Assembly: GCA_024345305.1 (NCBI GenBank)
Contig: BRON01000003.1
Location: 2,277,361 to 2,341,360 of the forward strand
Direction: 5' to 3'
DNA from: Mrakia gelida
Lineage: Eukaryota; Basidiomycota; Tremellomycetes; Cystofilobasidiales; Mrakiaceae
Length of the DNA: 64,000 bases
The position numbers were made by a program, and so were the translations under genes. Under the pieces are notes generated by a model. It was given only the letters and a program-made list of their open reading frames with translations, had not been told where the DNA came from and did no database searches. How positions within the stretch are numbered: position 1 is the stretch's first letter; every line of letters begins with the position of its first letter. Of the stretch, positions 1 through 64,000 are shown in pieces.

Positions 1-601
1 AGCGAGATACAACGAAGCGAAAAACGAACAGCAGAGATAAGTCCGATCGAAAGGGGGTAAGTTACGTCGACATCAATAAATAAGGCAAGGCTAAACAGGC
101 GTGCGACGAAAAGAAGAAGAAAAGGAAAACAAAAACGAAGTCAAACTAAACAAATCAACCCTGCTCTCCCTCAACCTCCCACGAAGCAGCGAGCCCCAAC
201 AGGTTATACGGTCACAACTTGAGACAGAGAATCCTTCACTCAACAAACATCCCTCAACAAACATCCCTCCCTCCTCGACCTCCTTGTTTCGACCCATCAT
301 CTCGACCGCATCCGCCTTCTGAGATCTCGCCTGCTCTCGTTATCCGTCTTGGGGTGGGTCTTCTGAGCTTCGGGAGGAGTGTAGTCGTTGGAGGAGGGAG
401 CAGCGGAGGGACCGGATTCGGGGAAGACCTGTCGAAGCGAACCAAAGCAGCGTCAGATTGTTCGTGTTCTATGTAATTTTCGAGACTGTGAAGGTATGAA
501 CTCACTCCTCCTGGGTTTTCAAGTGTTGGTTCAGGTCCAGTAACTCCGTGATCTTCTTCTCTCCTCGCCATCAACCCGCTTCCCTCCTCGAGTGGCCTCG
601 C

Positions 602-777
602 TCGCTCCTCCGAATTCTAACATCTCAAAGATCCGGAATCTAGGTATCATCGCTCATATAGATTCTGGGAAGACGACTCTGGTGAGTGGTGCTTATACAT
701 CCGAGGGGGACCTTTTTCTTCCTTCCTTCCTGGCTTCTTATCATCCAGACTGAGAGCATTCTTGTTCACTCCTGCTA
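602..777 (+). pseudogene. Decayed fragment of mitochondrial elongation factor G2 (ribosome-releasing factor 2)
   Basis: The frame at 604-681 reads through IRNLGIIAHIDSGKTTL, the GTP-binding G1 region of the EF-G family. It is followed by GTGAGT at 682 and an acceptor at 748, and a second exon at 749-777 reads TESILVHSC, the expected continuation. EF-G2 acts with ribosome recycling factor to split mitochondrial ribosomes. A further possible exon after about 823 keeps only traces (SKA, then a degenerate stretch where the effector loop should be) and needs frame changes. No start codon precedes the first exon in frame, and the other G motifs are not recognisable. I read this as a relic. A badly fragmented but real gene is less likely. 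Confidence 0.45.
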
Positions 778-1559
778 GTAAGTCATCCCATATACACTCT
801 TGTATATTTCCGCAGCCTTCTTGTCTAAGGCCCCCTGTCTTTCGAAAAGCTGGAGAAGCTCGGAGGAAAGGACGGACAGAAATCAACATCTCGAGCTCAC
901 CAGACTAACCTTCGTAATCTGCTTCCTTCCTTCTCATCAGCATCCCACATCCTGGAGCAGTACATCTCGGAACCACGTCAACAAACTTCCTTCCTGCTGA
1001 ACGAGAATGAGGACTCACCATTCAGTCGGCATCGAGTTCGTCTCCATCTTCTTCCTCGTCCTTCCCCTACTCGAGCTCGCTGGAACTGACCTCCATCGTT
1101 TTTCCTCAGTACTCATGCTTGAAACCAGTTCCCATATCTGCCTCCTCAACCCCAAGAAAGTTTCAACCCGATTCCGGTGGTATGGAGGGAGGGAGGAGGA
1201 GGGGAAGATGGAGAGGAGCATGCTGTTGAAACTTCCGGTCCTGGGAAGTTGGGATTGTGCAAGTTCTGTATCAACTAAACTCAATGATAACGAAGGGTCT
1301 GTATACTAGAAGTGACGATGTGTAAGCAAAGGGTGATCTGTAAGCTAGGAGTGATACATAAGCAAAAGTGATACACCGGAACCCCGTGGTTCTCTCGTCG
1401 CTCTACCTAGTTCTAACAAACGGTTCAATGCTCTTCTTCTTCATCTTGAAGACCTTCCTTGAGATGTGAAGGGAAAGAAGAAAGGATGGAAGGAGAAAGG
1501 GAAGCAGATGATGGTGGTTCAAAGTCAGCTGATTCGATTTCGCGCGAAGCGGTTTTGGG

Positions 1560-1580
1560 AGGGGGGGGGGGGGGGTGGGG
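1560..1580. repeat. Guanine homopolymer tract
   Basis: A run of G broken by a single T lies between the EF-G2 relic and the end of PEX3. It could form a quadruplex or could be a sequencing weak point. A short CA dinucleotide run follows at about 1804-1820, close to the PEX3 stop codon. Confidence 0.7.
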
Positions 1581-1845
1581 ATTTGGGTCCGCTTGACGAC
1601 CGTCTACTCGTGAACTTAACGATGGTAGAGAGGGGAGAATGGTGGGCTAGGTTGGGTTCAGTGAAGAAACGACCGAGTACAAAAGATGAAAAGGGAAAAC
1701 GCTCGACGCGTCGACCTCGAGTCGAGCTTCCCTCCTTCGTTTCCTTCTCGTCCCCTTCCTTCGTTAATTCCCCATCTTCGGCGTTGCGTTCAAGCACATC
1801 CATCGCACACACACACACACCCACCACATCCACAAAAGATCTAGC

Positions 1846-4296
1846 CTAGAACCCCTCGTCGAACCCAAGGTAGCTCGAGTAAACGACGGCTGAGAAGGAC
1901 GCCAGTTCAGGGAGGTTTGCGAGACTCTGGTAGAACGAACGAAGGGCGAAGCAAAGAAACGAAAGTCAGCGAACGCTCGGCTGTCGGAACGACGAGCGAA
2001 GACAAGCGAGGACGAGCGAACGACGCGTCGAACTCCACGCGAGGACGAGGGAGGGAAAGCGAGCGACTCACATCAACGACCCTATTCCCTCCCCCCAAAA
2101 CCCCCCCATCCTCCAAACTCTCCCTCCCAAACTTGGCCACCTCCGCCAACACCTCCGCCAACCTCTTCCCCTTCGTTTCCACCAACTCTTCGAACCTCCC
2201 TCCTCCCACCCCCGTTCCCTGCACGACCTCCACCCCGCCCAACATCCCCCTCTCCCCCAGCGCGTCCACAAGGCTCCCAAACGCCAGGGCAAGCGAGCTA
2301 GAGAGGCAGGATTCGAAGGAGGGGGAGGAGAGGTAGGTTGAAGTTTCGGAGAGGAGGAGACGGATGGGTGCTGTTGGGGAGGAAGGGAGGGGGTTGAGGT
2401 GCGTTTGGTGAAGCAGGTGGGTTAGGGTGGAGGGTGTGGGGGGGAGGAGGTGGGGGAGGAAGCTGATAGGACGACACAAAGAGGTTAGTGAGCGAGAGAG
2501 CGAGAGAGAGGAGCATGGAAGGAGGATGCGCGACTCACGAATGAGGTCTAGGTATGGAATCCCCTCCTAGATCGAACTCGACTTTCCGTCTGATCTCGAG
2601 GAGGAGCGCTTCCAGCTCGGTTTGGTTGAGGGTTTTCTTAAGGCTGACACTGCGAGCGACGAAGCAAAACCAAGACCAAAGTGAAAGGAGGGAGGACGCG
2701 TCAGTTTCCGTTGAGTCGTCTCGTTTCGTCGCGCTCCCCAAACCGCACCAAGAACAAAAAGAAAAGGAAATCAACCACTCACGGACCCAACACCTCCCCC
2801 ACAGCTCTCTCGACCCTCTCCCCAACCTCCCTCCATCCAACGTTCATCAACCACCAGCTGAAACTCAGATAAACCATCTCGTCCTCCGGCGACACCTCTC
2901 CTTCCTCCCCTTCTCCTCGAGCTTCCTTCTCCCCAGGCCCATCCCCAAGTCCCCACCTCGACCCAGCACCCGCTCCAGTCGATCCAGATCCAGATTCAGA
3001 ACCCGGCTGATTTTGGAAGGACTTCTCCAACTCCTTGACGGAACGAACGTACGAGTGACGACCGAGGAGGTTGAGTTGGATTCGGGTTTGTAAGGTAAGG
3101 AGGGTGAGGGTGTAGAGGGTTGTGAGGGTTCGGGTGAAGGCTGCAAACAAGCGCACATAAACGATACCGAGCGAAAGAATGGAAGGTCAGCGAGAGAGAG
3201 AGATGGGGACGGAAGAACGAAGGAAGAGAGACGAGAACGAACTAAGAAGCTTGATCTCGTTCCAGAGCTGCATCTTGGTCTTTGGAGGAGCGAGAAGGGT
3301 AGCTGGTGCTGGCGTGGGTTCGATTGGTGCTGGGGATGGTGGAGGAGGAGGGGAAGCGGTGGTGATGTTGGTGAAGGAAGAGTCGACGGTTGAGGCGATG
3401 GAGATGACGGAGGCTTCGAGCTGCAGTGGGAGGAGATGGGAAGGAGGTGAGCTCGACGACAAGAGGCTCGAGGAAAGGGAGAAAGTATACGGACCTGCTG
3501 ACTATCTGACATCTCCTTGCCCTTATCCTTGGTCTCCATCTCCTGAAACTCGCTCGACCAACTCGCTCCCACATCCCTCGTCGACCCTTCCCCTTCCTCC
3601 TCCTTCGTTCCCTCTTCCACTCCAACGCCAACCTCCCCCGTCTTCTCCCCTTCTCCCTCAGCTTCCACTTCCTCTCCTGAGCTCGTCGTAGATGCTGGGG
3701 CAGGAGGTGGTGGTGGAGCGTCGGCCGAAGAAGAAGTCGTCGAGGAAGGAGGAGGGACGAGGACCTGATCTGTTGAGCTCGACTCGGTTGTCGTCGACGT
3801 CGCTTCCGATCCAGCGAGAGAAACGATCGAATCTCCCATCGAGATCCCAGCCGACGAGGACGACTTGGGTTTGGCGGATGAGGATGAGAGTTGCTGGAGT
3901 TGATGAGTGAGATCTTCTACGTCCATCTCTTCCATGATCTGAGCGGAAAGAGTAGGAAGGAGAGCGAGAAGGGTGAAAGTGCAGTCTTCCTGGTTCTGGA
4001 TGAATCGTCGGCGGAGGCTACAAACGATTACAAAAGCGAGCGAGGAGGGAGATCAGTATATATAGTCGTCCCTCGGCGAGCTCGAAGCTTCTATAGAAGC
4101 GAAGAGGAGGAAGGAAAGGGAAGGGAAAGACTGACCTCTCCCTCGCTGCCCTCTCCTCGGTGACCTTCGCTTGAATGTCCTTGAGTCGATCCAACAGGTA
4201 CGATCCAGCGAGGTAGAGTCCTCCCGCTACTCCCGCTACAACAGCCAGAGACCGAGCGTGAGGGCGAAGGCGTTTACGGAATCGTTCGAGGAGCAT
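1846..4296 (-). CDS. PEX3: Peroxisomal biogenesis factor 3 (peroxin-3)
   Basis: PEX3 is the peroxisomal membrane anchor that docks PEX19 and so inserts other membrane proteins into the peroxisome. The start at 4296 gives MLLERFRKRLRPH followed by one membrane helix (VVAGVAGGLYLAGSYLL), the typical N-terminal anchor. I can trace seven exons. The first ends at 4136 and the second starts at 4017 with RRRFIQNQEDCTFTLLALLP, a family hallmark. Later exons carry LWNEIKLLS, then FTRTLTTLYTLTLLTLQTRI and NLLGRHSYV. The last exon ends ELASFSAVVYSSYLGFDEGF and a stop at 1846. Introns use GTNNGT donors and CTGAC/CTAAC branch sites. An acidic, Ser/Pro-rich insert between the second and third conserved blocks makes it longer than the usual protein. 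It is divergent from the transporter gene at 4685. Confidence 0.9.
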
Positions 4297-4684
4297 CGTG
4301 TAGGTTGTCGTCGTTGGAAGGCAAGAGACTAAGAGAGAGCTCGGCGAGGTCGCTGCCGGAACGAGAGGTCAACGAGCGAGCGTGCTTCTTGGGCTCGTTT
4401 CTTTTTTCTCGAGGACACAAAAAAATTGTCAGTGGCATCGTCTGAGTCCGATTAATCCCTACTTGAGGTTACTGACCCTTTCTTGCTCTTTTTCTTCGGC
4501 ACGCCGTTTTCGGCAGGGATGTCGTCCGAGCTCATTCCTCCAAATCGAGCGCGAGAGGTCCTCCAAATCCTTCTCTGCAGCACACCACCCACCCAACCCA
4601 TCCTCGGCTTTCAACGGTTTGCGCTAGTCTGACTCCCAACCACCACCTTCCCCCCTTCCTCTCGTCTCGCTCCTCGAACATCGG
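4297..4684. promoter_or_regulatory. Shared promoter region between divergent PEX3 and MFS transporter genes
   Basis: This 388-bp gap separates two divergent start codons, so both promoters must lie here or in the 5' exons. It includes a short A-rich/T-rich stretch at about 4398-4430. I see no clear TATA box or named factor site. Confidence 0.5.
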
Positions 4685-7600
4685 ATGGCTGAGCTCTCTT
4701 CGTCAACAAGGCCGTCGTCGGATGTGCGCGAGCTCGTCGAGGTCGCTCGTCCTCCTCCTCCTTCCCTCCCTCTCGAGTCGCACGACAAGGAGAAATCCTC
4801 CCCAACCTCCTTCCCACCCCCCAATGACTCCTCACCCGAGTATCCTCCTTGGGAGCAGGATAGCGAGAACCCTCTCAACTGGACCAAGAAGAGGAAATGG
4901 GTCGCAACTCTCGTCGTCTCGTTGACTGGGTGAGCTCAACATCCTCTCCTCTCCTCCTCTTTCCCTCTCCTCTCGCTTCCTCTCTCTTCTCTCTTGAGCT
5001 GACTAATCTTTCGGCTCTCTTCGGCTCTCTCGCGTTTGTACAGATTCATGTCCACAGCAGCCTCCTCCATGCCCGCTCCAGCGTCAGAAAAGATCGGAGA
5101 ACACTTTGGACTCCAAGATCGAACGGTCAACACCCTCATCACCTCCATCTTCGTTCTCGGGTTGGGGTTCGGACCGTTCTTGTTTGCTCCGATGTACGCA
5201 CCACTCTCGCCCCCACCCTATCCCTGCCCTTCTTTCAACCAGCTCATGCGAGCGAAAGCAAGATCGCTAACCTCGCCTCGGTTCTTTGTGTCCCCTCCCT
5301 CTTTGTCGTTGGTTCAGATCGGAGCTCTACGGTCGGAAATCAGCCTACACAACTTCCACCATCCCCTTTGCGCTCATGAACCTCTCGTGTATCTTTGCTC
5401 CTACGTACGTCCTAACCCTCCTTCCCTTCTCCTTCCCATCCTTGGAACGAGAAAAGGACCGGCGACTCAAACACTCGCTCTCTTTGCTTCGTCGACTTTC
5501 TTCGGCTTCCACCAGCATGCCAGCGTTGATCGTTCTGAGGTTCTTTGGTGGGGTGTTCGCTTCGAGTGGTGAGTCCAACGATCAACTTGTGGTCCTCGCT
5601 CGATGGACGCAGCTCCTTGGGTTGAGGGGGAGATGCCGAACGACGAACGATGGACGCGAGACCGCGGGAGGCTAGACTAGACGCGATCTTTCTTGGTCGA
5701 ACCACCTCGTTTGCTGACTCACCCTTGCTTTCGCCTGGATACAGGTCCCTCCCTGGGGATAGCGACCGTGTCGGATATCTTCTCCCCAGCAGATCGAGGC
5801 TCGCCGATCTCGATTTACGCTGGTTCGTTCGACTCCCTGGCCCTCTTCCCTCACTTACCTACCGTCGCTGACTTTTTCGCTTGGCTTCGCTCAGTCGGAC
5901 CCATGGCTGGACCTGGTATGTCTCCCCTTTCCTCTTCTTCTCTTTCCTCGCCGATTTCGCGCGAACGCTCTAGATCCTGCTCGCGTTGCGTCTGACCCAA
6001 CGCTCCTCTCTCGTCCCTCCCAGTCCTGGGCTCCATGGTAGGGGGATGGCTCTACCTAGCAGGCTACCGCTGGATTTTTGGCCTACTCACCATCATCTCC
6101 ATGCTCAACGCGATGGCTATTCAGTTGTTCTTGAGGGAGTCGTACGCGCCGTGAGTTGATTTCACCCACCCTTTCTTTCGCTCCTTCGTCTCTTCCCTTT
6201 TTCCCCAATCTTCTCCCTCCACCCAAACTAATGCCCCCCCGTCTCCCCTCCCACCTCCCCAGCACCGTCAAATACAAACTCTCTCGCCTGCGCCGCGAAC
6301 CGTCCAACACCGTCGTCGATGTCGACTCGGAGCAGGTCGACCAGCGAAGGAGTCGACACGATCGATGGGGAGGACTCGCTTGGATGGTGGAGTTGTTTCA
6401 TGAGAGCGATTGGAAACCGGTTTTTAAGAGGGCGTTTAGTGAGTCGTTCGCTGCCCTTTCTTCCCCTTTTCCGAGCTGCACTCGAAACAACGACGAAAGG
6501 GAAGATAAGCTGACCTCTCGACGCGTCTCGTTTTCGTTTGTTCGTTCGTCTCAAAGCTCGTCCACCTCGCCTCCTCCTCCTCAATCCTGTTTGCCTCATC
6601 GCGGCGGTGTACTACGCTTATATCTACGTGAGTGTGACTTCCCTCACTTCCTCTCCTCGCTCGAATCGCCGCGTCGAGCTGACTTCGTTCCTTCGTTCGC
6701 GCGTTTTGAAAGGGGATCATCTACCTCCTCATCGTCACTGTCCCCTTACTCTTCGCTTCGGACCCTCAAGATGCGAGTCTATTCCACTACGGATGGAGCA
6801 AGGAGATTGTGCCGCTCGCTTATTTGGGTCTTGGTGAGTCCGTCGAGTCGCGACCGTTCGATGAGGCGATGGACTGACGCGAGTTGAGTTGTGCGTTTTG
6901 CGTTTGGTTTGGGTGGGATGGATGGATAGGGTTCGGGTTCTTCTCTGTCAGTACTTTTCTATCTATCTAACTCTGACTCGAAGAGGGAAGGGAAGGAAGG
7001 AGAGGTAGAGAGACACGAGCGAGCTCGTCTCGTGAAACTAACCCTCCCTCTCCTCCCTCGATTCGACGTTCGTTCCACCAGGCCGCCTTCACAGCCGCCC
7101 AAGCCCAAAATCGTATCTATGCTTACCTCTCTAAGAAGCGAGGTGATTCGGGTCAGCCTGAGTATCGGGTGAGTGCATACCTGTCTTCCCTCCCTCTCCT
7201 CGTCTTCCCGCTTTCCCCTCGACTGACTTCACTTTGCCCTCCCTCGTTTCCGTCGCCGACAGCTCGTCCTCACCCAAATCGGAATGATCTTCTTCCCCAC
7301 GGGCTGGTTCATCTACGGCTGGTCTGCGTACTACCACACTCACTGGATGGGCCCTGTTGTGGGACTTGCGTTGTGTGGATATGGGTGAGTAGCGCGAACG
7401 AAACGAACCTCGACGCGTCCGGTTCGTTTTCGCTGACCCCTTCTCCTCCCCCCACTACCCACCCACCCCTCCCACCCCACCCAAAAGCCTCATGCTCGCC
7501 TTCAATTCCGTCCAAAACTTCATCGTCGACTTCTGTTCCCCTTACTCCGCCGCCGGAATCGCAGGAGCGACCTTCCTTCGTTCGCTCGTCGCGTTCGTCC

Positions 7601-7752
7601 TGCCCCTCGTGGGAGCGCTGTTGTTTGAGCGGTTGGGGTGGGGTGGGGGAGGGAGTTTGTTGGCTGGTCTGAGTATAGTGGCGATGCCTTGTCCGACGTT
7701 GATGTTTTTGTATGGGGGGAGGTTGAGGGAGAGGTTCCGGCCTAAGTTTTGA
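4685..7752 (+). CDS. MFS transporter, DHA1 family (drug:H+ antiporter / polyamine type)
   Basis: This is a plasma-membrane major facilitator of the fungal DHA1 group, which exports drugs or polyamines by proton exchange. The first exon has a hydrophilic tail and the signature ENPLNWTKKRKW before helix 1. Joined exons give GFMSTAASSMPAPA, the loop 2-3 motif around SELYGRKSAY (the MFS GxxxDRxGR equivalent), then FFGGVFASSGPSLGIATVSDIF and GPMAGPVLGSMVGGWLYLAGYRWIF (antiporter motif C). A central loop rich in Arg/Asp is followed by six more helices up to the stop at 7752. There are about ten introns of 50-110 bases. Substrate cannot be read from sequence. The gene is convergent with the monooxygenase at 8043. 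Confidence 0.88.
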
Positions 7753-8042
7753 TTTCGGTGTCGCAGTTTTAGACTCGTCGTGCTTGCCAGTAGACTTTTA
7801 GCGATTTTTGGTTCAGTTTAATGTATTCAGCTCTAATTCGCGCTGGTGGTCTGGATAAGGGAGTCTTGAGACTGGGTGGAAGAAGGAATCGAAAACGGCG
7901 ACGCGACGAACATCGACCAGCTCAAAGTCCACCCTCTCTCCACTTAGATCTTGGAATCGATCAGACGGAGCTCGAATAGAAAAAGAACGTCCATGCAGTA
8001 CACGATCACACACTTGAATCCAACCAAACTCTCCCCAAACGC
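7753..8042. other. Convergent 3' intergenic region
   Basis: A 290-bp gap lies between the stop codons of the transporter (plus) and the monooxygenase (minus). It must contain both 3' untranslated regions. No other coding signal is seen. Confidence 0.5.
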
Positions 8043-11036
8043 TCAACCTCGTCCCCCCACTCTCCTCTCCCTCGCAACCCTCCTCTCTTCGCTCAACGTC
8101 TTGAACGTTTCCGGCTTCATCTCTCCAAAGTAGAACCCAAGTCCAAGGAACCCAGCAGGCCTCCTTTGTTCGTTGACTCCCATGTCCCTGAGGAGTCCTT
8201 CCATCCATTGCTGATCGAACGAACGAAAGAACGAACGCAAAAGTGTCAGTCGACGCGTCGATTCGTTTCGACTCAGTCCGATTCATCAAAGAGAGCTCAA
8301 ACTCACGTCCGTATTCATCCAATGAACCTCCTTCTGAACGTCGTAAGGGTTCTTGGTAAGAGGGTAGCGAGCTCGTTGCCAATCGGCACGTTTCTCGCAG
8401 ATCTTGTAGGCGTCCGAGGGGGAGGGGAGGGAGAGGTCGTTGAGGAGGAAGGAGGAGATCCACTGTCGAAGACGATGCGAATGAGTGAGTGAGCGCTTGA
8501 AAAAACGAAGAGGGAGGAAACGAGGGAGAGGAGGGATGTACGTGACTCTGGATATCGAAGGCGAGAAGAGCGTTGAGGCAGAAGACGGCGCCGCTGAATG
8601 AAAAAAGACGAAGTCGCGTCAAGTTGAGTCGAGTCGAACGAGGGCCAGAAGGGAGAGAGACTCGATTCACTTGATAGCAAGATCCTTCTCTTCCAAAGCC
8701 CCACAGGGGATCATTCCCTTGTAGACGTGAGGAGCGAACTGTCCGTTGGGAGAAGCAGGAGGGTTCCGAAGCGACCTGAATCCTTCGATGGATCTGTTCT
8801 CAGAGGGGGGAGAGGTGGGAGCGATAGGTTCGATTCCGAGTTGGACGCGACGATCGAGAGCTGCGAGAGAGTAGAGGACCGGTCAGAGAGAGACTCGAGA
8901 AGATGAGGGAGCGATGGAACTCACGAATGAAGTCGTAAGGCGAGGAGAAGCCAGTGCAGCAGATGATCACGTCCGCGTCGACCGTTTCGTTGTTGGAAAG
9001 AACGAGACCTTTCCCATCGGCAGAGAACTCGACGGCAGAGACTCCAGGTCCGATGGTCTTCATCTTTCCGTCGGCGTGCAAGCCGTGGAAGGCGGTATCG
9101 AGCGTGACGGCCCGTCCTCCGGTTTGTTGAGATCCGCTGGAAACGATGAAGAGAAAGGTCAGCTTCGAGATCGTTCGAGAGTAGGACGTTGAGGTAGACT
9201 GACCTCCAGAACACACTGAGCTTGTGTCTGATGGGAGAGTCCGGGGCGATTCGAAGAGCACCCTCCTGGTGAAAGAAGGGAGGAAACGAGAGTCAGCTCG
9301 ACGCGACGAGGTTCAAACAAGCGAACGAGTGAAACGAGAGACGAGGACGCACCGACATAGCGATGATCATGCCCATGAACTTGTGAACGAGCCAAGCTCC
9401 GAGGATGCTTCGATGGAGGAACTTCCTGAAGGGAGAGAAGCGAGAGGCGTCAGTGGAGGGACGCGACGAGACGAGACGAAGCGAGAGGACGAACTCGAGA
9501 CGAGTGGAGAGCTCTTGAGGAGGGTTCATGGTCGCAAAGATCCTGGACAGAGCGCGAATTAGAAAGACATCAGTCTGAGTATCCATGAAGGAGAAGCCAA
9601 AGACGAGCGAACCTCTTCCTGGGCATGTGGTCAAGCGGCTTTCCTTTGGCTCCGAAGTACATCTTGGTCTGCAGCAGCCCAGCCATCCGACGTCAGCTAA
9701 AGTGTCGACTCTACCACAGAGGAGCCTTACACTCACATGATTGAAGACCACCGTAACATCCTTCCCAGCCCCAGCGTATCGACCAGCGAGATCAACCCCC
9801 GACTTCCCGATTCCAACGACGACGACCTTCGCCGCGTTTGGGAGAGCGAGAATCTTCTCGTCAAGGGCTTTGGTGACTTGAGAGGAGTGAGAGAAGATCC
9901 CGTTGAACCTGCTTGGGTCGGCGAGACCGGAGGGGAGGGAGGGGACCGAGTTTTGCTGGCGGGAAAAGAAGAGGAAAGTGAGCTCGAGTCGCAAAGAGAG
10001 ACGGGCGAGGGAAGACTTACTCCGAGGCAGAGAACGACCTTCTCCCATTCCTCCTCGACCTCCTTCTCAGTCTTGACGTCGAGAATACTGAGGATCCATC
10101 CAGATCCAGACGAAGGACGATCCATGTGGGTGACTTTGCGTCCGTATCTGCGATTGGAAGACGCGTCGCCCATCAGCTCGCCCTCCTTCTTCTCTCTCTG
10201 TCCCTTTTCGCACGTCAGGGGAAGCGAGACTCACCGGATCGAAGCAATCCTATCCTTTACGAACTTCTCAAAGAAAGTCTGGAAGTACTCAACGCAGGTC
10301 TCGCCTGCTCAAACGAATCGGAAGGTCAGCTCGAGAAGGAAGCGAGCGAGGTGAGCTCGACTCGAACGAAGCTCAACAAAAGATGGCCACGCACCAGAAA
10401 TCCTTCCATCATTGGCCAAAACCTTCTCCAATGGCTCCTCCATATGCATCGCTGAGCCCTCGTAGTCTCCAAGAGTCGAGTTGGTCTGCAAAAACGGGCG
10501 AGGGCCGAACAAAAGGTCAGCATGAACGAAAGAGAGGAAGCTCGGAGGGAACCGAAGAGGAAGGCGAGAGATCGTTGCATTCACCATGACTCCCTCGTAA
10601 GCTTGACCAGTCTCTCCGGGAGCCCAAACGCCTCCTGGGAGGTCAGCCTAAGAGATGAGAAGGGAATGGGAGGGATAGGGAGGTCAGAATGCATGGGCGA
10701 GAGGCGAGGGAGGGAGGGGGGAAGATGTTGAGCTCGAGCGAACCTGAGTGATAAGGTGGACGTTGGTGAAGCCGTCGTCGAGAAGAGTTCTGGCAGCTAA
10801 GTGTAAGATGAGGGAGCTGATAGCACGAAGTCCCTTCAGACGAGAAGAAGAGGCAATCAAGCTCACTTTGAAGTCCTGAGAGAACGAGGAAGGATCGTCG
10901 AGAGCACGGTCGATCAGTCAGTCTGTTCGTCTCGCCTGTTCTTCCCTCTCCCCTCTCTGCTCGGTATCAAGGACTCACCGCAGGCCCCAGCGCCGACGAT
11001 GAGGATGCGAGCGTCGAGAGAAGCAGTCTTTGACAT
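8043..11036 (-). CDS. Flavin-containing monooxygenase (FAD/NADPH-dependent)
   Basis: The start at 11036 gives MSKTASLDARILIVGAGACG, an FAD-binding Rossmann GxGxxG. Further exons add LLDDGFTNVHLITQ, ADLPGGVWAPGETGQAYEGV and TNSTLGDYEGSAM. The middle has FNGIFSHSSQV, matching the FMO signature FxGxxxHxxx, followed by VVVVGIGKSGVDLAG, the NADPH-binding fold. A later exon has DADVIICCTGFSSPYDFI, the ATG-like motif of these enzymes. The last exon runs from QQWMEGLLRDMG to the stop at 8043. The family oxygenates soft nucleophiles (N, S) or ketones. Substrate is not predictable here. About a dozen short introns are needed, including one 9-base exon near 10866, so the exon joins are only moderately certain. 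Confidence 0.85.
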
Positions 11037-12399
11037 GTTGAGGATGGTGGTTGGGAGCTAAGGAACGCACATGAGGCGAGGTCGGCTCTTCGAGCGAGAA
11101 GGCCGAACCCTCCTCGGAAGCGAAGGCCACTCGTTCTCGAGCTAGCTCTTCATGAAGATCGACGTAGATGCTGCCCACTTTTGGAAGCATGTGATGGGAA
11201 CTCGGGATGTGACAGTCAGGGAGGCCTCTAAATTGGTTCGTGCAGGAAAAAGGAGGCGATGGAAGAGAGTTCAGCCCTCCGCGTCGTCTTCTTCGTCTCG
11301 ACCTCTTTCCTAGACTCGAAGCCACTCGGAGTCGACGCTAACTCGAGAAAAAGACCAAATCAGTCGAATAAGGGACCTGAGCCAGAGGTCTTGGAGCAAA
11401 GAGGCAGCACGCGTTTGACTTTGAGATGGAAGAGAACGCGTCGCGCGCCAAACAAGTCCGCTCGACCGACGCTTCCTTCAAAAAGGGCCCTTCAAAATAG
11501 ACGCAGGTCACTTAAAGCGTCCTTGCGAAGCTCTAAGCGTCCTAAGATGGCGAAAACCACCTGGCGGCGGTCTAGAAGGAAGAACGATGCGATTCTTCGT
11601 CGGCTCAGGCGACAGCTGCTAAAATGTCGAAGCATCTTCACCCAGGTGGCGGAAAACGGGGCTCAGCTCGTCTAAGTCCATGCTGAGCTCCGATAAATGA
11701 CTTTTCCAAGGACCAGCGGGAGGACGGACGGAAGGGAACGAGGAGTGTAAAGTCCAGGACCTCTGAGTGACGCAAGTCTCTCATCGTCAAGATGATCTGC
11801 TCAGTCGCGTCTCCCTCTTTCCCCTTTTCCCTTATCTCCCTCTGTTTATAGATCCCCTCCCTCGTTTCTCCTCCCTTCACCTTCGTTTTTCATCTCATCG
11901 CGATCTCTCTTTGTTTGACGGTCCCTTTGACCTCGTTTCGTTTCAGATCTCGTCTTCGAGCACGTACTGCTACCCCTTCACTTAGCTCTCGCCTTCGCTC
12001 CTTGTTCTCTTCTTTGTCCTCGCTTCCCTTTGAAGCTCCCTTTGATGCCTCGGGTTTTACTACTTAAACCTCGAACTCGTCGCTTTCTCTCTCTCGACAA
12101 CCATCTCGACTTTCACCTCCTCCCTCCCTCTCGTCACACCTCCTTTTCTTCTCTCTCTCCCCCTCACTCTTTTATACCAAGGCTGTGGTCGTTCATTTCC
12201 CTTCCTCGAAAGCCTACAAGACTACCTCGGAAACCACCAAACACGTCGTGTTCCCCTTCGTTACCGAACCGGACCCTTCAAGGAGGGAGGAGGACCTCTC
12301 GCGATTTTCGTGAGCTCGACGATCCCTCCTCCTCTCACCCTCCCTCTCAACTCCCAGCCCGTCGCTTTCTCGCAAAGCCACATCCATCTCAGGTATCGC
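11037..12399. promoter_or_regulatory. Divergent intergenic region, FMO and TRM732
   Basis: This region separates the monooxygenase start (11036, minus) from the first confident methionine of the TRM732-like gene. The part from about 11760 is pyrimidine-rich, typical of fungal promoters. From about 12180 the plus strand has coding-like codon use in two frames, so part of it is probably 5' exon of the next gene. Confidence 0.4.
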
Positions 12400-15300
12400 A
12401 TGGGAAGACCCGCTCAGTCTGAGCTCACCAAGCTCAGGATCGTCGTAGCCAAAGGAAGCGAGGTCGAGCTTCTCGAAGGGGACGAGCAAACGTGAGCTCA
12501 ACTCTTCCTTCCCTTCCTTCCCTTCATCTGTCCTTGTCCCCCCTTGCCTTCCTCAGGCTGAAACCGCTCTTCTTCTTCGACGCAGCTGCATCCTCGCTAC
12601 CTCTCTCGGCACCTCGCTCAGTCCCATCGCTCCTGAAGCTCACCTCTCCTCGGAACACCTTCAACTCTTCACCTCCGTCCTCAAACGACTCGCTTCCTTC
12701 CTTCGTCCATCCATCTCAACCTCATCCGCCCCTCCCTCCGACTCCTCTACCTTCAGTCCCAACCCCGAGGTAGTAGCCCTCTCGGAATGTCTCTTCATCG
12801 CCGAGAAGCAACTACAGATAGGACAACTCCTCTCAACAGGCCTTGACTCCTCCCATCGAGGGCTGAACTCGGACGCTACCGCCTCTTTGGACGCCCTCGT
12901 CGCTCTCGCAGGAGCTCAACTAGCCTTCGATCAACTCTCAGCAGACTCCGAAGACGTCCCTCTTACACCCCTCCTCGCTCCTCTAGCTCTCCAAGCTCTT
13001 CGCTCTCCCCTCCTCACCAAACCACCTCTCCTCCTCCTCTCCTCCCTCCTCCCAACCCTCCCAACGTCCTTCCTCCAGGCCCACGCCCCCAACCTCCTTC
13101 AGCAACTCCTTCAACAGTCATCGGAGAGGCACCTCGCGCAGGCAAGAGGGAAACTACTCGCCGTACTCATCGGACATCACCTCGACTCTCCTCCTTCCGA
13201 CTCAACCCAAACCTCGTCCGAGCTCCAAACCTTTCTTCTCAGAGCTCTCCTCATCGACGACCCCATCCTCCGACTCAACATCAACCAGACCACCCTTCGT
13301 CCCCTGGCGGAGAAGCACCCGAGGTTCATCGCCGAGCTCGTCAACCGGCTAGCGGGAGGAGAGGAGGAGTTTGCGAAGCACGAGAGGATGGAGGAGGCTT
13401 GGTTGAGCTTGGTTACGCTGGGGAACGCCATCTCGCTCTGCGAGGACATCGCCTCTTCCTCGGCTCTCACGGAGAAGGAAGGAGAAGGAGGAGGAGGAGA
13501 GAAGATTGCGTTGCCGTTGGAAGTGGTGCTGGGGTGTCTGTCTCATCCCTCGTCGGCGGTCAAGTTGGGAGCGTTCTCCCTTGTGACCGACAAGCCTGCT
13601 ATCAACTCGCCGCTGTCGGAGGGAGAGGTCGTGGTGGTGAAGAGGTTTTTAGAGGCTGCGATCAATACGGGGGAGAGCGAGTGAGTTCCTTCTTCCACGT
13701 TTCGAGTCGCGTCGAGATGGCAGGAGGAGGACGCGCGAAGCTGACCTTTTGTTCCGTCCTCGTCGCTTCGCTCTCTAGCTTCCGAGTGAGAAAACCTCCT
13801 TCCTATCTCAAGAATTGCTACACATGAGCCGGCCGAGCTGACTCTTGTCCTCTTTCCCCTCGTCTCAGCACTCCATCGTCGGTCGCGTCGCCAAACTCGT
13901 CGTCCGGATCAAGGCTTCAACGTTCGCTTCCAACCGAGACCTCGTCAAACTTCGAGCTCTCGCGGATCCCAAGACTCCAGCCGAGTCGGTTCTCATCGCT
14001 TCGTTCGAGAAGACGCTTGAAATCTCGAAGGATTTGCTCATCGTACGTCCCGCGTTTCTGCTCGCTCTCCTCGACGCGACGTTCGTTCGCTGATCTCATC
14101 TTCTTCTTCTACTCCAATTCCTTCCCACAGTGGCTCACCACCTTCCTCACGTCCCAAATCCGACCCGCCGCCTCCCACTCCCGAACCATCCTCTCCCTTC
14201 GACTCCTCCAAGGACTCTTCGCCTCCGAGCTCTTCTCCGACATCAACAGCGGTTCTTCCTTCTCCGCCGACGCTCCTCCCTCTCACGGAAGCAAGACTCA
14301 ACGAGCTCTTCCTCAAACCTTCCCCTTCCAGCTCGTCTTCTTCACTCCCCAACGGGTTCGGTCCTTCATCGGATGCCTGCTTTCGACGTACGCTGAAGTC
14401 AGGGTTTTGGCTGTTGAGCTGTGAGTTTCTCCTCAACTGCTTCCCTTTCTCTTCGTTCGTCTCTTGCTGAACATCGGTATGACGTGTGCTTCCATAGACT
14501 CGAGCAAGGACCCTCTCCCCTCCCAGGACTCGATACACCCGAGAAGATCGACTCGCTCGACAAGGAAGCGAGAGGATCGTACCTCAGCAACCCTCGAGGC
14601 TCGCAAGGTCATGCTGGAGCTTTGGCGCTGCGACTGGTCTTTGGGTTGAGGTTTGGATTGAATAGAGGGAAGGAGGTTGATCTGGTTGGCCAAGGTGAGT
14701 CGAGTCCTCGAGCTCTCAAGTCGAGAGAGAACCGTCGACTGACCGAGGTTGCTTCGCTTCCTTCCTTCTTCCACTTCAGCTGCCTTCGTCAACGTCCTCC
14801 TCGACGAGATCGACTCCCGTCTTCAACTCTCCAGGACCAACGTCATCCTCGCGTCCTCGTCCCACCCCGTTCATGGTCTTCTTCAAGCTCTTCAGTTCGT
14901 CGCGTCTCCTCTTCTCTCCCCTCCCATCGTCGCTCGCTGACTCCTCCCTCGCGCGTTCTTCGCATTCGCAGAGAGATCCTCGCCCTCCTGGATCCCACCT
15001 CCTTCCCCGAAGTCTTCCATCGAACCCTCCGAACCATCGCTCTCACCTGGGAATGCACTCGAGACGTCCTCTCCTCGACGGCGGCAAGCACGGCTGGAGC
15101 AGACGACGAGGTCGTCCCGGACCACGAGATTGCGAGGGCCATCGCTAAGGCTGGCGAGGTGTCGGAGGAGGGAACAACGAGTGGAGGAGAGTCGGGACCG
15201 GTGTATCAGGTCATTCTCTCGTGGGCTTGGAGAGCGGTGAAGGAGAGCAGGTGAGTCTCCCCTTGGTCGATCTTTTTCGACGCGTCTCGTCTTTCTTATC

Positions 15301-18300
15301 ACCCTTCCTCTCTCGCTGGCTCGAGGGCTGACTCCCTCCCATTATTATCTTCCTTTCCACAGTGCTCTCCTCTCGGCCATCTTCGTTCGACCTCTCCAAG
15401 AGTCCTTCAAGAACAAGTCCTCGTCGATCTGGACTTCGACGCACCTCGAGGAGGGAGGTCAGCTCTTCATCGCTCTTCTCTCCGAGATTCGACACCCAGG
15501 AGCCTTCCTTCACATCTACCCCGAGTACTCCAAGCTCGTCGAGGCCATCGTTCGGAATACCAGCGAGAAGGACGAGGAGTCGAGGAAGCTGCCCGAGGAG
15601 TGGTTGCAGGTCAGTTCGGTCGTTCGATTTGCCTCTCTCAGGCTTCTTTTAGCCTCGGAAAGCTGACTCGAAACCACCTTCGCCTCCTGATCTTGACCAC
15701 AGATCCACCTCGAGGCCCTCAACGTCGAGCATCACACCGCTGGTCGTCGATCTGCTGGACTTCCCTTCGGAATCCTCGCTGTCCTCCTCGGTCAACCCAA
15801 GCTTGTTCCCGCTGCTCTCGAGGCTCTCCTCAAGCTATCGGCATCAGAGTCTTCGGAGGTCGTAGTTACGGCTATGAACGCTCTCAAGGTTCGTCGCGAG
15901 TCTCTTCTCCCTCGACTGCCTCCGGTTTCTCGAGCTGACCTCGACGGTTCGTTCGTCTTCGTTCGCCAGGTCGTCATGTCGGAGTCGAAGCTCTCCAGCT
16001 CCGTCTCTTCCTTCTTTGAACGAGCTGTGATTACCGCGTTGGAGTCTCTTTCGTCTTCAGAGTGAGTTCTTCCTTGCAACGTCTCTTTGTTTGTTCGTTC
16101 GAGAGCTGACTTCCTCTTTTTTCTCTTTCTCTTCAGTTGGGCTGGTGAGCACTCGTCTCCTTCTCTTTTCGCTCGAAAGGTCCAATTCTGACAGAACCTG
16201 GAACCTCTCCCTTCTTCCCAGTGCGAAACGTCGGACTCCTCCTCATAGGCGCTCTGGTTCGAAAAGCCTTCGACGCGAAGAGTCAAGCCTCGGAGTCGAT
16301 CCTCTCGCGAGACTCCCTCTCGACTTGGTCCAGCAAGTACCCTCAGCTGCTTCCTCTCTTCCTACGAACACTTCAAGATTTGGAGTCGGACGATAAGGTG
16401 AGTCGCTTTGAGGTCGAGCGGAAGATCGAAACGCGTCTTCTGACTCATCGTCCCGTTCTCTTCTCAGCTCAAACGATCCGAGGGCGCCGTGTTCGCCGTT
16501 CTTCAAGTCCTCCGGAACCTTCAGGCCTCGGACCCTCCCTCGGAAGAGCAAACGGCCTTCGTCGCTGTCCTGGAGAGACTTTCAGGGAGTCGACAACTCG
16601 ACGTGAGTTGCTCGCCATCTCGCTTCGATAAAGCTCGACTCATTCGCTGACTCGACTCTCCTCTTCTTTCCGTCCCTTCAGGTTCGAGAAGCCGCCGCTC
16701 ACGCTCTCCCAGCCGTCATCACCCGCTCCTCCCTCGGATCCTACCTCCCTGAAGCCATCGCCAACGCTCGCTCGTCAAAGACTCAGAACGAACTCCACGG
16801 CCGACTCCTCCAACTCCTGGTCCTTGTCCGAGACGTCGCTCGACCTTTCGACCCCATCTTCCAACACCACGACTTCGTCCTCGCTCTCATCGACTCCATC
16901 CCTCAACTCCTCCTCGAAAACCGATGTCGACCAACCCAGGGTCTCTTCGTTCAACTCGTCGGAGCCGTCAAGATCGCGTCGGGAGAGAACTTCAAAGGGA
17001 GGACGTTCGACGAGGTGGATCAGTTCTGCCAGGACCAGATCCAGTCTCGGGAGGCTTCGTTGGGAGTGGTAGCTCCCGTGGGAGACGATTTCCTCAAGCT
17101 TGCTTGTGCGAGATACGTCCTGAACGAGGCTACGACGGATCGATTCGAGGCTCTGATCAAGACCACGGACGAGGTGGCGGAGATCGCTCTCCTTCGCCTC
17201 GAGGATCAGGACGAACCCCTTCCTCCCCCTCTCGCCAACCTCATTTCGCCTATCGCTTTCGCCAAATCGACTAGCCAGAGGTGTCGACAGCCGGCGTTGA
17301 GGCTCCTCGCTTCGTCTCCTTCGTCGTCCCTTGGAGGAGACGCGTCGACACGTTGGGACGGGTTGATGGAGGAGTTCGAGTCTTCGACGTGTCAGCCGTT
17401 CAAGGAGGCTCTACTTCCGGTTCTTGGGACTCTCGCTCAGGTGAGTGTTCTCGTTCTCTTTCTGGTCAGCGGGAAAGGGGAGATGCCGAGCTGACCTTCT
17501 CTCCCATTCCCTTTCGCCGTGCAGGGTTCCGACTCGGAAACCACCTCAACTCGACTCGCGAGGCTTCTCAAGATCGTTGGTTCTTCATCGGAGGAGACTG
17601 AGGTACGCTTCCATCCTCTACGTCGAGCAAAAGACTCGAAACTGACGACCTCGACCCCCTTTCGTCTCTTCTTCTCCAGTCCGAAGACATGCGCTTCGCT
17701 GCCCTCACCTCCCTCTCCAACTTCACCTCTATCCTCTTCAAAACCGCCCAACCTTCCCACCCCTACGAACTTCGACTCCAAGGCCACCAACTCGTTCTTC
17801 GACTCCTTCAAGACGACGAGTACGGAGTTCGTCTCCTCGCCGCCACCCTCGTCGGCCGCGTCCTTGGGATTCGAGAAGACGGGCTCGACCAGGAGGTCGC
17901 GCTGATGAAGTGGTGGGAGTTCATCTCCGAGCAGGGTAGAGGCGAGGTTAGATGGAAGGAGGAGGTTTGGAAGATGGTGGAGAGTGGGATGTCGGATGGT
18001 TCGTCTTTTCGCTTTCGCTTTCATCTCGTTCCGCTTCTCGTTCGACGAACACTGACCTCGCTCGACCACTTTTTTGCGCCGTCAGCTCTCGATCTCACAA
18101 CCCTCCGAACTACCTCCATCCTCTTCGCCACCGAAGCTCCCAACACCTTCCGAGAACCTGAACTCGACATCAGAGCGGCGGCGAGCAGTCTTCAAAACCG
18201 ACTCGAGGGAGAGGAGGTCGACGTTGACAAGGTGCAGCTCTCGACGCTTCGCTCGGCTATCTCTCAACTCGAGGCTGCTAGCAAGGAGGGAGGTGACCTG

Positions 18301-18447
18301 TGGCTCGACCCCGCGTCGGCGGTTCTCCACCTGAGGACGCTGCAGGTTCGGTTGGCGGTGGACGCGTTGAAGAAGGGAGGGAAGGGAGAGGGAGAGGAGG
18401 TGTTGGAGTTGGAGAAGATGATAGAGGAGTTGAGGTTGGATATCTAG
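12400..18447 (+). CDS. TRM732/THADA-like HEAT-repeat protein (regulatory subunit of tRNA Cm32 methyltransferase)
   Basis: Yeast Trm732 and animal THADA are long HEAT-repeat proteins. Trm732 partners Trm7 for 2'-O-methylation of tRNA position 32. The joined exons give an alpha-helical protein of about 1700 residues. Hallmarks are RRSAGLPFGILAVLLG (near 15750) and DWAVRNVGLLLIGALVRKAF (near 16135-16270), both conserved in the DUF2428 core. The C-terminal exon runs EDMRFAALTSLSNF to a stop at 18447. More than a dozen introns are present, nearly all with CTGAC before the acceptor. The first join I trust is 12491 to 12585 (EGDEQT-CILATSLG). The 5' end is unresolved. An upstream exon ending at 12309 with acceptor before 12393 stays in frame but lacks an ATG, so the true start may lie earlier than 12400. 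Confidence 0.8.
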
Positions 18448-20573
18448 CTTGGTTATTTATTTGTTTGCTGCGCTAGGGACTCTTGGGGTGATGGGAAGCA
18501 GAAAGCGGACTGCATCGGACGCACCCATCGCTCTCCCTTCTCCCTCCGCTTTTCCTTCTTTTTCTTCTGGAACACTCGTTGGACGAGATCTGTTGCTTGA
18601 CTGGCCTGCATCGTTTCGACTCGAACGCTGGAAGGAACAGATCCAGCGGTCGAGTTGGATTGCAAGAGTGAGATCAAGCGTCTATCTTCGTCGTTCCTTC
18701 CTCTCTTCCCTTCCTTCTTTCCCTCCTCTACTTTTTCTCCTTTTTAACTCTATTCTCTCTCCCCTCTTCTCGTCCTCTTCTCGTCCTCTTCTCGTCCTCT
18801 TCTCGTCCTCTTCTCTCTCTTTCCGACCCTCCTTCATCTCGCGCGCGTTCGTCGATCTCTTGCGAAGTGTTCCCCGTTCGAACGACGTCCGACCTTTCTC
18901 CGTTCCTCCCTTCCTATCAGCGACATTCTTCAAATTGGAGGGTCGCTCTCAGATGGGAGAGGGATCGCGGGTGGGTCGGATCTCCTGCAACGTCAGATTC
19001 ATTTCTCTTTCTTTCATCCTTTTGGGCGTCGCTTGTCATCGCTCCCTGCTTCGCTCTCGTCGCTTGATTCCCACCTCTCCAGCTCGCCTCATCAGCAGAT
19101 GCAGGCTCTTTCCTGTGGAACACGTCTCTGCTGTGACCTGGTAGGTTTGGGAGTCGGGTTTCCTGCGACGACGACGACGTGTCTTCTTTTCCTCTGTCCA
19201 CTCTCTTCCCTCGTTCGTTCTTCCCTCGCGTCAACTTCCGACCTTCAACCATTTACACCCAAATCTGCTCCCTGATATCCTCACAAGATCTGCTGGTTTT
19301 AATCGGGTGAAGGAACGAGAAGGTCGGATCTCCTTGCGAGCGAGCGAGGACGAGATCGACGCGACGTCGCTCCTCTCTTTCCTCCATCTCCTCCCCTTTT
19401 CTTCTTCCCGTTTGACCCGCCGATACATTCCGACTTCAGCCCCTCTTCAAACACCTTCCGGTAGGACTGAGACATCCTTTGACGAGGTGTCAAGAGAGGA
19501 TGTCGAGTCGGAACGTGGTATCAACGAACGCGAACGAGCCTGGGTCTTCTTTTTTCTTTGTTCCCTCCCAGTCCTCCTTTTTCTTACCTCCCATATTGAC
19601 CAGTAGGCCCCCGCGTGGCTTGTCTCCGTTGTGACTTGAGTAGCACCTGATCTTCTTCCATGTTGATCTTCGAGCAATCCAGGTGGGGATAAACGAGCCA
19701 CGCGTCGACTCAAGTCTTTGTGCCTTTCTTGCTCCCTTACCTTGTTGTGTGTATCATCTTTTCGCCAGTACCTCACGTAGGACGGGAACCGTATCGACTG
19801 ACGAAAAGGGGTTGAGCAACGCGTCGCGTCGTGTCCCGTCCCTGAACTTCAAGGCCGCCGTCTCTTCCCCTCTCTTCTACTTGCTCTATTTCCGACGCAA
19901 CGCTCAACGAGAGCGCTCTCCTCGTGTAGAAGTGGTTTGTAGAGCTCGTCAACGCAACTGCTCTTTCTTGCCGCGTGTGCCGAGCTCAGGCAACTTCCTC
20001 CCTCACGAGTTGATCACGCTGCTTTGAACTTCGTCTTCTTCGTCTCTTTTTTCCCTTTTTCCTTCCAGAGCCAGGTTTGAACCCCTCTTGTTCTTCTCAT
20101 GCAGTAGTGGAAGTGTGAGTTGAAGCTTTGATGACCACAATTGCTGAAGTTTCGACCCGTCTCCCACCTCGCAAGCGTTGATTGAGGTTCTTGTTCATCA
20201 GAGGAGGACACTGTGAGGGAAGGGGTTGTAGACGTGACTGAAGGAGGGTTGGTTTGTTTGGGATGAGATCGATACGGGCAAAGAAGGAGGAACGAAGTGC
20301 TGTGTTCATGTTGTTCAGCTCCCTTCCTCCCTCTCTACATCAGACTAAGTGCCATGGCTCACCTCAGCAAGCTATCAAAGCAAAAAAAAAAACTCGGAGA
20401 CAATGCAGGGGTCGAGAACCTGGATGGAAGCGGACAAAGAGACAACCGAAACAGCTCGTGCCCTCCCCCCCATCCCCCTCCCCAGCAAAAACAACCCATT
20501 CACCCTCCCCCCCCTCAGCCTCACCCTGCCTCCCCTTTCCCTCAAAAACCAACTCCAACCCAAAAGAAAGTTG
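18448..20573. other. Intergenic stretch without convincing genes
   Basis: About 2.1 kb separate TRM732 and the first tRNA. Open frames here are short, have poor codon bias and recognise nothing I know. The DNA is pyrimidine-rich on plus, and a 12-bp tandem repeat lies at 18764-18814. Confidence 0.5.
18764..18814. repeat. Short tandem repeat, 12-bp unit
   Basis: The unit CTCTTCTCGTCC is repeated about four times in perfect tandem. It lies in noncoding DNA downstream of the TRM732-like gene. Confidence 0.85.
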
Positions 20574-20664
20574 TTCCCTGTCGGGGAGTCGAACCCCGCT
20601 CCTTCGCGTTCACACTTTTTGAAGAGATGAGAGGCGAACATCTTAGCCGATGGACAAACAAGGA
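20574..20664 (-). tRNA. tRNA-Glu (anticodon CTC), with 19-nt intron
   Basis: Reading minus from 20664, the acceptor arm TCCTTGT pairs with ACAGGGA. The D arm contains CGGCTAAGAT, the anticodon stem TTCGC pairs with GCGAA, and the loop reads CTCTCA with anticodon CTC. A 19-nt intron follows position 37. The T arm is CGGGG-TTCGACT-CCCCG. The discriminator is A at 20574. Confidence 0.88.
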
Positions 20665-23166
20665 CTTGATGACGAGGGTTCAGGGTCAGTGTATAGGTAG
20701 GCGGAGTGGAAAGAGCGAGGGGGGGATGGGGGTTGAAGGGGGGGGGGGGGAGAGGAGGAAGGGGGGGGAAGGGGAAGGATTGGGAAGTGAGGTCAACGGC
20801 GATGAGGTGACCTTGGGAGCCGGGCAAGAGTGCTAAAGAGGATGCGAGCCCGGCCAGGAGCTAAGAAGGGACGAGTTCGGGTGCGAGGTGAGAGAAGAGA
20901 GTGCGTTGTTTCAATTTGGCCTGAACCTGAACTGCAGCCAGGAAGTGGGCGAGGGACCGAGGTGTGCTGGCCCCTGGGCGCGCGAGAGGGTCGAGTAGGA
21001 AGTCGGGCTAGGCTAGAATTGAGGAGAGGAACATGAGCGCGGGAGGTGGACTGAAGCAAAGGCAAGGAGGCGATGGGCAGGCAGGGAGCTTCGGGCTCGC
21101 TTGAAACACACACTGCCTGAGTTGGATCTGAGGCGGAGGTCGTTGAGCTGATAGCAGAGAAGACTACATGTGTTTGTGGTCGATCAAAAGAGACAAGCGA
21201 ACGAGGGGGGGACTCCTTCCCGGCACAGGGGTCGAGGGGAGGGGAACGGAAGGAGGAGGATGAACAGCTGGGTCGAGGGGGAAAGAAGTACGGGCGTTAT
21301 GTTCGAGAACGGACAGCGTGTGCTCTCATCTCAATCAAGTCCAGGACTTCCTCCCTCCCTTCTTTCAATCTCTTCCTTCATTTTCCTCCCTTCCTTCCTT
21401 CGTCTGCTCAACCGTTCATCCCCTGCACTGTCCCTGACCCTGACCCTTCGCTCCCTCCTTGCTACTTGCTTCCTTCTCAGTCTTTGCTTGAACGAGTCCA
21501 TCTATGTCAGTTCTACTTGTTTGCCGGCTGCCATACCTATCCCATCACCTTATCCCCACTCTCCCTCCCTCCTGCTCTGTCTTTTCACTCTCCCGCTCTC
21601 CACTCGACTCGACTCGCCTTTCCAATCTCACACTCCTCCCCCTTCGACTCTCACCAGCCATCCTCTCTTCCCCCTCTCGGAGGTTGGAGGGATGTTCCCA
21701 CCCTCCGGCGGACCCTTTCTTTCTCCTCTCCTTGCCTAGATAGAGCTTTCGTCCATCCATTTATTTCCGTTCATTTCGCAACTTTCTTTCTTAGAGGACG
21801 AGACGAGATAGATGGCGGGTCTTTCCAGCGTTTTTGTTGATTTGGGAGAAGGAGTGGAGAGTGAGTGTTCAGGTTGAGATGGCGCTCGCTTGATATGGCG
21901 AGCTGGAAAAGAAGAGAGTAATACAATCAAGACTCATTCAGTTGAGGGAGTGAGAGAGACAGGACAGGTCTCGTCTCGTCCGACGCGAGAACAGCTCGCC
22001 CCGTCCATCTCCCCCAACCCAACCCAACCCATCACCACCAAACTCGACGCAACCTTCATACCAACCCTCCAAAACCGAGCTCAACCGAGCGCAAACTCAC
22101 TCAACCTCAAAAGACCCTCAAAACGAAGGAAAGGCGAAACGGGCGAAACGAGGAATGGAACGAACGAGCGGACAACCCCGGAAATCACAACGCTCGAACT
22201 GAGGGTGCGCGCGTGTGCGCGAGGGGGCTGCTCCTTTTCGTTCTCCTTTCTTTACTCAGGCTAGACTCCCTCTTCCTTCCTCCTCCCGTCTCGCTCTTTT
22301 CCCTCTCTCTTCTTCACACGTTCTCCGCTTGAGCTCGTTTCTCTCTTCTCTTCTCTGACAGCTGCTTGTTGAGTGGGAGATCGATCCTCCTACTGTTTTC
22401 CGTCTTTGGATAGAGAGGGAAGGGAGGGGAAGAAGGCAGGTTCGGGTGACGCAAAGGAAGGATGGGAAAGCGAAAGAGAGTGAAGGGAGACCAAGGGGAG
22501 ATGGGAGGGAAACGACGGTACTTCCAGCCTTCTCATCCGTTCACCTTTCTCAGTTCTCAGTGGTGCGTGTGGGTTTATTATCTTCAGTCCTTCCTTTGAC
22601 CGTTTCGTTTGACTCAAGCATCCTTCTTTCTGGCTTGTCTCCCCCTCCAGTTTCTCTTTGCTTGCCTCCTCTTGTTCTCGACTCTGCTTTCGTTACAGCT
22701 CCCACCCCACTCCACCTTCTTTCGTTCTCTTCGTTGGGTTCACTCTTTTGACGCGTCCTCTACACCCCTCCTTCACACAGAATTCCTCCTTCTTGACTCC
22801 AGACCAGGCAGCCAAGCTCTGTGCACTCCAAAGCGATAGAGAGAACTCGGACCACAGATCGTTCCTTTCCCCCACTCACTCTACCCCTCGTTCCTTCCTT
22901 CTTCTCTACTCTTCTTTCTTCCCTTCAAGCTGAACCCATCACTTTTCTCTCTCCTTCCCCCTCCTCCCGACCGACTCTTCTCTCCTTCTCCCCATCCCTT
23001 CCCTCTCCCTTTCCACTCTCTCTCCCATCCAAACACGTTTACGCCGCTTCCCCATCCCAACCAACCTTAGCCCACAAAAACATATTGCTCTGCTTCACCT
23101 GCACCCACCCAACAGCGCAAAAAAAAACCCCTTTAGCCAACCAAAGCGGGGGATGGCAAAAAGAAG
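20665..23166. other. Gene-poor spacer between tRNA-Glu and tRNA-Val
   Basis: No protein gene is supported here. A G homopolymer of about 13 bases lies near 20737-20751, and pyrimidine-rich stretches fill 21340-21730 and 22250-23000. A 27-bp sequence at 22178-22204 recurs in inverted orientation at 27998-28024. A structured RNA between 20850 and 21100 cannot be excluded, but I recognise none. Confidence 0.5.
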
Positions 23167-23261
23167 TACTCGGACTGGGAATCGAACCCAGCTTGCAAGC
23201 GAACAAATTATCTTTCAAGATAGATGTTAAGCTTACGTCCTAACCGATAGACGATCTGAGC
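23167..23261 (-). tRNA. tRNA-Val (anticodon AAC), with 23-nt intron
   Basis: Reading minus from 23261, the D arm is GTC-TATCGGTTAG-GAC, the anticodon stem TAAGC pairs with GCTTG, and the loop TTAACA gives anticodon AAC. A 23-nt intron follows position 37. The T arm is CTGGG-TTCGATT-CCCAG. The acceptor GCTCAGA/TCCGAGT has one A-C mismatch and one G-U pair, so the stem is slightly imperfect. Confidence 0.82.
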
Positions 23262-24328
23262 TTGATGATTTCGAGTTGGGGGTTGGTGGATAGGCCGGCT
23301 GGCGTAAACGGGGCGGTGTCTTGAGTTGGAGGAGCGAGAGAGTGGGAGGAGAGTGAGAGGGAGGTGGAAAGGCGGGGCGGAGAGAGAGACGAGAGGAGAT
23401 GAGAAGAGGTTGGTGGGAATGGGCGGGAAGAGATGGCGGGGTAAAGGAGTGAAAGGGGGAAAAGAGAGGAGGGAGGGCGGAAAGAGGAGGGGGAGGGAGG
23501 GAGGAAGAGGATGGGGAGAAGGACGCGTCGACTGACTTCGTTGTTAGGCTCATTCCGGTGCAAGAGCTTTTCTTCAAAAGGTTTTCTGGTGTGAGATCAC
23601 GTGCAAATTTGATTCAGAGGTACTGGTGAGGAGGTGAAGGAAGAGAAGAAGAACAACGAGGTGGAGAAGGCGGAGGAGAAAGCAAGCAAAGACGAAGAAA
23701 CGACGGAGGTGGACTGCTCTTGCTTTCCCTTCACTTCTTGCAACCGTAGGAACGAACTGAGCACGGGACGACTTCTCTTTTAGAGAAAGGAAGAAGGATG
23801 AGGGGAGGGGGACGCGTTGTGGCATCTTCCTTCCTCCTTGGCCTTGGCGGGTTCTTACTTTCCCTGTCCTTTTGGTCGGTTCTCTCAGTGCACGGGATGG
23901 GAGAGATAGCAGGAAATGTAGCGGAACAAGGGAGTGATTGGAAGCGGGTAGAGGAATGGTCAATGAGGAAAGAAGAGGCCGAGGTTGGGGGCATGAAGAC
24001 GGGTGGATCAGGTCTGTAGCTACCGCCTCTAGAGTCCCGTGGAAAAGAATGAAGGCAAGGCTACTGTATAGCAGGAAAAAACAACAGGGAAGAGAGCACG
24101 AGCAGTAGGAATAGAAGGTAAGACAGAGAGGAAGAAGAGGGAGAGAAAGACAGCCTCGCAGAGTCGCAGGCTCTTTTGCTCCTCTTTCTCCTTCCTTCCT
24201 CTTTCTTGCCCTCTCTCTTTGGGGCAAAAAAACTACATACATCCTTGACAGGCACAAGAGGACCGATAAGGGCACACCAAAAAGAGAACACTGTTAATTA
24301 AGAACGCCAAAAAAGGATGTTAACCGTT
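23262..24328. other. Gene-poor spacer between tRNA-Val and tRNA-Arg
   Basis: About 1.1 kb, purine-rich on plus over 23300-23560. The long minus-strand frame here is low-complexity Leu/Ser/Pro and shows no domain. I see no gene. Confidence 0.5.
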
Positions 24329-24415
24329 AGAGCATGGCCGGGATCGAACCGACGATTGCTTGATATCAGCTGTGAAAGTCGAAGTCAAGAGTCAAAACCA
24401 CTAGACCGCACGCCC
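24329..24415 (-). tRNA. tRNA-Arg (anticodon TCG), with 14-nt intron
   Basis: Reading minus from 24415, the acceptor GGGCGTG pairs with CATGCTC (two G-U pairs). The D arm is GTC-TAGTGGTTTT-GAC, the anticodon stem CTTGA pairs with TCAAG, and the loop CTTCGA gives anticodon TCG. A 14-nt intron follows position 37. The T arm is GTCGG-TTCGATC-CCGGC. Confidence 0.87.
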
Positions 24416-25545
24416 ATCCAATGAAGTTTGATGGAAGGAAGTCCGTTTCAGAGTACATGAAGAGCGACGACAGTGGGAGAGGACTTCACCGCGACCTCGC
24501 CCAGCCTCACGCGTCTCTTAATTCTCGAATTCTCGCCTTCTGTTCTTTTCCTCCAGCAGCTGGGGTACGCTCGGGACAAGCATGATGTGGAGGGAAAAAA
24601 ACGAGCTTGCGGGAATGGTGTTGGTGGGCAGTGGGGGGCGGATTAGTTCATTCAGTCTTGGTCTTCTCTCATGCCCCTCCTTTCCTGCAGTCTTCCTCTC
24701 CCTCGTTTATTCTTTCGCGGCTCCGCCTTCACCTGACCTCCTTATCTTTCACAACTTGCTGCCGTCCTTGCAGCAACCACCCCGCCCACTCCCTCATTCA
24801 TTCTCTTGGCTCCCGTCGTCATCACTCTCTTCTTCAACTTCCAATCCCCCTCCCTCACCTTCACGCGTCACTCCTGCTGCACTTTGGTGCTGGTCCCTCC
24901 TCTCCCCATGCAACATGAGCTTTCCTCTCTCTCACCGTGCTGCTCGAAACCCTCAACATTGCTCCCATCCACAGACCAGCCCCACTGACTCTCTTCCTCA
25001 CCCATTTTCAAGCCCTCCCTCGGATTTTGACGCGTTGTTCTCAGGTTGACCCTTTCTGCCCCCTCCCTCCACCTCAAGAGGAATAGACGGAGACTCAATG
25101 AAATGGGAGATGATGGGCAAGACGACAACGGAGCGACATGAAGAAAAAGGAGGAGGAGGTGAAGTGAGAGGTTGTTGACCAAGGGGGAGGTACAGATAAG
25201 GAGCGAGCAAAGAGCAAGTCCAGAGGGAGTCATATCATAGAACGTGCAAAGGGGCGAGCAGGAGTTCTGGGCACCCAAAGGCAACTCAACATGAAGAACG
25301 AGGGAGAGAGGCAAAGGGCTGAACCGCTCACTTCCCTCCACATCCCCACCCGGCTCTTCTTGTTCCAGACCCCCCTCTTCCTCTTTCCCTCATTCCCCAG
25401 CAATCCTCTCCAGCTCAACGCCGCCTCCTCCTCTCATCTCTCTTCTCATCTCAACTCCCCCCACCAACCGAATCACGAAGCTCTCACCCCCAAATCTGCT
25501 CTCCCAGCTCCAAGGCGCGAATCTGTCAGCACTAGAACTCTGTTT
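24416..25545. other. Gene-poor spacer between tRNA-Arg and tRNA-Ser
   Basis: About 1.1 kb with short open frames only, rich in Ser/Pro/Leu and without recognisable motifs. I see no gene. Confidence 0.5.
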
Positions 25546-25641
25546 GCTGCAGTAATCAAGTGGTTACGATGATTGATTCGAATTAAAGGTCGCACTATCA
25601 ATTCCTCTTTGAGGGCGCAGGTTCAAATCCTGCCTGTAGCT
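25546..25641 (+). tRNA. tRNA-Ser (anticodon CGA), with 14-nt intron
   Basis: The acceptor GCTGCAG pairs with CTGTAGC at 25634-25640. The D stem is ATC/GAT, the anticodon stem ATTGA pairs with TCAAT, and the loop TTCGAA gives anticodon CGA. A 14-nt intron follows position 37. A long variable arm (CCTC-TTT-GAGG) marks a type II tRNA, as expected for serine. The T arm is GCAGG-TTCAAAT-CCTGC. Confidence 0.9.
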
Positions 25642-25943
25642 GTTGCTTTTGGTCCGCGTGTCGTTCTTTTTGGCCTTCTTGGGCGAAGAGGAGCAGAGAG
25701 AAGAGAAAGAGGGGAGGTGAGGGAGGCCCGTCCTTTTGGCGGAGGCAACCAACTCCCTCAATCTGCCTTCTCATTTCTGCTCCCCCTTCAGCCATGACCC
25801 TGCTGCCCTCCATTCCCCCACTGCCAGCCACCAGAAAGCTCAACTCCCTGTGCCCAGTCCCGAAAGGTCCAAAGAGGCTCCCAACAGATACTAACGATGA
25901 GCCGAGAATCGTCATCATTAATCACAGCTTTTAAAGTTCATTC

Positions 25944-26040
25944 GGAGATGTGGCCGAGCGGTCTAAGGCGCCAGCTTAAGGTGAATGTCAATTTATCTCG
26001 CTGGTCAGAAATGGCATGGGTTCGAATCCCATCGTCTTCA
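25944..26040 (+). tRNA. tRNA-Leu (anticodon AAG), with 17-nt intron
   Basis: The acceptor GGAGATG pairs with CGTCTTC. The D arm is GCC-GAGCGGTCTAA-GGC, the anticodon stem CCAGC pairs with GCTGG, and the loop TTAAGG gives anticodon AAG. A 17-nt intron follows position 37. The variable arm is extended and the T arm is ATGGG-TTCGAAT-CCCAT. Confidence 0.92.
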
Positions 26041-26319
26041 CTTTTGCTGCCCGGAGGAGGTGGGGGAGGGGATTCAGGAAGAGGGATGGGGAGGAAGAGG
26101 GAGGGGATGGATGGGGCGAAGAAAGAAGAGGACAGCCTTTCCTTTTGGCTGGAGAAGGGAAGGAAAGAGCAGGGGCCATGCAAGGAGAGAGAGTCCTCAC
26201 TCTTCTGCTGCAGGCCTGTTCAAAGACAAGACAACCGCCACCCCCTTTCCCTTTCCCCTCCTACCCTCTTCCAGCGGAGAACTGCGCCATCGGTGACTGT
26301 TTACAGTGCGCTTCTGGTG

Positions 26320-26405
26320 GACTTTGTAGTTTAGGTGGTTAGAGCGTCGGCTTGTGGTTCAGCATCGACTCGCCGGATACGGGTGTTCGAGTCACCCCAA
26401 GGTCA
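26320..26405 (+). tRNA. tRNA-His (anticodon GTG), with 13-nt intron
   Basis: The acceptor GACTTTG pairs with CAAGGTC. The D arm is GTTT/GAGC, the anticodon stem TCGGC pairs with GCCGG, and the loop TTGTGG gives anticodon GTG. A 13-nt intron follows position 37. The T arm is GGGTG-TTCGAGT-CACCC. A G precedes the acceptor, although the extra G of tRNA-His is normally added after transcription. Confidence 0.9.
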
Positions 26406-26608
26406 TCTCCTCCGTTTTTGCCGCCCCGAAGGGTGGTTTTTTGGACACGGAAGACTGGCACCGAGACGAAGGGTTTGTTGAAGAGGAGCGCAAAATTGGA
26501 GGGAAGGGCGAACAGAAAGCAAGGGAGAGGAGAAGTACTTCCTCCCCTCCCTCCTCCCGCCCCGCGCTCCCTGACGTAGCTCTGCACCCGCCCCCTTTAG
26601 TCATCAAC

Positions 26609-26781
26609 TTCTGGGTGGCTCAGTTGGTAGCGCGTAAGACTGTTATTTCAAGGGGTCGGAGGAGCGAGAGTGATGGGAGAATCCGCGAGACATGCGTTTC
26701 TTCTGTTGCTCTTTATTTAACCCCTCCTTCCCCTAGGGTACGTTCATCTTAAGGTCCATGGTTCGAGCCCATGTCTAGAAG
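26609..26781 (+). tRNA. tRNA-Asn (anticodon GTT), with unusually long 100-nt intron
   Basis: The acceptor TTCTGGG (26609-26615) pairs with TCTAGAA (26774-26780). The D arm is GCTC-AGTTGGTA-GCGC. The anticodon stem TAAGA (26635-26639) pairs with TCTTA (26747-26751), and the loop CTGTTA gives anticodon GTT. The intron spans 26646-26745. Its ends contain AGGGGT and ACCCCT, which can pair and bring the splice sites together. The T arm is CATGG-TTCGAGC-CCATG. Confidence 0.85.
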
Positions 26782-29084
26782 CTGTTTCCTTTTGCCGCTC
26801 TCTGTCAGTGAGCTTGGGTTGTAGAGATAGAGGGGAGAAGGGAGGCTTTGATTGCCTGCTCTCTCTTGTTTTTGCATCCGGCTTCTCTTCCCCTCCCTTT
26901 TGCCTGTCGTCTCAACCGGACGGCTCTCTCACGCACTTGCTTCCCTTGCGCCTCTTGATTACTTCCGGTTACGCTACCCTCTCTCTCCCTCATGTGCATG
27001 GTCCGGTCTGGTTCAGTCCCTCCCCGCCCGTCCCTTCGGCTCCCTTCTCTATCTTCTTGTAGCTTTTGGGGCAGAGAAAGGGACAACCTGAGTCAGCTGC
27101 GAGGAAAAGAAAGAGAAGAGAAGAAGGCTTGACGAGAGGGAGGGAGGGAGGATATGAACGTTGAGAGGGTCCTCGATAGAGAGAGCGAGGTGAAAGCAAT
27201 GAGGCGAGAGGTATCGTGGAGCGCTCAAAAGAAAAGCAAGAACTTGGGAGAGAGATCAGGGAGCGAAGGCGAGAGCGGTGTGAAGGATGGGTACAGTGTT
27301 GGTTCGGAGAGATGATATGGAACAAAGCGACCGCGAAGGGACTTCAGACAGAGGGATATGGCGGGGATATAAAACGCACAGGTGAGAGGAAGAGGGATGA
27401 TCCGTGACCAAAAGAGGGAAGGGAAGAAGAAGAGAGGAAGACACACCCGAACAGATCGTCTGGACAGCGAAGGGAGCGCTCGCGCACTCAGCAGTCCGAT
27501 CAGCGCGACCCCTCCTTTTGTTGCTTGTGCAGCACGAGCTGAACCGAGAGAAAGGCCAAAAGGGAGATGGTTTACCAAACCACCCCACCCTAACCCTAAC
27601 CCTATGCGAGGAACCAGTGATTTGAGCGGGAATGATAGTGTTGAACAGCTGAGCGCACCTTCGTCGCGTCCCGAAACGAGCCAGTCCCTCACCAGCTAGT
27701 TCACTCGCCAATACACATCTCGATACCTCCGAACAACAGTAGACTGACCTCAGGCCCTTTCCGACAACAACGAGACAAGCAGCTTCAAAAGGAAGGAAAG
27801 CGAACTGCTGAAAGGCGAAGGAAACGAGCACAGGGCAGGAGGATAGGCGCCTGCAGCTTCGCGTTGCCTCTCAAAGCTTCCTCACTCCCTCTCTCATCCC
27901 CCAGCATAGCTCCCCGTACACTCCAATATCCCCAAACGACGTCCCAAGCAGAACGAACCAAGATCCTCCCCTCCTCCCCAACCTCATTTGGACGCGACCT
28001 CAGTTCGAGCGTTGTGATTTCCGGTTTTGAGTGACTTCCCCTCTCAGACCCAAACAGCACTTCTTCACGCGTTTTGTTTACTTGGTTTGGTGAGGCACAA
28101 CTGGATTAGGAGACTGAGTGAACTGGGTGGCGGCGAATGGGGCGGGAAAGGTAAGGGATTCGGGGGCGAGTGGTTGCAAGGCGGAGGGAATGGAGAGCTG
28201 AGAACAAACGAGGAGAACGATGTGCAAGAAGTTGAACGCGTGGAGGGTTTCATTCGGGACAAGCAAGGTTGAGGGCGAGATGTATAGCAAAGAAGTTGAC
28301 TGGTTGGTTGACTTGGGTGAGAAGAAAGATGAGGAGGGCAAGGTTGATCGATTTGCTTTGGGCTGGTTCTGAGCACTTGGTGAGATCTAGACCATGAATC
28401 GTGCCAGGGTGTTGTGACAGCGCCGATGGACCAGGCGACATGGAGGCAGTATAGATCCATTCTTTGTCGCCTTGTACCACTTGCAGGGGAGTGGCATAGA
28501 GAGAAACGAACTTGGTCTGCAGAGCTCGTTTTGAGCGCTTTGGTTCGTTTCGTCTCCGCTTCTTGCTCTCTCTCTCGTTCGGTTGGGAAGACTTTCACCC
28601 GGGAGTTTCAGAAGCACCCGTTATCCTACTTCCGGCCGCGGAGTTGCTTCAACTCTCCCGACCGAGTGAAAGCTCGCAAAACGAGCGATTGGGCCGAACT
28701 GAGCACTTGATGAGATCTTCACCATCGCGGCGGGTTGAGAACGATCTGAAAGCGCCAGGCGACATCAGTCAGGGAGCTTCATCCTCTTTGATCAAAGGAC
28801 ATCATCAACTTGCGTACGAGCAGCGAACTGTGGCTCTTCTCTCTCATTCTCAGCAGAAAAGGAAGCTGTTTCTCCTTCGTCTCTCTTTCCCTCAGCAGTC
28901 CCCGAGCCCGTTGCTATACACTTCCCCCTTTGCTCCACACCGAGGCCATTCCAACATAACTGTAATGAGTGTGGCACCAGATCAACCACACACCTTCTTC
29001 CCTCTCACCCGCCCGCTCTGAGAATGAGAACGCCCGAACGAACGCCTTGGCTCGAGCGTTGTGGGTTCTGGTTGCAGCTCTGTT
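26782..29084. other. Transition zone from tRNA cluster to subtelomere
   Basis: I see no supported gene in this 2.3 kb. It contains the interstitial telomere-like tract at 27588, the inverted copy of a 27-bp motif at 27998, and two related ~70-bp stretches at 28370-28441 and 28700-28765 that share TGAGCACTTG and CCAGGCGACAT. Confidence 0.5.
27588..27604 (-). repeat. Short interstitial telomeric sequence
   Basis: Nearly three CCCTAA units lie in tandem, the reverse complement of the terminal TTAGGG repeats. The orientation is opposite to the chromosome end at 64000. It sits about 1.5 kb before the first subtelomeric block. Confidence 0.75.
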
Positions 29085-29104
29085 CTGCTCTAACGGTATG
29101 CGCG

Positions 29105-29189
29105 CCGTTCCAACGCGTTGGAACGGTCGTTTCCGTCAAGTCGACTTGACGGATCCGTCAAGTCCGACCGTTCCAACAGGACTTGACGG
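29105..29189. repeat. Palindrome cluster 1 at left edge of subtelomeric block 1
   Basis: A perfect 22-bp palindrome built on half-site CCGTTCCAACG lies at 29105-29126. Two overlapping 22-bp palindromes of arm sequence GACTTGACGG follow at 29132-29153 and 29143-29164. A hairpin with an 11-bp stem comes last (29155-29165 with 29179-29189); its loop again contains CGTTCCAACA. The right arm is followed by another copy of the arm. Confidence 0.9.
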
Positions 29190-29470
29190 ACTTGACGGAC
29201 TTTGCGTCGCTTCGTTCTCCCTCCCCTCCCCACCGAATTGCGAGCGGGAAAAACGACCAGCTAGATCTACCTATGAAGTACAATGTATCAGATGCACAGC
29301 TGTATACGAGAAAAGCTGCATCGTCGACAGATATTCTCCCGAGAGGTACCTCAAAACGAAGGAGAGGGCGAGCTCGAGCTGACTTCCGCGAGTTCTTTTC
29401 GGAGGAGCTCCATCCTCTCTCTTTCAGCTTCTCTGTATACTCAAGGCCGAAACCGCGGATTGTAAAGGGC

Positions 29471-29640
29471 TGGAGTCGTTGGTACATAGCTCTAGTATGT
29501 CCCGTAAAGAGGGCTTAGCTCTAGAGTGAGAACGTGCTCTCGACTCGAGGTTAAAAGTTATGAGCTCGAGCTCACCTCTGAGCTCCTTCCCCTCCCTCCG
29601 ATGCAGGCCTGAGCGTCGTGGCGGGAGAATTTGCTCGCTC
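29471..29640 (+). repeat. Block leader segment, one of five copies
   Basis: A segment beginning GGAGTCGTTGGTACATAGC occurs at about 29472, 37478, 40185, 52731 and 60785. In blocks 1-3 it lies just upstream of the first conserved exon of the big gene. At 37478 and 60785 it lies downstream of the gene and leads into noncoding sequence. It probably holds promoter or 5' leader sequence. Confidence 0.7.
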
Positions 29641-29642
29641 GA

Positions 29643-32600
29643 ATGGGGAGCGTGCTCTCTATACCTAGTTTCCTGACTAGGCTTTTCTCAGATTCCGATT
29701 CACTGCGAGAACGCTGGCGCAGTGGCAGCAAACCTGTCGATGGAAGGACCTTCTCGTTCGTTCAAGCTCAGCATCAACCTCCTCCCCTCTCTCCTTCCTC
29801 CCTCGCTTACCTCCTACAACAGCAGCTGGACTCTTCCTGGACCTCCTGCCTCTTTGGTACTCTAGAATCGACCTGGGCGATGGGAGGGTGGTTTCATAAA
29901 TCGGTGGATCTACAAAGCTGTGGACCGAAGGGGACGAGCTCCGAGTCCATCCCGTGTCTTCGACGAGAAGTTGCGGAGCTGCTCTCTCCCCCAACCACAT
30001 CGACATCGACCTCTTCCCTTGACACCTTCCTTTCCATTTCCACTTCCCCTTACCAACAACTTGTCAGATCCTACGAGGGACCAGCCTCCTTCCCAAGGAC
30101 CCACTGGAGCAGTGCTCGAACGGCAGACTTGGTGAGCTCCCTCGCCTTATCGCTCCCTTATCGCTTCCCTTTCCTCAACCCCTCCTCCTCTCGCAAAGGA
30201 GGGAAGTCCTTTTTCTCTAGCTTCTATGTTGGGAGAGTATCCTTTGGGGTGAATAGAACCCACTGAGAAGGTGGATGCATGCTGGGAAGGTCTCTTGTTT
30301 GAAGGAAGGAGGGAGGAGCTCGCTCGCTCGCTCATGACTCGGTCTTCCGCTCCTCCTTCCCTTCCCTCCTTCATGAGCGAGCTCGATGCTGACCCCCTTT
30401 CCTCCCCTTCTCTCCCTACCAGGAACTTCTCCCCCACTCCTTCTCTACTCCTATCCGTCCAACGGACCCGATCCACTCTCACAACCCTCTCGAGCTTCCT
30501 TCGAAAGCGACCTCAGCCAAACCTCCTTCCCCTTTGGAACCCTCGCTGAACGAGCTCTCGAGAGACTTTCTCGTGGACTCAAGTGAGTCTTTCGCTTTCA
30601 GTTAGAGGTAGGGGAGGTGGGATGAGGTGTCACCTGCCTTTGCAGAAGGAAGGAGAAGGAAGGAGGAGTTGCGAGCTCGAGCTGACCATCGTTCTTCCCT
30701 CTACCTCGCTCGCTCTCCCTCCTTCCCCTTGCACTCTCAGGTTCTTTCTTCAGTACCGTAAGTTGCCCTCGCATACCTCAATCTTCTCATACCATCCACC
30801 CTCCGCTTGGTTCTGTTCTGACTTTCGATTGACCTTCTCTCGTTCGTGCTCGAGCAGATGAGCTTCCCATGCTCAAAAGCGATCTGCCATGCCCTCTCAC
30901 CCTTCTCCACCCTTGCTAAACTCACCGAGCATGTGAAGGATGTTCATCAAGCTGAAATTCGTCTTGCTGGAGGTCTCAAAGGTGCGCTTGCACACATCTT
31001 CTCCGTGTAGGTTCCGTTTAAGCCCAACACTCATCCCGTTCCTCCCTTCCTCTCGTTCTCCCTCCCCCATCCCTCTCAGTGCCGCGTGGAACCAACGGAT
31101 CGTTCTCCTGCCCTCGACCTCACTCGGAACCTCACTTTTCCCGTACCCCAAACGCGTTTCATAAGCACTGGAAGATCTGCACGGTGACTGAACCTCTGCA
31201 TCCGCTCTTCCCTTCTCCTCTCGTTCACTCTTCATCTCCTTCTCCCCAACCCGACACTACCCCTCCGCCAACACAGGATCAGCTGGAGGAGGAGGAGAAC
31301 GCTCACCTAGGGGATGGGGAAGGGTTTGGTTTTGGGATGGACGAGGGGGAGGGAGAGGGAGAGACCGAGCGAGGTGGTGGCGAGGGAGTTGGAGGGAGTG
31401 CGAGTGGGTCGAGCTCGAGTGGGACGAGGAAGGGGAAGGAACGCGAGGTTGTTGTTGAGAGTGAGGGTGTTGGTGGGGAGGATGGGAACCTTTCGGAAGA
31501 TGGAGGAGTCGGTGCTGCATGTGGGATGGATGGAGTCGAGGGCGAGGTCTCTTCGGACGATGGTGAGTCTCTCTAGGTCACTCTTGTTTGCTCTCTCGCT
31601 CGAGAGTATGGACTCGTGCTGATCCTCAAACCCTTCTTCCCTCCATCAGGCTCAACAGCATCGGTTCTTAGAGACGACAGGGCTGGTAACAACAGCCTCA
31701 GGGGACTCACCATCGGAGGATCTTTCGTTCGAGACGCGTTCTGGAAGCTACCTCATCTCGCCAGTTCGTTCTTCTTCTCCTCCCTCCTCCTTGCTCTCCC
31801 CCTTCCTTCCCGACCCTGACCTTTCTCCTCTTCCTCCTTTCAGCCACTCCCGCTCTCAATATCGCCTCTCTCGCTGTCAACACTCGCATCGGCCTCGTCA
31901 TCTCAACCCACGAGGACTCCCACGGAGGAGGTGTTCGTCCCTCTCGCATCGGACACCATCTTTCACTCCACACTCCGTCCCTCTCCTCCTCCCAGCGGAA
32001 GACTCTCACCCGAGATGCCACCCAGCTCCTCAACCTCTCTTCCTCTCTCGACACCTCCGACTACGCTTCCCTCGCCAACAACCAAGACGCGATCGGCCTC
32101 CTCCTCTCGACGAGTTCAGGCTCGACCTTCCCTATGGTCGAGGGAATCGCTGTGAGGTCAGGAATAGGGTGTGGGAGCTGTGGAGCTGTCTACAAGGATG
32201 GCGACTCCCTCCGAAGCCACCGTCACAAGAGGCACGGAGGAACAAACCTCGCTCCCACTCCCGCCTACTTCCAACGGCTCTTCCCCGACGCTCACCTCCC
32301 CGCCTTCGCCGTTCCTCCTCCCTCCCACGACTCCACCAACTTTGTTCCTCCTCCCCCTCCCAAGGTCCCACGATCGGATCCCCTCTCGGCATCAGCAGCC
32401 TTCCTTCTCAAGCAGCAGAACGAGATACTCTCCTCCCTTCCCATCCCCAGCGACAAGCTCGACAATTCCCTCTACCATCAACCAGTCTACCAGAACCCTC
32501 TCGGCTACGGCTCCTTCATCCGACCCTACCCTCTCGCCATCCTTCGCTCAGCCATCTCCCCCGCCCACAACTACCGATCCTCGGACAAGACTCGAATCGA

Positions 32601-35600
32601 AGACCGCGACCCTCTGCGAAACGTCTGGGTCCACGTTCAGGATCTCGCCTTAGGGGTTCGGAAGTACGGGACGAACCCGAGCGAGTTCGCTGTGGCGAGG
32701 AAGATCGGGATGGGGGATGGGTCGGTGCAGATCTCGGAGGACATGGTCGAGGAAGAGCGAGGAGGGAAGGGACCGACGAGGATCTTCAAGCCGCGGCTTG
32801 CGGATTCGACCCTCAAACGATACAGCAGGGACGCAAGCTCGCTCATCCTCTTTGCCCTCAGGGTCACGCCAACGGTCTACCGAAACCCCATCCCCATCCC
32901 TCAGGGCAAGCTCGCACCTCCTCCAATCATCTCCCCTCCTCCCTCCTCCTCCTCCTTCACCACCTCCATCGACCTTCCCTCCTTCCACACCACCGAGCGG
33001 ATGGTACTCGCAGCCAACACCCTCCGTCAAGTCCTCCAGAGGGACGTCCTCACCCAGCCGAACGGGGTCGTCGGAGGAGAAGGGAGAGGAGGAGTCGAGG
33101 AGTCAAAGGAGGTTCAGGACGCCCTCCTCCAGTTCCTCCTTGCGATCTACTCCCCTCGATACTCATCCACTCCTCCTCGGGGCCAGATGGTCCTAGATCA
33201 GTTCCTAATCTGCCTTTCCCTCGCTGCTGGAGGAGGCTTTCGGGAGATCGGATCGTTCGGACCTCAGCTCGCGTCCTGCGAGTTCTTCGTTCGACTCGTC
33301 GTCTACCGCCTAGTGCTGGACGAGATTGGATGGGGAGAGGTTAGGGAGTTGGATGAAGCTGAGGTTGGAGCAGTGCCAGTGTCGAGAGGGTAAGTCGGTT
33401 GTCTGGATCGCTTTGGGGTTCGAAACGCGTCGCTCACCTCTCTCTCTTTCTTCTTTCTCAGTCTCGACTCGCCGCTCTTCGAACTCGTCACAGCTCACCC
33501 CAACGGAGCTCAAGTCACACCCTTCGTCGTCCTTCGAGCTACTCGCTATCCCATCTCCCACGCCATCACCGCTGCTGGACCCGTCGTCTCCATCCAACCC
33601 CTCCACGACCCAGTCGAAGGCCACCTCCTCCCTCTCCTCTCCTACAACCGCTTCATCTCCCTCACCGCTATTGCCGACGCAGCCAAGGGAGCCATCGCAT
33701 CAGCTGCTTCCTTGATCAAGACCCTCACCTTCTCGGCAGACCTCTCAGCAGTTGGCCGAACGATGGAAGGAGTGACGGTCGGAGGAGTTGCGGGAGAGGT
33801 TGGAGGATCGATCTTCACGGATCCATCAAACTGCATCAAGCTCGGGATACCTCGGAACCAACAGGCTCTCCTCCTCTCCCTCTCTCTCTCCAACTCCAAG
33901 CTCTGGATCTCAAACCCTTCGGATCCTCTCAAACCCCAGCTCAACCTTCCTCACGCCCGAGCCTTCCTTCACTCCCTAGCCGCCGCGAAGCTCAACCTCC
34001 TCGTCGCCATCCACCTCTCCTCCCCTGGAGGTCGAGCTTCGGAACTCGTTACTCAGCAGCTCACCCGAACGGTCGACCACGGCTCCTCTCTCTTCATCAC
34101 CTCCAACCGACTCGCCGTTCGTACGGAGGTCAACAAGACAGGAACGAAGACCATCCATCGCTTCGTGTCGCCGACCCTCGTGCCTCTCGTCATCCAGCTC
34201 TTCGGAGTCGTACAACCCTTCGCTCTCTACCTTCTCTCCCTCCTCCACTCTCTCAGCCCTCTGGACAACAACCTCGACGTTCAGACCACCTTCAGGACGT
34301 TCCTTTGGACGAACGGTGTCGGGAAGCAGATCGTCGCCGCCGACCTCAGATCCCACCTCAAGCTCGCCTTCGTCTTGTCAGGCTCGTCGTCGGGAGTCGG
34401 GCTCCAAACGGTTCGACACGCCGAAGTCTTCATCAGTCGGATCATCCTTCCTCTCCTCGGATCCGACGCTAACGGACTCCTCGTCGCTCTGGAGACTCAG
34501 TCGAGCCAACGGGGCCACTCGCTCAAGACGGACGAGGCGGCTTACGGAAACACGGATTCGAGTGGTGGGATTCGGGACTTGGCTGCTTTTGGAGATGCAA
34601 CGAATGCGATGAGGGTTGTGAGCCTGTATCAACTCGCGTTGGGAGTGGATCCTGTGAGTCTTCGCCTCCAGGCTCGTTCTCGATCTTCACTCGACCCCTC
34701 GTTCTGACCAACCCTCCTCTTCCCCCTCCGCTACGCAGGTTCTCAAGATCGATCGCTTGCCCGACAGGCTGGATCTGTTTCTTGGGCGTAGCTCTCATCC
34801 GTCGGTGAGTCCTTCCTCCGTTCTCTCTTCTGGCGACGTCCCTCGCCTGACTGACGCGTCTCTCTTCCTCTCCTTCTCTTCAGCTCTCCTCCAAGCGTCC
34901 CTCCTCCTCTTCTCTCTCTTCCTCCCAACCTCTCTTCAAACGTCCCACACCAGCACCACCCTCCCCTCCTCCAGTCTCAGGGTACGACGACGAAGGATCC
35001 GAGCCGATGGAGCTAAGTCGAGACGACGCGTCAGGAGGAGGAGACAGCGCGAGAGACCCAGTCTTGGAGGAGGAGAGGAGTTCGATTCTTTCATCAAGTG
35101 CGGTGGAAGTATCCTCAAGAAGCCGGACTCCTCTCGATCTCCAAGCTCTCACGGACGGTGTCGACTTCGACGACGACATGGACGACTTCGACGGATCCAG
35201 TCCCCCTCCTCCTCCTCCTCCGCCTCCTCGCGTTCATCCCGAACCCTCCCCTCTCCTCGTTCCTCCTCCCTACTCCCAAGCGGACGTCATCACCAGCCTT
35301 CTTCGGGAGTGGACCGGCAACCCATCAGCGGAGCTTTACCAAAACCAGCTCGAAGCTGCTGCCAAGATCATCCGCGGAGGAACCGATTACCTTCTCAGCA
35401 GCCCCGTTGGGTCGGGCAAGACCTTCCTCTCCCTCCTTCGAGCTCTCCTCGACCGCAGTCACCCTACTGGTCGTCTCGTCGTCTTCATAACACCCTTCCG
35501 CTCCATCCTCGCTACGCTTCACGCTCGATGTCGGAACAGCAGTCTCGACGTCCACACCCACCCCTTCCCTCCCGAAACCCCTCTCGTCAGCCTCCGAGGT

Positions 35601-37380
35601 GTCCTCCTCATCTCGATCGAGCAGCTAGGCAACAAGCAGCTTCGAGAGGACCTCGCTTCCCTCGGCACCATAGGGAAGGTCCTCCAGTTCGTCGGGGATG
35701 AGGCTCACACCTGGGCGACTCAGTCGGATTGGAGGCCGTCGATGGGCTACGTCTCCCTCGCTCGACTCGCGCGAGCTCCCTTCCTCCTTCTCTCCGGCAG
35801 CTGGACTGAGGGAGCACGGAGACACGCCGGAACACTCCTTCACTCAACCCTCACCGAGCTCAACTTCCCTCTTCGTCGTCCTGGAGTCACGTTCCACGTT
35901 GTGAAGCTGGACTACAGCGACGACGTCTTCAAGACGATGATGGATACTTTCGGGAACGGTCACCTCTCTGCTCCTAGAGCTCCAGTCATCATCTTTGGAT
36001 TCACCAAGAAGGAGCTGGACGCGCTACGAGGAAGGCTGGTTGAGGAGGCGGAGAGGAAGGGTGTCGAGGTGAGGACGGAGGTCTACTACGCGGTGACGGG
36101 TGTGGAGGAGACAAGGAAGATGGATGGAACGAGCAGGGATTGGGAAGCCGGAAGGATCGACTATCTGTTCTGCACAACAGCGGGGATTCAAGCTCTGGAC
36201 TGTCCGGTGAGTCAAACACAACCCCCCTTGCGTCGCGTCGGGTCAGGACGAGAACAACAACCGAACTCTCTTCCTTCCTCTTCCAGCAATGCAACCTCGT
36301 CATCTTCCTTCCTCACCCAAAAGGATGGACAGTTTCCGAGCGCGTTCAGGGAGGAGGTCGAGGTCGAGACTGGGAGACCGTCGTCTGGGACTTCCAACGG
36401 AAGAAGTCGCCGCTTTTCTTTTTCGTCGACCACCCAAACGGGTTCGACCCTCGCTTCCGCTCTCCAAACAGCTGCATTGCCAAAGCACTGGAGGAGCAGC
36501 TCAACGATTTCTCGTCGGGAGACTGTGGGCTCTGTACGGAATGTCGTCGTCGTCGCGTTGCCCCTCCTCAATCTCCCTCCCTCCCCTCCCACCGAACCAC
36601 CAACCTCCTCCCCTCAGCCATCTCTCCTCCCCTCATCAGCTCTCTCTTCCCTACAGTTCCTCACTCCTCCGAGATCCCCGAAGCCTACCTCCGATCCCGT
36701 CAGCTCCATACTCAAGCAAACATCCTCCTCAACGAACTTGCCCACCTCCTCCGAACCCTCGACTCCCTCTGCTCGTCGTGCATCCTCCTTCACCCAACCA
36801 CTCAACTCTCTCCCAACGCTACCTCACTCCACAAGTACGGATGCCCCAGCAAGAAGAAAGAGTACGTTTTCGATTCTGTTTGCCTCTCCTTCTTGACCGC
36901 GACGCGTTCTGACGTCGCTTTCTTCTCTTCTCTCGCAGGTGCTCGTACTGTACTGGCTGCAACTGGAGGAGTCTCGAGACATGCGCAGTCCTTACCGCTC
37001 AACGCTCTACCTACTCCAACTGCTGTTTCGGATGCCTCTTCCCTATCTCGCTGCACGAGGAGGCGGCGGAGGGTGGGATGGGAGGAGGGTGTCCGTTCAG
37101 AGCTGCAAAGATGGTTGTTCCTCTTTGCATGCAGCTGTTCCGGGATCGGAGTTGGAGGAAGAGGGCTATCGAAGAGGGGAGGATTGGATCAGACTGGGGG
37201 TGGGTGTCTGACGGAGAAGGGATACTGCTGGGGACGAGGGAATATCACAAGTGGAAGATCACGAAGGAGAAGGACGTGGAGTTCTCGTTCTGGCTAGGTT
37301 TGCTCTCCCCTACACTTCCTTTCACCAACGCTGCTCTTCTCCTCCTCTGGTTCTACAAGACTGTCTCTCTCCCTACGTAG
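29643..37380 (+). CDS. Zinc-finger / tyrosine-recombinase-like / RecQ-like helicase fusion, copy 1
   Basis: The exons join into one protein of roughly 1900 residues. The first proposed exon starts MGSVLSIPSF and ends at about 30132. A 17-base exon leads in frame to MSFPCSKAICHAL (30858), a C2H2 finger. A second Cys/His cluster (CPRPHSEPHF) and an acidic linker follow, then finger CGSCGAVYKDGDSLRSHRHK near 32170, resembling the OrsD/DUF3505 type. The exon from about 33463 has tyrosine-recombinase boxes: GGRASEL (Arg 34033), NKTGTK, VRH (Arg 34414) and RGHSLKTDEAAY (Tyr 34543). A RecQ-like helicase follows with SPVGSGKT (Lys 35418), GDEAHTWATQSDWRP (35700) and VQGGGRGRD. The tail has CxxC pairs and ends at 37380. 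Telomere-linked RecQ helicases are known in other fungi. The start and small exons are uncertain. Confidence 0.72.
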
Positions 37381-37477
37381 TAACTCGTGTCCTCCTCTTT
37401 CTGTACTGGTTTGGAATCTTGTTGCGCTCCGCTTTCGTTTCTTCTCCGGTTCTCTTTGATGTCTCTTGTCTGAAGTT

Positions 37478-38560
37478 GGAGTCGTTGGTACATAGCTCTA
37501 GTATGTCCCGTAAAGGTGGCTTAGCTCTAGAGTGAAGATTTGCCGACGTCTCGAGGTTGAAAGGTATGAGCTCAAGCTCACCTCTGAGCTCCTCCTCCTT
37601 TCTCCTATGCGAGTCTGAGCCTCGTGGTAAGAAAATTTGCTCGCTCGAAGGAGGAACGTGTTCTCTATACCCGGCCTCCTGACTAATCTGTTTTCAGATT
37701 TCGAGTTACTGCTAGAATCGTTGCGCAGCGGCAGCGAACCTGTCGATGGAAGGGCCCTCTCGTTCGTTCAAGCTCAACCCCCATCTTCCCTTGCCCCTCG
37801 CTCTATACATGCGCTTCCCCCTTGCCCCTCCTTCTCCATTATGACTCCTTGGTAGTATGGGACCAACCCCAGCTGGTTTTTATCTCTCGTCAAGGCTGGA
37901 TGCAGGAGAAAATGAGCTCGATCAATGTGAGCTCCACCTCCACCTCCTCCCCTTCCTTCCCTCCATCTTCTCTCCTTCCGTTCTCCTCACCTCTTGCTCG
38001 GATCGCAATGGGACTTCGGGGGTATAGTAGGGCAGCTAGGGTGCCTAGGTGGAAGGTCTCAGATTTCAAGGAATGTATACGGTTGAGGCTCCTCGCTCAT
38101 GCAGTCTTGTTGAGCTTGACTCTCCTTCCTCCCATGCATCGCATGCTGCTGAGACTCTCGTACTCACTCTATCTTCTCATTCTCTCTTTCCTACCACTCT
38201 AGTATACTTCCTCCTCCATCGCAAACCGCTCCCATTGCACGCCTTGGCTCTCCTCTTCCTCCCTCGACCTCGCGATTTGATGCGCTGGCAGCTCGACCTT
38301 TCTCCTTCCTTTCCTTTGTCGAAGCTGTCGAGACGAGTTCTTGCTCCCTTTCCTCCCTTCTGGCGAATATATACGGCTTATATATAGTGGGCCCATAGGT
38401 GGAGAAGTAGAGGGATGCTGTAGGAGTGTTGGAAGGCCTCTCTCGGTCGTCGAGTCGGCTTGCGTTGAGCTCACCTCTCCTCCCCTTCCCTCCATCTCGA
38501 CCTTGCCTCCCTTCGACGTTCGTCAGTTCTTCCGTGGCACTGCTAGATGACCTACTTATG
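37478..38560. repeat. Noncoding segment downstream of helicase copy 1 (paralogue at 60785)
   Basis: The sequence after the gene begins with the block leader segment and diverges from it after about 37790. It then matches 60785-61870 throughout. Only short frames are present and they are not conserved as protein. It connects the gene to the 330-bp array. Confidence 0.65.
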
Positions 38561-39797
38561 ACCTCGTATAGCTTCGCTGACTCTCTGGGTATGTTCAGTG
38601 TCGCTCTAGCTGCTTTTGTTAAGGAGTTGGGAGTGCTCCCGAGTGGATGCGAGATGGTGGACGCGCTCCTTGACGGCTGCTAGAACATGAACGGGCGCAC
38701 CTGTATACTCGTGAGTATATGCGATCAAAAGGGAATCAAAAGCCTGTTTGATCCATCTATGACCCGAGGTGATCTACATCAGATGGAAGGGATCAACTTA
38801 GGACTTCTCCTTCCAGTCGCGTCCTCTCCCCTCCCAGTCAAATCCGACTTGCTCAAATCTTCTCTGAGCTGATCGAAACCAATTCGGATCATCTCTAGTA
38901 GTCTTGGCGGTTCTCCCAATATGTTCGGTGCCGCTCCAGCTGTTCTGGGTCCGAAGTTAAAAGTGTTCGCAAGCGGATACGAGAGGGTGGACACGCCGTT
39001 TGAGGGCTACTAAGACATGATTGAGACCACCTCTATACTCGTAGGTATATGCGATCGAAAGGGAATTGAAATTCGGTTTCAACTATGAATCACTCGAGGT
39101 GATCTACATCAGATGGAAGCGATCGATCTAGGACTTCTCCTTACAGTCGCGTCCTCCCTTCTTCCAGCCAAGTTCGACTTGCTCAAATCTTCTCTGAGCT
39201 GATCGAAACCAATTCGGATCATCTCTAGTAGTCTTGATGGTTCTCCCAATTTATTCGGTGCCGCTCCAGCTGCTCTGGGTCCGAAGTTAAAAGTGTTCGT
39301 AAGTGGGTGCGAGATGGTGGACGCGCTCTTCAACGGCTACTAGAACATGAACGGGCGCACCTATATACTCCCGGGCATACGCGATCAAAAGGGAATTCAA
39401 ATTCGGTTTCAACTATGAATCACTCGAGGTGATCTATACGAGGGGGAAGAAGTCGTTTCGTGATCCCTTGTTCATGTCGCGTCCTCTCCCCTCTTGTGCC
39501 AGTTCGACTCACTCAAATTTTCTCTCAGCTGGTCGAAACCAACGCAGATCATCTCAGGTGCCTTTGAGGGTTCTCTCAATATGTTTGATGCCACTCCAGC
39601 TGCTTGGGGCCCGAACTGGGGGTGCTCGCGAAAAGATGCGAAAGGATGGACATGCTTTTCACCGGCTAGGAGAACACGAACGAAACCACCACTATAGTCG
39701 TGGGTATATGCGATCGAAAGGGAATTCAAATTCGGTTTCAACTTTGAATCACTCGAGGTGATCTATACGAGATGAAAGGGATCGTCTCATGACTCTT
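38560..39797. repeat. Subtelomeric tandem array 1, ~330-bp unit, about 3.7 copies
   Basis: Equivalent points (a GAACATGAAC-like site followed by ACCNNTATACTC) lie at about 38681, 39012, 39341 and 39671, so the spacing is 329-331 bp. Each unit has GATCGAAACCAATTCGGATC and TTCGGTTTCAACT segments. The last unit is cut off after CTCATGACTCTTTGTTCC at 39803, where block 2 begins. Confidence 0.88.
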
Positions 39798-39817
39798 TGT
39801 TCCTAACGGTATGCGAG

Positions 39818-39911
39818 CCGTTCCAACGCGTTGGAACGGTCGTTTCCGTGGAGTCGACTACCCGGATCCGGGTAGTCCGACCGTTCCAACAACCCTTTTT
39901 GGACTACCCGG
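39818..39911. repeat. Palindrome cluster 2 at left edge of block 2
   Basis: It has the same layout as cluster 1. The fixed 22-bp palindrome (half-site CCGTTCCAACG) is at 39818-39839. A 22-bp palindrome with arm GACTACCCGG lies at 39856-39877. A hairpin with an 11-bp stem follows (39868-39878 with 39901-39911), whose 22-nt loop holds CGTTCCAACA. The arms differ from cluster 1 at three positions, all changed on both sides. Confidence 0.9.
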
Positions 39912-40330
39912 ACTTTGCGTCGCTTTGTTCTCCTTCCTCCTTCCACCGAATCGCAAACGGAAAACACGACCAGCGAGATCTACCCATGAAGCACAATGTA
40001 TCAGAAGCACAGCTCTCTAGAACAAAATCTGCATCGTTGACAGCGATTCTCCCGAGAGGTACCTCAAAACGAAGGAGAGGGTGAGCTCGAGCTGACTTCC
40101 GCGAGTTCTTTTCGGAGGAGCTCCATCCTCTCTCTTTCAGCTTCTCTGTATACTCAAGGCCGAAACCGCGGATTGTAAAGAGCTGGAGTCGTTGGTACAT
40201 AGCTCTAGTATGTCCCCTAAAGAGGGCTTAGCTCTAGAGTGAAGATTTGCCGACGTCTCGAGGTTGAAAGGTATAAGCTCAAGCTCACCTCCCAGCTCCT
40301 CCTCCTTTTTCCTATGCGAGTCTGAGCCTC

Positions 40331-42813
40331 GTGGTAAGAAAATTTGCTCGCTCGAAGGAGGAACGTGTTCTTTATATCCGGCCTCTGACTAATATGTTTT
40401 CAGATTTCGATTTACTGCTAGAGTCGTTGCGCAGCGGCAGCGAACCTGTCGATGGAAGGGCCCTCTCGTTCGTTCAAGCTCAACCCCCATCTCCTCCCCC
40501 CTCCCCCTCCTCCCTCGCTTACCTCCTACAACAGCAGCTGGACTCTTCTCGGGCCTCCTGCCTCTTTGGTACTATAGGATTGACCTGGGCGATGGGAGGG
40601 TGGTTTCATACATCGATGGATCTACAAAGCCGTGGACCGAAGGGGACGAGGTCCGAGTCAACCGCGTGTCTTCGACGAGAAGTTGCGGAGCTGCTCTCTC
40701 CCCCAACCACATCGACCTCTTCCCTTGACCACTTCCTTTCCATTTCCCACTTCCTCTACCAACAACTTGTCAGCTCGTACGAGGGAGTAGCATCCCTCCC
40801 AAGGGCCCACTGGAGCAGTGCTTGAACGGCAGCCTTGGTGAGCTCCCTCGCCTTATCGCTTCCTCATCGCTTCCCTTTCCTCAACCCCTCCTCCTCTCGC
40901 AAAGGAAGGAAAGTCCTTTCTCTCGAGCTTCCATGTTGGGAGAGTATCCTTTGGGGTGAATAGAACCCACTGAGAAGGTGGATGCATGCTGGGAAGGTCT
41001 CTCGTTTGAAGGAAGAAGGGAGGAGCTCGTCGCTCGCTCGCTCGCTTATGACTCGGTCTTCCGCTCCTCCTTCCCTTCCCTCCTTCATGAGCGAGCTCGA
41101 TGCTGACCCCTTTCCTCCACTTTTCTCCCACCAGGAACTTCTCCTCCACTCCTCCTCTACTCCTAGCCATCCAACGGATCCGATCCAATTCTACAACCCT
41201 CTTCAGCTTCCTTCGAAAGCGACCTCAGCCAAACCTCCTTCCCCTTTGGAACCCTCGCTGAACGAGCTCTCGAGAGACTTTCTCGTGGACTCAAGTGAGT
41301 CTTTCGCTTTCAGTTGGAGGTAGGGGAGGTGGGATGAGGTGTCACCTGCCTTTGCAGAAGGAAGGAGAAGGAAGGAGGAGTTGCGAGCTCGAGCTGACCA
41401 TCGTTCTTCCCTCTACCTCGCTCGCTCTCCCTCCTTCCCCTTGCACTCTCAGGTTCTTTCTTCAGTACCGTAAGTTGCCCTCGCATACCTCAATCTTCTC
41501 ATACTATCCACCCTCCACTTGGTTCTGTTCTGACTTTCGATTGACCTTCTCTCGTTCGTGCTCGAGCAGATGAGCTTCCCATGCTCAAGAGCGATCTGCC
41601 ATGCCCTCTCACCCTTCTCCACCCTTGCTAAACTCACCCAGCATGTGAAGGATGTTCATCAAGCTGAAATTCGTCTTGCTGGAGGTCTCAAAGGTGCGCT
41701 TGCACACATCTTCTCCGTGTAGGTTCCGTTCAAGCCCAACACTCATCCCGTTCCTCCCTTCCTCTCGTTCTCCCTCCCCCATCCCTCTCAGTGCCGCGTG
41801 GAACCAACAGATCGTTCTCCTGCCCTCGACCTCACTCGGAACCTCACTTTTCCCGTACCCCAAACGCGTTTCATAAGCACTGGAAGATCTGCATCCTCAC
41901 CGAACCTCTCCACCCGCTCTTCCCTTCTCCTCTCGTTCACTCTCCATCTCCCTCTCCCCAACCCGACACTCCCCCTCTGCCAACCCAGGATCAGGAGGAG
42001 GAGGAGGAGAACGCTCACCTAGGGGACGGGGAAGGTTTTGGTTATGGGATGGACGAGGGGGAGGGAGAGGGAGAGACCGAGGGAGGTGGTGGCGAGGGAG
42101 TTGGAGGGAGTGCGAGTGGGTCGAGCTTGAGTGGGACGAGGAAGGGGAAGGAACACGAGGTTGTTGATGGGAGGGAGGGTAGTGGTGGGGAGGATAGGAA
42201 CTGTCTGGAAGACGAAGCGGAGGGTGGGGTTTGTGGGATTGATGGTGTCGTCGGTGAGGTCTCTTCGGACGATGGTGAGTCTCTCGCGTCCTGTTCCGTC
42301 ACTCTCGTTTGCTCTCTCGCTCGAGAGTATGGACCTGTGCTGATCTTTAAACCCTTCTTCCTTCCATCAGGCTCAACAGCATCGGTGCCAAGAGACGACG
42401 AAGCTGGGATTGGATGCTTCAGGAAACTCGACGTGGAAGGACTTGTCGCGTTTTGGAAAGGAGAGAGCCTCGCTTGTTCGTCCTTCATCTCCTTCTCTCC
42501 AATCTCTTGCTTCCCGATCCTGATCTTCCTTTCTTTTTCTCTCTCTCTCGCAGCCACGACCAACCTCCACGCCGCTTCTCTAGCCATCAACATGAGGATC
42601 GGTCTCGTCGTTTCCACCCACGAGGACCCGTACGGAGGAGGAGTCGCACCATCCGGACTCACCGCTCACCTACTCAAGTTCTGCCCTTCCCTCTCCTCCT
42701 CCCATCGAAAAACCCTCGTCCGAGAAGCAACCCTCCTCCTGAACCTCGCAAACTCCTTCAAGCACTCCATCTACGCTCCCCTCTCCGATCGGAAACTCGC
42801 AAGTCAGCTGCTC
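40331..42813 (+). pseudogene. Recombinase-helicase fusion, copy 2, 5' part (interrupted)
   Basis: This is the 5' portion of a second copy, highly similar to copies 1 and 3. The first conserved exon carries a premature TGA at 40823-40825 where copy 1 has CGA. The zinc-finger exon starts MSFPCSRAICHAL at 41570. The acidic linker exon and the exon STASVPRDDEAG follow. The coding sequence is cut at 42813 after SDRKLASQL by the Ty3/gypsy element. Copy 3 has the same sequence uninterrupted at about 55395, which proves the insertion point. The gene resumes at 49115. Confidence 0.85.
42809..42813. repeat. Target-site duplication, left copy (TGCTC)
   Basis: TGCTC directly precedes the 5' LTR and is repeated at 49115-49119 after the 3' LTR. 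The empty site in copy 3 has it once. Confidence 0.95.
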
Positions 42814-43172
42814 TGTCAGGGAATCAGGTTTCAGCTCCTTCTTGTTTCACTCTCCCTTACTCTTTCCCTTTCTTCCCCCTACTTCCCTTTCACCGCTACT
42901 AGTCCTTTGTTCTCAGCTACGCGTTCTGCCTTTGTCCCTTTGTTCATAACTCTTCCCCTGTTATCGTTTCAGCCTTCAAAGTCTTTTGTTCTTTCTTCCC
43001 TTTGATCGCTTCGCCTCCCTTAAATATGTTCGCCTCGCTTTTCACTTTCTAACCTCTATCTTGAATCACCTTTGGATCATACCTCGTCCTCGTTCCTCGA
43101 TAAGCACCTGACTTCTCTTCGTCGCGTCGCTCTCGTTCCCTCGCCATCCCCGCTCCTCGCTCGATCCTCACA
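42814..43172 (+). repeat. 5' LTR of the chromovirus
   Basis: 359 bp, TGTCAGGG to CTCACA. It contains a TATA-like TTAAATAT at 43020-43027. About 31 bases further on, ATCTTGAAT at 43058-43066 is complementary to the primer-binding region just after the LTR. Confidence 0.95.
43020..43027 (+). promoter_or_regulatory. TATA-like box in the LTR
   Basis: TTAAATAT is the best TATA match in the LTR. Transcription is inferred to start about 30-40 bases downstream, near 43058. The 3' LTR has the same motif at about 48962-48969. Confidence 0.55.
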
Positions 43173-43174
43173 TA

Positions 43175-43183
43175 ATTCAAGAT
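43175..43183 (+). other. Candidate self-priming primer-binding site
   Basis: ATTCAAGAT lies two bases after the 5' LTR and is the exact complement of ATCTTGAAT at 43058-43066 in the LTR. No tRNA-like TGG start is present. Tf1/sushi-type elements prime reverse transcription with their own mRNA 5' end in this way. Confidence 0.6.
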
Positions 43184-43278
43184 CAACAAACCGGTCGCCT
43201 GCTTATCACCAATCCTCCAACAACCCCACCCCCCAGCCAACTCGCCTATTCCAACTCTCTTCCCCCAACAACAACAAC

Positions 43279-44370
43279 ATGTCCTCCGACGCCTCCTCTC
43301 CTGCTTTCAGCTCTGAGCACGAAACGAACTCTCCAGGATGGTTTTCCGACGCCCTCAGATGGCAACAAGACCAACATGACGTCGCCTCCAACCGCTTCAG
43401 GACCAACCTCGATCAACAGCAACAGGCACTTGCTCAAGCTCAAGCTCAACAGGAGGAACTCGTCCAACTCGTCCACCAACTTCAAGCTCAACTCCCCTCT
43501 TCGGTCAATTCCTCCCTCCACAATTCCTCCGTCCCCTACGCTCAAGAACCCAAGGAGCCCAAGGTCGCTCCTCCTACTCCCTTCACCGGAAAAGTTTCCG
43601 AAGCGAGGGAATTCCTCATCAAGTGCGAACTCGTCTTCAAAGTCCAACCTCGATCCTACTCCTCCGACTCGGCCAAGATCACCTTCGTCGTTACCTACCT
43701 CAAGGACACCGCCTTTCACTGGATCCGACCGGCTCTCGATCTCAAGGATGACGAGACTCCTCCCAACTGGTCTCAGGATTGGATTCTCTTCAAGAAGAAG
43801 TTCCTCCAAGACTTCGGAGACGCGGACCTCATTGAAACCTCTCGACGCTCCCTCGCCAAACTCAAACAAACAGGACCCTGCACCACTTACGCCATCGACT
43901 TCCGACGCTTCGCTTCCTCCCTCGAGATGAGCGATCAGTCTCTTCGACATGCCTACTACGACGGACTCAAGGACGACGTCAAGGATCGAATCCTCAACCC
44001 TCTCTCCACCGACTTCACCGACTTGGAAACCCTCATCAACACTTCAATCCGATGGGACACCCTCCTTTACAACCGTCGAAAACAGCCTTTCCCCGTCACC
44101 AACTTCCTCCCTCGAAACTCCACCCTCTCCTCTGGACCAACTCCAATGGACGTCGACGCGACTACTTCTCGACCTCGAGGACCTCTCACCGACGCCGAAA
44201 AACTTCGCCGACGAACTCTCGGACTCTGCGGATACTGTGGTGGAACGGGTCACTTCGCAATCACCTGTCCTCTCGCGGCGAATCGACGACAACATCAGCT
44301 TTCCGCTTTGGAATACGGAACCGACGCACTTCCCTCGGCAACGGTCACCCCTCTTCCCGCTTTGGAATGA
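43279..44370 (+). CDS. gag: Gag polyprotein of the chromovirus
   Basis: The start at 43279 follows an AAC-rich leader and gives MSSDASSPAF, a 363-residue protein. The same frame is open upstream into the LTR, but this methionine is the natural start after the primer site. A Gln-rich helical segment is followed by the capsid core (PFTGKVSEAREFLIKCELVF, then FHWIRPAL and LYNRRKQPF). Near the end is a CCHC zinc knuckle, CGYCGGTGHFAITC, which packages the RNA. The frame ends in UGA at 44368-44370. The same frame remains open for pol after the stop. Confidence 0.92.
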   Translation: MSSDASSPAFSSEHETNSPGWFSDALRWQQDQHDVASNRFRTNLDQQQQALAQAQAQQEELVQLVHQLQAQLPSSVNSSLHNSSVPYAQEPKEPKVAPPTPFTGKVSEAREFLIKCELVFKVQPRSYSSDSAKITFVVTYLKDTAFHWIRPALDLKDDETPPNWSQDWILFKKKFLQDFGDADLIETSRRSLAKLKQTGPCTTYAIDFRRFASSLEMSDQSLRHAYYDGLKDDVKDRILNPLSTDFTDLETLINTSIRWDTLLYNRRKQPFPVTNFLPRNSTLSSGPTPMDVDATTSRPRGPLTDAEKLRRRTLGLCGYCGGTGHFAITCPLAANRRQHQLSALEYGTDALPSATVTPLPALE

Positions 44371-47300
44371 AGGCCACAGCCTTCCCCCTTCGCTCAGCCC
44401 AACAATCACCGGTCCTCGCTCTCGTCCTCGTCAACTATAAACCTACCAAACTCCTCTCTGGTCGCCAACTCCAAATCGACTTCCCATCCTCACCCCGGTC
44501 GTCTTACCACTCCCTCCCCTCTCAACATCTCCCTCAACTCCCTCTCCAACTCGCTCTCACCTTTCATCCATCCAAACCCCTTCGAAATCCTTGCGCTCGA
44601 GACGATCTTCTCAGAGGAGGATCACCTCGTTATCGAAGTCTCGCTGGGCTTCGGGTCTTTCGCCGTCAAGACCTTCGCGATGCTGGACTCCGGAGCTACC
44701 TCAAACTTCGTCGACTCTACCTTCGTCTCCGCCCATTCCCTCAAAACGGTCGCCAAACCCATTCCTCGGGAACTCGTCGTTGTTGATGGTCGTTCCATCT
44801 CCTCTGGCGCCGTCACCCACCACACCTCTCCACTCCCTTTCTCCGTCACCTCCTCATCGCCACTTCACTCCGAAACCCTCTCCTTCGACATCACTACCCT
44901 CGGATCCTACCCCATCATCCTCGGAATCCCCTGGCTCAAAAAACACGAACCAACAATCGGATGGAGCACCCACTCGCTTGACTTCCTCTCGGACCACTGC
45001 GACTATCACTGCCTCCCACCTATCGCGGATCGGAATCTTCGCTTCCCAACAGCTTCCACCCCCACTCCACTCTCTTCCCTTCCCTCATCATTCCACCCAT
45101 CGCCAAAACCTCCTTCCCTCAGCAAGCCTCCTCCCAGCAAACCAAGACCCTCGACGCGGCCCACCGTCGCATCTCCCTCGCCCCCAACCTCGCCTCTCCC
45201 TCAAATATCCATCATTTCCGCTGCCGCCTTCACTCAAGCCGCCAAGGCAGGAGCATTCAAGAACGTCTACTCTCTCTCAGCCAACTATTCCCCCGTTCCT
45301 GTCGACATCTCTCCTCCTCGCTCAGGAGAGGAACCTCCCTCGGATCCAACCTTCAACCTCGACAAACACCTCCCTCCCGAGTTCCTTCCCTATCGCTCAG
45401 TCTTCGAAAAATCCTCCGCCGACATCCTCCCTCCTCATCGATCCTACGACCTCAAGATCAACACCGAATCCGGCTCCACTCCTCCCTTCCAACACATCTA
45501 CGGACTCTCCGCCACGGAACTCGACGCTCTCAAGACCTTCATCGACGAAAACCTCACCAAAGGATTCATTCGACACTCAACCTCTCCTGCTGGAGCTCCC
45601 ATCCTTTTCGTCAAAAAGAAGGACGGATCTCTTCGCCTTTGCGTCGACTACCGAGGACTCAACAAGATCACCCTCAAGAATCGCTACCCTCTCCCCCTCA
45701 TCCCCGAATCCCTCGATCGACTCTCCAAGGCAAAATTCTTCACCAAACTCGATCTTCGTGGAGCATACAACCTCGTTCGGATCGCTCCTGGAGACGAGTG
45801 GAAAACCGCCTTCCGCTGTCGTTACGGCCACTTCGAATACACCGTCATGCCCTTCGGCCTCACCAACGCTCCCGCCGCCTTCCAGCACTTTATGAACGAC
45901 ACCCTTCGCCAACACCTCGACATCTTCTGCATCGTTTACCTCGACGACATCCTCATCTACTCCAACTCCCTCGCCGAACACACTCAACACGTCTCCGTCA
46001 TCCTCAAGGCTCTTCAAGAAGCACAACTCTGGGTCAAACCGGAGAAGTGTGAGTTCTACAAGGAGGAGGTTGACTTCCTCGGTTACGTCGTCGGTCGAAA
46101 TGGAGTTCGAATGGACAAGAACAAGGTCTCCGCTATCCTCGAATGGTCCCCTCCCTCCTCGGTCAAGGATATTCAGGTCTTCCTTGGATTCGCCAACTTC
46201 TATCGCCGCTTCATCCATCACTTCTCGGACATCGCCGCTCCCCTCACCTCCCTCCTTCGAAAAGACGTCCCCTTCGACTTTGGACGCGACGCTCTCTCCG
46301 CCTTTAACAAACTCAAAACCGCCTTCACCACCGCTCCCGTCCTCACCGTCTTCGATCCCTCACTCCCACTCCTCCTCGAAACCGACGCGTCCGACTTCGC
46401 TATCGCCGGAATCCTCTCCCAACGCTCTCCCACCAACGAATTCAACCACCCCATCGCTTTCTACTCTCGAAAACTCAACCCCGCCGAACTCAACTACGAA
46501 ATCCACGACAAGGAGATGCTCGCCATCGTTGAGTGCCTCAAGGAATGGAGACACTACTGTGAAGGACACCCGTCAACCCTCACCATTCACTCCGACCACG
46601 AGGCCCTTCAATACTTCAATTCGTCCAAGGTCCTCACGCGTCGACAAGCTCGCTGGTGCGAACTCCTCGGAAACTTCTCCTTCGTCATTCACTACAAACA
46701 GGGAACTAAGATGGAACTTCCGGATGCCCTCTCGAGACGATCGGGTCTTTCAGAGGGGAGTAGAGCTTCTCAACAAGCCCCTCAACGCGTCCTCAAGCCT
46801 GGTCAACTCGTCGCTCCTCCCCATCCTCCCTCGGAACCCTTCGTCAACCTTACCCCGGCTATCAACACTCCTCCACATCTATCTATTGCTCAAGGCTCTC
46901 GGCCAATCCGAACATCCACTCGCCTTTCACTCTCGAAACCTCAACAACCTCAACCTCCTCCCTCGATCCTCGCTCCCTCCCTCGACCCTGCACCTCAACC
47001 TCCTCCCTCGATCCTCGCTCCCTCCCTCGTCCCTGCATCTCAACCTCCTCCCTCAATCCTCGCTCCCTCCCTCGGCCCTCAACCTCCTCCCTCGCCTGCA
47101 CCTCAACCTCCTCCCTCAATCCTCGCTCCCTCCCTCGACCCTCAACCTGCCGATCCGGATCCCGACCTTGTCGGACGCATTCGTCGCGCTACTTCCCTCG
47201 ACCCTTCGCTCGACGAAATCGGACAGCTCCTCCGGAACCCGACGCTCCCTCTAGAATACGACAACTTCATCCTCCTCCGAGACTTCTCACTCCACCCAAC

Positions 47301-48678
47301 CCTCGACCTCATCCTCTTCAAGGAACTCATCCGAGTACCCAACGATCACCAACTTCGCCTCGACATCGTTCGCTCCTGCCACAACACCCTCCTTGCTGGT
47401 CACCTCGGACGAACCAAGACGCACGACCTCCTTCGACGATCCTTCATCTTCCCTCTGGACTCGGATTTCGTCGGAACCTACGTCGCGGGTTGTGATACCT
47501 GCGCTCGAAACAAACCCTCGCGACAACTCCCCCTCGGCCTCCTCCAACCTATCCCTCCTCCACTTGCTCCCTGGCGCCAAATTTCGATGGACGGAATCGT
47601 CAAGCTCCCTCTCTCCAACGGATTCGACTGCATTCAGGTCTTCGTCGATCGCTTCTCCAAGATGGTCGTCCTCGTCCCTTATAAGGAAGATGGATTCAAC
47701 GCGTCGGATCTCGCCAAAATGTACCTTAACCACGTCGTCGCTCATCACGGTCTTCAAACAGACATCCTCTCGGATCGCGGAACTACCTTCACCTCCTCCT
47801 TCTTCACCTCCTTCATCCAACTCCTCGGCGTTCGTCCTCACTTTACTACGGCGTTCCACCCTCAAGGAAACGGCCAAACGGAAAAGACGAATCAAGCAAC
47901 GGAAACTTACCTTCGGATGTTTTGCGACTACAACCAATCGAACTGGTCCGGACTCCTCCCAACATGCGCCTTCGCTCTCAACAACTCTCGCTCGGCCACC
48001 ACCCTCGAATCTCCCTTCTTCGCGGATCATGGTTACCATCCTTTGGCTCCCTCCGACTTCCTCCTCACCGCAACCTCTCACAACCCCGCCGCCAACACCG
48101 AAATCCTCGCTCTCGCCAAAGTCCACTCCTCTATCCACCACTCAATCATCCACGCGCAAGACCTCCAAAAACAGTACTACGATCGGAAACATCGGGCTCC
48201 AATTCGACGCGACAAGGATGGAAAGGAGGTCGACCTCTTCAACGTCGGGGATCTCGTTTGGCTCAACTCCAGAAACATCTCCACCGCTCGGCCCTCGTTC
48301 AAGCTCGACGCACGAAATCTCGGTCCCTTCCCCATTGTCAAGAAACTGTCCCCAATCACCTTCGTCCTGGACCTTCCCCCTACCCTCCAAATTCATCCCG
48401 TCTTCCACGTCTCGCTCCTCCTCCCTTACTCTCCCGGCCTCCACGATCAGCATCAGGATCCTCCTCCCATCATTGAATTCGAATCCCAGGAACACTTCAT
48501 CCCGGAACGGATCCTCGCTCACGAACATCGTCCTGACGGAACCTACTACCTCGTTCACTGGGAAGGATATCAAGATTTCGACGACACTTGGGAACCGGCC
48601 AACGGACTTGCTCGACTTCGAGTTCTCAACTCTTATCTTCGCTCTCACAAGGATGCTCGCCCTAGGAAAGGTTCTTAG
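44371..48678 (+). CDS. pol: Pol polyprotein: protease, reverse transcriptase, RNase H, integrase, chromodomain
   Basis: The frame is open from the base after the gag UGA and is in phase with gag; the first methionine is at 44680. Protease has LDSGATSNF at 44683. Reverse transcriptase has CVDYRGLNKITLKNRYPLP and YLDD near 45938. RNase H has ETDASDFAIAG and HDKEMLAIVE. A Pro-rich tandem repeat fills 46945-47150. Integrase has the HHCC finger (CHNTLLAGHLGR to CDTCARNK), the D,D-E triad and a GPF motif. A chromodomain near 48490-48620 reads YYLVHWEGYQDFDDTWEP. No frameshift or stop interrupts it. Expression needs readthrough of the gag stop or internal initiation. Confidence 0.93.
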   Translation, partial: RPQPSPFAQPNNHRSSLSSSSTINLPNSSLVANSKSTSHPHPGRLTTPSPLNISLNSLSNSLSPFIHPNPFEILALETIFSEEDHLVIEVSLGFGSFAVKTFAMLDSGATSNFVDSTFVSAHSLKTVAKPIPRELVVVDGRSISSGAVTHHTSPLPFSVTSSSPLHSETLSFDITTLGSYPIILGIPWLKKHEPTIGWSTHSLDFLSDHCDYHCLPPIADRNLRFPTASTPTPLSSLPSSFHPSPKPPSLSKPPPSKPRPSTRPTVASPSPPTSPLPQISIISAAAFTQAAKAGAFKNVYSLSANYSPVPVDISPPRSGEEPPSDPTFNLDKHLPPEFLPYRSVFEKSSADILPPHRSYDLKINTESGSTPPFQHIYGLSATELDALKTFIDENLTKGFIRHSTSPAGAPILFVKKKDGSLRLCVDYRGLNKITLKNRYPLPLIPESLDRLSKAKFFTKLDLRGAYNLVRIAPGDEWKTAFRCRYGHFEYTVMPFGLTNAPAAFQHFMNDTLRQHLDIFCIVYLDDILIYSNSLAEHTQHVSVILKALQEAQLWVKPEKCEFYKEEVDFLGYVVGRNGVRMDKNKVSAILEWSPPSSVKDIQVFLGFANFYRRFIHHFSDIAAPLTSLLRKDVPFDFGRDALSAFNKLKTAFTTAPVLTVFDPSLPLLLETDASDFAIAGILSQRSPTNEFNHPIAFYSRKLNPAELNYEIHDKEMLAIVECLKEWRHYCEGHPSTLTIHSDHEALQYFNSSKVLTRRQARWCELLGNFSFVIHYKQGTKMELPDALSRRSGLSEGSRASQQAPQRVLKPGQLVAPPHPPSEPFVNLTPAINTPPHLSIAQGSRPIRTSTRLSLSKPQQPQPPPSILAPSLDPAPQPPPSILAPSLVPASQPPPSILAPSLGPQPPPSPAPQPPPSILAPSLDPQPADPDPDLVGRIRRATSLDPSLDEIGQLLRNPTLPLEYDNFILLRDFSLHPTLDLILFKELIRVPNDHQLRLDIVRSCHNTLLAGHLGRTKTHDLLRRSFIFPLDSDFVGTYVAGCDTCARNKPSRQLPLGLLQPIPPPLAPWRQISMDGIVKLPLSNGFDCIQVFVDRFSKMVVLVPYKEDGFNASDLAKMYLNHVVAHHGLQTDILSDRGTTFTSSFFTSFIQLLGVRPHFTTAFHPQGNGQTEKTNQATETYLRMFCDYNQSNWSGLLPTCAFALNNSRSATTLESPFFADHGYHPLAPSDFLLTATSHNPAANTEILALAKVHSSIHHSIIHAQDLQKQYYDRKHRAPIRRDKDGKEVDLFNVGDLVWLNSRNISTARPSFKLDARNLGPFPIVKKLSPITFVLDLPPTLQIHPVFHVSLLLPYSPGLHDQHQDPPPIIEFESQEHFIPERILAHEHRPDGTYYLVHWEGYQDFDDTWEPANGLARLRVLNSYLRSHKDARPRKGS
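46945..47150 (+). repeat. Proline-rich tandem repeat inside pol
   Basis: Four to five units of about 45 bp encode variations of QPPPSILAPSLDPA between RNase H and integrase. The repeat keeps frame. This linker is usually not repetitive in the family. Confidence 0.85.
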
Positions 48679-48720
48679 ACGCTCTCACAAGGATGCTCGC
48701 CCTAGGAAAGGTTCTTAGAC
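48641..48720 (+). repeat. Perfect 40-bp tandem duplication across the pol stop codon
   Basis: GCTCTCACAAGGATGCTCGC begins a 40-bp unit at 48641 that repeats exactly at 48681. The pol stop TAG (48676-48678) lies in the first unit, so protein length is not affected. Confidence 0.95.
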
Positions 48721-48743
48721 GCTCGAGAGACCTTCGCGTCTTA

Positions 48744-48755
48744 GATGGGGGATTA
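48744..48755 (+). other. Polypurine tract
   Basis: GATGGGGGATTA lies directly before the 3' LTR and would prime plus-strand DNA synthesis. Confidence 0.8.
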
Positions 48756-49114
48756 TGTCAGGGAATCAGGTTTCAGCTCCTTCTTGTTTCACTCTCCCTT
48801 ACTCTTTCCCTTTCTTCCCCCTACTTCCCTTTCACCGCTACTAGTCCTTTGTTCTCAGCTACGCGTTCTGCCTTTGTCCCTTTGTTCATAACTCTTCCCC
48901 TGTTATCGTTTCAGCCTTCAAAGTCTTTTGTTCTTTCTTCCCTTTGATCGCTTCGCCTCCCTTAAATATGTTCGCCTCGCTTTTCACTTTCTAACCTCTA
49001 TCTTGAATCACCTTTGGATCATACCTCGTCCTCGTTCCTCGATAAGCACCTGACTTCTCTTCGTCGCGTCGCTCTCGTTCCCTCGCCATCCCCGCTCCTC
49101 GCTCGATCCTCACA
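48756..49114 (+). repeat. 3' LTR of the chromovirus
   Basis: 359 bp that appears identical to the 5' LTR. It is followed by the target duplication TGCTC at 49115-49119 and by the continuation of helicase copy 2. Confidence 0.95.
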
Positions 49115-50560
49115 TGCTCCTCTCGAGACGGTCCACCTCGACCTTCCCTATGGTCGAGGGCATCGCCGTGAGGATGGGAGTAGGGTGTGGGAGCTGTGGT
49201 GTGGTCTGCAAGGATGGCGACTCCCTCCGAAGCCACCGTCACAAGAAGCACGGAGGAACGAATCTCTCCTCCGCTTCCGTTCACTCCCAACGACTCTTCC
49301 CCGACGCTCACCTCCCCGCCTTCGCCGTTCCTCCTCCGTCTCACAACTCCATCAACCTCGTTCCTCCTCCCCCTCCCAAGGTCCCACGATCGGATCCCTC
49401 CTCAGCATCAGCAGCCTTCCTTCTCGAGCAGCAGAACGAGATACTCTCCTCCCTTCCCACCCCCAGCGACAAGCTCGACAATTCCCTCTACCACCAACCA
49501 GTCTACCAGAACCCTCTCGGCTACGGCTCCTTCATCCAACCCTACCCTCTCGCCGTCCTCCGCTCAGCCATCTCCCCCGCCCACAACTACCGGTCCTCGG
49601 ACAAGACTCGAATCGAGGACCGCGACCCTCTGCGAAACGTCTGGGTCCACGTTCAGGATCTCGCCTTAGGGGTTCGGAAGTACGGGACGAATCCGAGCGA
49701 GTTTGCTGTGGCGAGGAAGATCGGGATGGGGGACGGGTCGGTGCAGATCTCGGAGGACATGGTCGACGAAGAGCGAGGAGGGAAGGGACCGACAAGGATC
49801 TTCAAGCCGCGGCTCGCGGATTCGACCCTCAAACGATACAGCAGGGATTCAAGCTCGCTCATCCTCTTTGCCCTCAGGGTCACGCCAACGGTCTACCGAA
49901 ACCCCATCCCCATCCCTCAGGGCGAGCTCGCACCTCCTCCAATCATCTCCCCTCCTCCCTCCTCCTGCTCCTTCACCACCTCCATCGACCTTCCCTCCTT
50001 CCACACCACCGAGCGGATGGTACTCGCAGCCAACACCCTCCGTCAAGTCCTCCAGAGGGACGTCCTCACCCAGCCGAACGGGGTCGTCGGAGGAGAAGGG
50101 AGAGGAGGAGTCGAGGAGTCAAAGGAGGTTCAGGACGCCCTCCTCCAGTTCCTCCTTGCGATCTACTCCCCTCGATACTCATCCACTCCTCCTCGGGGCC
50201 AGATGGTCCTAGATCAGTTCCTAATCTGCCTTTCCCTTGCTGCTGGAGGAGGCTTTCGGGAGATCGGATCGTTCGGACCTCAGCTCGCGTCCTGCGAGTT
50301 CTTCGTTCGACTTGTCGTCTACCGCCTAGTGCTGGACGAGATTGGATGGGGAGAGGTTAGGGAGTTGGATGAAGCTGAGGCTGGAGCAGTGCTAGTGTCG
50401 AGAGGGTAAGTCGGTTGTCTTGATCGCTTTGGGGTTCGAAACGCGTCGCTCACCTCTCTCTTTCTTCTTTCTCAGTCTCGACTCGCCGCTCTTCGAACTC
50501 GTCACAGCTCACCCCAACGGAGCTCAAGTCACACCCTTTGTCGTCCTTCGAGCTACTCGC
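49115..50560 (+). pseudogene. Recombinase-helicase fusion, copy 2, continuation and truncated end
   Basis: Coding sequence resumes after the 3' LTR with SRRSTSTFPMVEGIAVRMG and the C2H2 finger CGSCGVVCKDGDSLRSHRHK. It runs about 430 residues, nearly identical to copies 1 and 3, then an intron at 50407. The next exon begins LDSPLFELVTAHP but is cut after about 25 codons at 50560 by the LTR of another retroelement. The recombinase-like and helicase domains are therefore absent from copy 2. Confidence 0.9.
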
Positions 50561-51391
50561 TGTGGGGGTTTGGAGAGGAAGTGAGGAGTTCTTCTCGGTT
50601 CGTTCGTTCTTTTGTTTTGCTTTCTTCTCGACGCGTCTCTTCCCCTTTTCCCCTTTCTCGGTTAGACCCCGCTTCTATAGGTTGTGGGCCTCGCCCTTCT
50701 GTTTAAATTTAGTTCTCTGCTTCCCTTCACCGACTCTTCTCGCTCTGTAGATTGCTTTGCCCGAAACCTTCTCCTCGCGACGCGTCTCACTCTTCACGTT
50801 CCTCTTTTCTTCTCGGCCCTCCCTTCCGTCTCGACTCTCTTGCATAGTACATACTTCTTCTCGGTTCTCGCCTTCTCTGCCTCTTCCGTTTTATAGCTTA
50901 TACCCCTTTTTGGCTTTGCTGTGACCGCTGATGGTCTCGCGTCGTGTCTCACCACCCTCCCTCCCTTTCGCTAGTTACTCCCTCGAGCTTTGTCCTCCTT
51001 CTCGGTGCTTCGGACTGCGGATCATATCTAGTATAAAGAGTGGGCTAGTTTTGACCTTCTTGCTATCCATCAACTTTCACCCCAGAATTGGTCAACTTCT
51101 CAGCTTCCCTTCTCGACTCCCTTTCTCATCTTCCCTTCTCCAGAACCAGTCTCGCCGTCAAGTCGCCCAGTAGTAGTTCTCATTCTCCCTCGCGTAGTTC
51201 TCAAGTAGCTAGTAGTAGTTCTCGTTTTCCCTTCTCCACCGACCTCCCTTCCTTCTCCCAGCCCACCCCAAAGCCTCCAAGAGCTGAAACCTCAACGAGC
51301 ACTCGCCAGCGTCGTTCCTCCCACGAACCTCGATAGAGCTACCCACCACAACCCCACCTAGAGACCTTTACTTTACCGTAGAACGCCCACA
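50561..51391 (+). repeat. LTR of the truncated retroelement
   Basis: The terminal inverted repeat TGTGGG / CCCACA and the primer-like TGGTGG just after it define the limits. The left flank is helicase copy 2 coding sequence. The right copy and any target duplication are missing. Confidence 0.7.
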
Positions 51392-52352
51392 ACTGGTGGA
51401 GGCTGTAAGGACCGAATTCCGACCCAAACCACTTAGCTTAAGCATAGATATCCTCGCCCGTAGCTACCAAAACCCCCACCCCTTCTCGTCTTCTCCCAAA
51501 CGCGTACTCCCCCCCTTTCATCCTTCGAGCAACCTTCCACGCGTCATACTTCGAGGAACATCCGCTCTTACAAAGCCGTAACCCCAAGAAGAGTCCCGTA
51601 GAACTAGCAACATAGATCCAGGTCTCAGAGGAACTTTGCTAGAACTCGACCTCATTCCCTTTCATTATTCCGCGTCGCCCTTCGTCTCCCCACTCCCCTT
51701 CGTTAGAACCCTCTCCCCTTCCCACGAACCCTTCCCCGCCCGAACCATCGACCATATCCAATCCCCCAAACCCTAAAATCCAGGACCAACGCTCAACCGA
51801 ACCCTATCCCCTTCGTACGTCGTCAGCTTCCGGACCCAACAAACCTCGCCTCCCTCGTCTCTCGTCCCTCTACAACCCTTCCCCCTACGCTCGACCCTCC
51901 TCGGACTCTACTCCCAAACCCGAACCCCTTCCCCACTCTCGAACCTCTCCATCTCCCAACAACAACAACAACAACAACACCAACTCGGAACCCATCGTCG
52001 GAACCGAAACCATCGTCGAAACCGAACCCATCATCGAAACCATGCCCTCTTCCACTCCATCATCTGGAACAACCACCACCGGCGACGTCAAGACCGAAGC
52101 CAGGGTCCAAGCCGTCGTTACCTACACCAAGATCCCCTTCAAAGGAGATAAAGGAGCTCCTCCGACGTTCGCTGGAGAAGGAGACGATTGCGACGAATGG
52201 GTCGAAGCGCTGGACGACCTCTTCGAACAACTCAACATCACGTCGGACTGGGAGAAGGTTCGAGCCGCCTACAAGTACGCCGAAGGAGAAGCTCAAGGAC
52301 TCATCAAACTCCAGAAGTCGTCGAAGAAGGGAACGGCCAACTGGGACGTCTA
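50561..52352 (+). mobile_element. 5'-terminal fragment of a second LTR retrotransposon
   Basis: Sequence unrelated to the helicase begins TGTGGGGG at 50561. A matching inverted end CCCACA at 51386-51391 marks an 831-bp LTR. After a two-base spacer, TGGTGGAGGC (51394) is a plausible tRNA primer site. A leader rich in CCC and AAC follows, then the start of gag. Everything after about 52352 is lost, because block 3 begins there. No second LTR is present, so the element is dead. Confidence 0.8.
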
Positions 52353-52353
52353 A
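52042..52353 (+). pseudogene. gag: Truncated retrotransposon Gag N-terminus
   Basis: An open frame starts MPSSTPSSGTTTTGD at 52042, and upstream (51960-51980) is an AAC trinucleotide run. The protein has PFKGDKGAPPTFAGEGDDCD followed by WVEALDDLFEQLNI, the usual beginning of a Ty3/gypsy-type Gag core. It ends KGTANWDV at a stop formed at the junction with block 3, so only about 103 residues remain. Family assignment beyond LTR-retrotransposon Gag is uncertain. Confidence 0.75.
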
Positions 52354-52364
52354 TCCTATGCGCG

Positions 52365-52458
52365 CCGTTCCAACGCGTTGGAACGGGCCCCTGCGTACCC
52401 TCGAGGGTACGCATGCGTATCCCTCGAGCGTTCCAACAGGCTTTCCGAGGGATACGCA
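52365..52458. repeat. Palindrome cluster 3 at left edge of block 3
   Basis: The fixed 22-bp palindrome (half-site CCGTTCCAACG) is at 52365-52386. A different 22-bp palindrome with half-site TGCGTACCCTC lies at 52392-52413. A hairpin follows with a 13-bp stem TGCGTATCCCTCG (52414-52426) paired with 52446-52458, and its loop holds CGTTCCAACA. The arm sequence is unrelated to clusters 1 and 2, but the architecture is the same. Confidence 0.9.
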
Positions 52459-54144
52459 ACTTGCGTTGCCTCGTTCTCCCTCCCCTTTCCATCAAATCAC
52501 AAACGGGAAAAACGACCAGCGAGATCTACCTACGAAGCACAATGTATCAGAAGCACGGCTCCGTACGAGAAGATCTGCATGGCCGACAGCGATTCTCCCG
52601 AGAGGTACCTCAAAACGATGAAGAGGGCGAGCTCGAGCTGACTTCCGCGAGTTCTTTTCGGAGGAGCTCCATCCTCTCTCTTTCAGCGCCTCTGTATACT
52701 CAAGGCCGAAACCGCGGATTGTAAACAGCTGGAGTCGTTGGTACATAGCTCTAGTATGTCCCGTAAAAAGGGCTTAGCTATAGAGAGAAGATTTGCCGAC
52801 GTCTCGAGGTTGAAAGGTATGAGCTCAAGCTCACCTCTGAGCTCCTTCTCCTCTCGCCCATGGAGCTGTGAGCCTTCGTAGCAGGAAAACCTGCTCGCTC
52901 GAATGGGGTTAGGGTCTATATACCTACTTCTCATATTTGGATCTACTGCAACGACCCCCTCGCAGCAGCAACGAACCTGCCGATGGAAAAAGGAGCTTTC
53001 CGTTCGTTCAAGCTCAACCCCCACCTCCCCCCCTCTCCCCCTCCTCCCTCGCTTACCTCCTACGACAGCAGCTGCGCTCTTCCTGAACCCTCCTGCCCCT
53101 TTGGTACTCTAGGATCGACCTGGGCGATGGGAGGGTGGTTTCATAAATTGGTGGATCTACAAAGCCGTGGACCGAAGGGGACGAGCTCCGGGTCAATCGC
53201 GTGTCTTCGACGAGAAGTCGCGGACCTGCTCTCTCCCCCAACCACATCGACATCGACCTCTTCCCTTGACACCTTCCTTTCCATTTCCACTTCCCCTTAC
53301 CAACAACTTGTCAGATCCTACGAGGGGCCAGCCTCCTTCCCAAGGACCCACTGGAGCAGTGCTCGAACGGCAGACTTGGTGAGCTCCCTCGCCTTATCGC
53401 TCCCTTATCGCTTCCCTTTCCTCAACCCCTCCTCCTCTCGCAAAGGAAGGGAAGTCCTTTCTCTTGAGCTTCTATGTTGGGAGTGTATCCTCTGGGGTGT
53501 ATAGAACCCACTGAGAACGTGGATGTATGCTGGGAAGGTCTCGCGTTGGAAGGAAGGAAGGAGGAGCTCGCTCGCTCGCTCATGACTCGGTCTTGCCCTC
53601 CTCCTTCCCTTCCCTCCTCCACGAGCAAGCTCGATGCTGACTCTCTTTCCTCCCCTTCCCTCTCTACCAGGAACTTCTCCCCCACTCCTCCTCTACTCCC
53701 ATTCATCCAACGGACCCGATCTGCTGTCACAACCCTCTCGAGCTTCCTTTGAAAGCAACCTCAGCCAACCCTCCTTCCCCTTTGGAACCCTCGCTGAACG
53801 AGCACTCGAGAGACCTTCTCGTAGGATCCAAGTGAGTCTTTTGCTTTCCGCTATGGAGTTGGAGGTAGGGAGAGGTCGGAAAATGTGTGGCCTGCCCGGG
53901 GAGGGTTAGCGTTAGAGGGAGAGGGAAGGAAGGAAGGAGGAGAAGGAAGGAGGAGTTGCGAGCTCGAGCTGACCATCGTTCTTCCCTTCACCTCACTCGC
54001 TCTCCCTCCTTTCCCCTTCCCTCTCAGGTTCTTTCTTTGATCACGTATGTTCTTCTCGCATACATCAATCTTCTCATACCATCCCCCCACCACTTGGCTC
54101 TGTTCTGACTCTCGATTGGCCGTCTCTCGTTCGCGCTCGAGCAG

Positions 54145-57100
54145 ATGAGCTTCTCCTGCCCGAAGTTGTTGTGCAACACTCTACCACCGTTCTCCTCTCG
54201 ATCTCAGCTCAACCAACACACCAAAGATCGACATCAAGCCGAAGTCCTTCTTGCTGGAGGTTTCCGAGGTGAGCTCTCTCTTTCTCCATACGTCTCGCTT
54301 CCCACCGAACGAAGCACGAAGCTCATCTCCTTCCCTCCCTCTCTCCTTCCTCCCTCCCTCTCTCCTGACCTTCCCTCTCAGTTCTTCGTGGAGACGATGG
54401 TTCCCTAACCTGCCCTCGACCTCACTCCCACCCCCACCGATGCTCCAAGCCCTTCGCCCTACACAAACACTGGAGGACATGTACAGTCACCGAACCTCTC
54501 CATCCGCTCTTCCCTTCTCCTCTCGTTCACTCTCCCTCTCCCTCTCCCCAACCCGACGCTCTCCCTCCGCCAACCCAGGATCAGCAGGAGGATGAGGAGA
54601 CCGCTCACCTAGGGGACGTGGAAGGGTTTGGTTCTGGGATGGACGAGGGGGAGGAAGAGGGAGACACCGAGGGAGGTGGTGGCGAGGGAGTTGGAGGGAG
54701 TGCGAGTGGGTCGAGCTTGAGTGGGACGAGGAAAAGGAAGGAACGCGAGGTTGTTGATGGGAGAGAGGGTGGTGGTTGGGAGGATGGGAACCTTCCAGAA
54801 GGTGGAGGGGTTGGTGCTGCATGCGGGATGGATGGAGTTGAGGGCGAGGTCTCTGTGGACGATGGTGAGTCTCTCTCTCTCGGTCACTCTTGTTTGCTCT
54901 GCTCTCTCGATCGAGAGTATGGACTTGTGCTGATCCTCCAACCCTTCTTCCCTCCATCAGGCTCAACAGAAACGGTGCCAAGAGACGACGAAGCTCGGGT
55001 CGGAGGCTTCAGGAGACTCGACGTGGAAGGACTCGTCGCGTTTTGGAAAGGAGAGAGCCTCGCTTGTTCGTCCTTCATCTCCTTTTCCCCAATTTTGTTT
55101 CCCGACCCTGACCTCTCTCTCCTCTCTCTCTCTCTCTCTCAGCCACGACCAACCTCCACGCTGCTTCTCTAGCCATCAACACAAGGATCGGTCTCGTCGT
55201 TTCCACCCACGAGGACCCGTACGGAGGAGGAGTCGCACCATCCGGCCTCACCGCTCACCTACTCAAGTTCTGCCCTTCCCTCCCCTCCTCCCATCGAAAA
55301 ACCCTCGTTCAAGAAGCAACCCATCTCCTCAATCTTGCACCTTCCCTCCACCACTCCATCTACGGTCCCCTCTCCGATCGGACACTCGCAAGTCAGCTGC
55401 TCCTCTCCAGACGGCCCACCTCGACCTTCCCTATGGTCGAGGGCATCGCCGTGAGGATGGGAGTAGGGTGTGGGAGCTGTGGTGTGGTCTGCAAGGATGG
55501 CGACTCTCTCCGAAGCCACCGTCACAAGAAGCACGGAGGAACGAACCTCGCTCCCACTCCCGCCTACTCCCAACGACTCTTCCCTGACACTCACCTCCCC
55601 GCCTTCGCCGTTCCTCCTCCCTCCCACGACTCCACCAACTTCGTTCCTCCTCCCCCTCCCAAGGTCCCACGATCGGATCCCCTCTCGGCATCAGCAGCCT
55701 TCCTTCTCAAGCAGCAGGACGAGATACTCTCCTCCCTTCCCATCCCCAGCGACAAGCTCGACAATTCCCTCTACCATCAACCAGTCTACCAGAACCCTCT
55801 CGGCTACGGCTCCTTCATCCGACCCTACCCTCTCGCCATCCTTCGCTCAGCCATCTCCCCCGCCCACAACTACCGATCCTCGGACAAGACTCGAATCGAG
55901 GACCGCGACCCTCTGCGAAACGTCTGGGTCCACGTTCAGGATCTCGCCTTAGGAGTTCGGAAGTACGGGACGAATCCGAGCGAGTTTGCTGTGGCGAGGA
56001 AGATCGGGATGGGGGACGGGTCGGTGCAGATCTCGGAGGACATGGTCGAGGAAGAGCGAGGAGGGAAGGGACCGACGAGGATCTTCAAGCCGCGGCTCGC
56101 GGATTCGACCCTCAAACGATACAGCAGGGATTCAAGCTCGCTCATCCTCTTTGCCCTCAGGGTCACGCCAACGGTCTACCGAAACCCCATCCCCATCCCT
56201 CAGGGCGAGCTCGCACCTCCTCCAATCATCTCCCCTCCTCCCTCCTCCTCCTCCTTCACCACCTCCATCGACCTTCCCTCCTTCCACACCACCGAGCGGA
56301 TGGTACTCGCAGCCAACACCCTCCGTCAAGTCCTCCAGAGGGACGTCCTCACCCAGCCGAACGGGGTCGTCGGAGGAGAAGGGAGAGGAGGAGTCGAGGA
56401 GTCGAAGGAGGTTCAGGACGCCCTCCTCCAGTTCCTCCTTGCAATCTACTCCCCTCGATACTCATCCACTCCTCCTCGGGGCCAGATGGTCCTAGATCAG
56501 TTCCTAATCTGCCTTTCCCTCGCTGCTGGAGGAGGCTTTCGGGAGATCAGATCGTTCGGACCTCAGCTCGCGTCCTGCGAGTTCTTCGTTCGACTCGTCG
56601 TCTACCGCCTGGTGCTGGACGAGATTGGATGGGGAGAGGTTAGGGAGTTGGATGAAGCTGAGGTTGGAGCAGTGCCAGTGTCGAGAGGGTAAGTCGGTTG
56701 TCTTGATCGCTTTGGGGTTCGAGACGCCTCGCTGACCTCTCTCTCTTTCTTCTTTCTCAGTCTCGACTCGCCGCTCTTCGACCTCGTCAAAGCTCACCCC
56801 AACGGAGCTCAAGTCACACCCTTCGTTGTCCTTCGAGCTACTCGCTATCCCATCTCCCATGCCATCACCGCTGCTGGACCCGTCGTCTCCATCCAACCCC
56901 TCCACGACCCAGTCGAAGGCCACCTCCTCCCTCTCCTCTCCTACAACCGCTTCATCTCCCTCACCGCTATTGCCGAGGCCGCCAAGGGAGCCATCGCATC
57001 AGCTGCTTCCTCGATCAAGACCCTCACCTTCTCGGCGGACCTCTCAGCAGTTGGCCGAACGATGGAAGGAGTGACGGTCGGAGGAGTTGCGGGAGAGGTT

Positions 57101-60100
57101 GGGGGATCGATCTTCACGGATCTATCGAACTGCATCAAGCTCGGGATACCTCGGAACCAACAGGCTCTCCTCCTCTCCCTCTCTCTCTCCAACTCCAAGC
57201 TCTGGATCTCAAACCCCTCAGATCCTCTCAAACCCCAGCTCAACCTTCCTCACGCCCGAGCCTTCCTTCACTCCCTCGCCGCCGCGAAGCTCAACCTCCT
57301 CGTCGCCATCCACCTCTCCTCCCCTGGAGGTCGAGCTTCGGAACTCGTTACTCAGCAGCTCACCCGAACGGTCGACCACGGTTCCTCTCTCTTCATCACC
57401 TCCAACCGACTCGCCATTCGTACGGAGGTCAACAAGACAGGAACGAAGACCATCCATCGCTTCGTGTCTCCGACCCTCGTGCCTCTCGTCATCCAGCTCT
57501 TCGGAGTCGTACAACCCTTCGCTCTCTACCTTCTCTCCCTCCTCCACTCTCTCAGCCCTCTGGACAACAACCTCGCCGTTCAGACCACCTTCAGGACGTT
57601 CCTTTGGACAGACGGTGTCGGGAAGCAGATCGTCGCCGCCGACCTCCGATCCCACCTCAAGCTCGCCTTCGTCTTGTCAGGCTCCTCGTCGGGAGTCGGG
57701 CTCCAAACGGTTCGACACGCCGAAGTCTTCATCAGTCGGATCATCCTCCCTCTCCTCGGATCAGACGCCAACGGACTCCTCGTCGCTCTGGAGACTCAGT
57801 CGAGCCAACGAGGCCACTCGCTCAACACGGACGAGGCCGCTTACGGAAACACCGACTCCAGTGGTGGGATTCGGGACTTGGCTGCTTTTGGAGACGCGAC
57901 GAATGCGATGAGGGTCGTGAGCCTGTATCAACTCGCGTTGGGAGTGGACCCTGTGAGTCTTCGCCTCCATGTTCGTTCTCTCGATCTTCACGCGACACCT
58001 CGTTCTGACCAACCCTCCTCTCCCCCCTCCGCTACGCAGGTTCTTAAGATCAATCGCTTGCCCGACAGGCTGGATCTGTTTCTTGGGCGTAGCTCTCATC
58101 CGTCGGTGAGTCCTTCCTCCCTTCTCTCTTCTCTCGACGTCCCTCGCCTGACTGACGCGTCTCTCCTCCTCTCCTTCTCTTCAGCTCTCCTCCAAGCGTC
58201 CCTCCTCCTCTTCTCTCTCTTCCTCCCAACCTCTCTTCAAACGTCCCACACCAGCACCACCCTCCCCTCCTCCAGTCTCAGGGTACGACGACGAAGGATC
58301 CGAGCCGATGGAGCCAAGTCGAGACGACGCGTCAGGAGGAGGAGACAGCGCGAGAGATCCAGTCTTGGAGGAGGAGGAGAGGAGTTCGATCCTTTCATCA
58401 AGTGCGGTGGAGGTATCCTCAAGAAGCCGGACTCCTCTCGATCTCCAAGCTCTCACGGACGGTGTCGACTTCGACGACGACATGGACGACTTCGACGGAT
58501 CCAGTCCCCCTCCTCCTCCTCCTCCTCCGGCTCCTCGCATTCCTCCTGAACCCTCCCCTCTCCCCGTTCCTCCTCCCTACTCCCAAGCTGATGTCATCAC
58601 CAGCCTTCTTCGGGAGTGGACCGGCAACCCATCAGCGGAGCTCTATGAGAACCAGCTCGAAGCTGCTGCCAAGATCATCCGCGGAGGAACCGATTACCTT
58701 CTCAGCAGCCCCGTTGGGTCGGGCAAGACCTTCCTCTCCCTCCTTCGAGCTCTCCTCGACCGCAGTCACCCTACTGGTCGTCTCGTCGTCTTCATAACAC
58801 CCTTCCGCTCCATCCTCGCTACGCTTCACGCTCGATGTCGGAACAGCAGTCTCGACGTCCACACCCACCCCTTCCCTCCCGAAACCCCTCTCGTCAGCCT
58901 CCGAGGTGTCCTCCTCATCTCGATCGAGCAGCTAGGCAACAAGCAGCTTCGAGAGGACCTCGCTTCCCTCGGCACCATAGGGAAGGTCCTCCAGTTTGTC
59001 GGTGATGAGGCTCACACCTGGGCGACTCAGTCGGATTGGAGGCCGTCGATGGGCTACGTCTCCCTCGCTCGACTCGCGCGAGCTCCCTTCCTCCTTCTCT
59101 CCGGCAGCTGGACTGAGGGAGCACGGAGACACGCCGGAACACTCCTTCACTCAACCCTCACCGAGCTCAACTTCCCTCTTCGTCGTCCTGGAGTCACGTT
59201 CCACGTTGTGAAGCTGGACTACAGCGACGACGTCTTCAAGACGATGATGGATACTTTCGGGAACGGTCACCTCTCTGCTCCTAGAGCTCCAGTCATCATC
59301 TTTGGATTCACCAAGAAGGAGCTGGACGCGCTACGAGGAAGGCTGGTGGAGGAGGCGGAGAGGAAGGGTGTCGAGGTGAGGACGGAGGTCTACTACGCGG
59401 TGACGGGTGTGGAGGAGACAAGGAAGATGGATGGAACGAGCAGGGATTGGGAAGCCGGAAGGATCGACTACCTGTTCTGCACAACAGCGGGGATTCAAGC
59501 TCTGGACTGTCCGGTGAGTCAAACACAACCCCCCTTGCGTCGCGTCGGGTCAGGACGAGAACAACAACCGAACTCTCTTCCTTCCTCTTCCAGCAATGCA
59601 ACCTCGTCATCTTCCTTCCTCACCCAAAAGGATGGACAGTCTCCGAGCGCGTTCAGGGAGGAGGTCGAGGTCGAGACTGGGAGACCGTCGTCTGGGACTT
59701 CCAACGGAAGAAGTCGCCGCTTTTCTTTTTTGTCGACCACCCAAACGGGTTCGACCCTCGCTTCCGCTCTCCAAACAGCTGCATTGCCAAAGCACTGGAG
59801 GAGCAGCTCAACGATTTCTCGTCGGGAGACTGTGGACTCTGTACGGAATGTCGTCGTCGTCGCGTTGCCCCTCCTCAATCTCCCTCCCTCCCCTCCCACC
59901 GAACCACCAACCTCCTCCCCTCAGCCATCTCTCCTCCCCTCATCAGCTCTCTCTTCCCTACCATCCCTCACTCCTCCGAGATCCTCGAAGCCTACCTCCA
60001 ATCCCGTCAGCTCCATACTCAAGCAAACATCCTCCACGACGAACTTGCCCATCTCCTCCGAACCCTCGACTCCCTCTGCTCGTCGTGCACCCTCCTTCAC

Positions 60101-60687
60101 CCAACCACTCAACTCTCTCCCAACGCCACCTCACTCCACAAGTACGGATGCCCCAGCAAGAAGAAAGAGTACGTTTTCGATTCTGTTTGCCTCTCCTTCT
60201 TGACCGCGACGCGTTCTGACGTCGCTTTCTTCTCTTCTCTCGCAGGTGCTCGTACTGTACTGGCTGCAACTGGAGGAGTCTTGAGACATGCGCAGTCCTT
60301 ACCGCCCAACGCTCTACCTACTCCAACTGCTGTTTCGGATGCCTCTTCCCTATCTCGCTGCACGAGGAGGCGGCGGAGGGTGGGATGGGAGGAGGGTGTC
60401 CGTTCCGAGCTGCGAAGATGGTTGTTCCTCTTTGCATGCAGCTGTTCCGGGATCGGAGTTGGAGGGAGAGGGCTATCGAGGAGGGGAGGATTGGATCAGA
60501 CTGGGGGTGGGTGTCTGACGGAGAAGGGATACTGCTGGGGTCGAGGGAATATTACAAGTGGAAGATCACGAAGGAGAAGGACGTGGAGTTCTCGTTCTGG
60601 CTAGGTTTGCTCTCCCCTACACTTCCTTTCACCAACGCTGCTCTTCTCCTCCTCTGGTTCTACAAGACTGTCTCTCGCCCTACGTAG
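54145..60687 (+). CDS. Zinc-finger / tyrosine-recombinase-like / RecQ-like helicase fusion, copy 3
   Basis: This is nearly identical to copy 1 from the third finger onward. The finger exon begins MSFSCPKLLCNTL at 54145. Later exons give CPRPHSHPHRCSKPFALHK, the acidic linker, STETVPRDDEARV, and then CGSCGVVCKDGDSLRSHRHK. Recombinase-like boxes are GGRASEL (Arg 57332), VRH and RGHSLNTDEAAY (Tyr 57842). The helicase has SPVGSGKT (Lys 58725) and GDEAH (59007). The stop is at 60685-60687. The upstream exons seen in copy 1 are present at about 53000-53830, but one extra base before the donor at 53832 breaks their frame, so I start at 54145. This is the copy nearest the telomere and the best candidate for a functional gene. 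Confidence 0.72.
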
Positions 60688-60784
60688 TAACTCGTGTCCT
60701 CCTCTTTCTGTACTGGTTTTGAATCTTGTTGCGCTCCGCTTTCGTTTCTTCTCCGGTTCTCTTTGATGTCTCTTGTCTGAAGTT

Positions 60785-61870
60785 GGAGTCGTTGGTACAT
60801 AGCTTTAGTATGTCCCCTAAAGAGGGCTTAGCTCTGGAGTGAAAACTTGCTCTCGTTTCGAGCTCGAAAGAAATGAGCTCAAGCTCACCTCCCAGCTCCT
60901 CCTCCTTTCTCCTATGCGAGTCTAAGCCTCGTGGTAAGAAAATTTGCTCGCTCGAAGAGGGAACGTGTTCTCTATACCCGGCCTCCTGACTAATCTGTTT
61001 TCAGATTTCGATTTACTGCTAGAATTGTTGCGCAGCGGCAGCGAACCTGTCGATGGAAGGGCCCTCTCGTTCGTTCAAGCTCAACCCCCATCTTCCCTTG
61101 CCCCTCGCTCTATACATGCGCTTCCCCCTTGCCCCTCCTTCTCCATTATGAGTCTATGGTAGTATAGGAGTAACCCTATCCACCTTTTATCTTTCGCCAG
61201 GGCTGGATGCAGGAGAAAATGAGCTCGATCAATGTGAGCTCCACCTCCACCTCCTCCCCTTCCTTCCCTCCATCTTCTCTCCTTCCGTTCTCCTCACCTC
61301 TTGCTCGGATCTCAATGGGACTTCGGGGGTATAGTAGGGCAGCTAGGGAGCCTAGGTGGGAGGTCTCAGATTTCGAGGGATGTATATGGCTGATGCTCGT
61401 CGCTCATGGAGTCATGTTGAGCTTGACTCTCCTTCCTCCCATGCTTCCCCATGCAGTCCTGACTCTCGTACCAACTCTATCCTCTCGTTCTTTCTTTCCT
61501 ACCACCCTAGTATACCTCCTCTTCCATCGCGAAACACTCCCACTACCCCTCTTGCTCCACCTCTCCCTCCCTCGACCTCCCCACTCCATGCGCTGGCAGC
61601 TCGACCTTTCTCCTTCCTTTCCTTTGTCGAAGCTGTCGAGACGAGTTCTTGCTCCCTTTCCTCCCTTCTGGCGAATTCATACGGCTTATATATAGTGGGC
61701 CCATAGGTGGAGAAGCAGAGGGATGCTGTAGGAGTGTTGGAAGGCCTCTCTCGGTCGTCGAGTCGGCTTGCGTTGAGCTCACCTCTCCTCCCCTTCCCTC
61801 CATCTCGACCTTGCCTCCCTTCAACGTTCGTCAGTTCTTCCCTGGCACTGCTATATGACCTACTTATGAC
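60785..61870. repeat. Noncoding segment downstream of helicase copy 3
   Basis: This is a close copy of 37478-38560, beginning with the block leader segment. No conserved protein is evident. It links the gene to the second satellite array. Confidence 0.65.
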
Positions 61871-63440
61871 CTCGTATCGCTTCGCTGACTCTCTGGGTAT
61901 GTTCAGTGTCGCTCTAGCTGCTTTCTTTGAGGAGTCGGGAGTGCTCGCGAGTGGATGCGAGATGGTGGACGCGCCTTTCGACTGCTACCAGAACATGAAC
62001 GGGCCCACCTGTATACTCGTGAGTATATGCGATCAAAAGGGAATCAAAAGCCTGTTTGATCCATCTATGACCCGAGGTGATCTACATCAGATGGAAGCGA
62101 TCGATCTAGGACTTCTCCTTCCAGTCGCGTCCTCCCTTCTTCCAGCCAAGTTCGACTTGCTCAAATCTTCTCTGAGCTGATCGAAACCAATTCGGATCAT
62201 CTCTAGTAGTCTTGATGGTTCTCCCAATTTATTCGGTGCCGCTCCAGCTGCTCTGGGTCCGAAGTTAAAAGTGTTCGTAAGTGGGTGCGAGATGGTGGAC
62301 GCGCTTTTCAACGGCTACTAGAACATGAACGTGACCACCTGTATACTCGCGGGCATATGCGATCGAAAGGGAATTGAAATTCGGTTTCAACTATGAATCA
62401 CTCGAGGTGATCTACATCAGATGGAAGCGATCGATCTAGGACTTCTCCTTCCAGTCGCGTCCTCCCTTCTTCCAGCCAACTCCGACTTGCTCAAATCTTC
62501 TCTGAGCTGATCGAAACCAATTCGGATCATCTCTAGTAGTCTTGACGGTTCTCCCAATTTATTCGGTGCCGCTCCAGCTGCTCTGGGTCCGAAGTTAAAA
62601 GTGTTCGTAAATGGGTGCGAGATGGTGGACGCGCTCTTCAACGGCTACTAGAACATGAACATGACCACCTGTATACTCGCGGGCATATGCGATCGAAAGG
62701 GAATTGAAAGTCGGTTTCAACTATATATCACTCGAGGTGATCTATACGAGATGGAAGCGATCAATTCGGGACTTCTCCTTCCAGTCACGTCCTCCCTTCT
62801 TCCAGCCAAGTTCGACTTGCTCAAATCTTCTGTGAGCCGGTTGATACCAGTCCAAATCATCTCTAGTAGTCTTGACGGTTCTGTCAATATGTTCGGTGTC
62901 GCTCTAGCTGCTTTGTTGAGGAGTTGGGAGTGCTTGCAAATGGATGTAAGATGGTGGACGCGCTCTTCGACAGCTGCTAGAACATGAACGGGCGCACCCG
63001 TATACTCGTGGGTATATGTGATCGAAAGGGAATTTAAATTCGGTTTCAACTATGAATCACTCGAGGTGATCTATACGAGATGGAAGAAGTCGTTTCGTGA
63101 TCCCTTGTTCATGTTGCGTCCTCTCCCCTCTTGTGCCAGTTCGACTCACTCAAATTTTCTCTCAGCTGGTCGAAACCAACGCAGATCATCTCAGGTGCCT
63201 TTGAGGGTTCTCTCAATATGTTTGATGCCACTCCAGCTGCTTGGGGCCCGAACTGGGGGTGCTCGCGAAAAGATGCGAAAGGATGGACATGCTTTTCACC
63301 GGCTAGGAGAACATGAACGAAACCACCACTATAGTCGTGGGTATATGCGATCGAAAGGGAATTCAAATTCGGTTTCAACTTTGAATCACTCGAGGTGATC
63401 TATACGAGATGAAAGGGATCGTCTCATGACTCTTTGTTCC
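61870..63440. repeat. Subtelomeric tandem array 2, ~330-bp unit, about 4.7 copies
   Basis: Equivalent points lie at about 61987, 62318, 62648, 62978 and 63306, giving 328-331 bp spacing. Units match array 1; the last unit is nearly the same as the last unit of array 1. Here the sequence continues past TTTGTTCC into AGTCACGTCC, whereas array 1 is interrupted at that point by block 2. Confidence 0.88.
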
Positions 63441-63934
63441 AGTCACGTCCTTCCTTTTGATGAAGCACCCTGACCTGCTCAAGTCGCCACTGATCTCCTT
63501 TCCAGCAATGAAGACAGTCTTGGAAAGTGAAAACAACTAGCTGAAACCGTCTATGAGTGGTGGAGACAAGGGACAGCGCTGGGGTGTTGGGCTGGAGAAG
63601 GGAAGGAAAGGACGCGTTGGAAGAGTGTTGGGTACGACGGAAGGAGTGGGAGAGTAGTAGAGTAGTGAAAGTGAAGAAAAAGTAGAGAAACAGTGTTGGA
63701 TAGTAGGTGAGTTGGTTTGGAGGTGTTTGGGTGAGAAAAAAAGAAGGGAAAGTGAAAAAGTTGAGGAGTTGGAGTGAGACGGAGAAAAGAGTAGGGGAAG
63801 TAGTGAGGAGGTTGAGGAAGTAGAGAAGGTGAGAAGGAAGTGAAAGTGAAGGTGAAGTGATGTAGTAAGTTTGAGAAAGTGTGGGAGGGTGTTGTAGTAG
63901 GAAAAGAGATGTGTGGGAGGGAAAAGGAGTTGGG
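63441..63934. other. Telomere-adjacent sequence, cytosine-depleted on plus
   Basis: No gene is seen. From 63661 to the end of the window only two C residues occur on the plus strand. The stretch is made of GA- and GT-rich words such as GAAAGTGAAG and GTTGAGGAG, and passes directly into TTAGGG repeats. Confidence 0.8.
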
Positions 63935-64000
63935 TTAGGGTTAGGGTTAGGGGGTTAGGGTTAGGGGGTTAGGGTTAGGGTTAGGGTTAGGGTTAGGGTT
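63935..64000 (+). repeat. Telomeric repeats (TTAGGG), chromosome end
   Basis: About ten TTAGGG units run to the last base. Two variant TTAGGGGG units occur at 63947-63954 and 63961-63968. The G-rich strand points outward, as expected for a right-hand chromosome end. Confidence 0.97.

Follow-up and report, generated by a model that had tools for sequence, protein, structure and literature searches.

The three palindrome clusters in the window, the whole 64,000-nucleotide stretch of Mrakia gelida DNA that was analysed, are best explained as left ends of a one-ended mobile subtelomeric element that has the telomere for its other end and carries two independently shuffled self-recognition modules; we put the probability of this reading at about 0.7. 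Sites at the left end match protein cassettes of the same element, as though every copy checked a label of its own before joining a chromosome end.

Architecture of the element

All three clusters share the layout described in the sequence-only reading, in which a first palindrome (P1) and a second palindrome (P2) are followed by a hairpin (P3) with a third core (Table 1). The core also occurs three times per cluster, as that reading stated: GTTCCAAC is found nine times in the window and nowhere outside the clusters, against an expectation of 1.95, and none of 100 shuffles reaches nine. The feature begins 15 bp upstream of P1, at a sharp junction (CTAAC..TATGC), and consists of two interleaved site classes, X (P1 and the third core) and Y (the arms of P2 and of the hairpin).

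Table 1. Features of the three element copies, in positions of the window
Feature	Position	Strand	Remark
Copy 1	29090..39802	+	Long form, 10.7 kb
Copy 1 left tip	29090..29101	+	CTAACGG-TATGC; meets flank sharply after C
Copy 1 P1	29105..29126	+	Class X; stem of 9 bp around 4-nt centre CGCG
Copy 1 P2	29132..29153	+	Class Y; TCCGTCAAG arm around TCGA centre
Copy 1 P3 hairpin	29154..29190	+	Class Y arms flanking class X core CCGTTCCAACA (29168-29178)
Copy 1 extra arm copy	29189-29199	+	After P3 hairpin
Copy 1 direct repeat 1	29471..29770	+	One of two bracketing the gene
Copy 1 exons A and B	30858..31562	+	A 30858-30981, B 31080-31562; zinc-finger-like ZF1, ZF2 (hypervariable cassette D1)
Hypervariable cassette D2	31650..32139	+	Exon C (31650-31763) and start of exon D (31844-33389)
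Copy 1 exon E	33462..34653	+	Tyrosine-recombinase-like domain, motif read by eye
Copy 1 exon G	34884..36206	+	SF2 helicase; extends into exon H from 36287
Copy 1 direct repeat 2	37477..37776	+	
Copy 2	39803..50561	+	Left end AA/GTAG, one GGAG arm; ends abruptly at 50561
Copy 2 left end	39818..39912	+	P1 39818-39839; P2 39845-39866; P3 39867-39912, core 39881-39891
LTR retroelement	42814-49115		Nested in copy 2
Copy 3	52350..64000	+	Left end AA/TGCG, ACCC and ATCC arms; reaches terminal TTAGGG repeats
Copy 3 left end	52365..52458	+	P1 52365-52386; P2 52392-52413; P3 52414-52458, core 52428-52438

Identity between the two direct repeats of copy 1 is 83%, and it reaches as much as 95% when repeat 2 of this copy is compared with repeat 1 of other copies. 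In short forms of the element the DNA between the repeats, including the gene region, is missing, and the left end is retained.

The element encodes one large protein with zinc-finger-like motifs, an OrsD-like region, a tyrosine-recombinase-like domain and an SF2 helicase. The helicase has Pfam matches (DEAD, 27.8 bits with a cut-off of 26; ResIII, 24.1 bits with a cut-off of 22.5) and the OrsD-like D2 region scores under the Pfam cut-off; neither ZF1 and ZF2 nor the recombinase-like domain has a Pfam match, so that the fingers and the putative recombinase are assigned by motifs read by eye. Tyrosine recombinases share the catalytic motif R-K-(H)xxR-(H/W)-Y, for which the candidate residues in exon E (exon numbering) are R191, K225, Q315xxR318, H352 and Y361; these are invariant in 8/8 aligned copies, with the box-II His replaced by Gln, and a relic 59-73% identical also retains the part it covers, from K225 to Y361. 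Among the 40 exon E matches listed, 33 span at least 328 of the 397 residues, nearly all near contig ends. A PDB sequence search with this domain returned two unrelated weak matches only (E 0.43 and 0.55) and a profile search none, while two AlphaFold models had pLDDT of 35 and 36. Homologues of the protein elsewhere were sought among 7988 candidates scored, none with E ≤0.01.

Two site classes and their matching cassettes

Class X co-varies with cassette D2 in 36 of 39 copies (Fisher 5.8e-8) and class Y with the finger pair in 33 of 39. Within a set of 25 copies from this single genome (26 minus one duplicate, with hybrid arms assigned by their hairpin), X is associated with D2 (p=0.0003), the inner part of Y with ZF2 (p=0.00005) and the outer part of Y with ZF1 (p=0.001), none of these p values being exact because the copies are related. 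No association was seen in the same copies between X and the fingers (p=1.0 for ZF1, 0.63 for ZF2), between inner Y and D2 (p=0.61) or between X and inner Y (p=0.65). When identical haplotypes are collapsed (n=15) the signal weakens, to p=0.04 for both X-D2 and inner Y-ZF2 and p=0.07 for outer Y-ZF1.

Segment identities among 24 copies follow the same division. Copies with the same Y and a different X, a group of only 5-8 pairs, are 0.89 and 0.83 identical in ZF1 and ZF2, versus 0.78-0.79 and 0.72 where Y differs; copies with the same X and a different Y are 0.91 identical in D2, versus 0.74-0.76 where X differs. Most DNA from the left end to the fingers tracks neither class: element positions 140-380 and 1050-1760 are 0.87-0.92 identical in all groups except near-copies, and 400-1050 is slightly closer in the few same-Y, different-X pairs (0.91 and 0.96 versus 0.83-0.86 and 0.92-0.93). 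These segment identities make it unlikely that the left end and the fingers are simply linked.

The matching also held in 13 copies whose cassettes were predicted before being read: D2 was correct in 13/13 and ZF2 in 12/13 (permutation p=2e-5), the single miss being C9_1677108, and ZF1 agreed in all six of the 13 in which it was covered. Among the first 26 copies, inner Y disagrees with the copy's own left end in five (C3_2306457, C11_22675, C16_1235902, C10_1570669 and C4_11539), and in three of these X disagrees too. All five look like left-end swaps, yet they are exceptions to the matching. The first of them is copy 1 of the window, in which an AA/CAAG left end precedes a GTAG finger and a TG-type D2, apparently through a swap with a breakpoint near element position 1400; in copies 2 and 3 the cassettes agree with the left ends.

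The cassettes are old relative to the backbone, with a dS of 0.85 among 16 distinct cassettes versus 0.048 in the recombinase-like exon of six copies. Positive selection on the fingers was not seen, and a dN/dS of 0.24 together with the deep dS therefore describes old maintained alleles rather than fast change. The recombinase domain had been the candidate binder; its exon is rejected as arm reader because it is identical in copies with CAAG, ACCC, GGAG and GTAG arms, the bit score equalling the query's own across them.

The same left end might instead be an operator through which the protein regulates its own gene rather than moving the element. Sites lying ~1.7 kb upstream of the start codon would suit that function, and it would yield identical site-cassette matching; however, the sites stand 15-110 bp from a sharp junction that recurs at numerous distinct flanks, short forms without the gene region keep them, and one-ended capping is left unexplained. 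We regard an operator in place of a mobile end as unlikely, though such a role is compatible with the mobile-element reading.

Pairing of the palindromes

Diverse arm sequences beside a less variable core are borne out in this genome, and the core behaves as the putative protein-binding half-site it was taken for. The P1 and core that had been called fixed do vary, and they do so together. In the 72 left ends used for pairing counts (6 of 78 rows were left out as degenerate), the inner P1 pair is TG..CA in 41, AA..TT in 29 and TA in 2, with inner pair and third core concordant in 72/72, and the 4-nt centres of P1 include CGCG, CTAG, CCTC, GAGG, CCTG and GAAG. We considered P1 as a telomere-resolvase-like site.

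Pairing had been described as perfect in clusters 1 and 2, which is true of the cluster 2 hairpin and false of the cluster 2 second palindrome, TCCGTGGAG-TCGA-CTACCCGGA, where 2 of 9 stem pairs are broken. Across the genome, the P2 stem contains at least one mismatch in 25 of 72 left ends and 8 of 25 haplotypes, and the P1 stem does so in 3 of 72. If selection acted on a hairpin in DNA or RNA, or if repair were templated across it, the arms could stay self-complementary while their sequence is otherwise free; this would account for hairpin arms that pair perfectly in 25/25 haplotypes with seven different arm sequences (the right arm being the best match 20-50 bases downstream), for a P1 perfect in 22/25 and for 4-nt centres found in both orientations (CCTC/GAGG, CCAG/CTGG). 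It does not account for the broken second palindromes, and pairing alone is insufficient because the arm word is found beyond the stem it belongs to, in the second palindrome, the hairpin and a further copy in cluster 1, and because protein sequence encoded 1.8 kb away can be predicted from the arms. With arms that track the zinc-finger pair, we judge pairing selection very improbable as the main cause; templated repair across the hairpin, also not supported in that role, may have served as a route by which arms are homogenized.

Left junctions and one-sided truncation

We examined 78 left ends, of which 76 are oriented toward the nearest contig end; two (on C23 and C6) face away, and two others sit 136 and 197 kb internal. 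Element blocks are present at 34 of 50 contig ends. The tip is TAAC or TAAT in 76/78, and the left junctions are sharp (C|TAAC), with C at base -1 in 64 of 69 distinct flanks. Four junctions, representing two distinct flank sequences, have a TTAGGG-repeat flank with no C of its own, one junction is common to four left ends that are segmental duplicates, and in 29/78 the flank is a cut copy of the element body itself. As to whether the left end could be the remnant of an inverted telomere tract, CCCTAACCCTATGC has one exact match in the genome, in the window, and the left flanks contain no extended microhomology.

Truncation is confined to the right side: 13 gene copies are truncated on the right within contigs and none on the left. 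With a 4-kb gene probe (40 of 48 candidates scored), 40 of the 41 matches listed begin at the probe start, and the 41st is the second half of a copy with an internal deletion. Early ends occur in 17 matches, of which 4 stop at contig ends and 8 precisely where the left tip of another element lies. Five of the 13 right-truncated copies end away from an element tip, two of them representing a single duplicated junction, which lies at a retroelement fragment. For 23 of the 42 interrupted sites found, copies of the sequence beyond the site are still attached to their natural left side in 133/133 cases. No detached right halves of interrupted targets were present in the sequence examined, and no right end of the element was found.

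Ordinary subtelomeric recombination, by break-induced replication or Y'-like spread, would set the boundary by homology and make the site-cassette match a product of hitchhiking. The occupancy of contig ends, the segmental duplicates, the long and short forms and the left-end swaps are all to be expected from such exchange, but it does not predict a near-constant tip placed identically before 69 distinct flanks with their preferred C, flanks that are so often cut copies of the element body, or an association that skips much intervening DNA and pairs X with the farther cassette. We consider it a poor candidate, of very low probability.

A proposed model for capping by the element

The mobile, one-ended reading can be set out in the following steps, within which we infer direct binding, recombinase-like catalysis and a replicative mode:

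(i) The left end would be two interleaved arrays of inverted half-sites bound by the element's own protein. Class X may be recognized by the OrsD-like/zinc-finger cassette D2 and class Y by the finger pair, with ZF1 reading the outer part (T-C-CG or T-G-CG) and ZF2 the inner 4 bases.

(ii) X and Y alleles, with their matching cassettes, would be shuffled independently, which is why the arms would change in every copy at once.

(iii) The recombinase-like domain of the bound protein may join a chromosomal YYC end to the element at its left tip (C|TAAC). DNA from tip to telomere would become the new chromosome end, and the former distal part would be lost.

(iv) The mode may be replicative, driven by the helicase, with copying that would run to the end.

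Whether this amounts to a new type of mobile element, in which a one-ended zinc-finger/recombinase/helicase fusion caps chromosome ends with a copy of all DNA outward of its left tip and a two-part self-recognition code of ancient, shuffled and maintained alleles separates lineages, is a tentative proposal to which we give slightly less than even odds. Such a code of site and protein alleles would be analogous to a combinatorial incompatibility system at chromosome ends.

Subtelomeric helicase genes are present in a range of fungi, and the excerpts of PMC7473861 put telomere maintenance forward only as a suggested role. The helicase gene here belongs to an element whose front end is defined, and the gene's putative DNA-binding cassettes predict the sequence of that end; the question of TLH function can therefore be reduced to a simple binding test. 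The element suggests that chromosome ends can be occupied and replaced by a DNA element, beyond retroelements or telomerase, and in its several alleles it provides a natural finger/site code. If one-ended capping were general, fungal telomere-linked helicase genes would gain a function.

Comparison with known systems

The TLH genes and tlh regions of fungi resemble the element in their subtelomeric multicopy helicase gene, truncated copies and long and short forms, and some copies are joined at telomere repeats; window copy 3 runs into TTAGGG repeats. Unlike them, the element has a sharp single left end at many targets, a recombinase-like domain and site-cassette matching. Budding-yeast Y' elements are comparable subtelomeric multicopy helicase elements, and a 2024 study reportedly treats tlh families in Fusarium oxysporum. 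For subtelomeric RecQ helicases, the helicase core is the sole domain reported in the excerpts of PMC7473861. No description of a one-ended or site-matched TLH element was found among the titles and abstract openings listed from the open-licence PMC literature, together with the portions of PMC3212892, PMC7473861, PMC8381367 and PMC12857005 that were available.

The Cryptons and Starships of fungi, the latter two-ended elements with a DUF3435 captain, are likewise DNA elements that lack long terminal inverted repeats and have a tyrosine recombinase (in the present case by motif only). The present element differs in its N-terminal cassettes and helicase, in the lack of a Pfam recombinase-family match, with no DUF3435 match in the seven copy 1 pieces scanned or in the catalytic part, and in that no right end was found. 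In the part of PMC3212892 consulted, most CryptonS ends have TATGG in common; the present element reads TATGC from the eighth base of its tip. The same source gives Cryptons two ends and short direct repeats (4-6 bp), the second end having no counterpart among the interrupted targets here.

Telomeric retrotransposons (HeT-A/TART, MoTeR) share terminal addition, one complete end and truncation on the opposite side, whereas the complete end of our element lies 5' of the gene, and Pfam detects no reverse transcriptase in the seven copy 1 pieces scanned. The window does hold a reverse transcriptase which, by reading, sits in the nested LTR element. Helitrons combine an HUH Rep with a Pif1-type helicase, and neither has a Pfam match in those seven pieces. 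FoTeRs, which also belong to the telomeric retrotransposons, occur together with TLHs, according to the available portion of PMC12857005.

In logic the element is also comparable to plasmid iteron-Rep pairs and the target-recognition domains of type I restriction HsdS, in which multicopy or paired half-sites vary with interchangeable recognition domains. It shares with them co-varying half-sites, swappable recognition domains and old cassettes on a young backbone, and it differs in being eukaryotic, in residing at chromosome ends and in combining two independent cassettes with two interleaved site classes.

Element copies in the window

The window lies at the right end of contig C3 (C numbers denote contigs of the genome, 34.9 Mb in 25 contigs) and terminates in TTAGGG repeats. 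Introns and the type of telomere repeat suggest a eukaryotic, fungus-like source. The sequence-only reading had placed three palindrome clusters at the starts of subtelomeric blocks; each cluster forms the left end of a copy of one subtelomeric element, three copies in all. The element also occurs in short forms, from which the DNA enclosed by a pair of gene-flanking 300-bp direct repeats is missing. The LTR retroelement in copy 2 is a recent insertion. The junction between retroelement fragment and tip at copy 3 is found again at C10:6893. The tip-like sequence proximal to copy 1 is telobox-like, and the only exact occurrence of CCCTAACCCTATGC in the genome is at that site.

Features of the window
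Feature	Positions	Remarks
Tip-like sequence	27588-27607	CCCTAACCCTAACCCTATGC; resembles tip plus TATGC
Element copy 1	29090-39802	
Element copy 2	39803-50561	interrupted by LTR retroelement
LTR retroelement	42814-49115	full-length; nested in copy 2; LTRs 360 bp, 100% identical
Retroelement ORF	44680-48678	1332 aa; pol-like by reading
Retroelement fragment	50562-52349	resembles start of a second LTR retroelement (by reading); ends exactly at copy 3 tip
Element copy 3	52350 to telomere	
Subtelomeric tandem repeat, ~330 bp	38590-39802, 61900-63450	found distally in copies 1 and 3

Architecture and alleles of the left end

We read 78 left ends (76 from a genome scan and two degenerate), and 34 of the 50 contig ends have at least one within 40 kb; six rows were left out as degenerate, giving 72 for the counts of palindromes and cores. 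From the junction inward, the order is the tip CTAACGG, TATGC, three variable bases, a first 22-bp palindrome (P1) best viewed as a stem of 9 bp around a 4-nt centre, five bases, a second palindrome (P2) of a 9-bp stem and 4-nt centre, and a hairpin (P3) with two arms around a third core. P1, previously described as fixed, was represented there by one allele only: its inner pair is AA..TT in 29, TG..CA in 41 and TA in two of the 72 ends. The third core tracks P1 in all 72, with CCAAC accompanying AA or TA, and CCAGC or CCTGG accompanying TG. The hairpin arms take seven sequences (TCCGTCAAG, TCCGTGGAG, TCCGGGTAG, TCCGTATCC, TGCGTATCC, TGCGTACCC and TGCGGACCC). The left end is composed of two interleaved site classes, X (P1 and third core) and Y (arms of P2 and P3), in the order X, Y, Y, X, Y. 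The perfect pairing claimed for clusters 1 and 2 holds for P3, whose arms match in 25/25 haplotypes. In P2, a stem pair is broken in 25 of the 72 ends, cluster 2 among them.

The 4-nt centres can lie either way round (CCTC or GAGG in P1, CCAG or CTGG in P2), like the flip/flop of a terminal hairpin. The bases flanking TATGC vary, three per side, even with the same P1 (CGG, CCG, TCC or GGG before; GCC, GCG, GTG, CGT, GAC or GAG after). The interior loci C6:992882 and C7:136121 begin alike, with a degenerate left-end-like stretch that gives way to other sequence, and are possibly another repeat family with an acquired left end.

The gene and its two hypervariable cassettes

Eight exon pieces of copy 1 give an open frame of 1754 residues, without the 3' end, that encodes two zinc-finger-like motifs (ZF1 and ZF2, identified by eye and without a match in a Pfam scan), an acidic linker, an OrsD-like region that holds another zinc finger (Pfam matches weak and under the cut-off), a recombinase-like region and an SF2 helicase (DEAD match above cut-off). 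The recombinase-like region has no Pfam or PDB match; by motif, it is a putative tyrosine recombinase, with the catalytic signature R191, K225, QxxRH, GH and Y361 invariant in 8/8 aligned copies and kept in the covered part of a relic at 59-73% identity. AlphaFold models reached a pLDDT of only 35 and 36.

The recombinase and helicase parts are mostly 96-100% alike among copies (poorest window 92%). Two blocks depart from this, with identity as low as 61%: the finger pair (element positions ~1600-2200, up to 39% difference between classes) and the OrsD-like cassette, D2 (2600-3050, mostly 62-69% between its two classes). Finger cassettes have a dS of 0.85 (16 distinct cassettes, 120 pairs; dN/dS 0.24) and the recombinase-like exon one of 0.048 (six copies, 15 pairs; dN/dS 0.21). 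On these values, the finger cassettes are old alleles within a young backbone.

Cassettes covary with left-end sites

In the first 26 copies read, with hybrid left ends assigned by their hairpin arms (GGAG/GTAG to GTAG, ACCC/ATCC to ATCC), each cassette has a usual partner. Where P1 has AA, D2 is of the short type (exon C of 105 nt); where P1 has TG, D2 is of the long type (114 nt). ZF1 carries Lys (AKLT, SKVT) with outer arms T-C-CG and Gln (SQLN) with T-G-CG, a change at helix position 3 in the usual C2H2 numbering. ZF2 pairs with the four inner arm bases: SALHEHW with CAAG, DAFHKHW with GGAG, NAFHKHW with GTAG, CSKPFALHKHW with ATCC and SAIHKHY with ACCC.

Mutual information across 25 copies (a duplicate was removed) associates X with D2 (p = 0.0003), Y-inner with ZF2 (p = 0.00005) and ZF1 (0.02), and Y-outer with ZF1 (p = 0.001); no association was found for X with ZF1 (p = 1.0), ZF2 (0.63) or Y-inner (0.65), or for D2 with Y-inner (0.61) or Y-outer (0.67). 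With identical haplotypes collapsed (n = 15), the values are p = 0.04 for X-D2, 0.04 for Y-inner-ZF2 and 0.07 for Y-outer-ZF1. Since the DNA order is X/Y, fingers, D2, linkage would make the fingers, not D2, the closer partner of X; the opposite is observed. Segment identities in 24 copies follow the same pattern: fingers track Y and D2 tracks X, while positions 140-380 and 1050-1760 stand at 0.87-0.92 in all groups except near-copies. At positions 400-1050, same-Y pairs are slightly more alike, the same-Y/different-X comparison comprising 5-8 pairs only.

Cassette types of 13 unread copies, some of them close relatives of copies already read, were predicted in writing before reading. D2 was correct in 13/13, ZF1 in 6/6 (covered in six of the 13) and ZF2 in 12/13, the sole miss being C9_1677108 (contig_position), with an ATCC finger and ACCC arms; permuting the 13 observed ZF2 types gives p = 2e-5 for at least 12 matches. 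Over 39 copies, one known duplicate counted, X matches D2 in 36 (Fisher 5.8e-8) and Y-inner matches ZF2 in 33 (21/26 in the first set plus the held-out 12/13). Mismatches in the first 26 fall at both X and Y in C3_2306457 (copy 1), C11_22675 and C10_1570669, and at Y only in C16_1235902 and C4_11539. Copy 1 looks like a left-end swap because its identity partner changes at position 1400, from a CAAG copy (99.5-100%) to GTAG copies (98-99% up to ~2000).

Attachment and one-sided truncation

The tip reads TAAC or TAAT in 76/78 left ends, and 76/78 face the nearest contig end (exceptions C23:131286 and C6:992882). Of 69 distinct flanks, 64 have C at base -1 and 61 a pyrimidine at base -2. Flanks match copy 3 in 33/78 ends, 29 in its body (same orientation save one) and four in TTAGGG repeat. 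Uninterrupted targets were found for 42; the C is native in 38 of them, the exceptions being the four TTAGGG flanks. In 23 of these 42, 133/133 copies of the beyond-site sequence remain connected with their natural left-hand sequence, in a sample drawn largely from around left ends. A 4-kb gene probe run over the whole genome gives a less biased view (40 of its 48 candidates were scored): 40 of its 41 matches begin at the probe start, and the 41st is the latter half of a copy with an internal deletion. Seventeen end early, four at contig ends, eight exactly at another element's left tip and five otherwise (two of these being one duplicated junction at a retroelement fragment). Inside contigs, 13 gene copies are right-truncated vs 0 left-truncated (sign test 2.4e-4, independence assumed). 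A nested two-ended insertion would leave both halves. Here a new copy caps the chromosome end, with the old distal part lost.

Different elements are joined at the same or adjacent base of a resident copy (positions 4005 and 10812, copy 3 numbering; 6362 and 6363). Six of 78 left ends (C1:3231395, C17:6273, C2:3188172, C11:1551667, C6:992882 and C7:136121) adjoin the tip of another left end at a distance of no more than a few dozen bases, and two join at CCGTTCC^AACG within P1; such close attachment seems commoner than an even spread would give. The minus-strand end at C23:131286 belongs to a short-form copy in the contig interior; this copy finishes in telomere-adjacent G-rich DNA, beyond which come retroelement sequence and another ~128 kb of contig. 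The first 150 bp of contig C1 (C1:1-150) match, at 100% identity, an E. coli plasmid sequence with ccdB/letB and resolvase annotations, and are vector or contaminant at the contig end.

Proposed mechanism

(i) The protein most likely sits on its own left end, D2 at X sites and the finger pair at Y sites; direct binding is strongly suggested by the covariation.

(ii) The recombinase-like domain would join the tip to a chromosomal YYC end, and the stretch from tip to telomere would become the new chromosome end, either moved or copied. Copying is considered because copies multiply; a helicase-driven fork might run off the chromosome end, so that a right end would not be needed. Both catalysis by this domain and replication are steps that we infer.

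(iii) Alleles may have diversified through escape from binding by defective copies, or through exclusion of rivals at an occupied end; both would favour private labels.

Comparison with known systems

A literature search covering few subscription papers found neither matched left ends nor one-ended spread described. The nearest known relatives are fungal telomere-linked helicases. One account of subtelomeric helicases (PMC7473861) reports no domain besides the helicase core, and full and truncated tlh regions are described at Fusarium chromosome ends (PMC12857005). With Cryptons, our element would share the idea of a recombinase, but Cryptons have two ends (PMC3212892).
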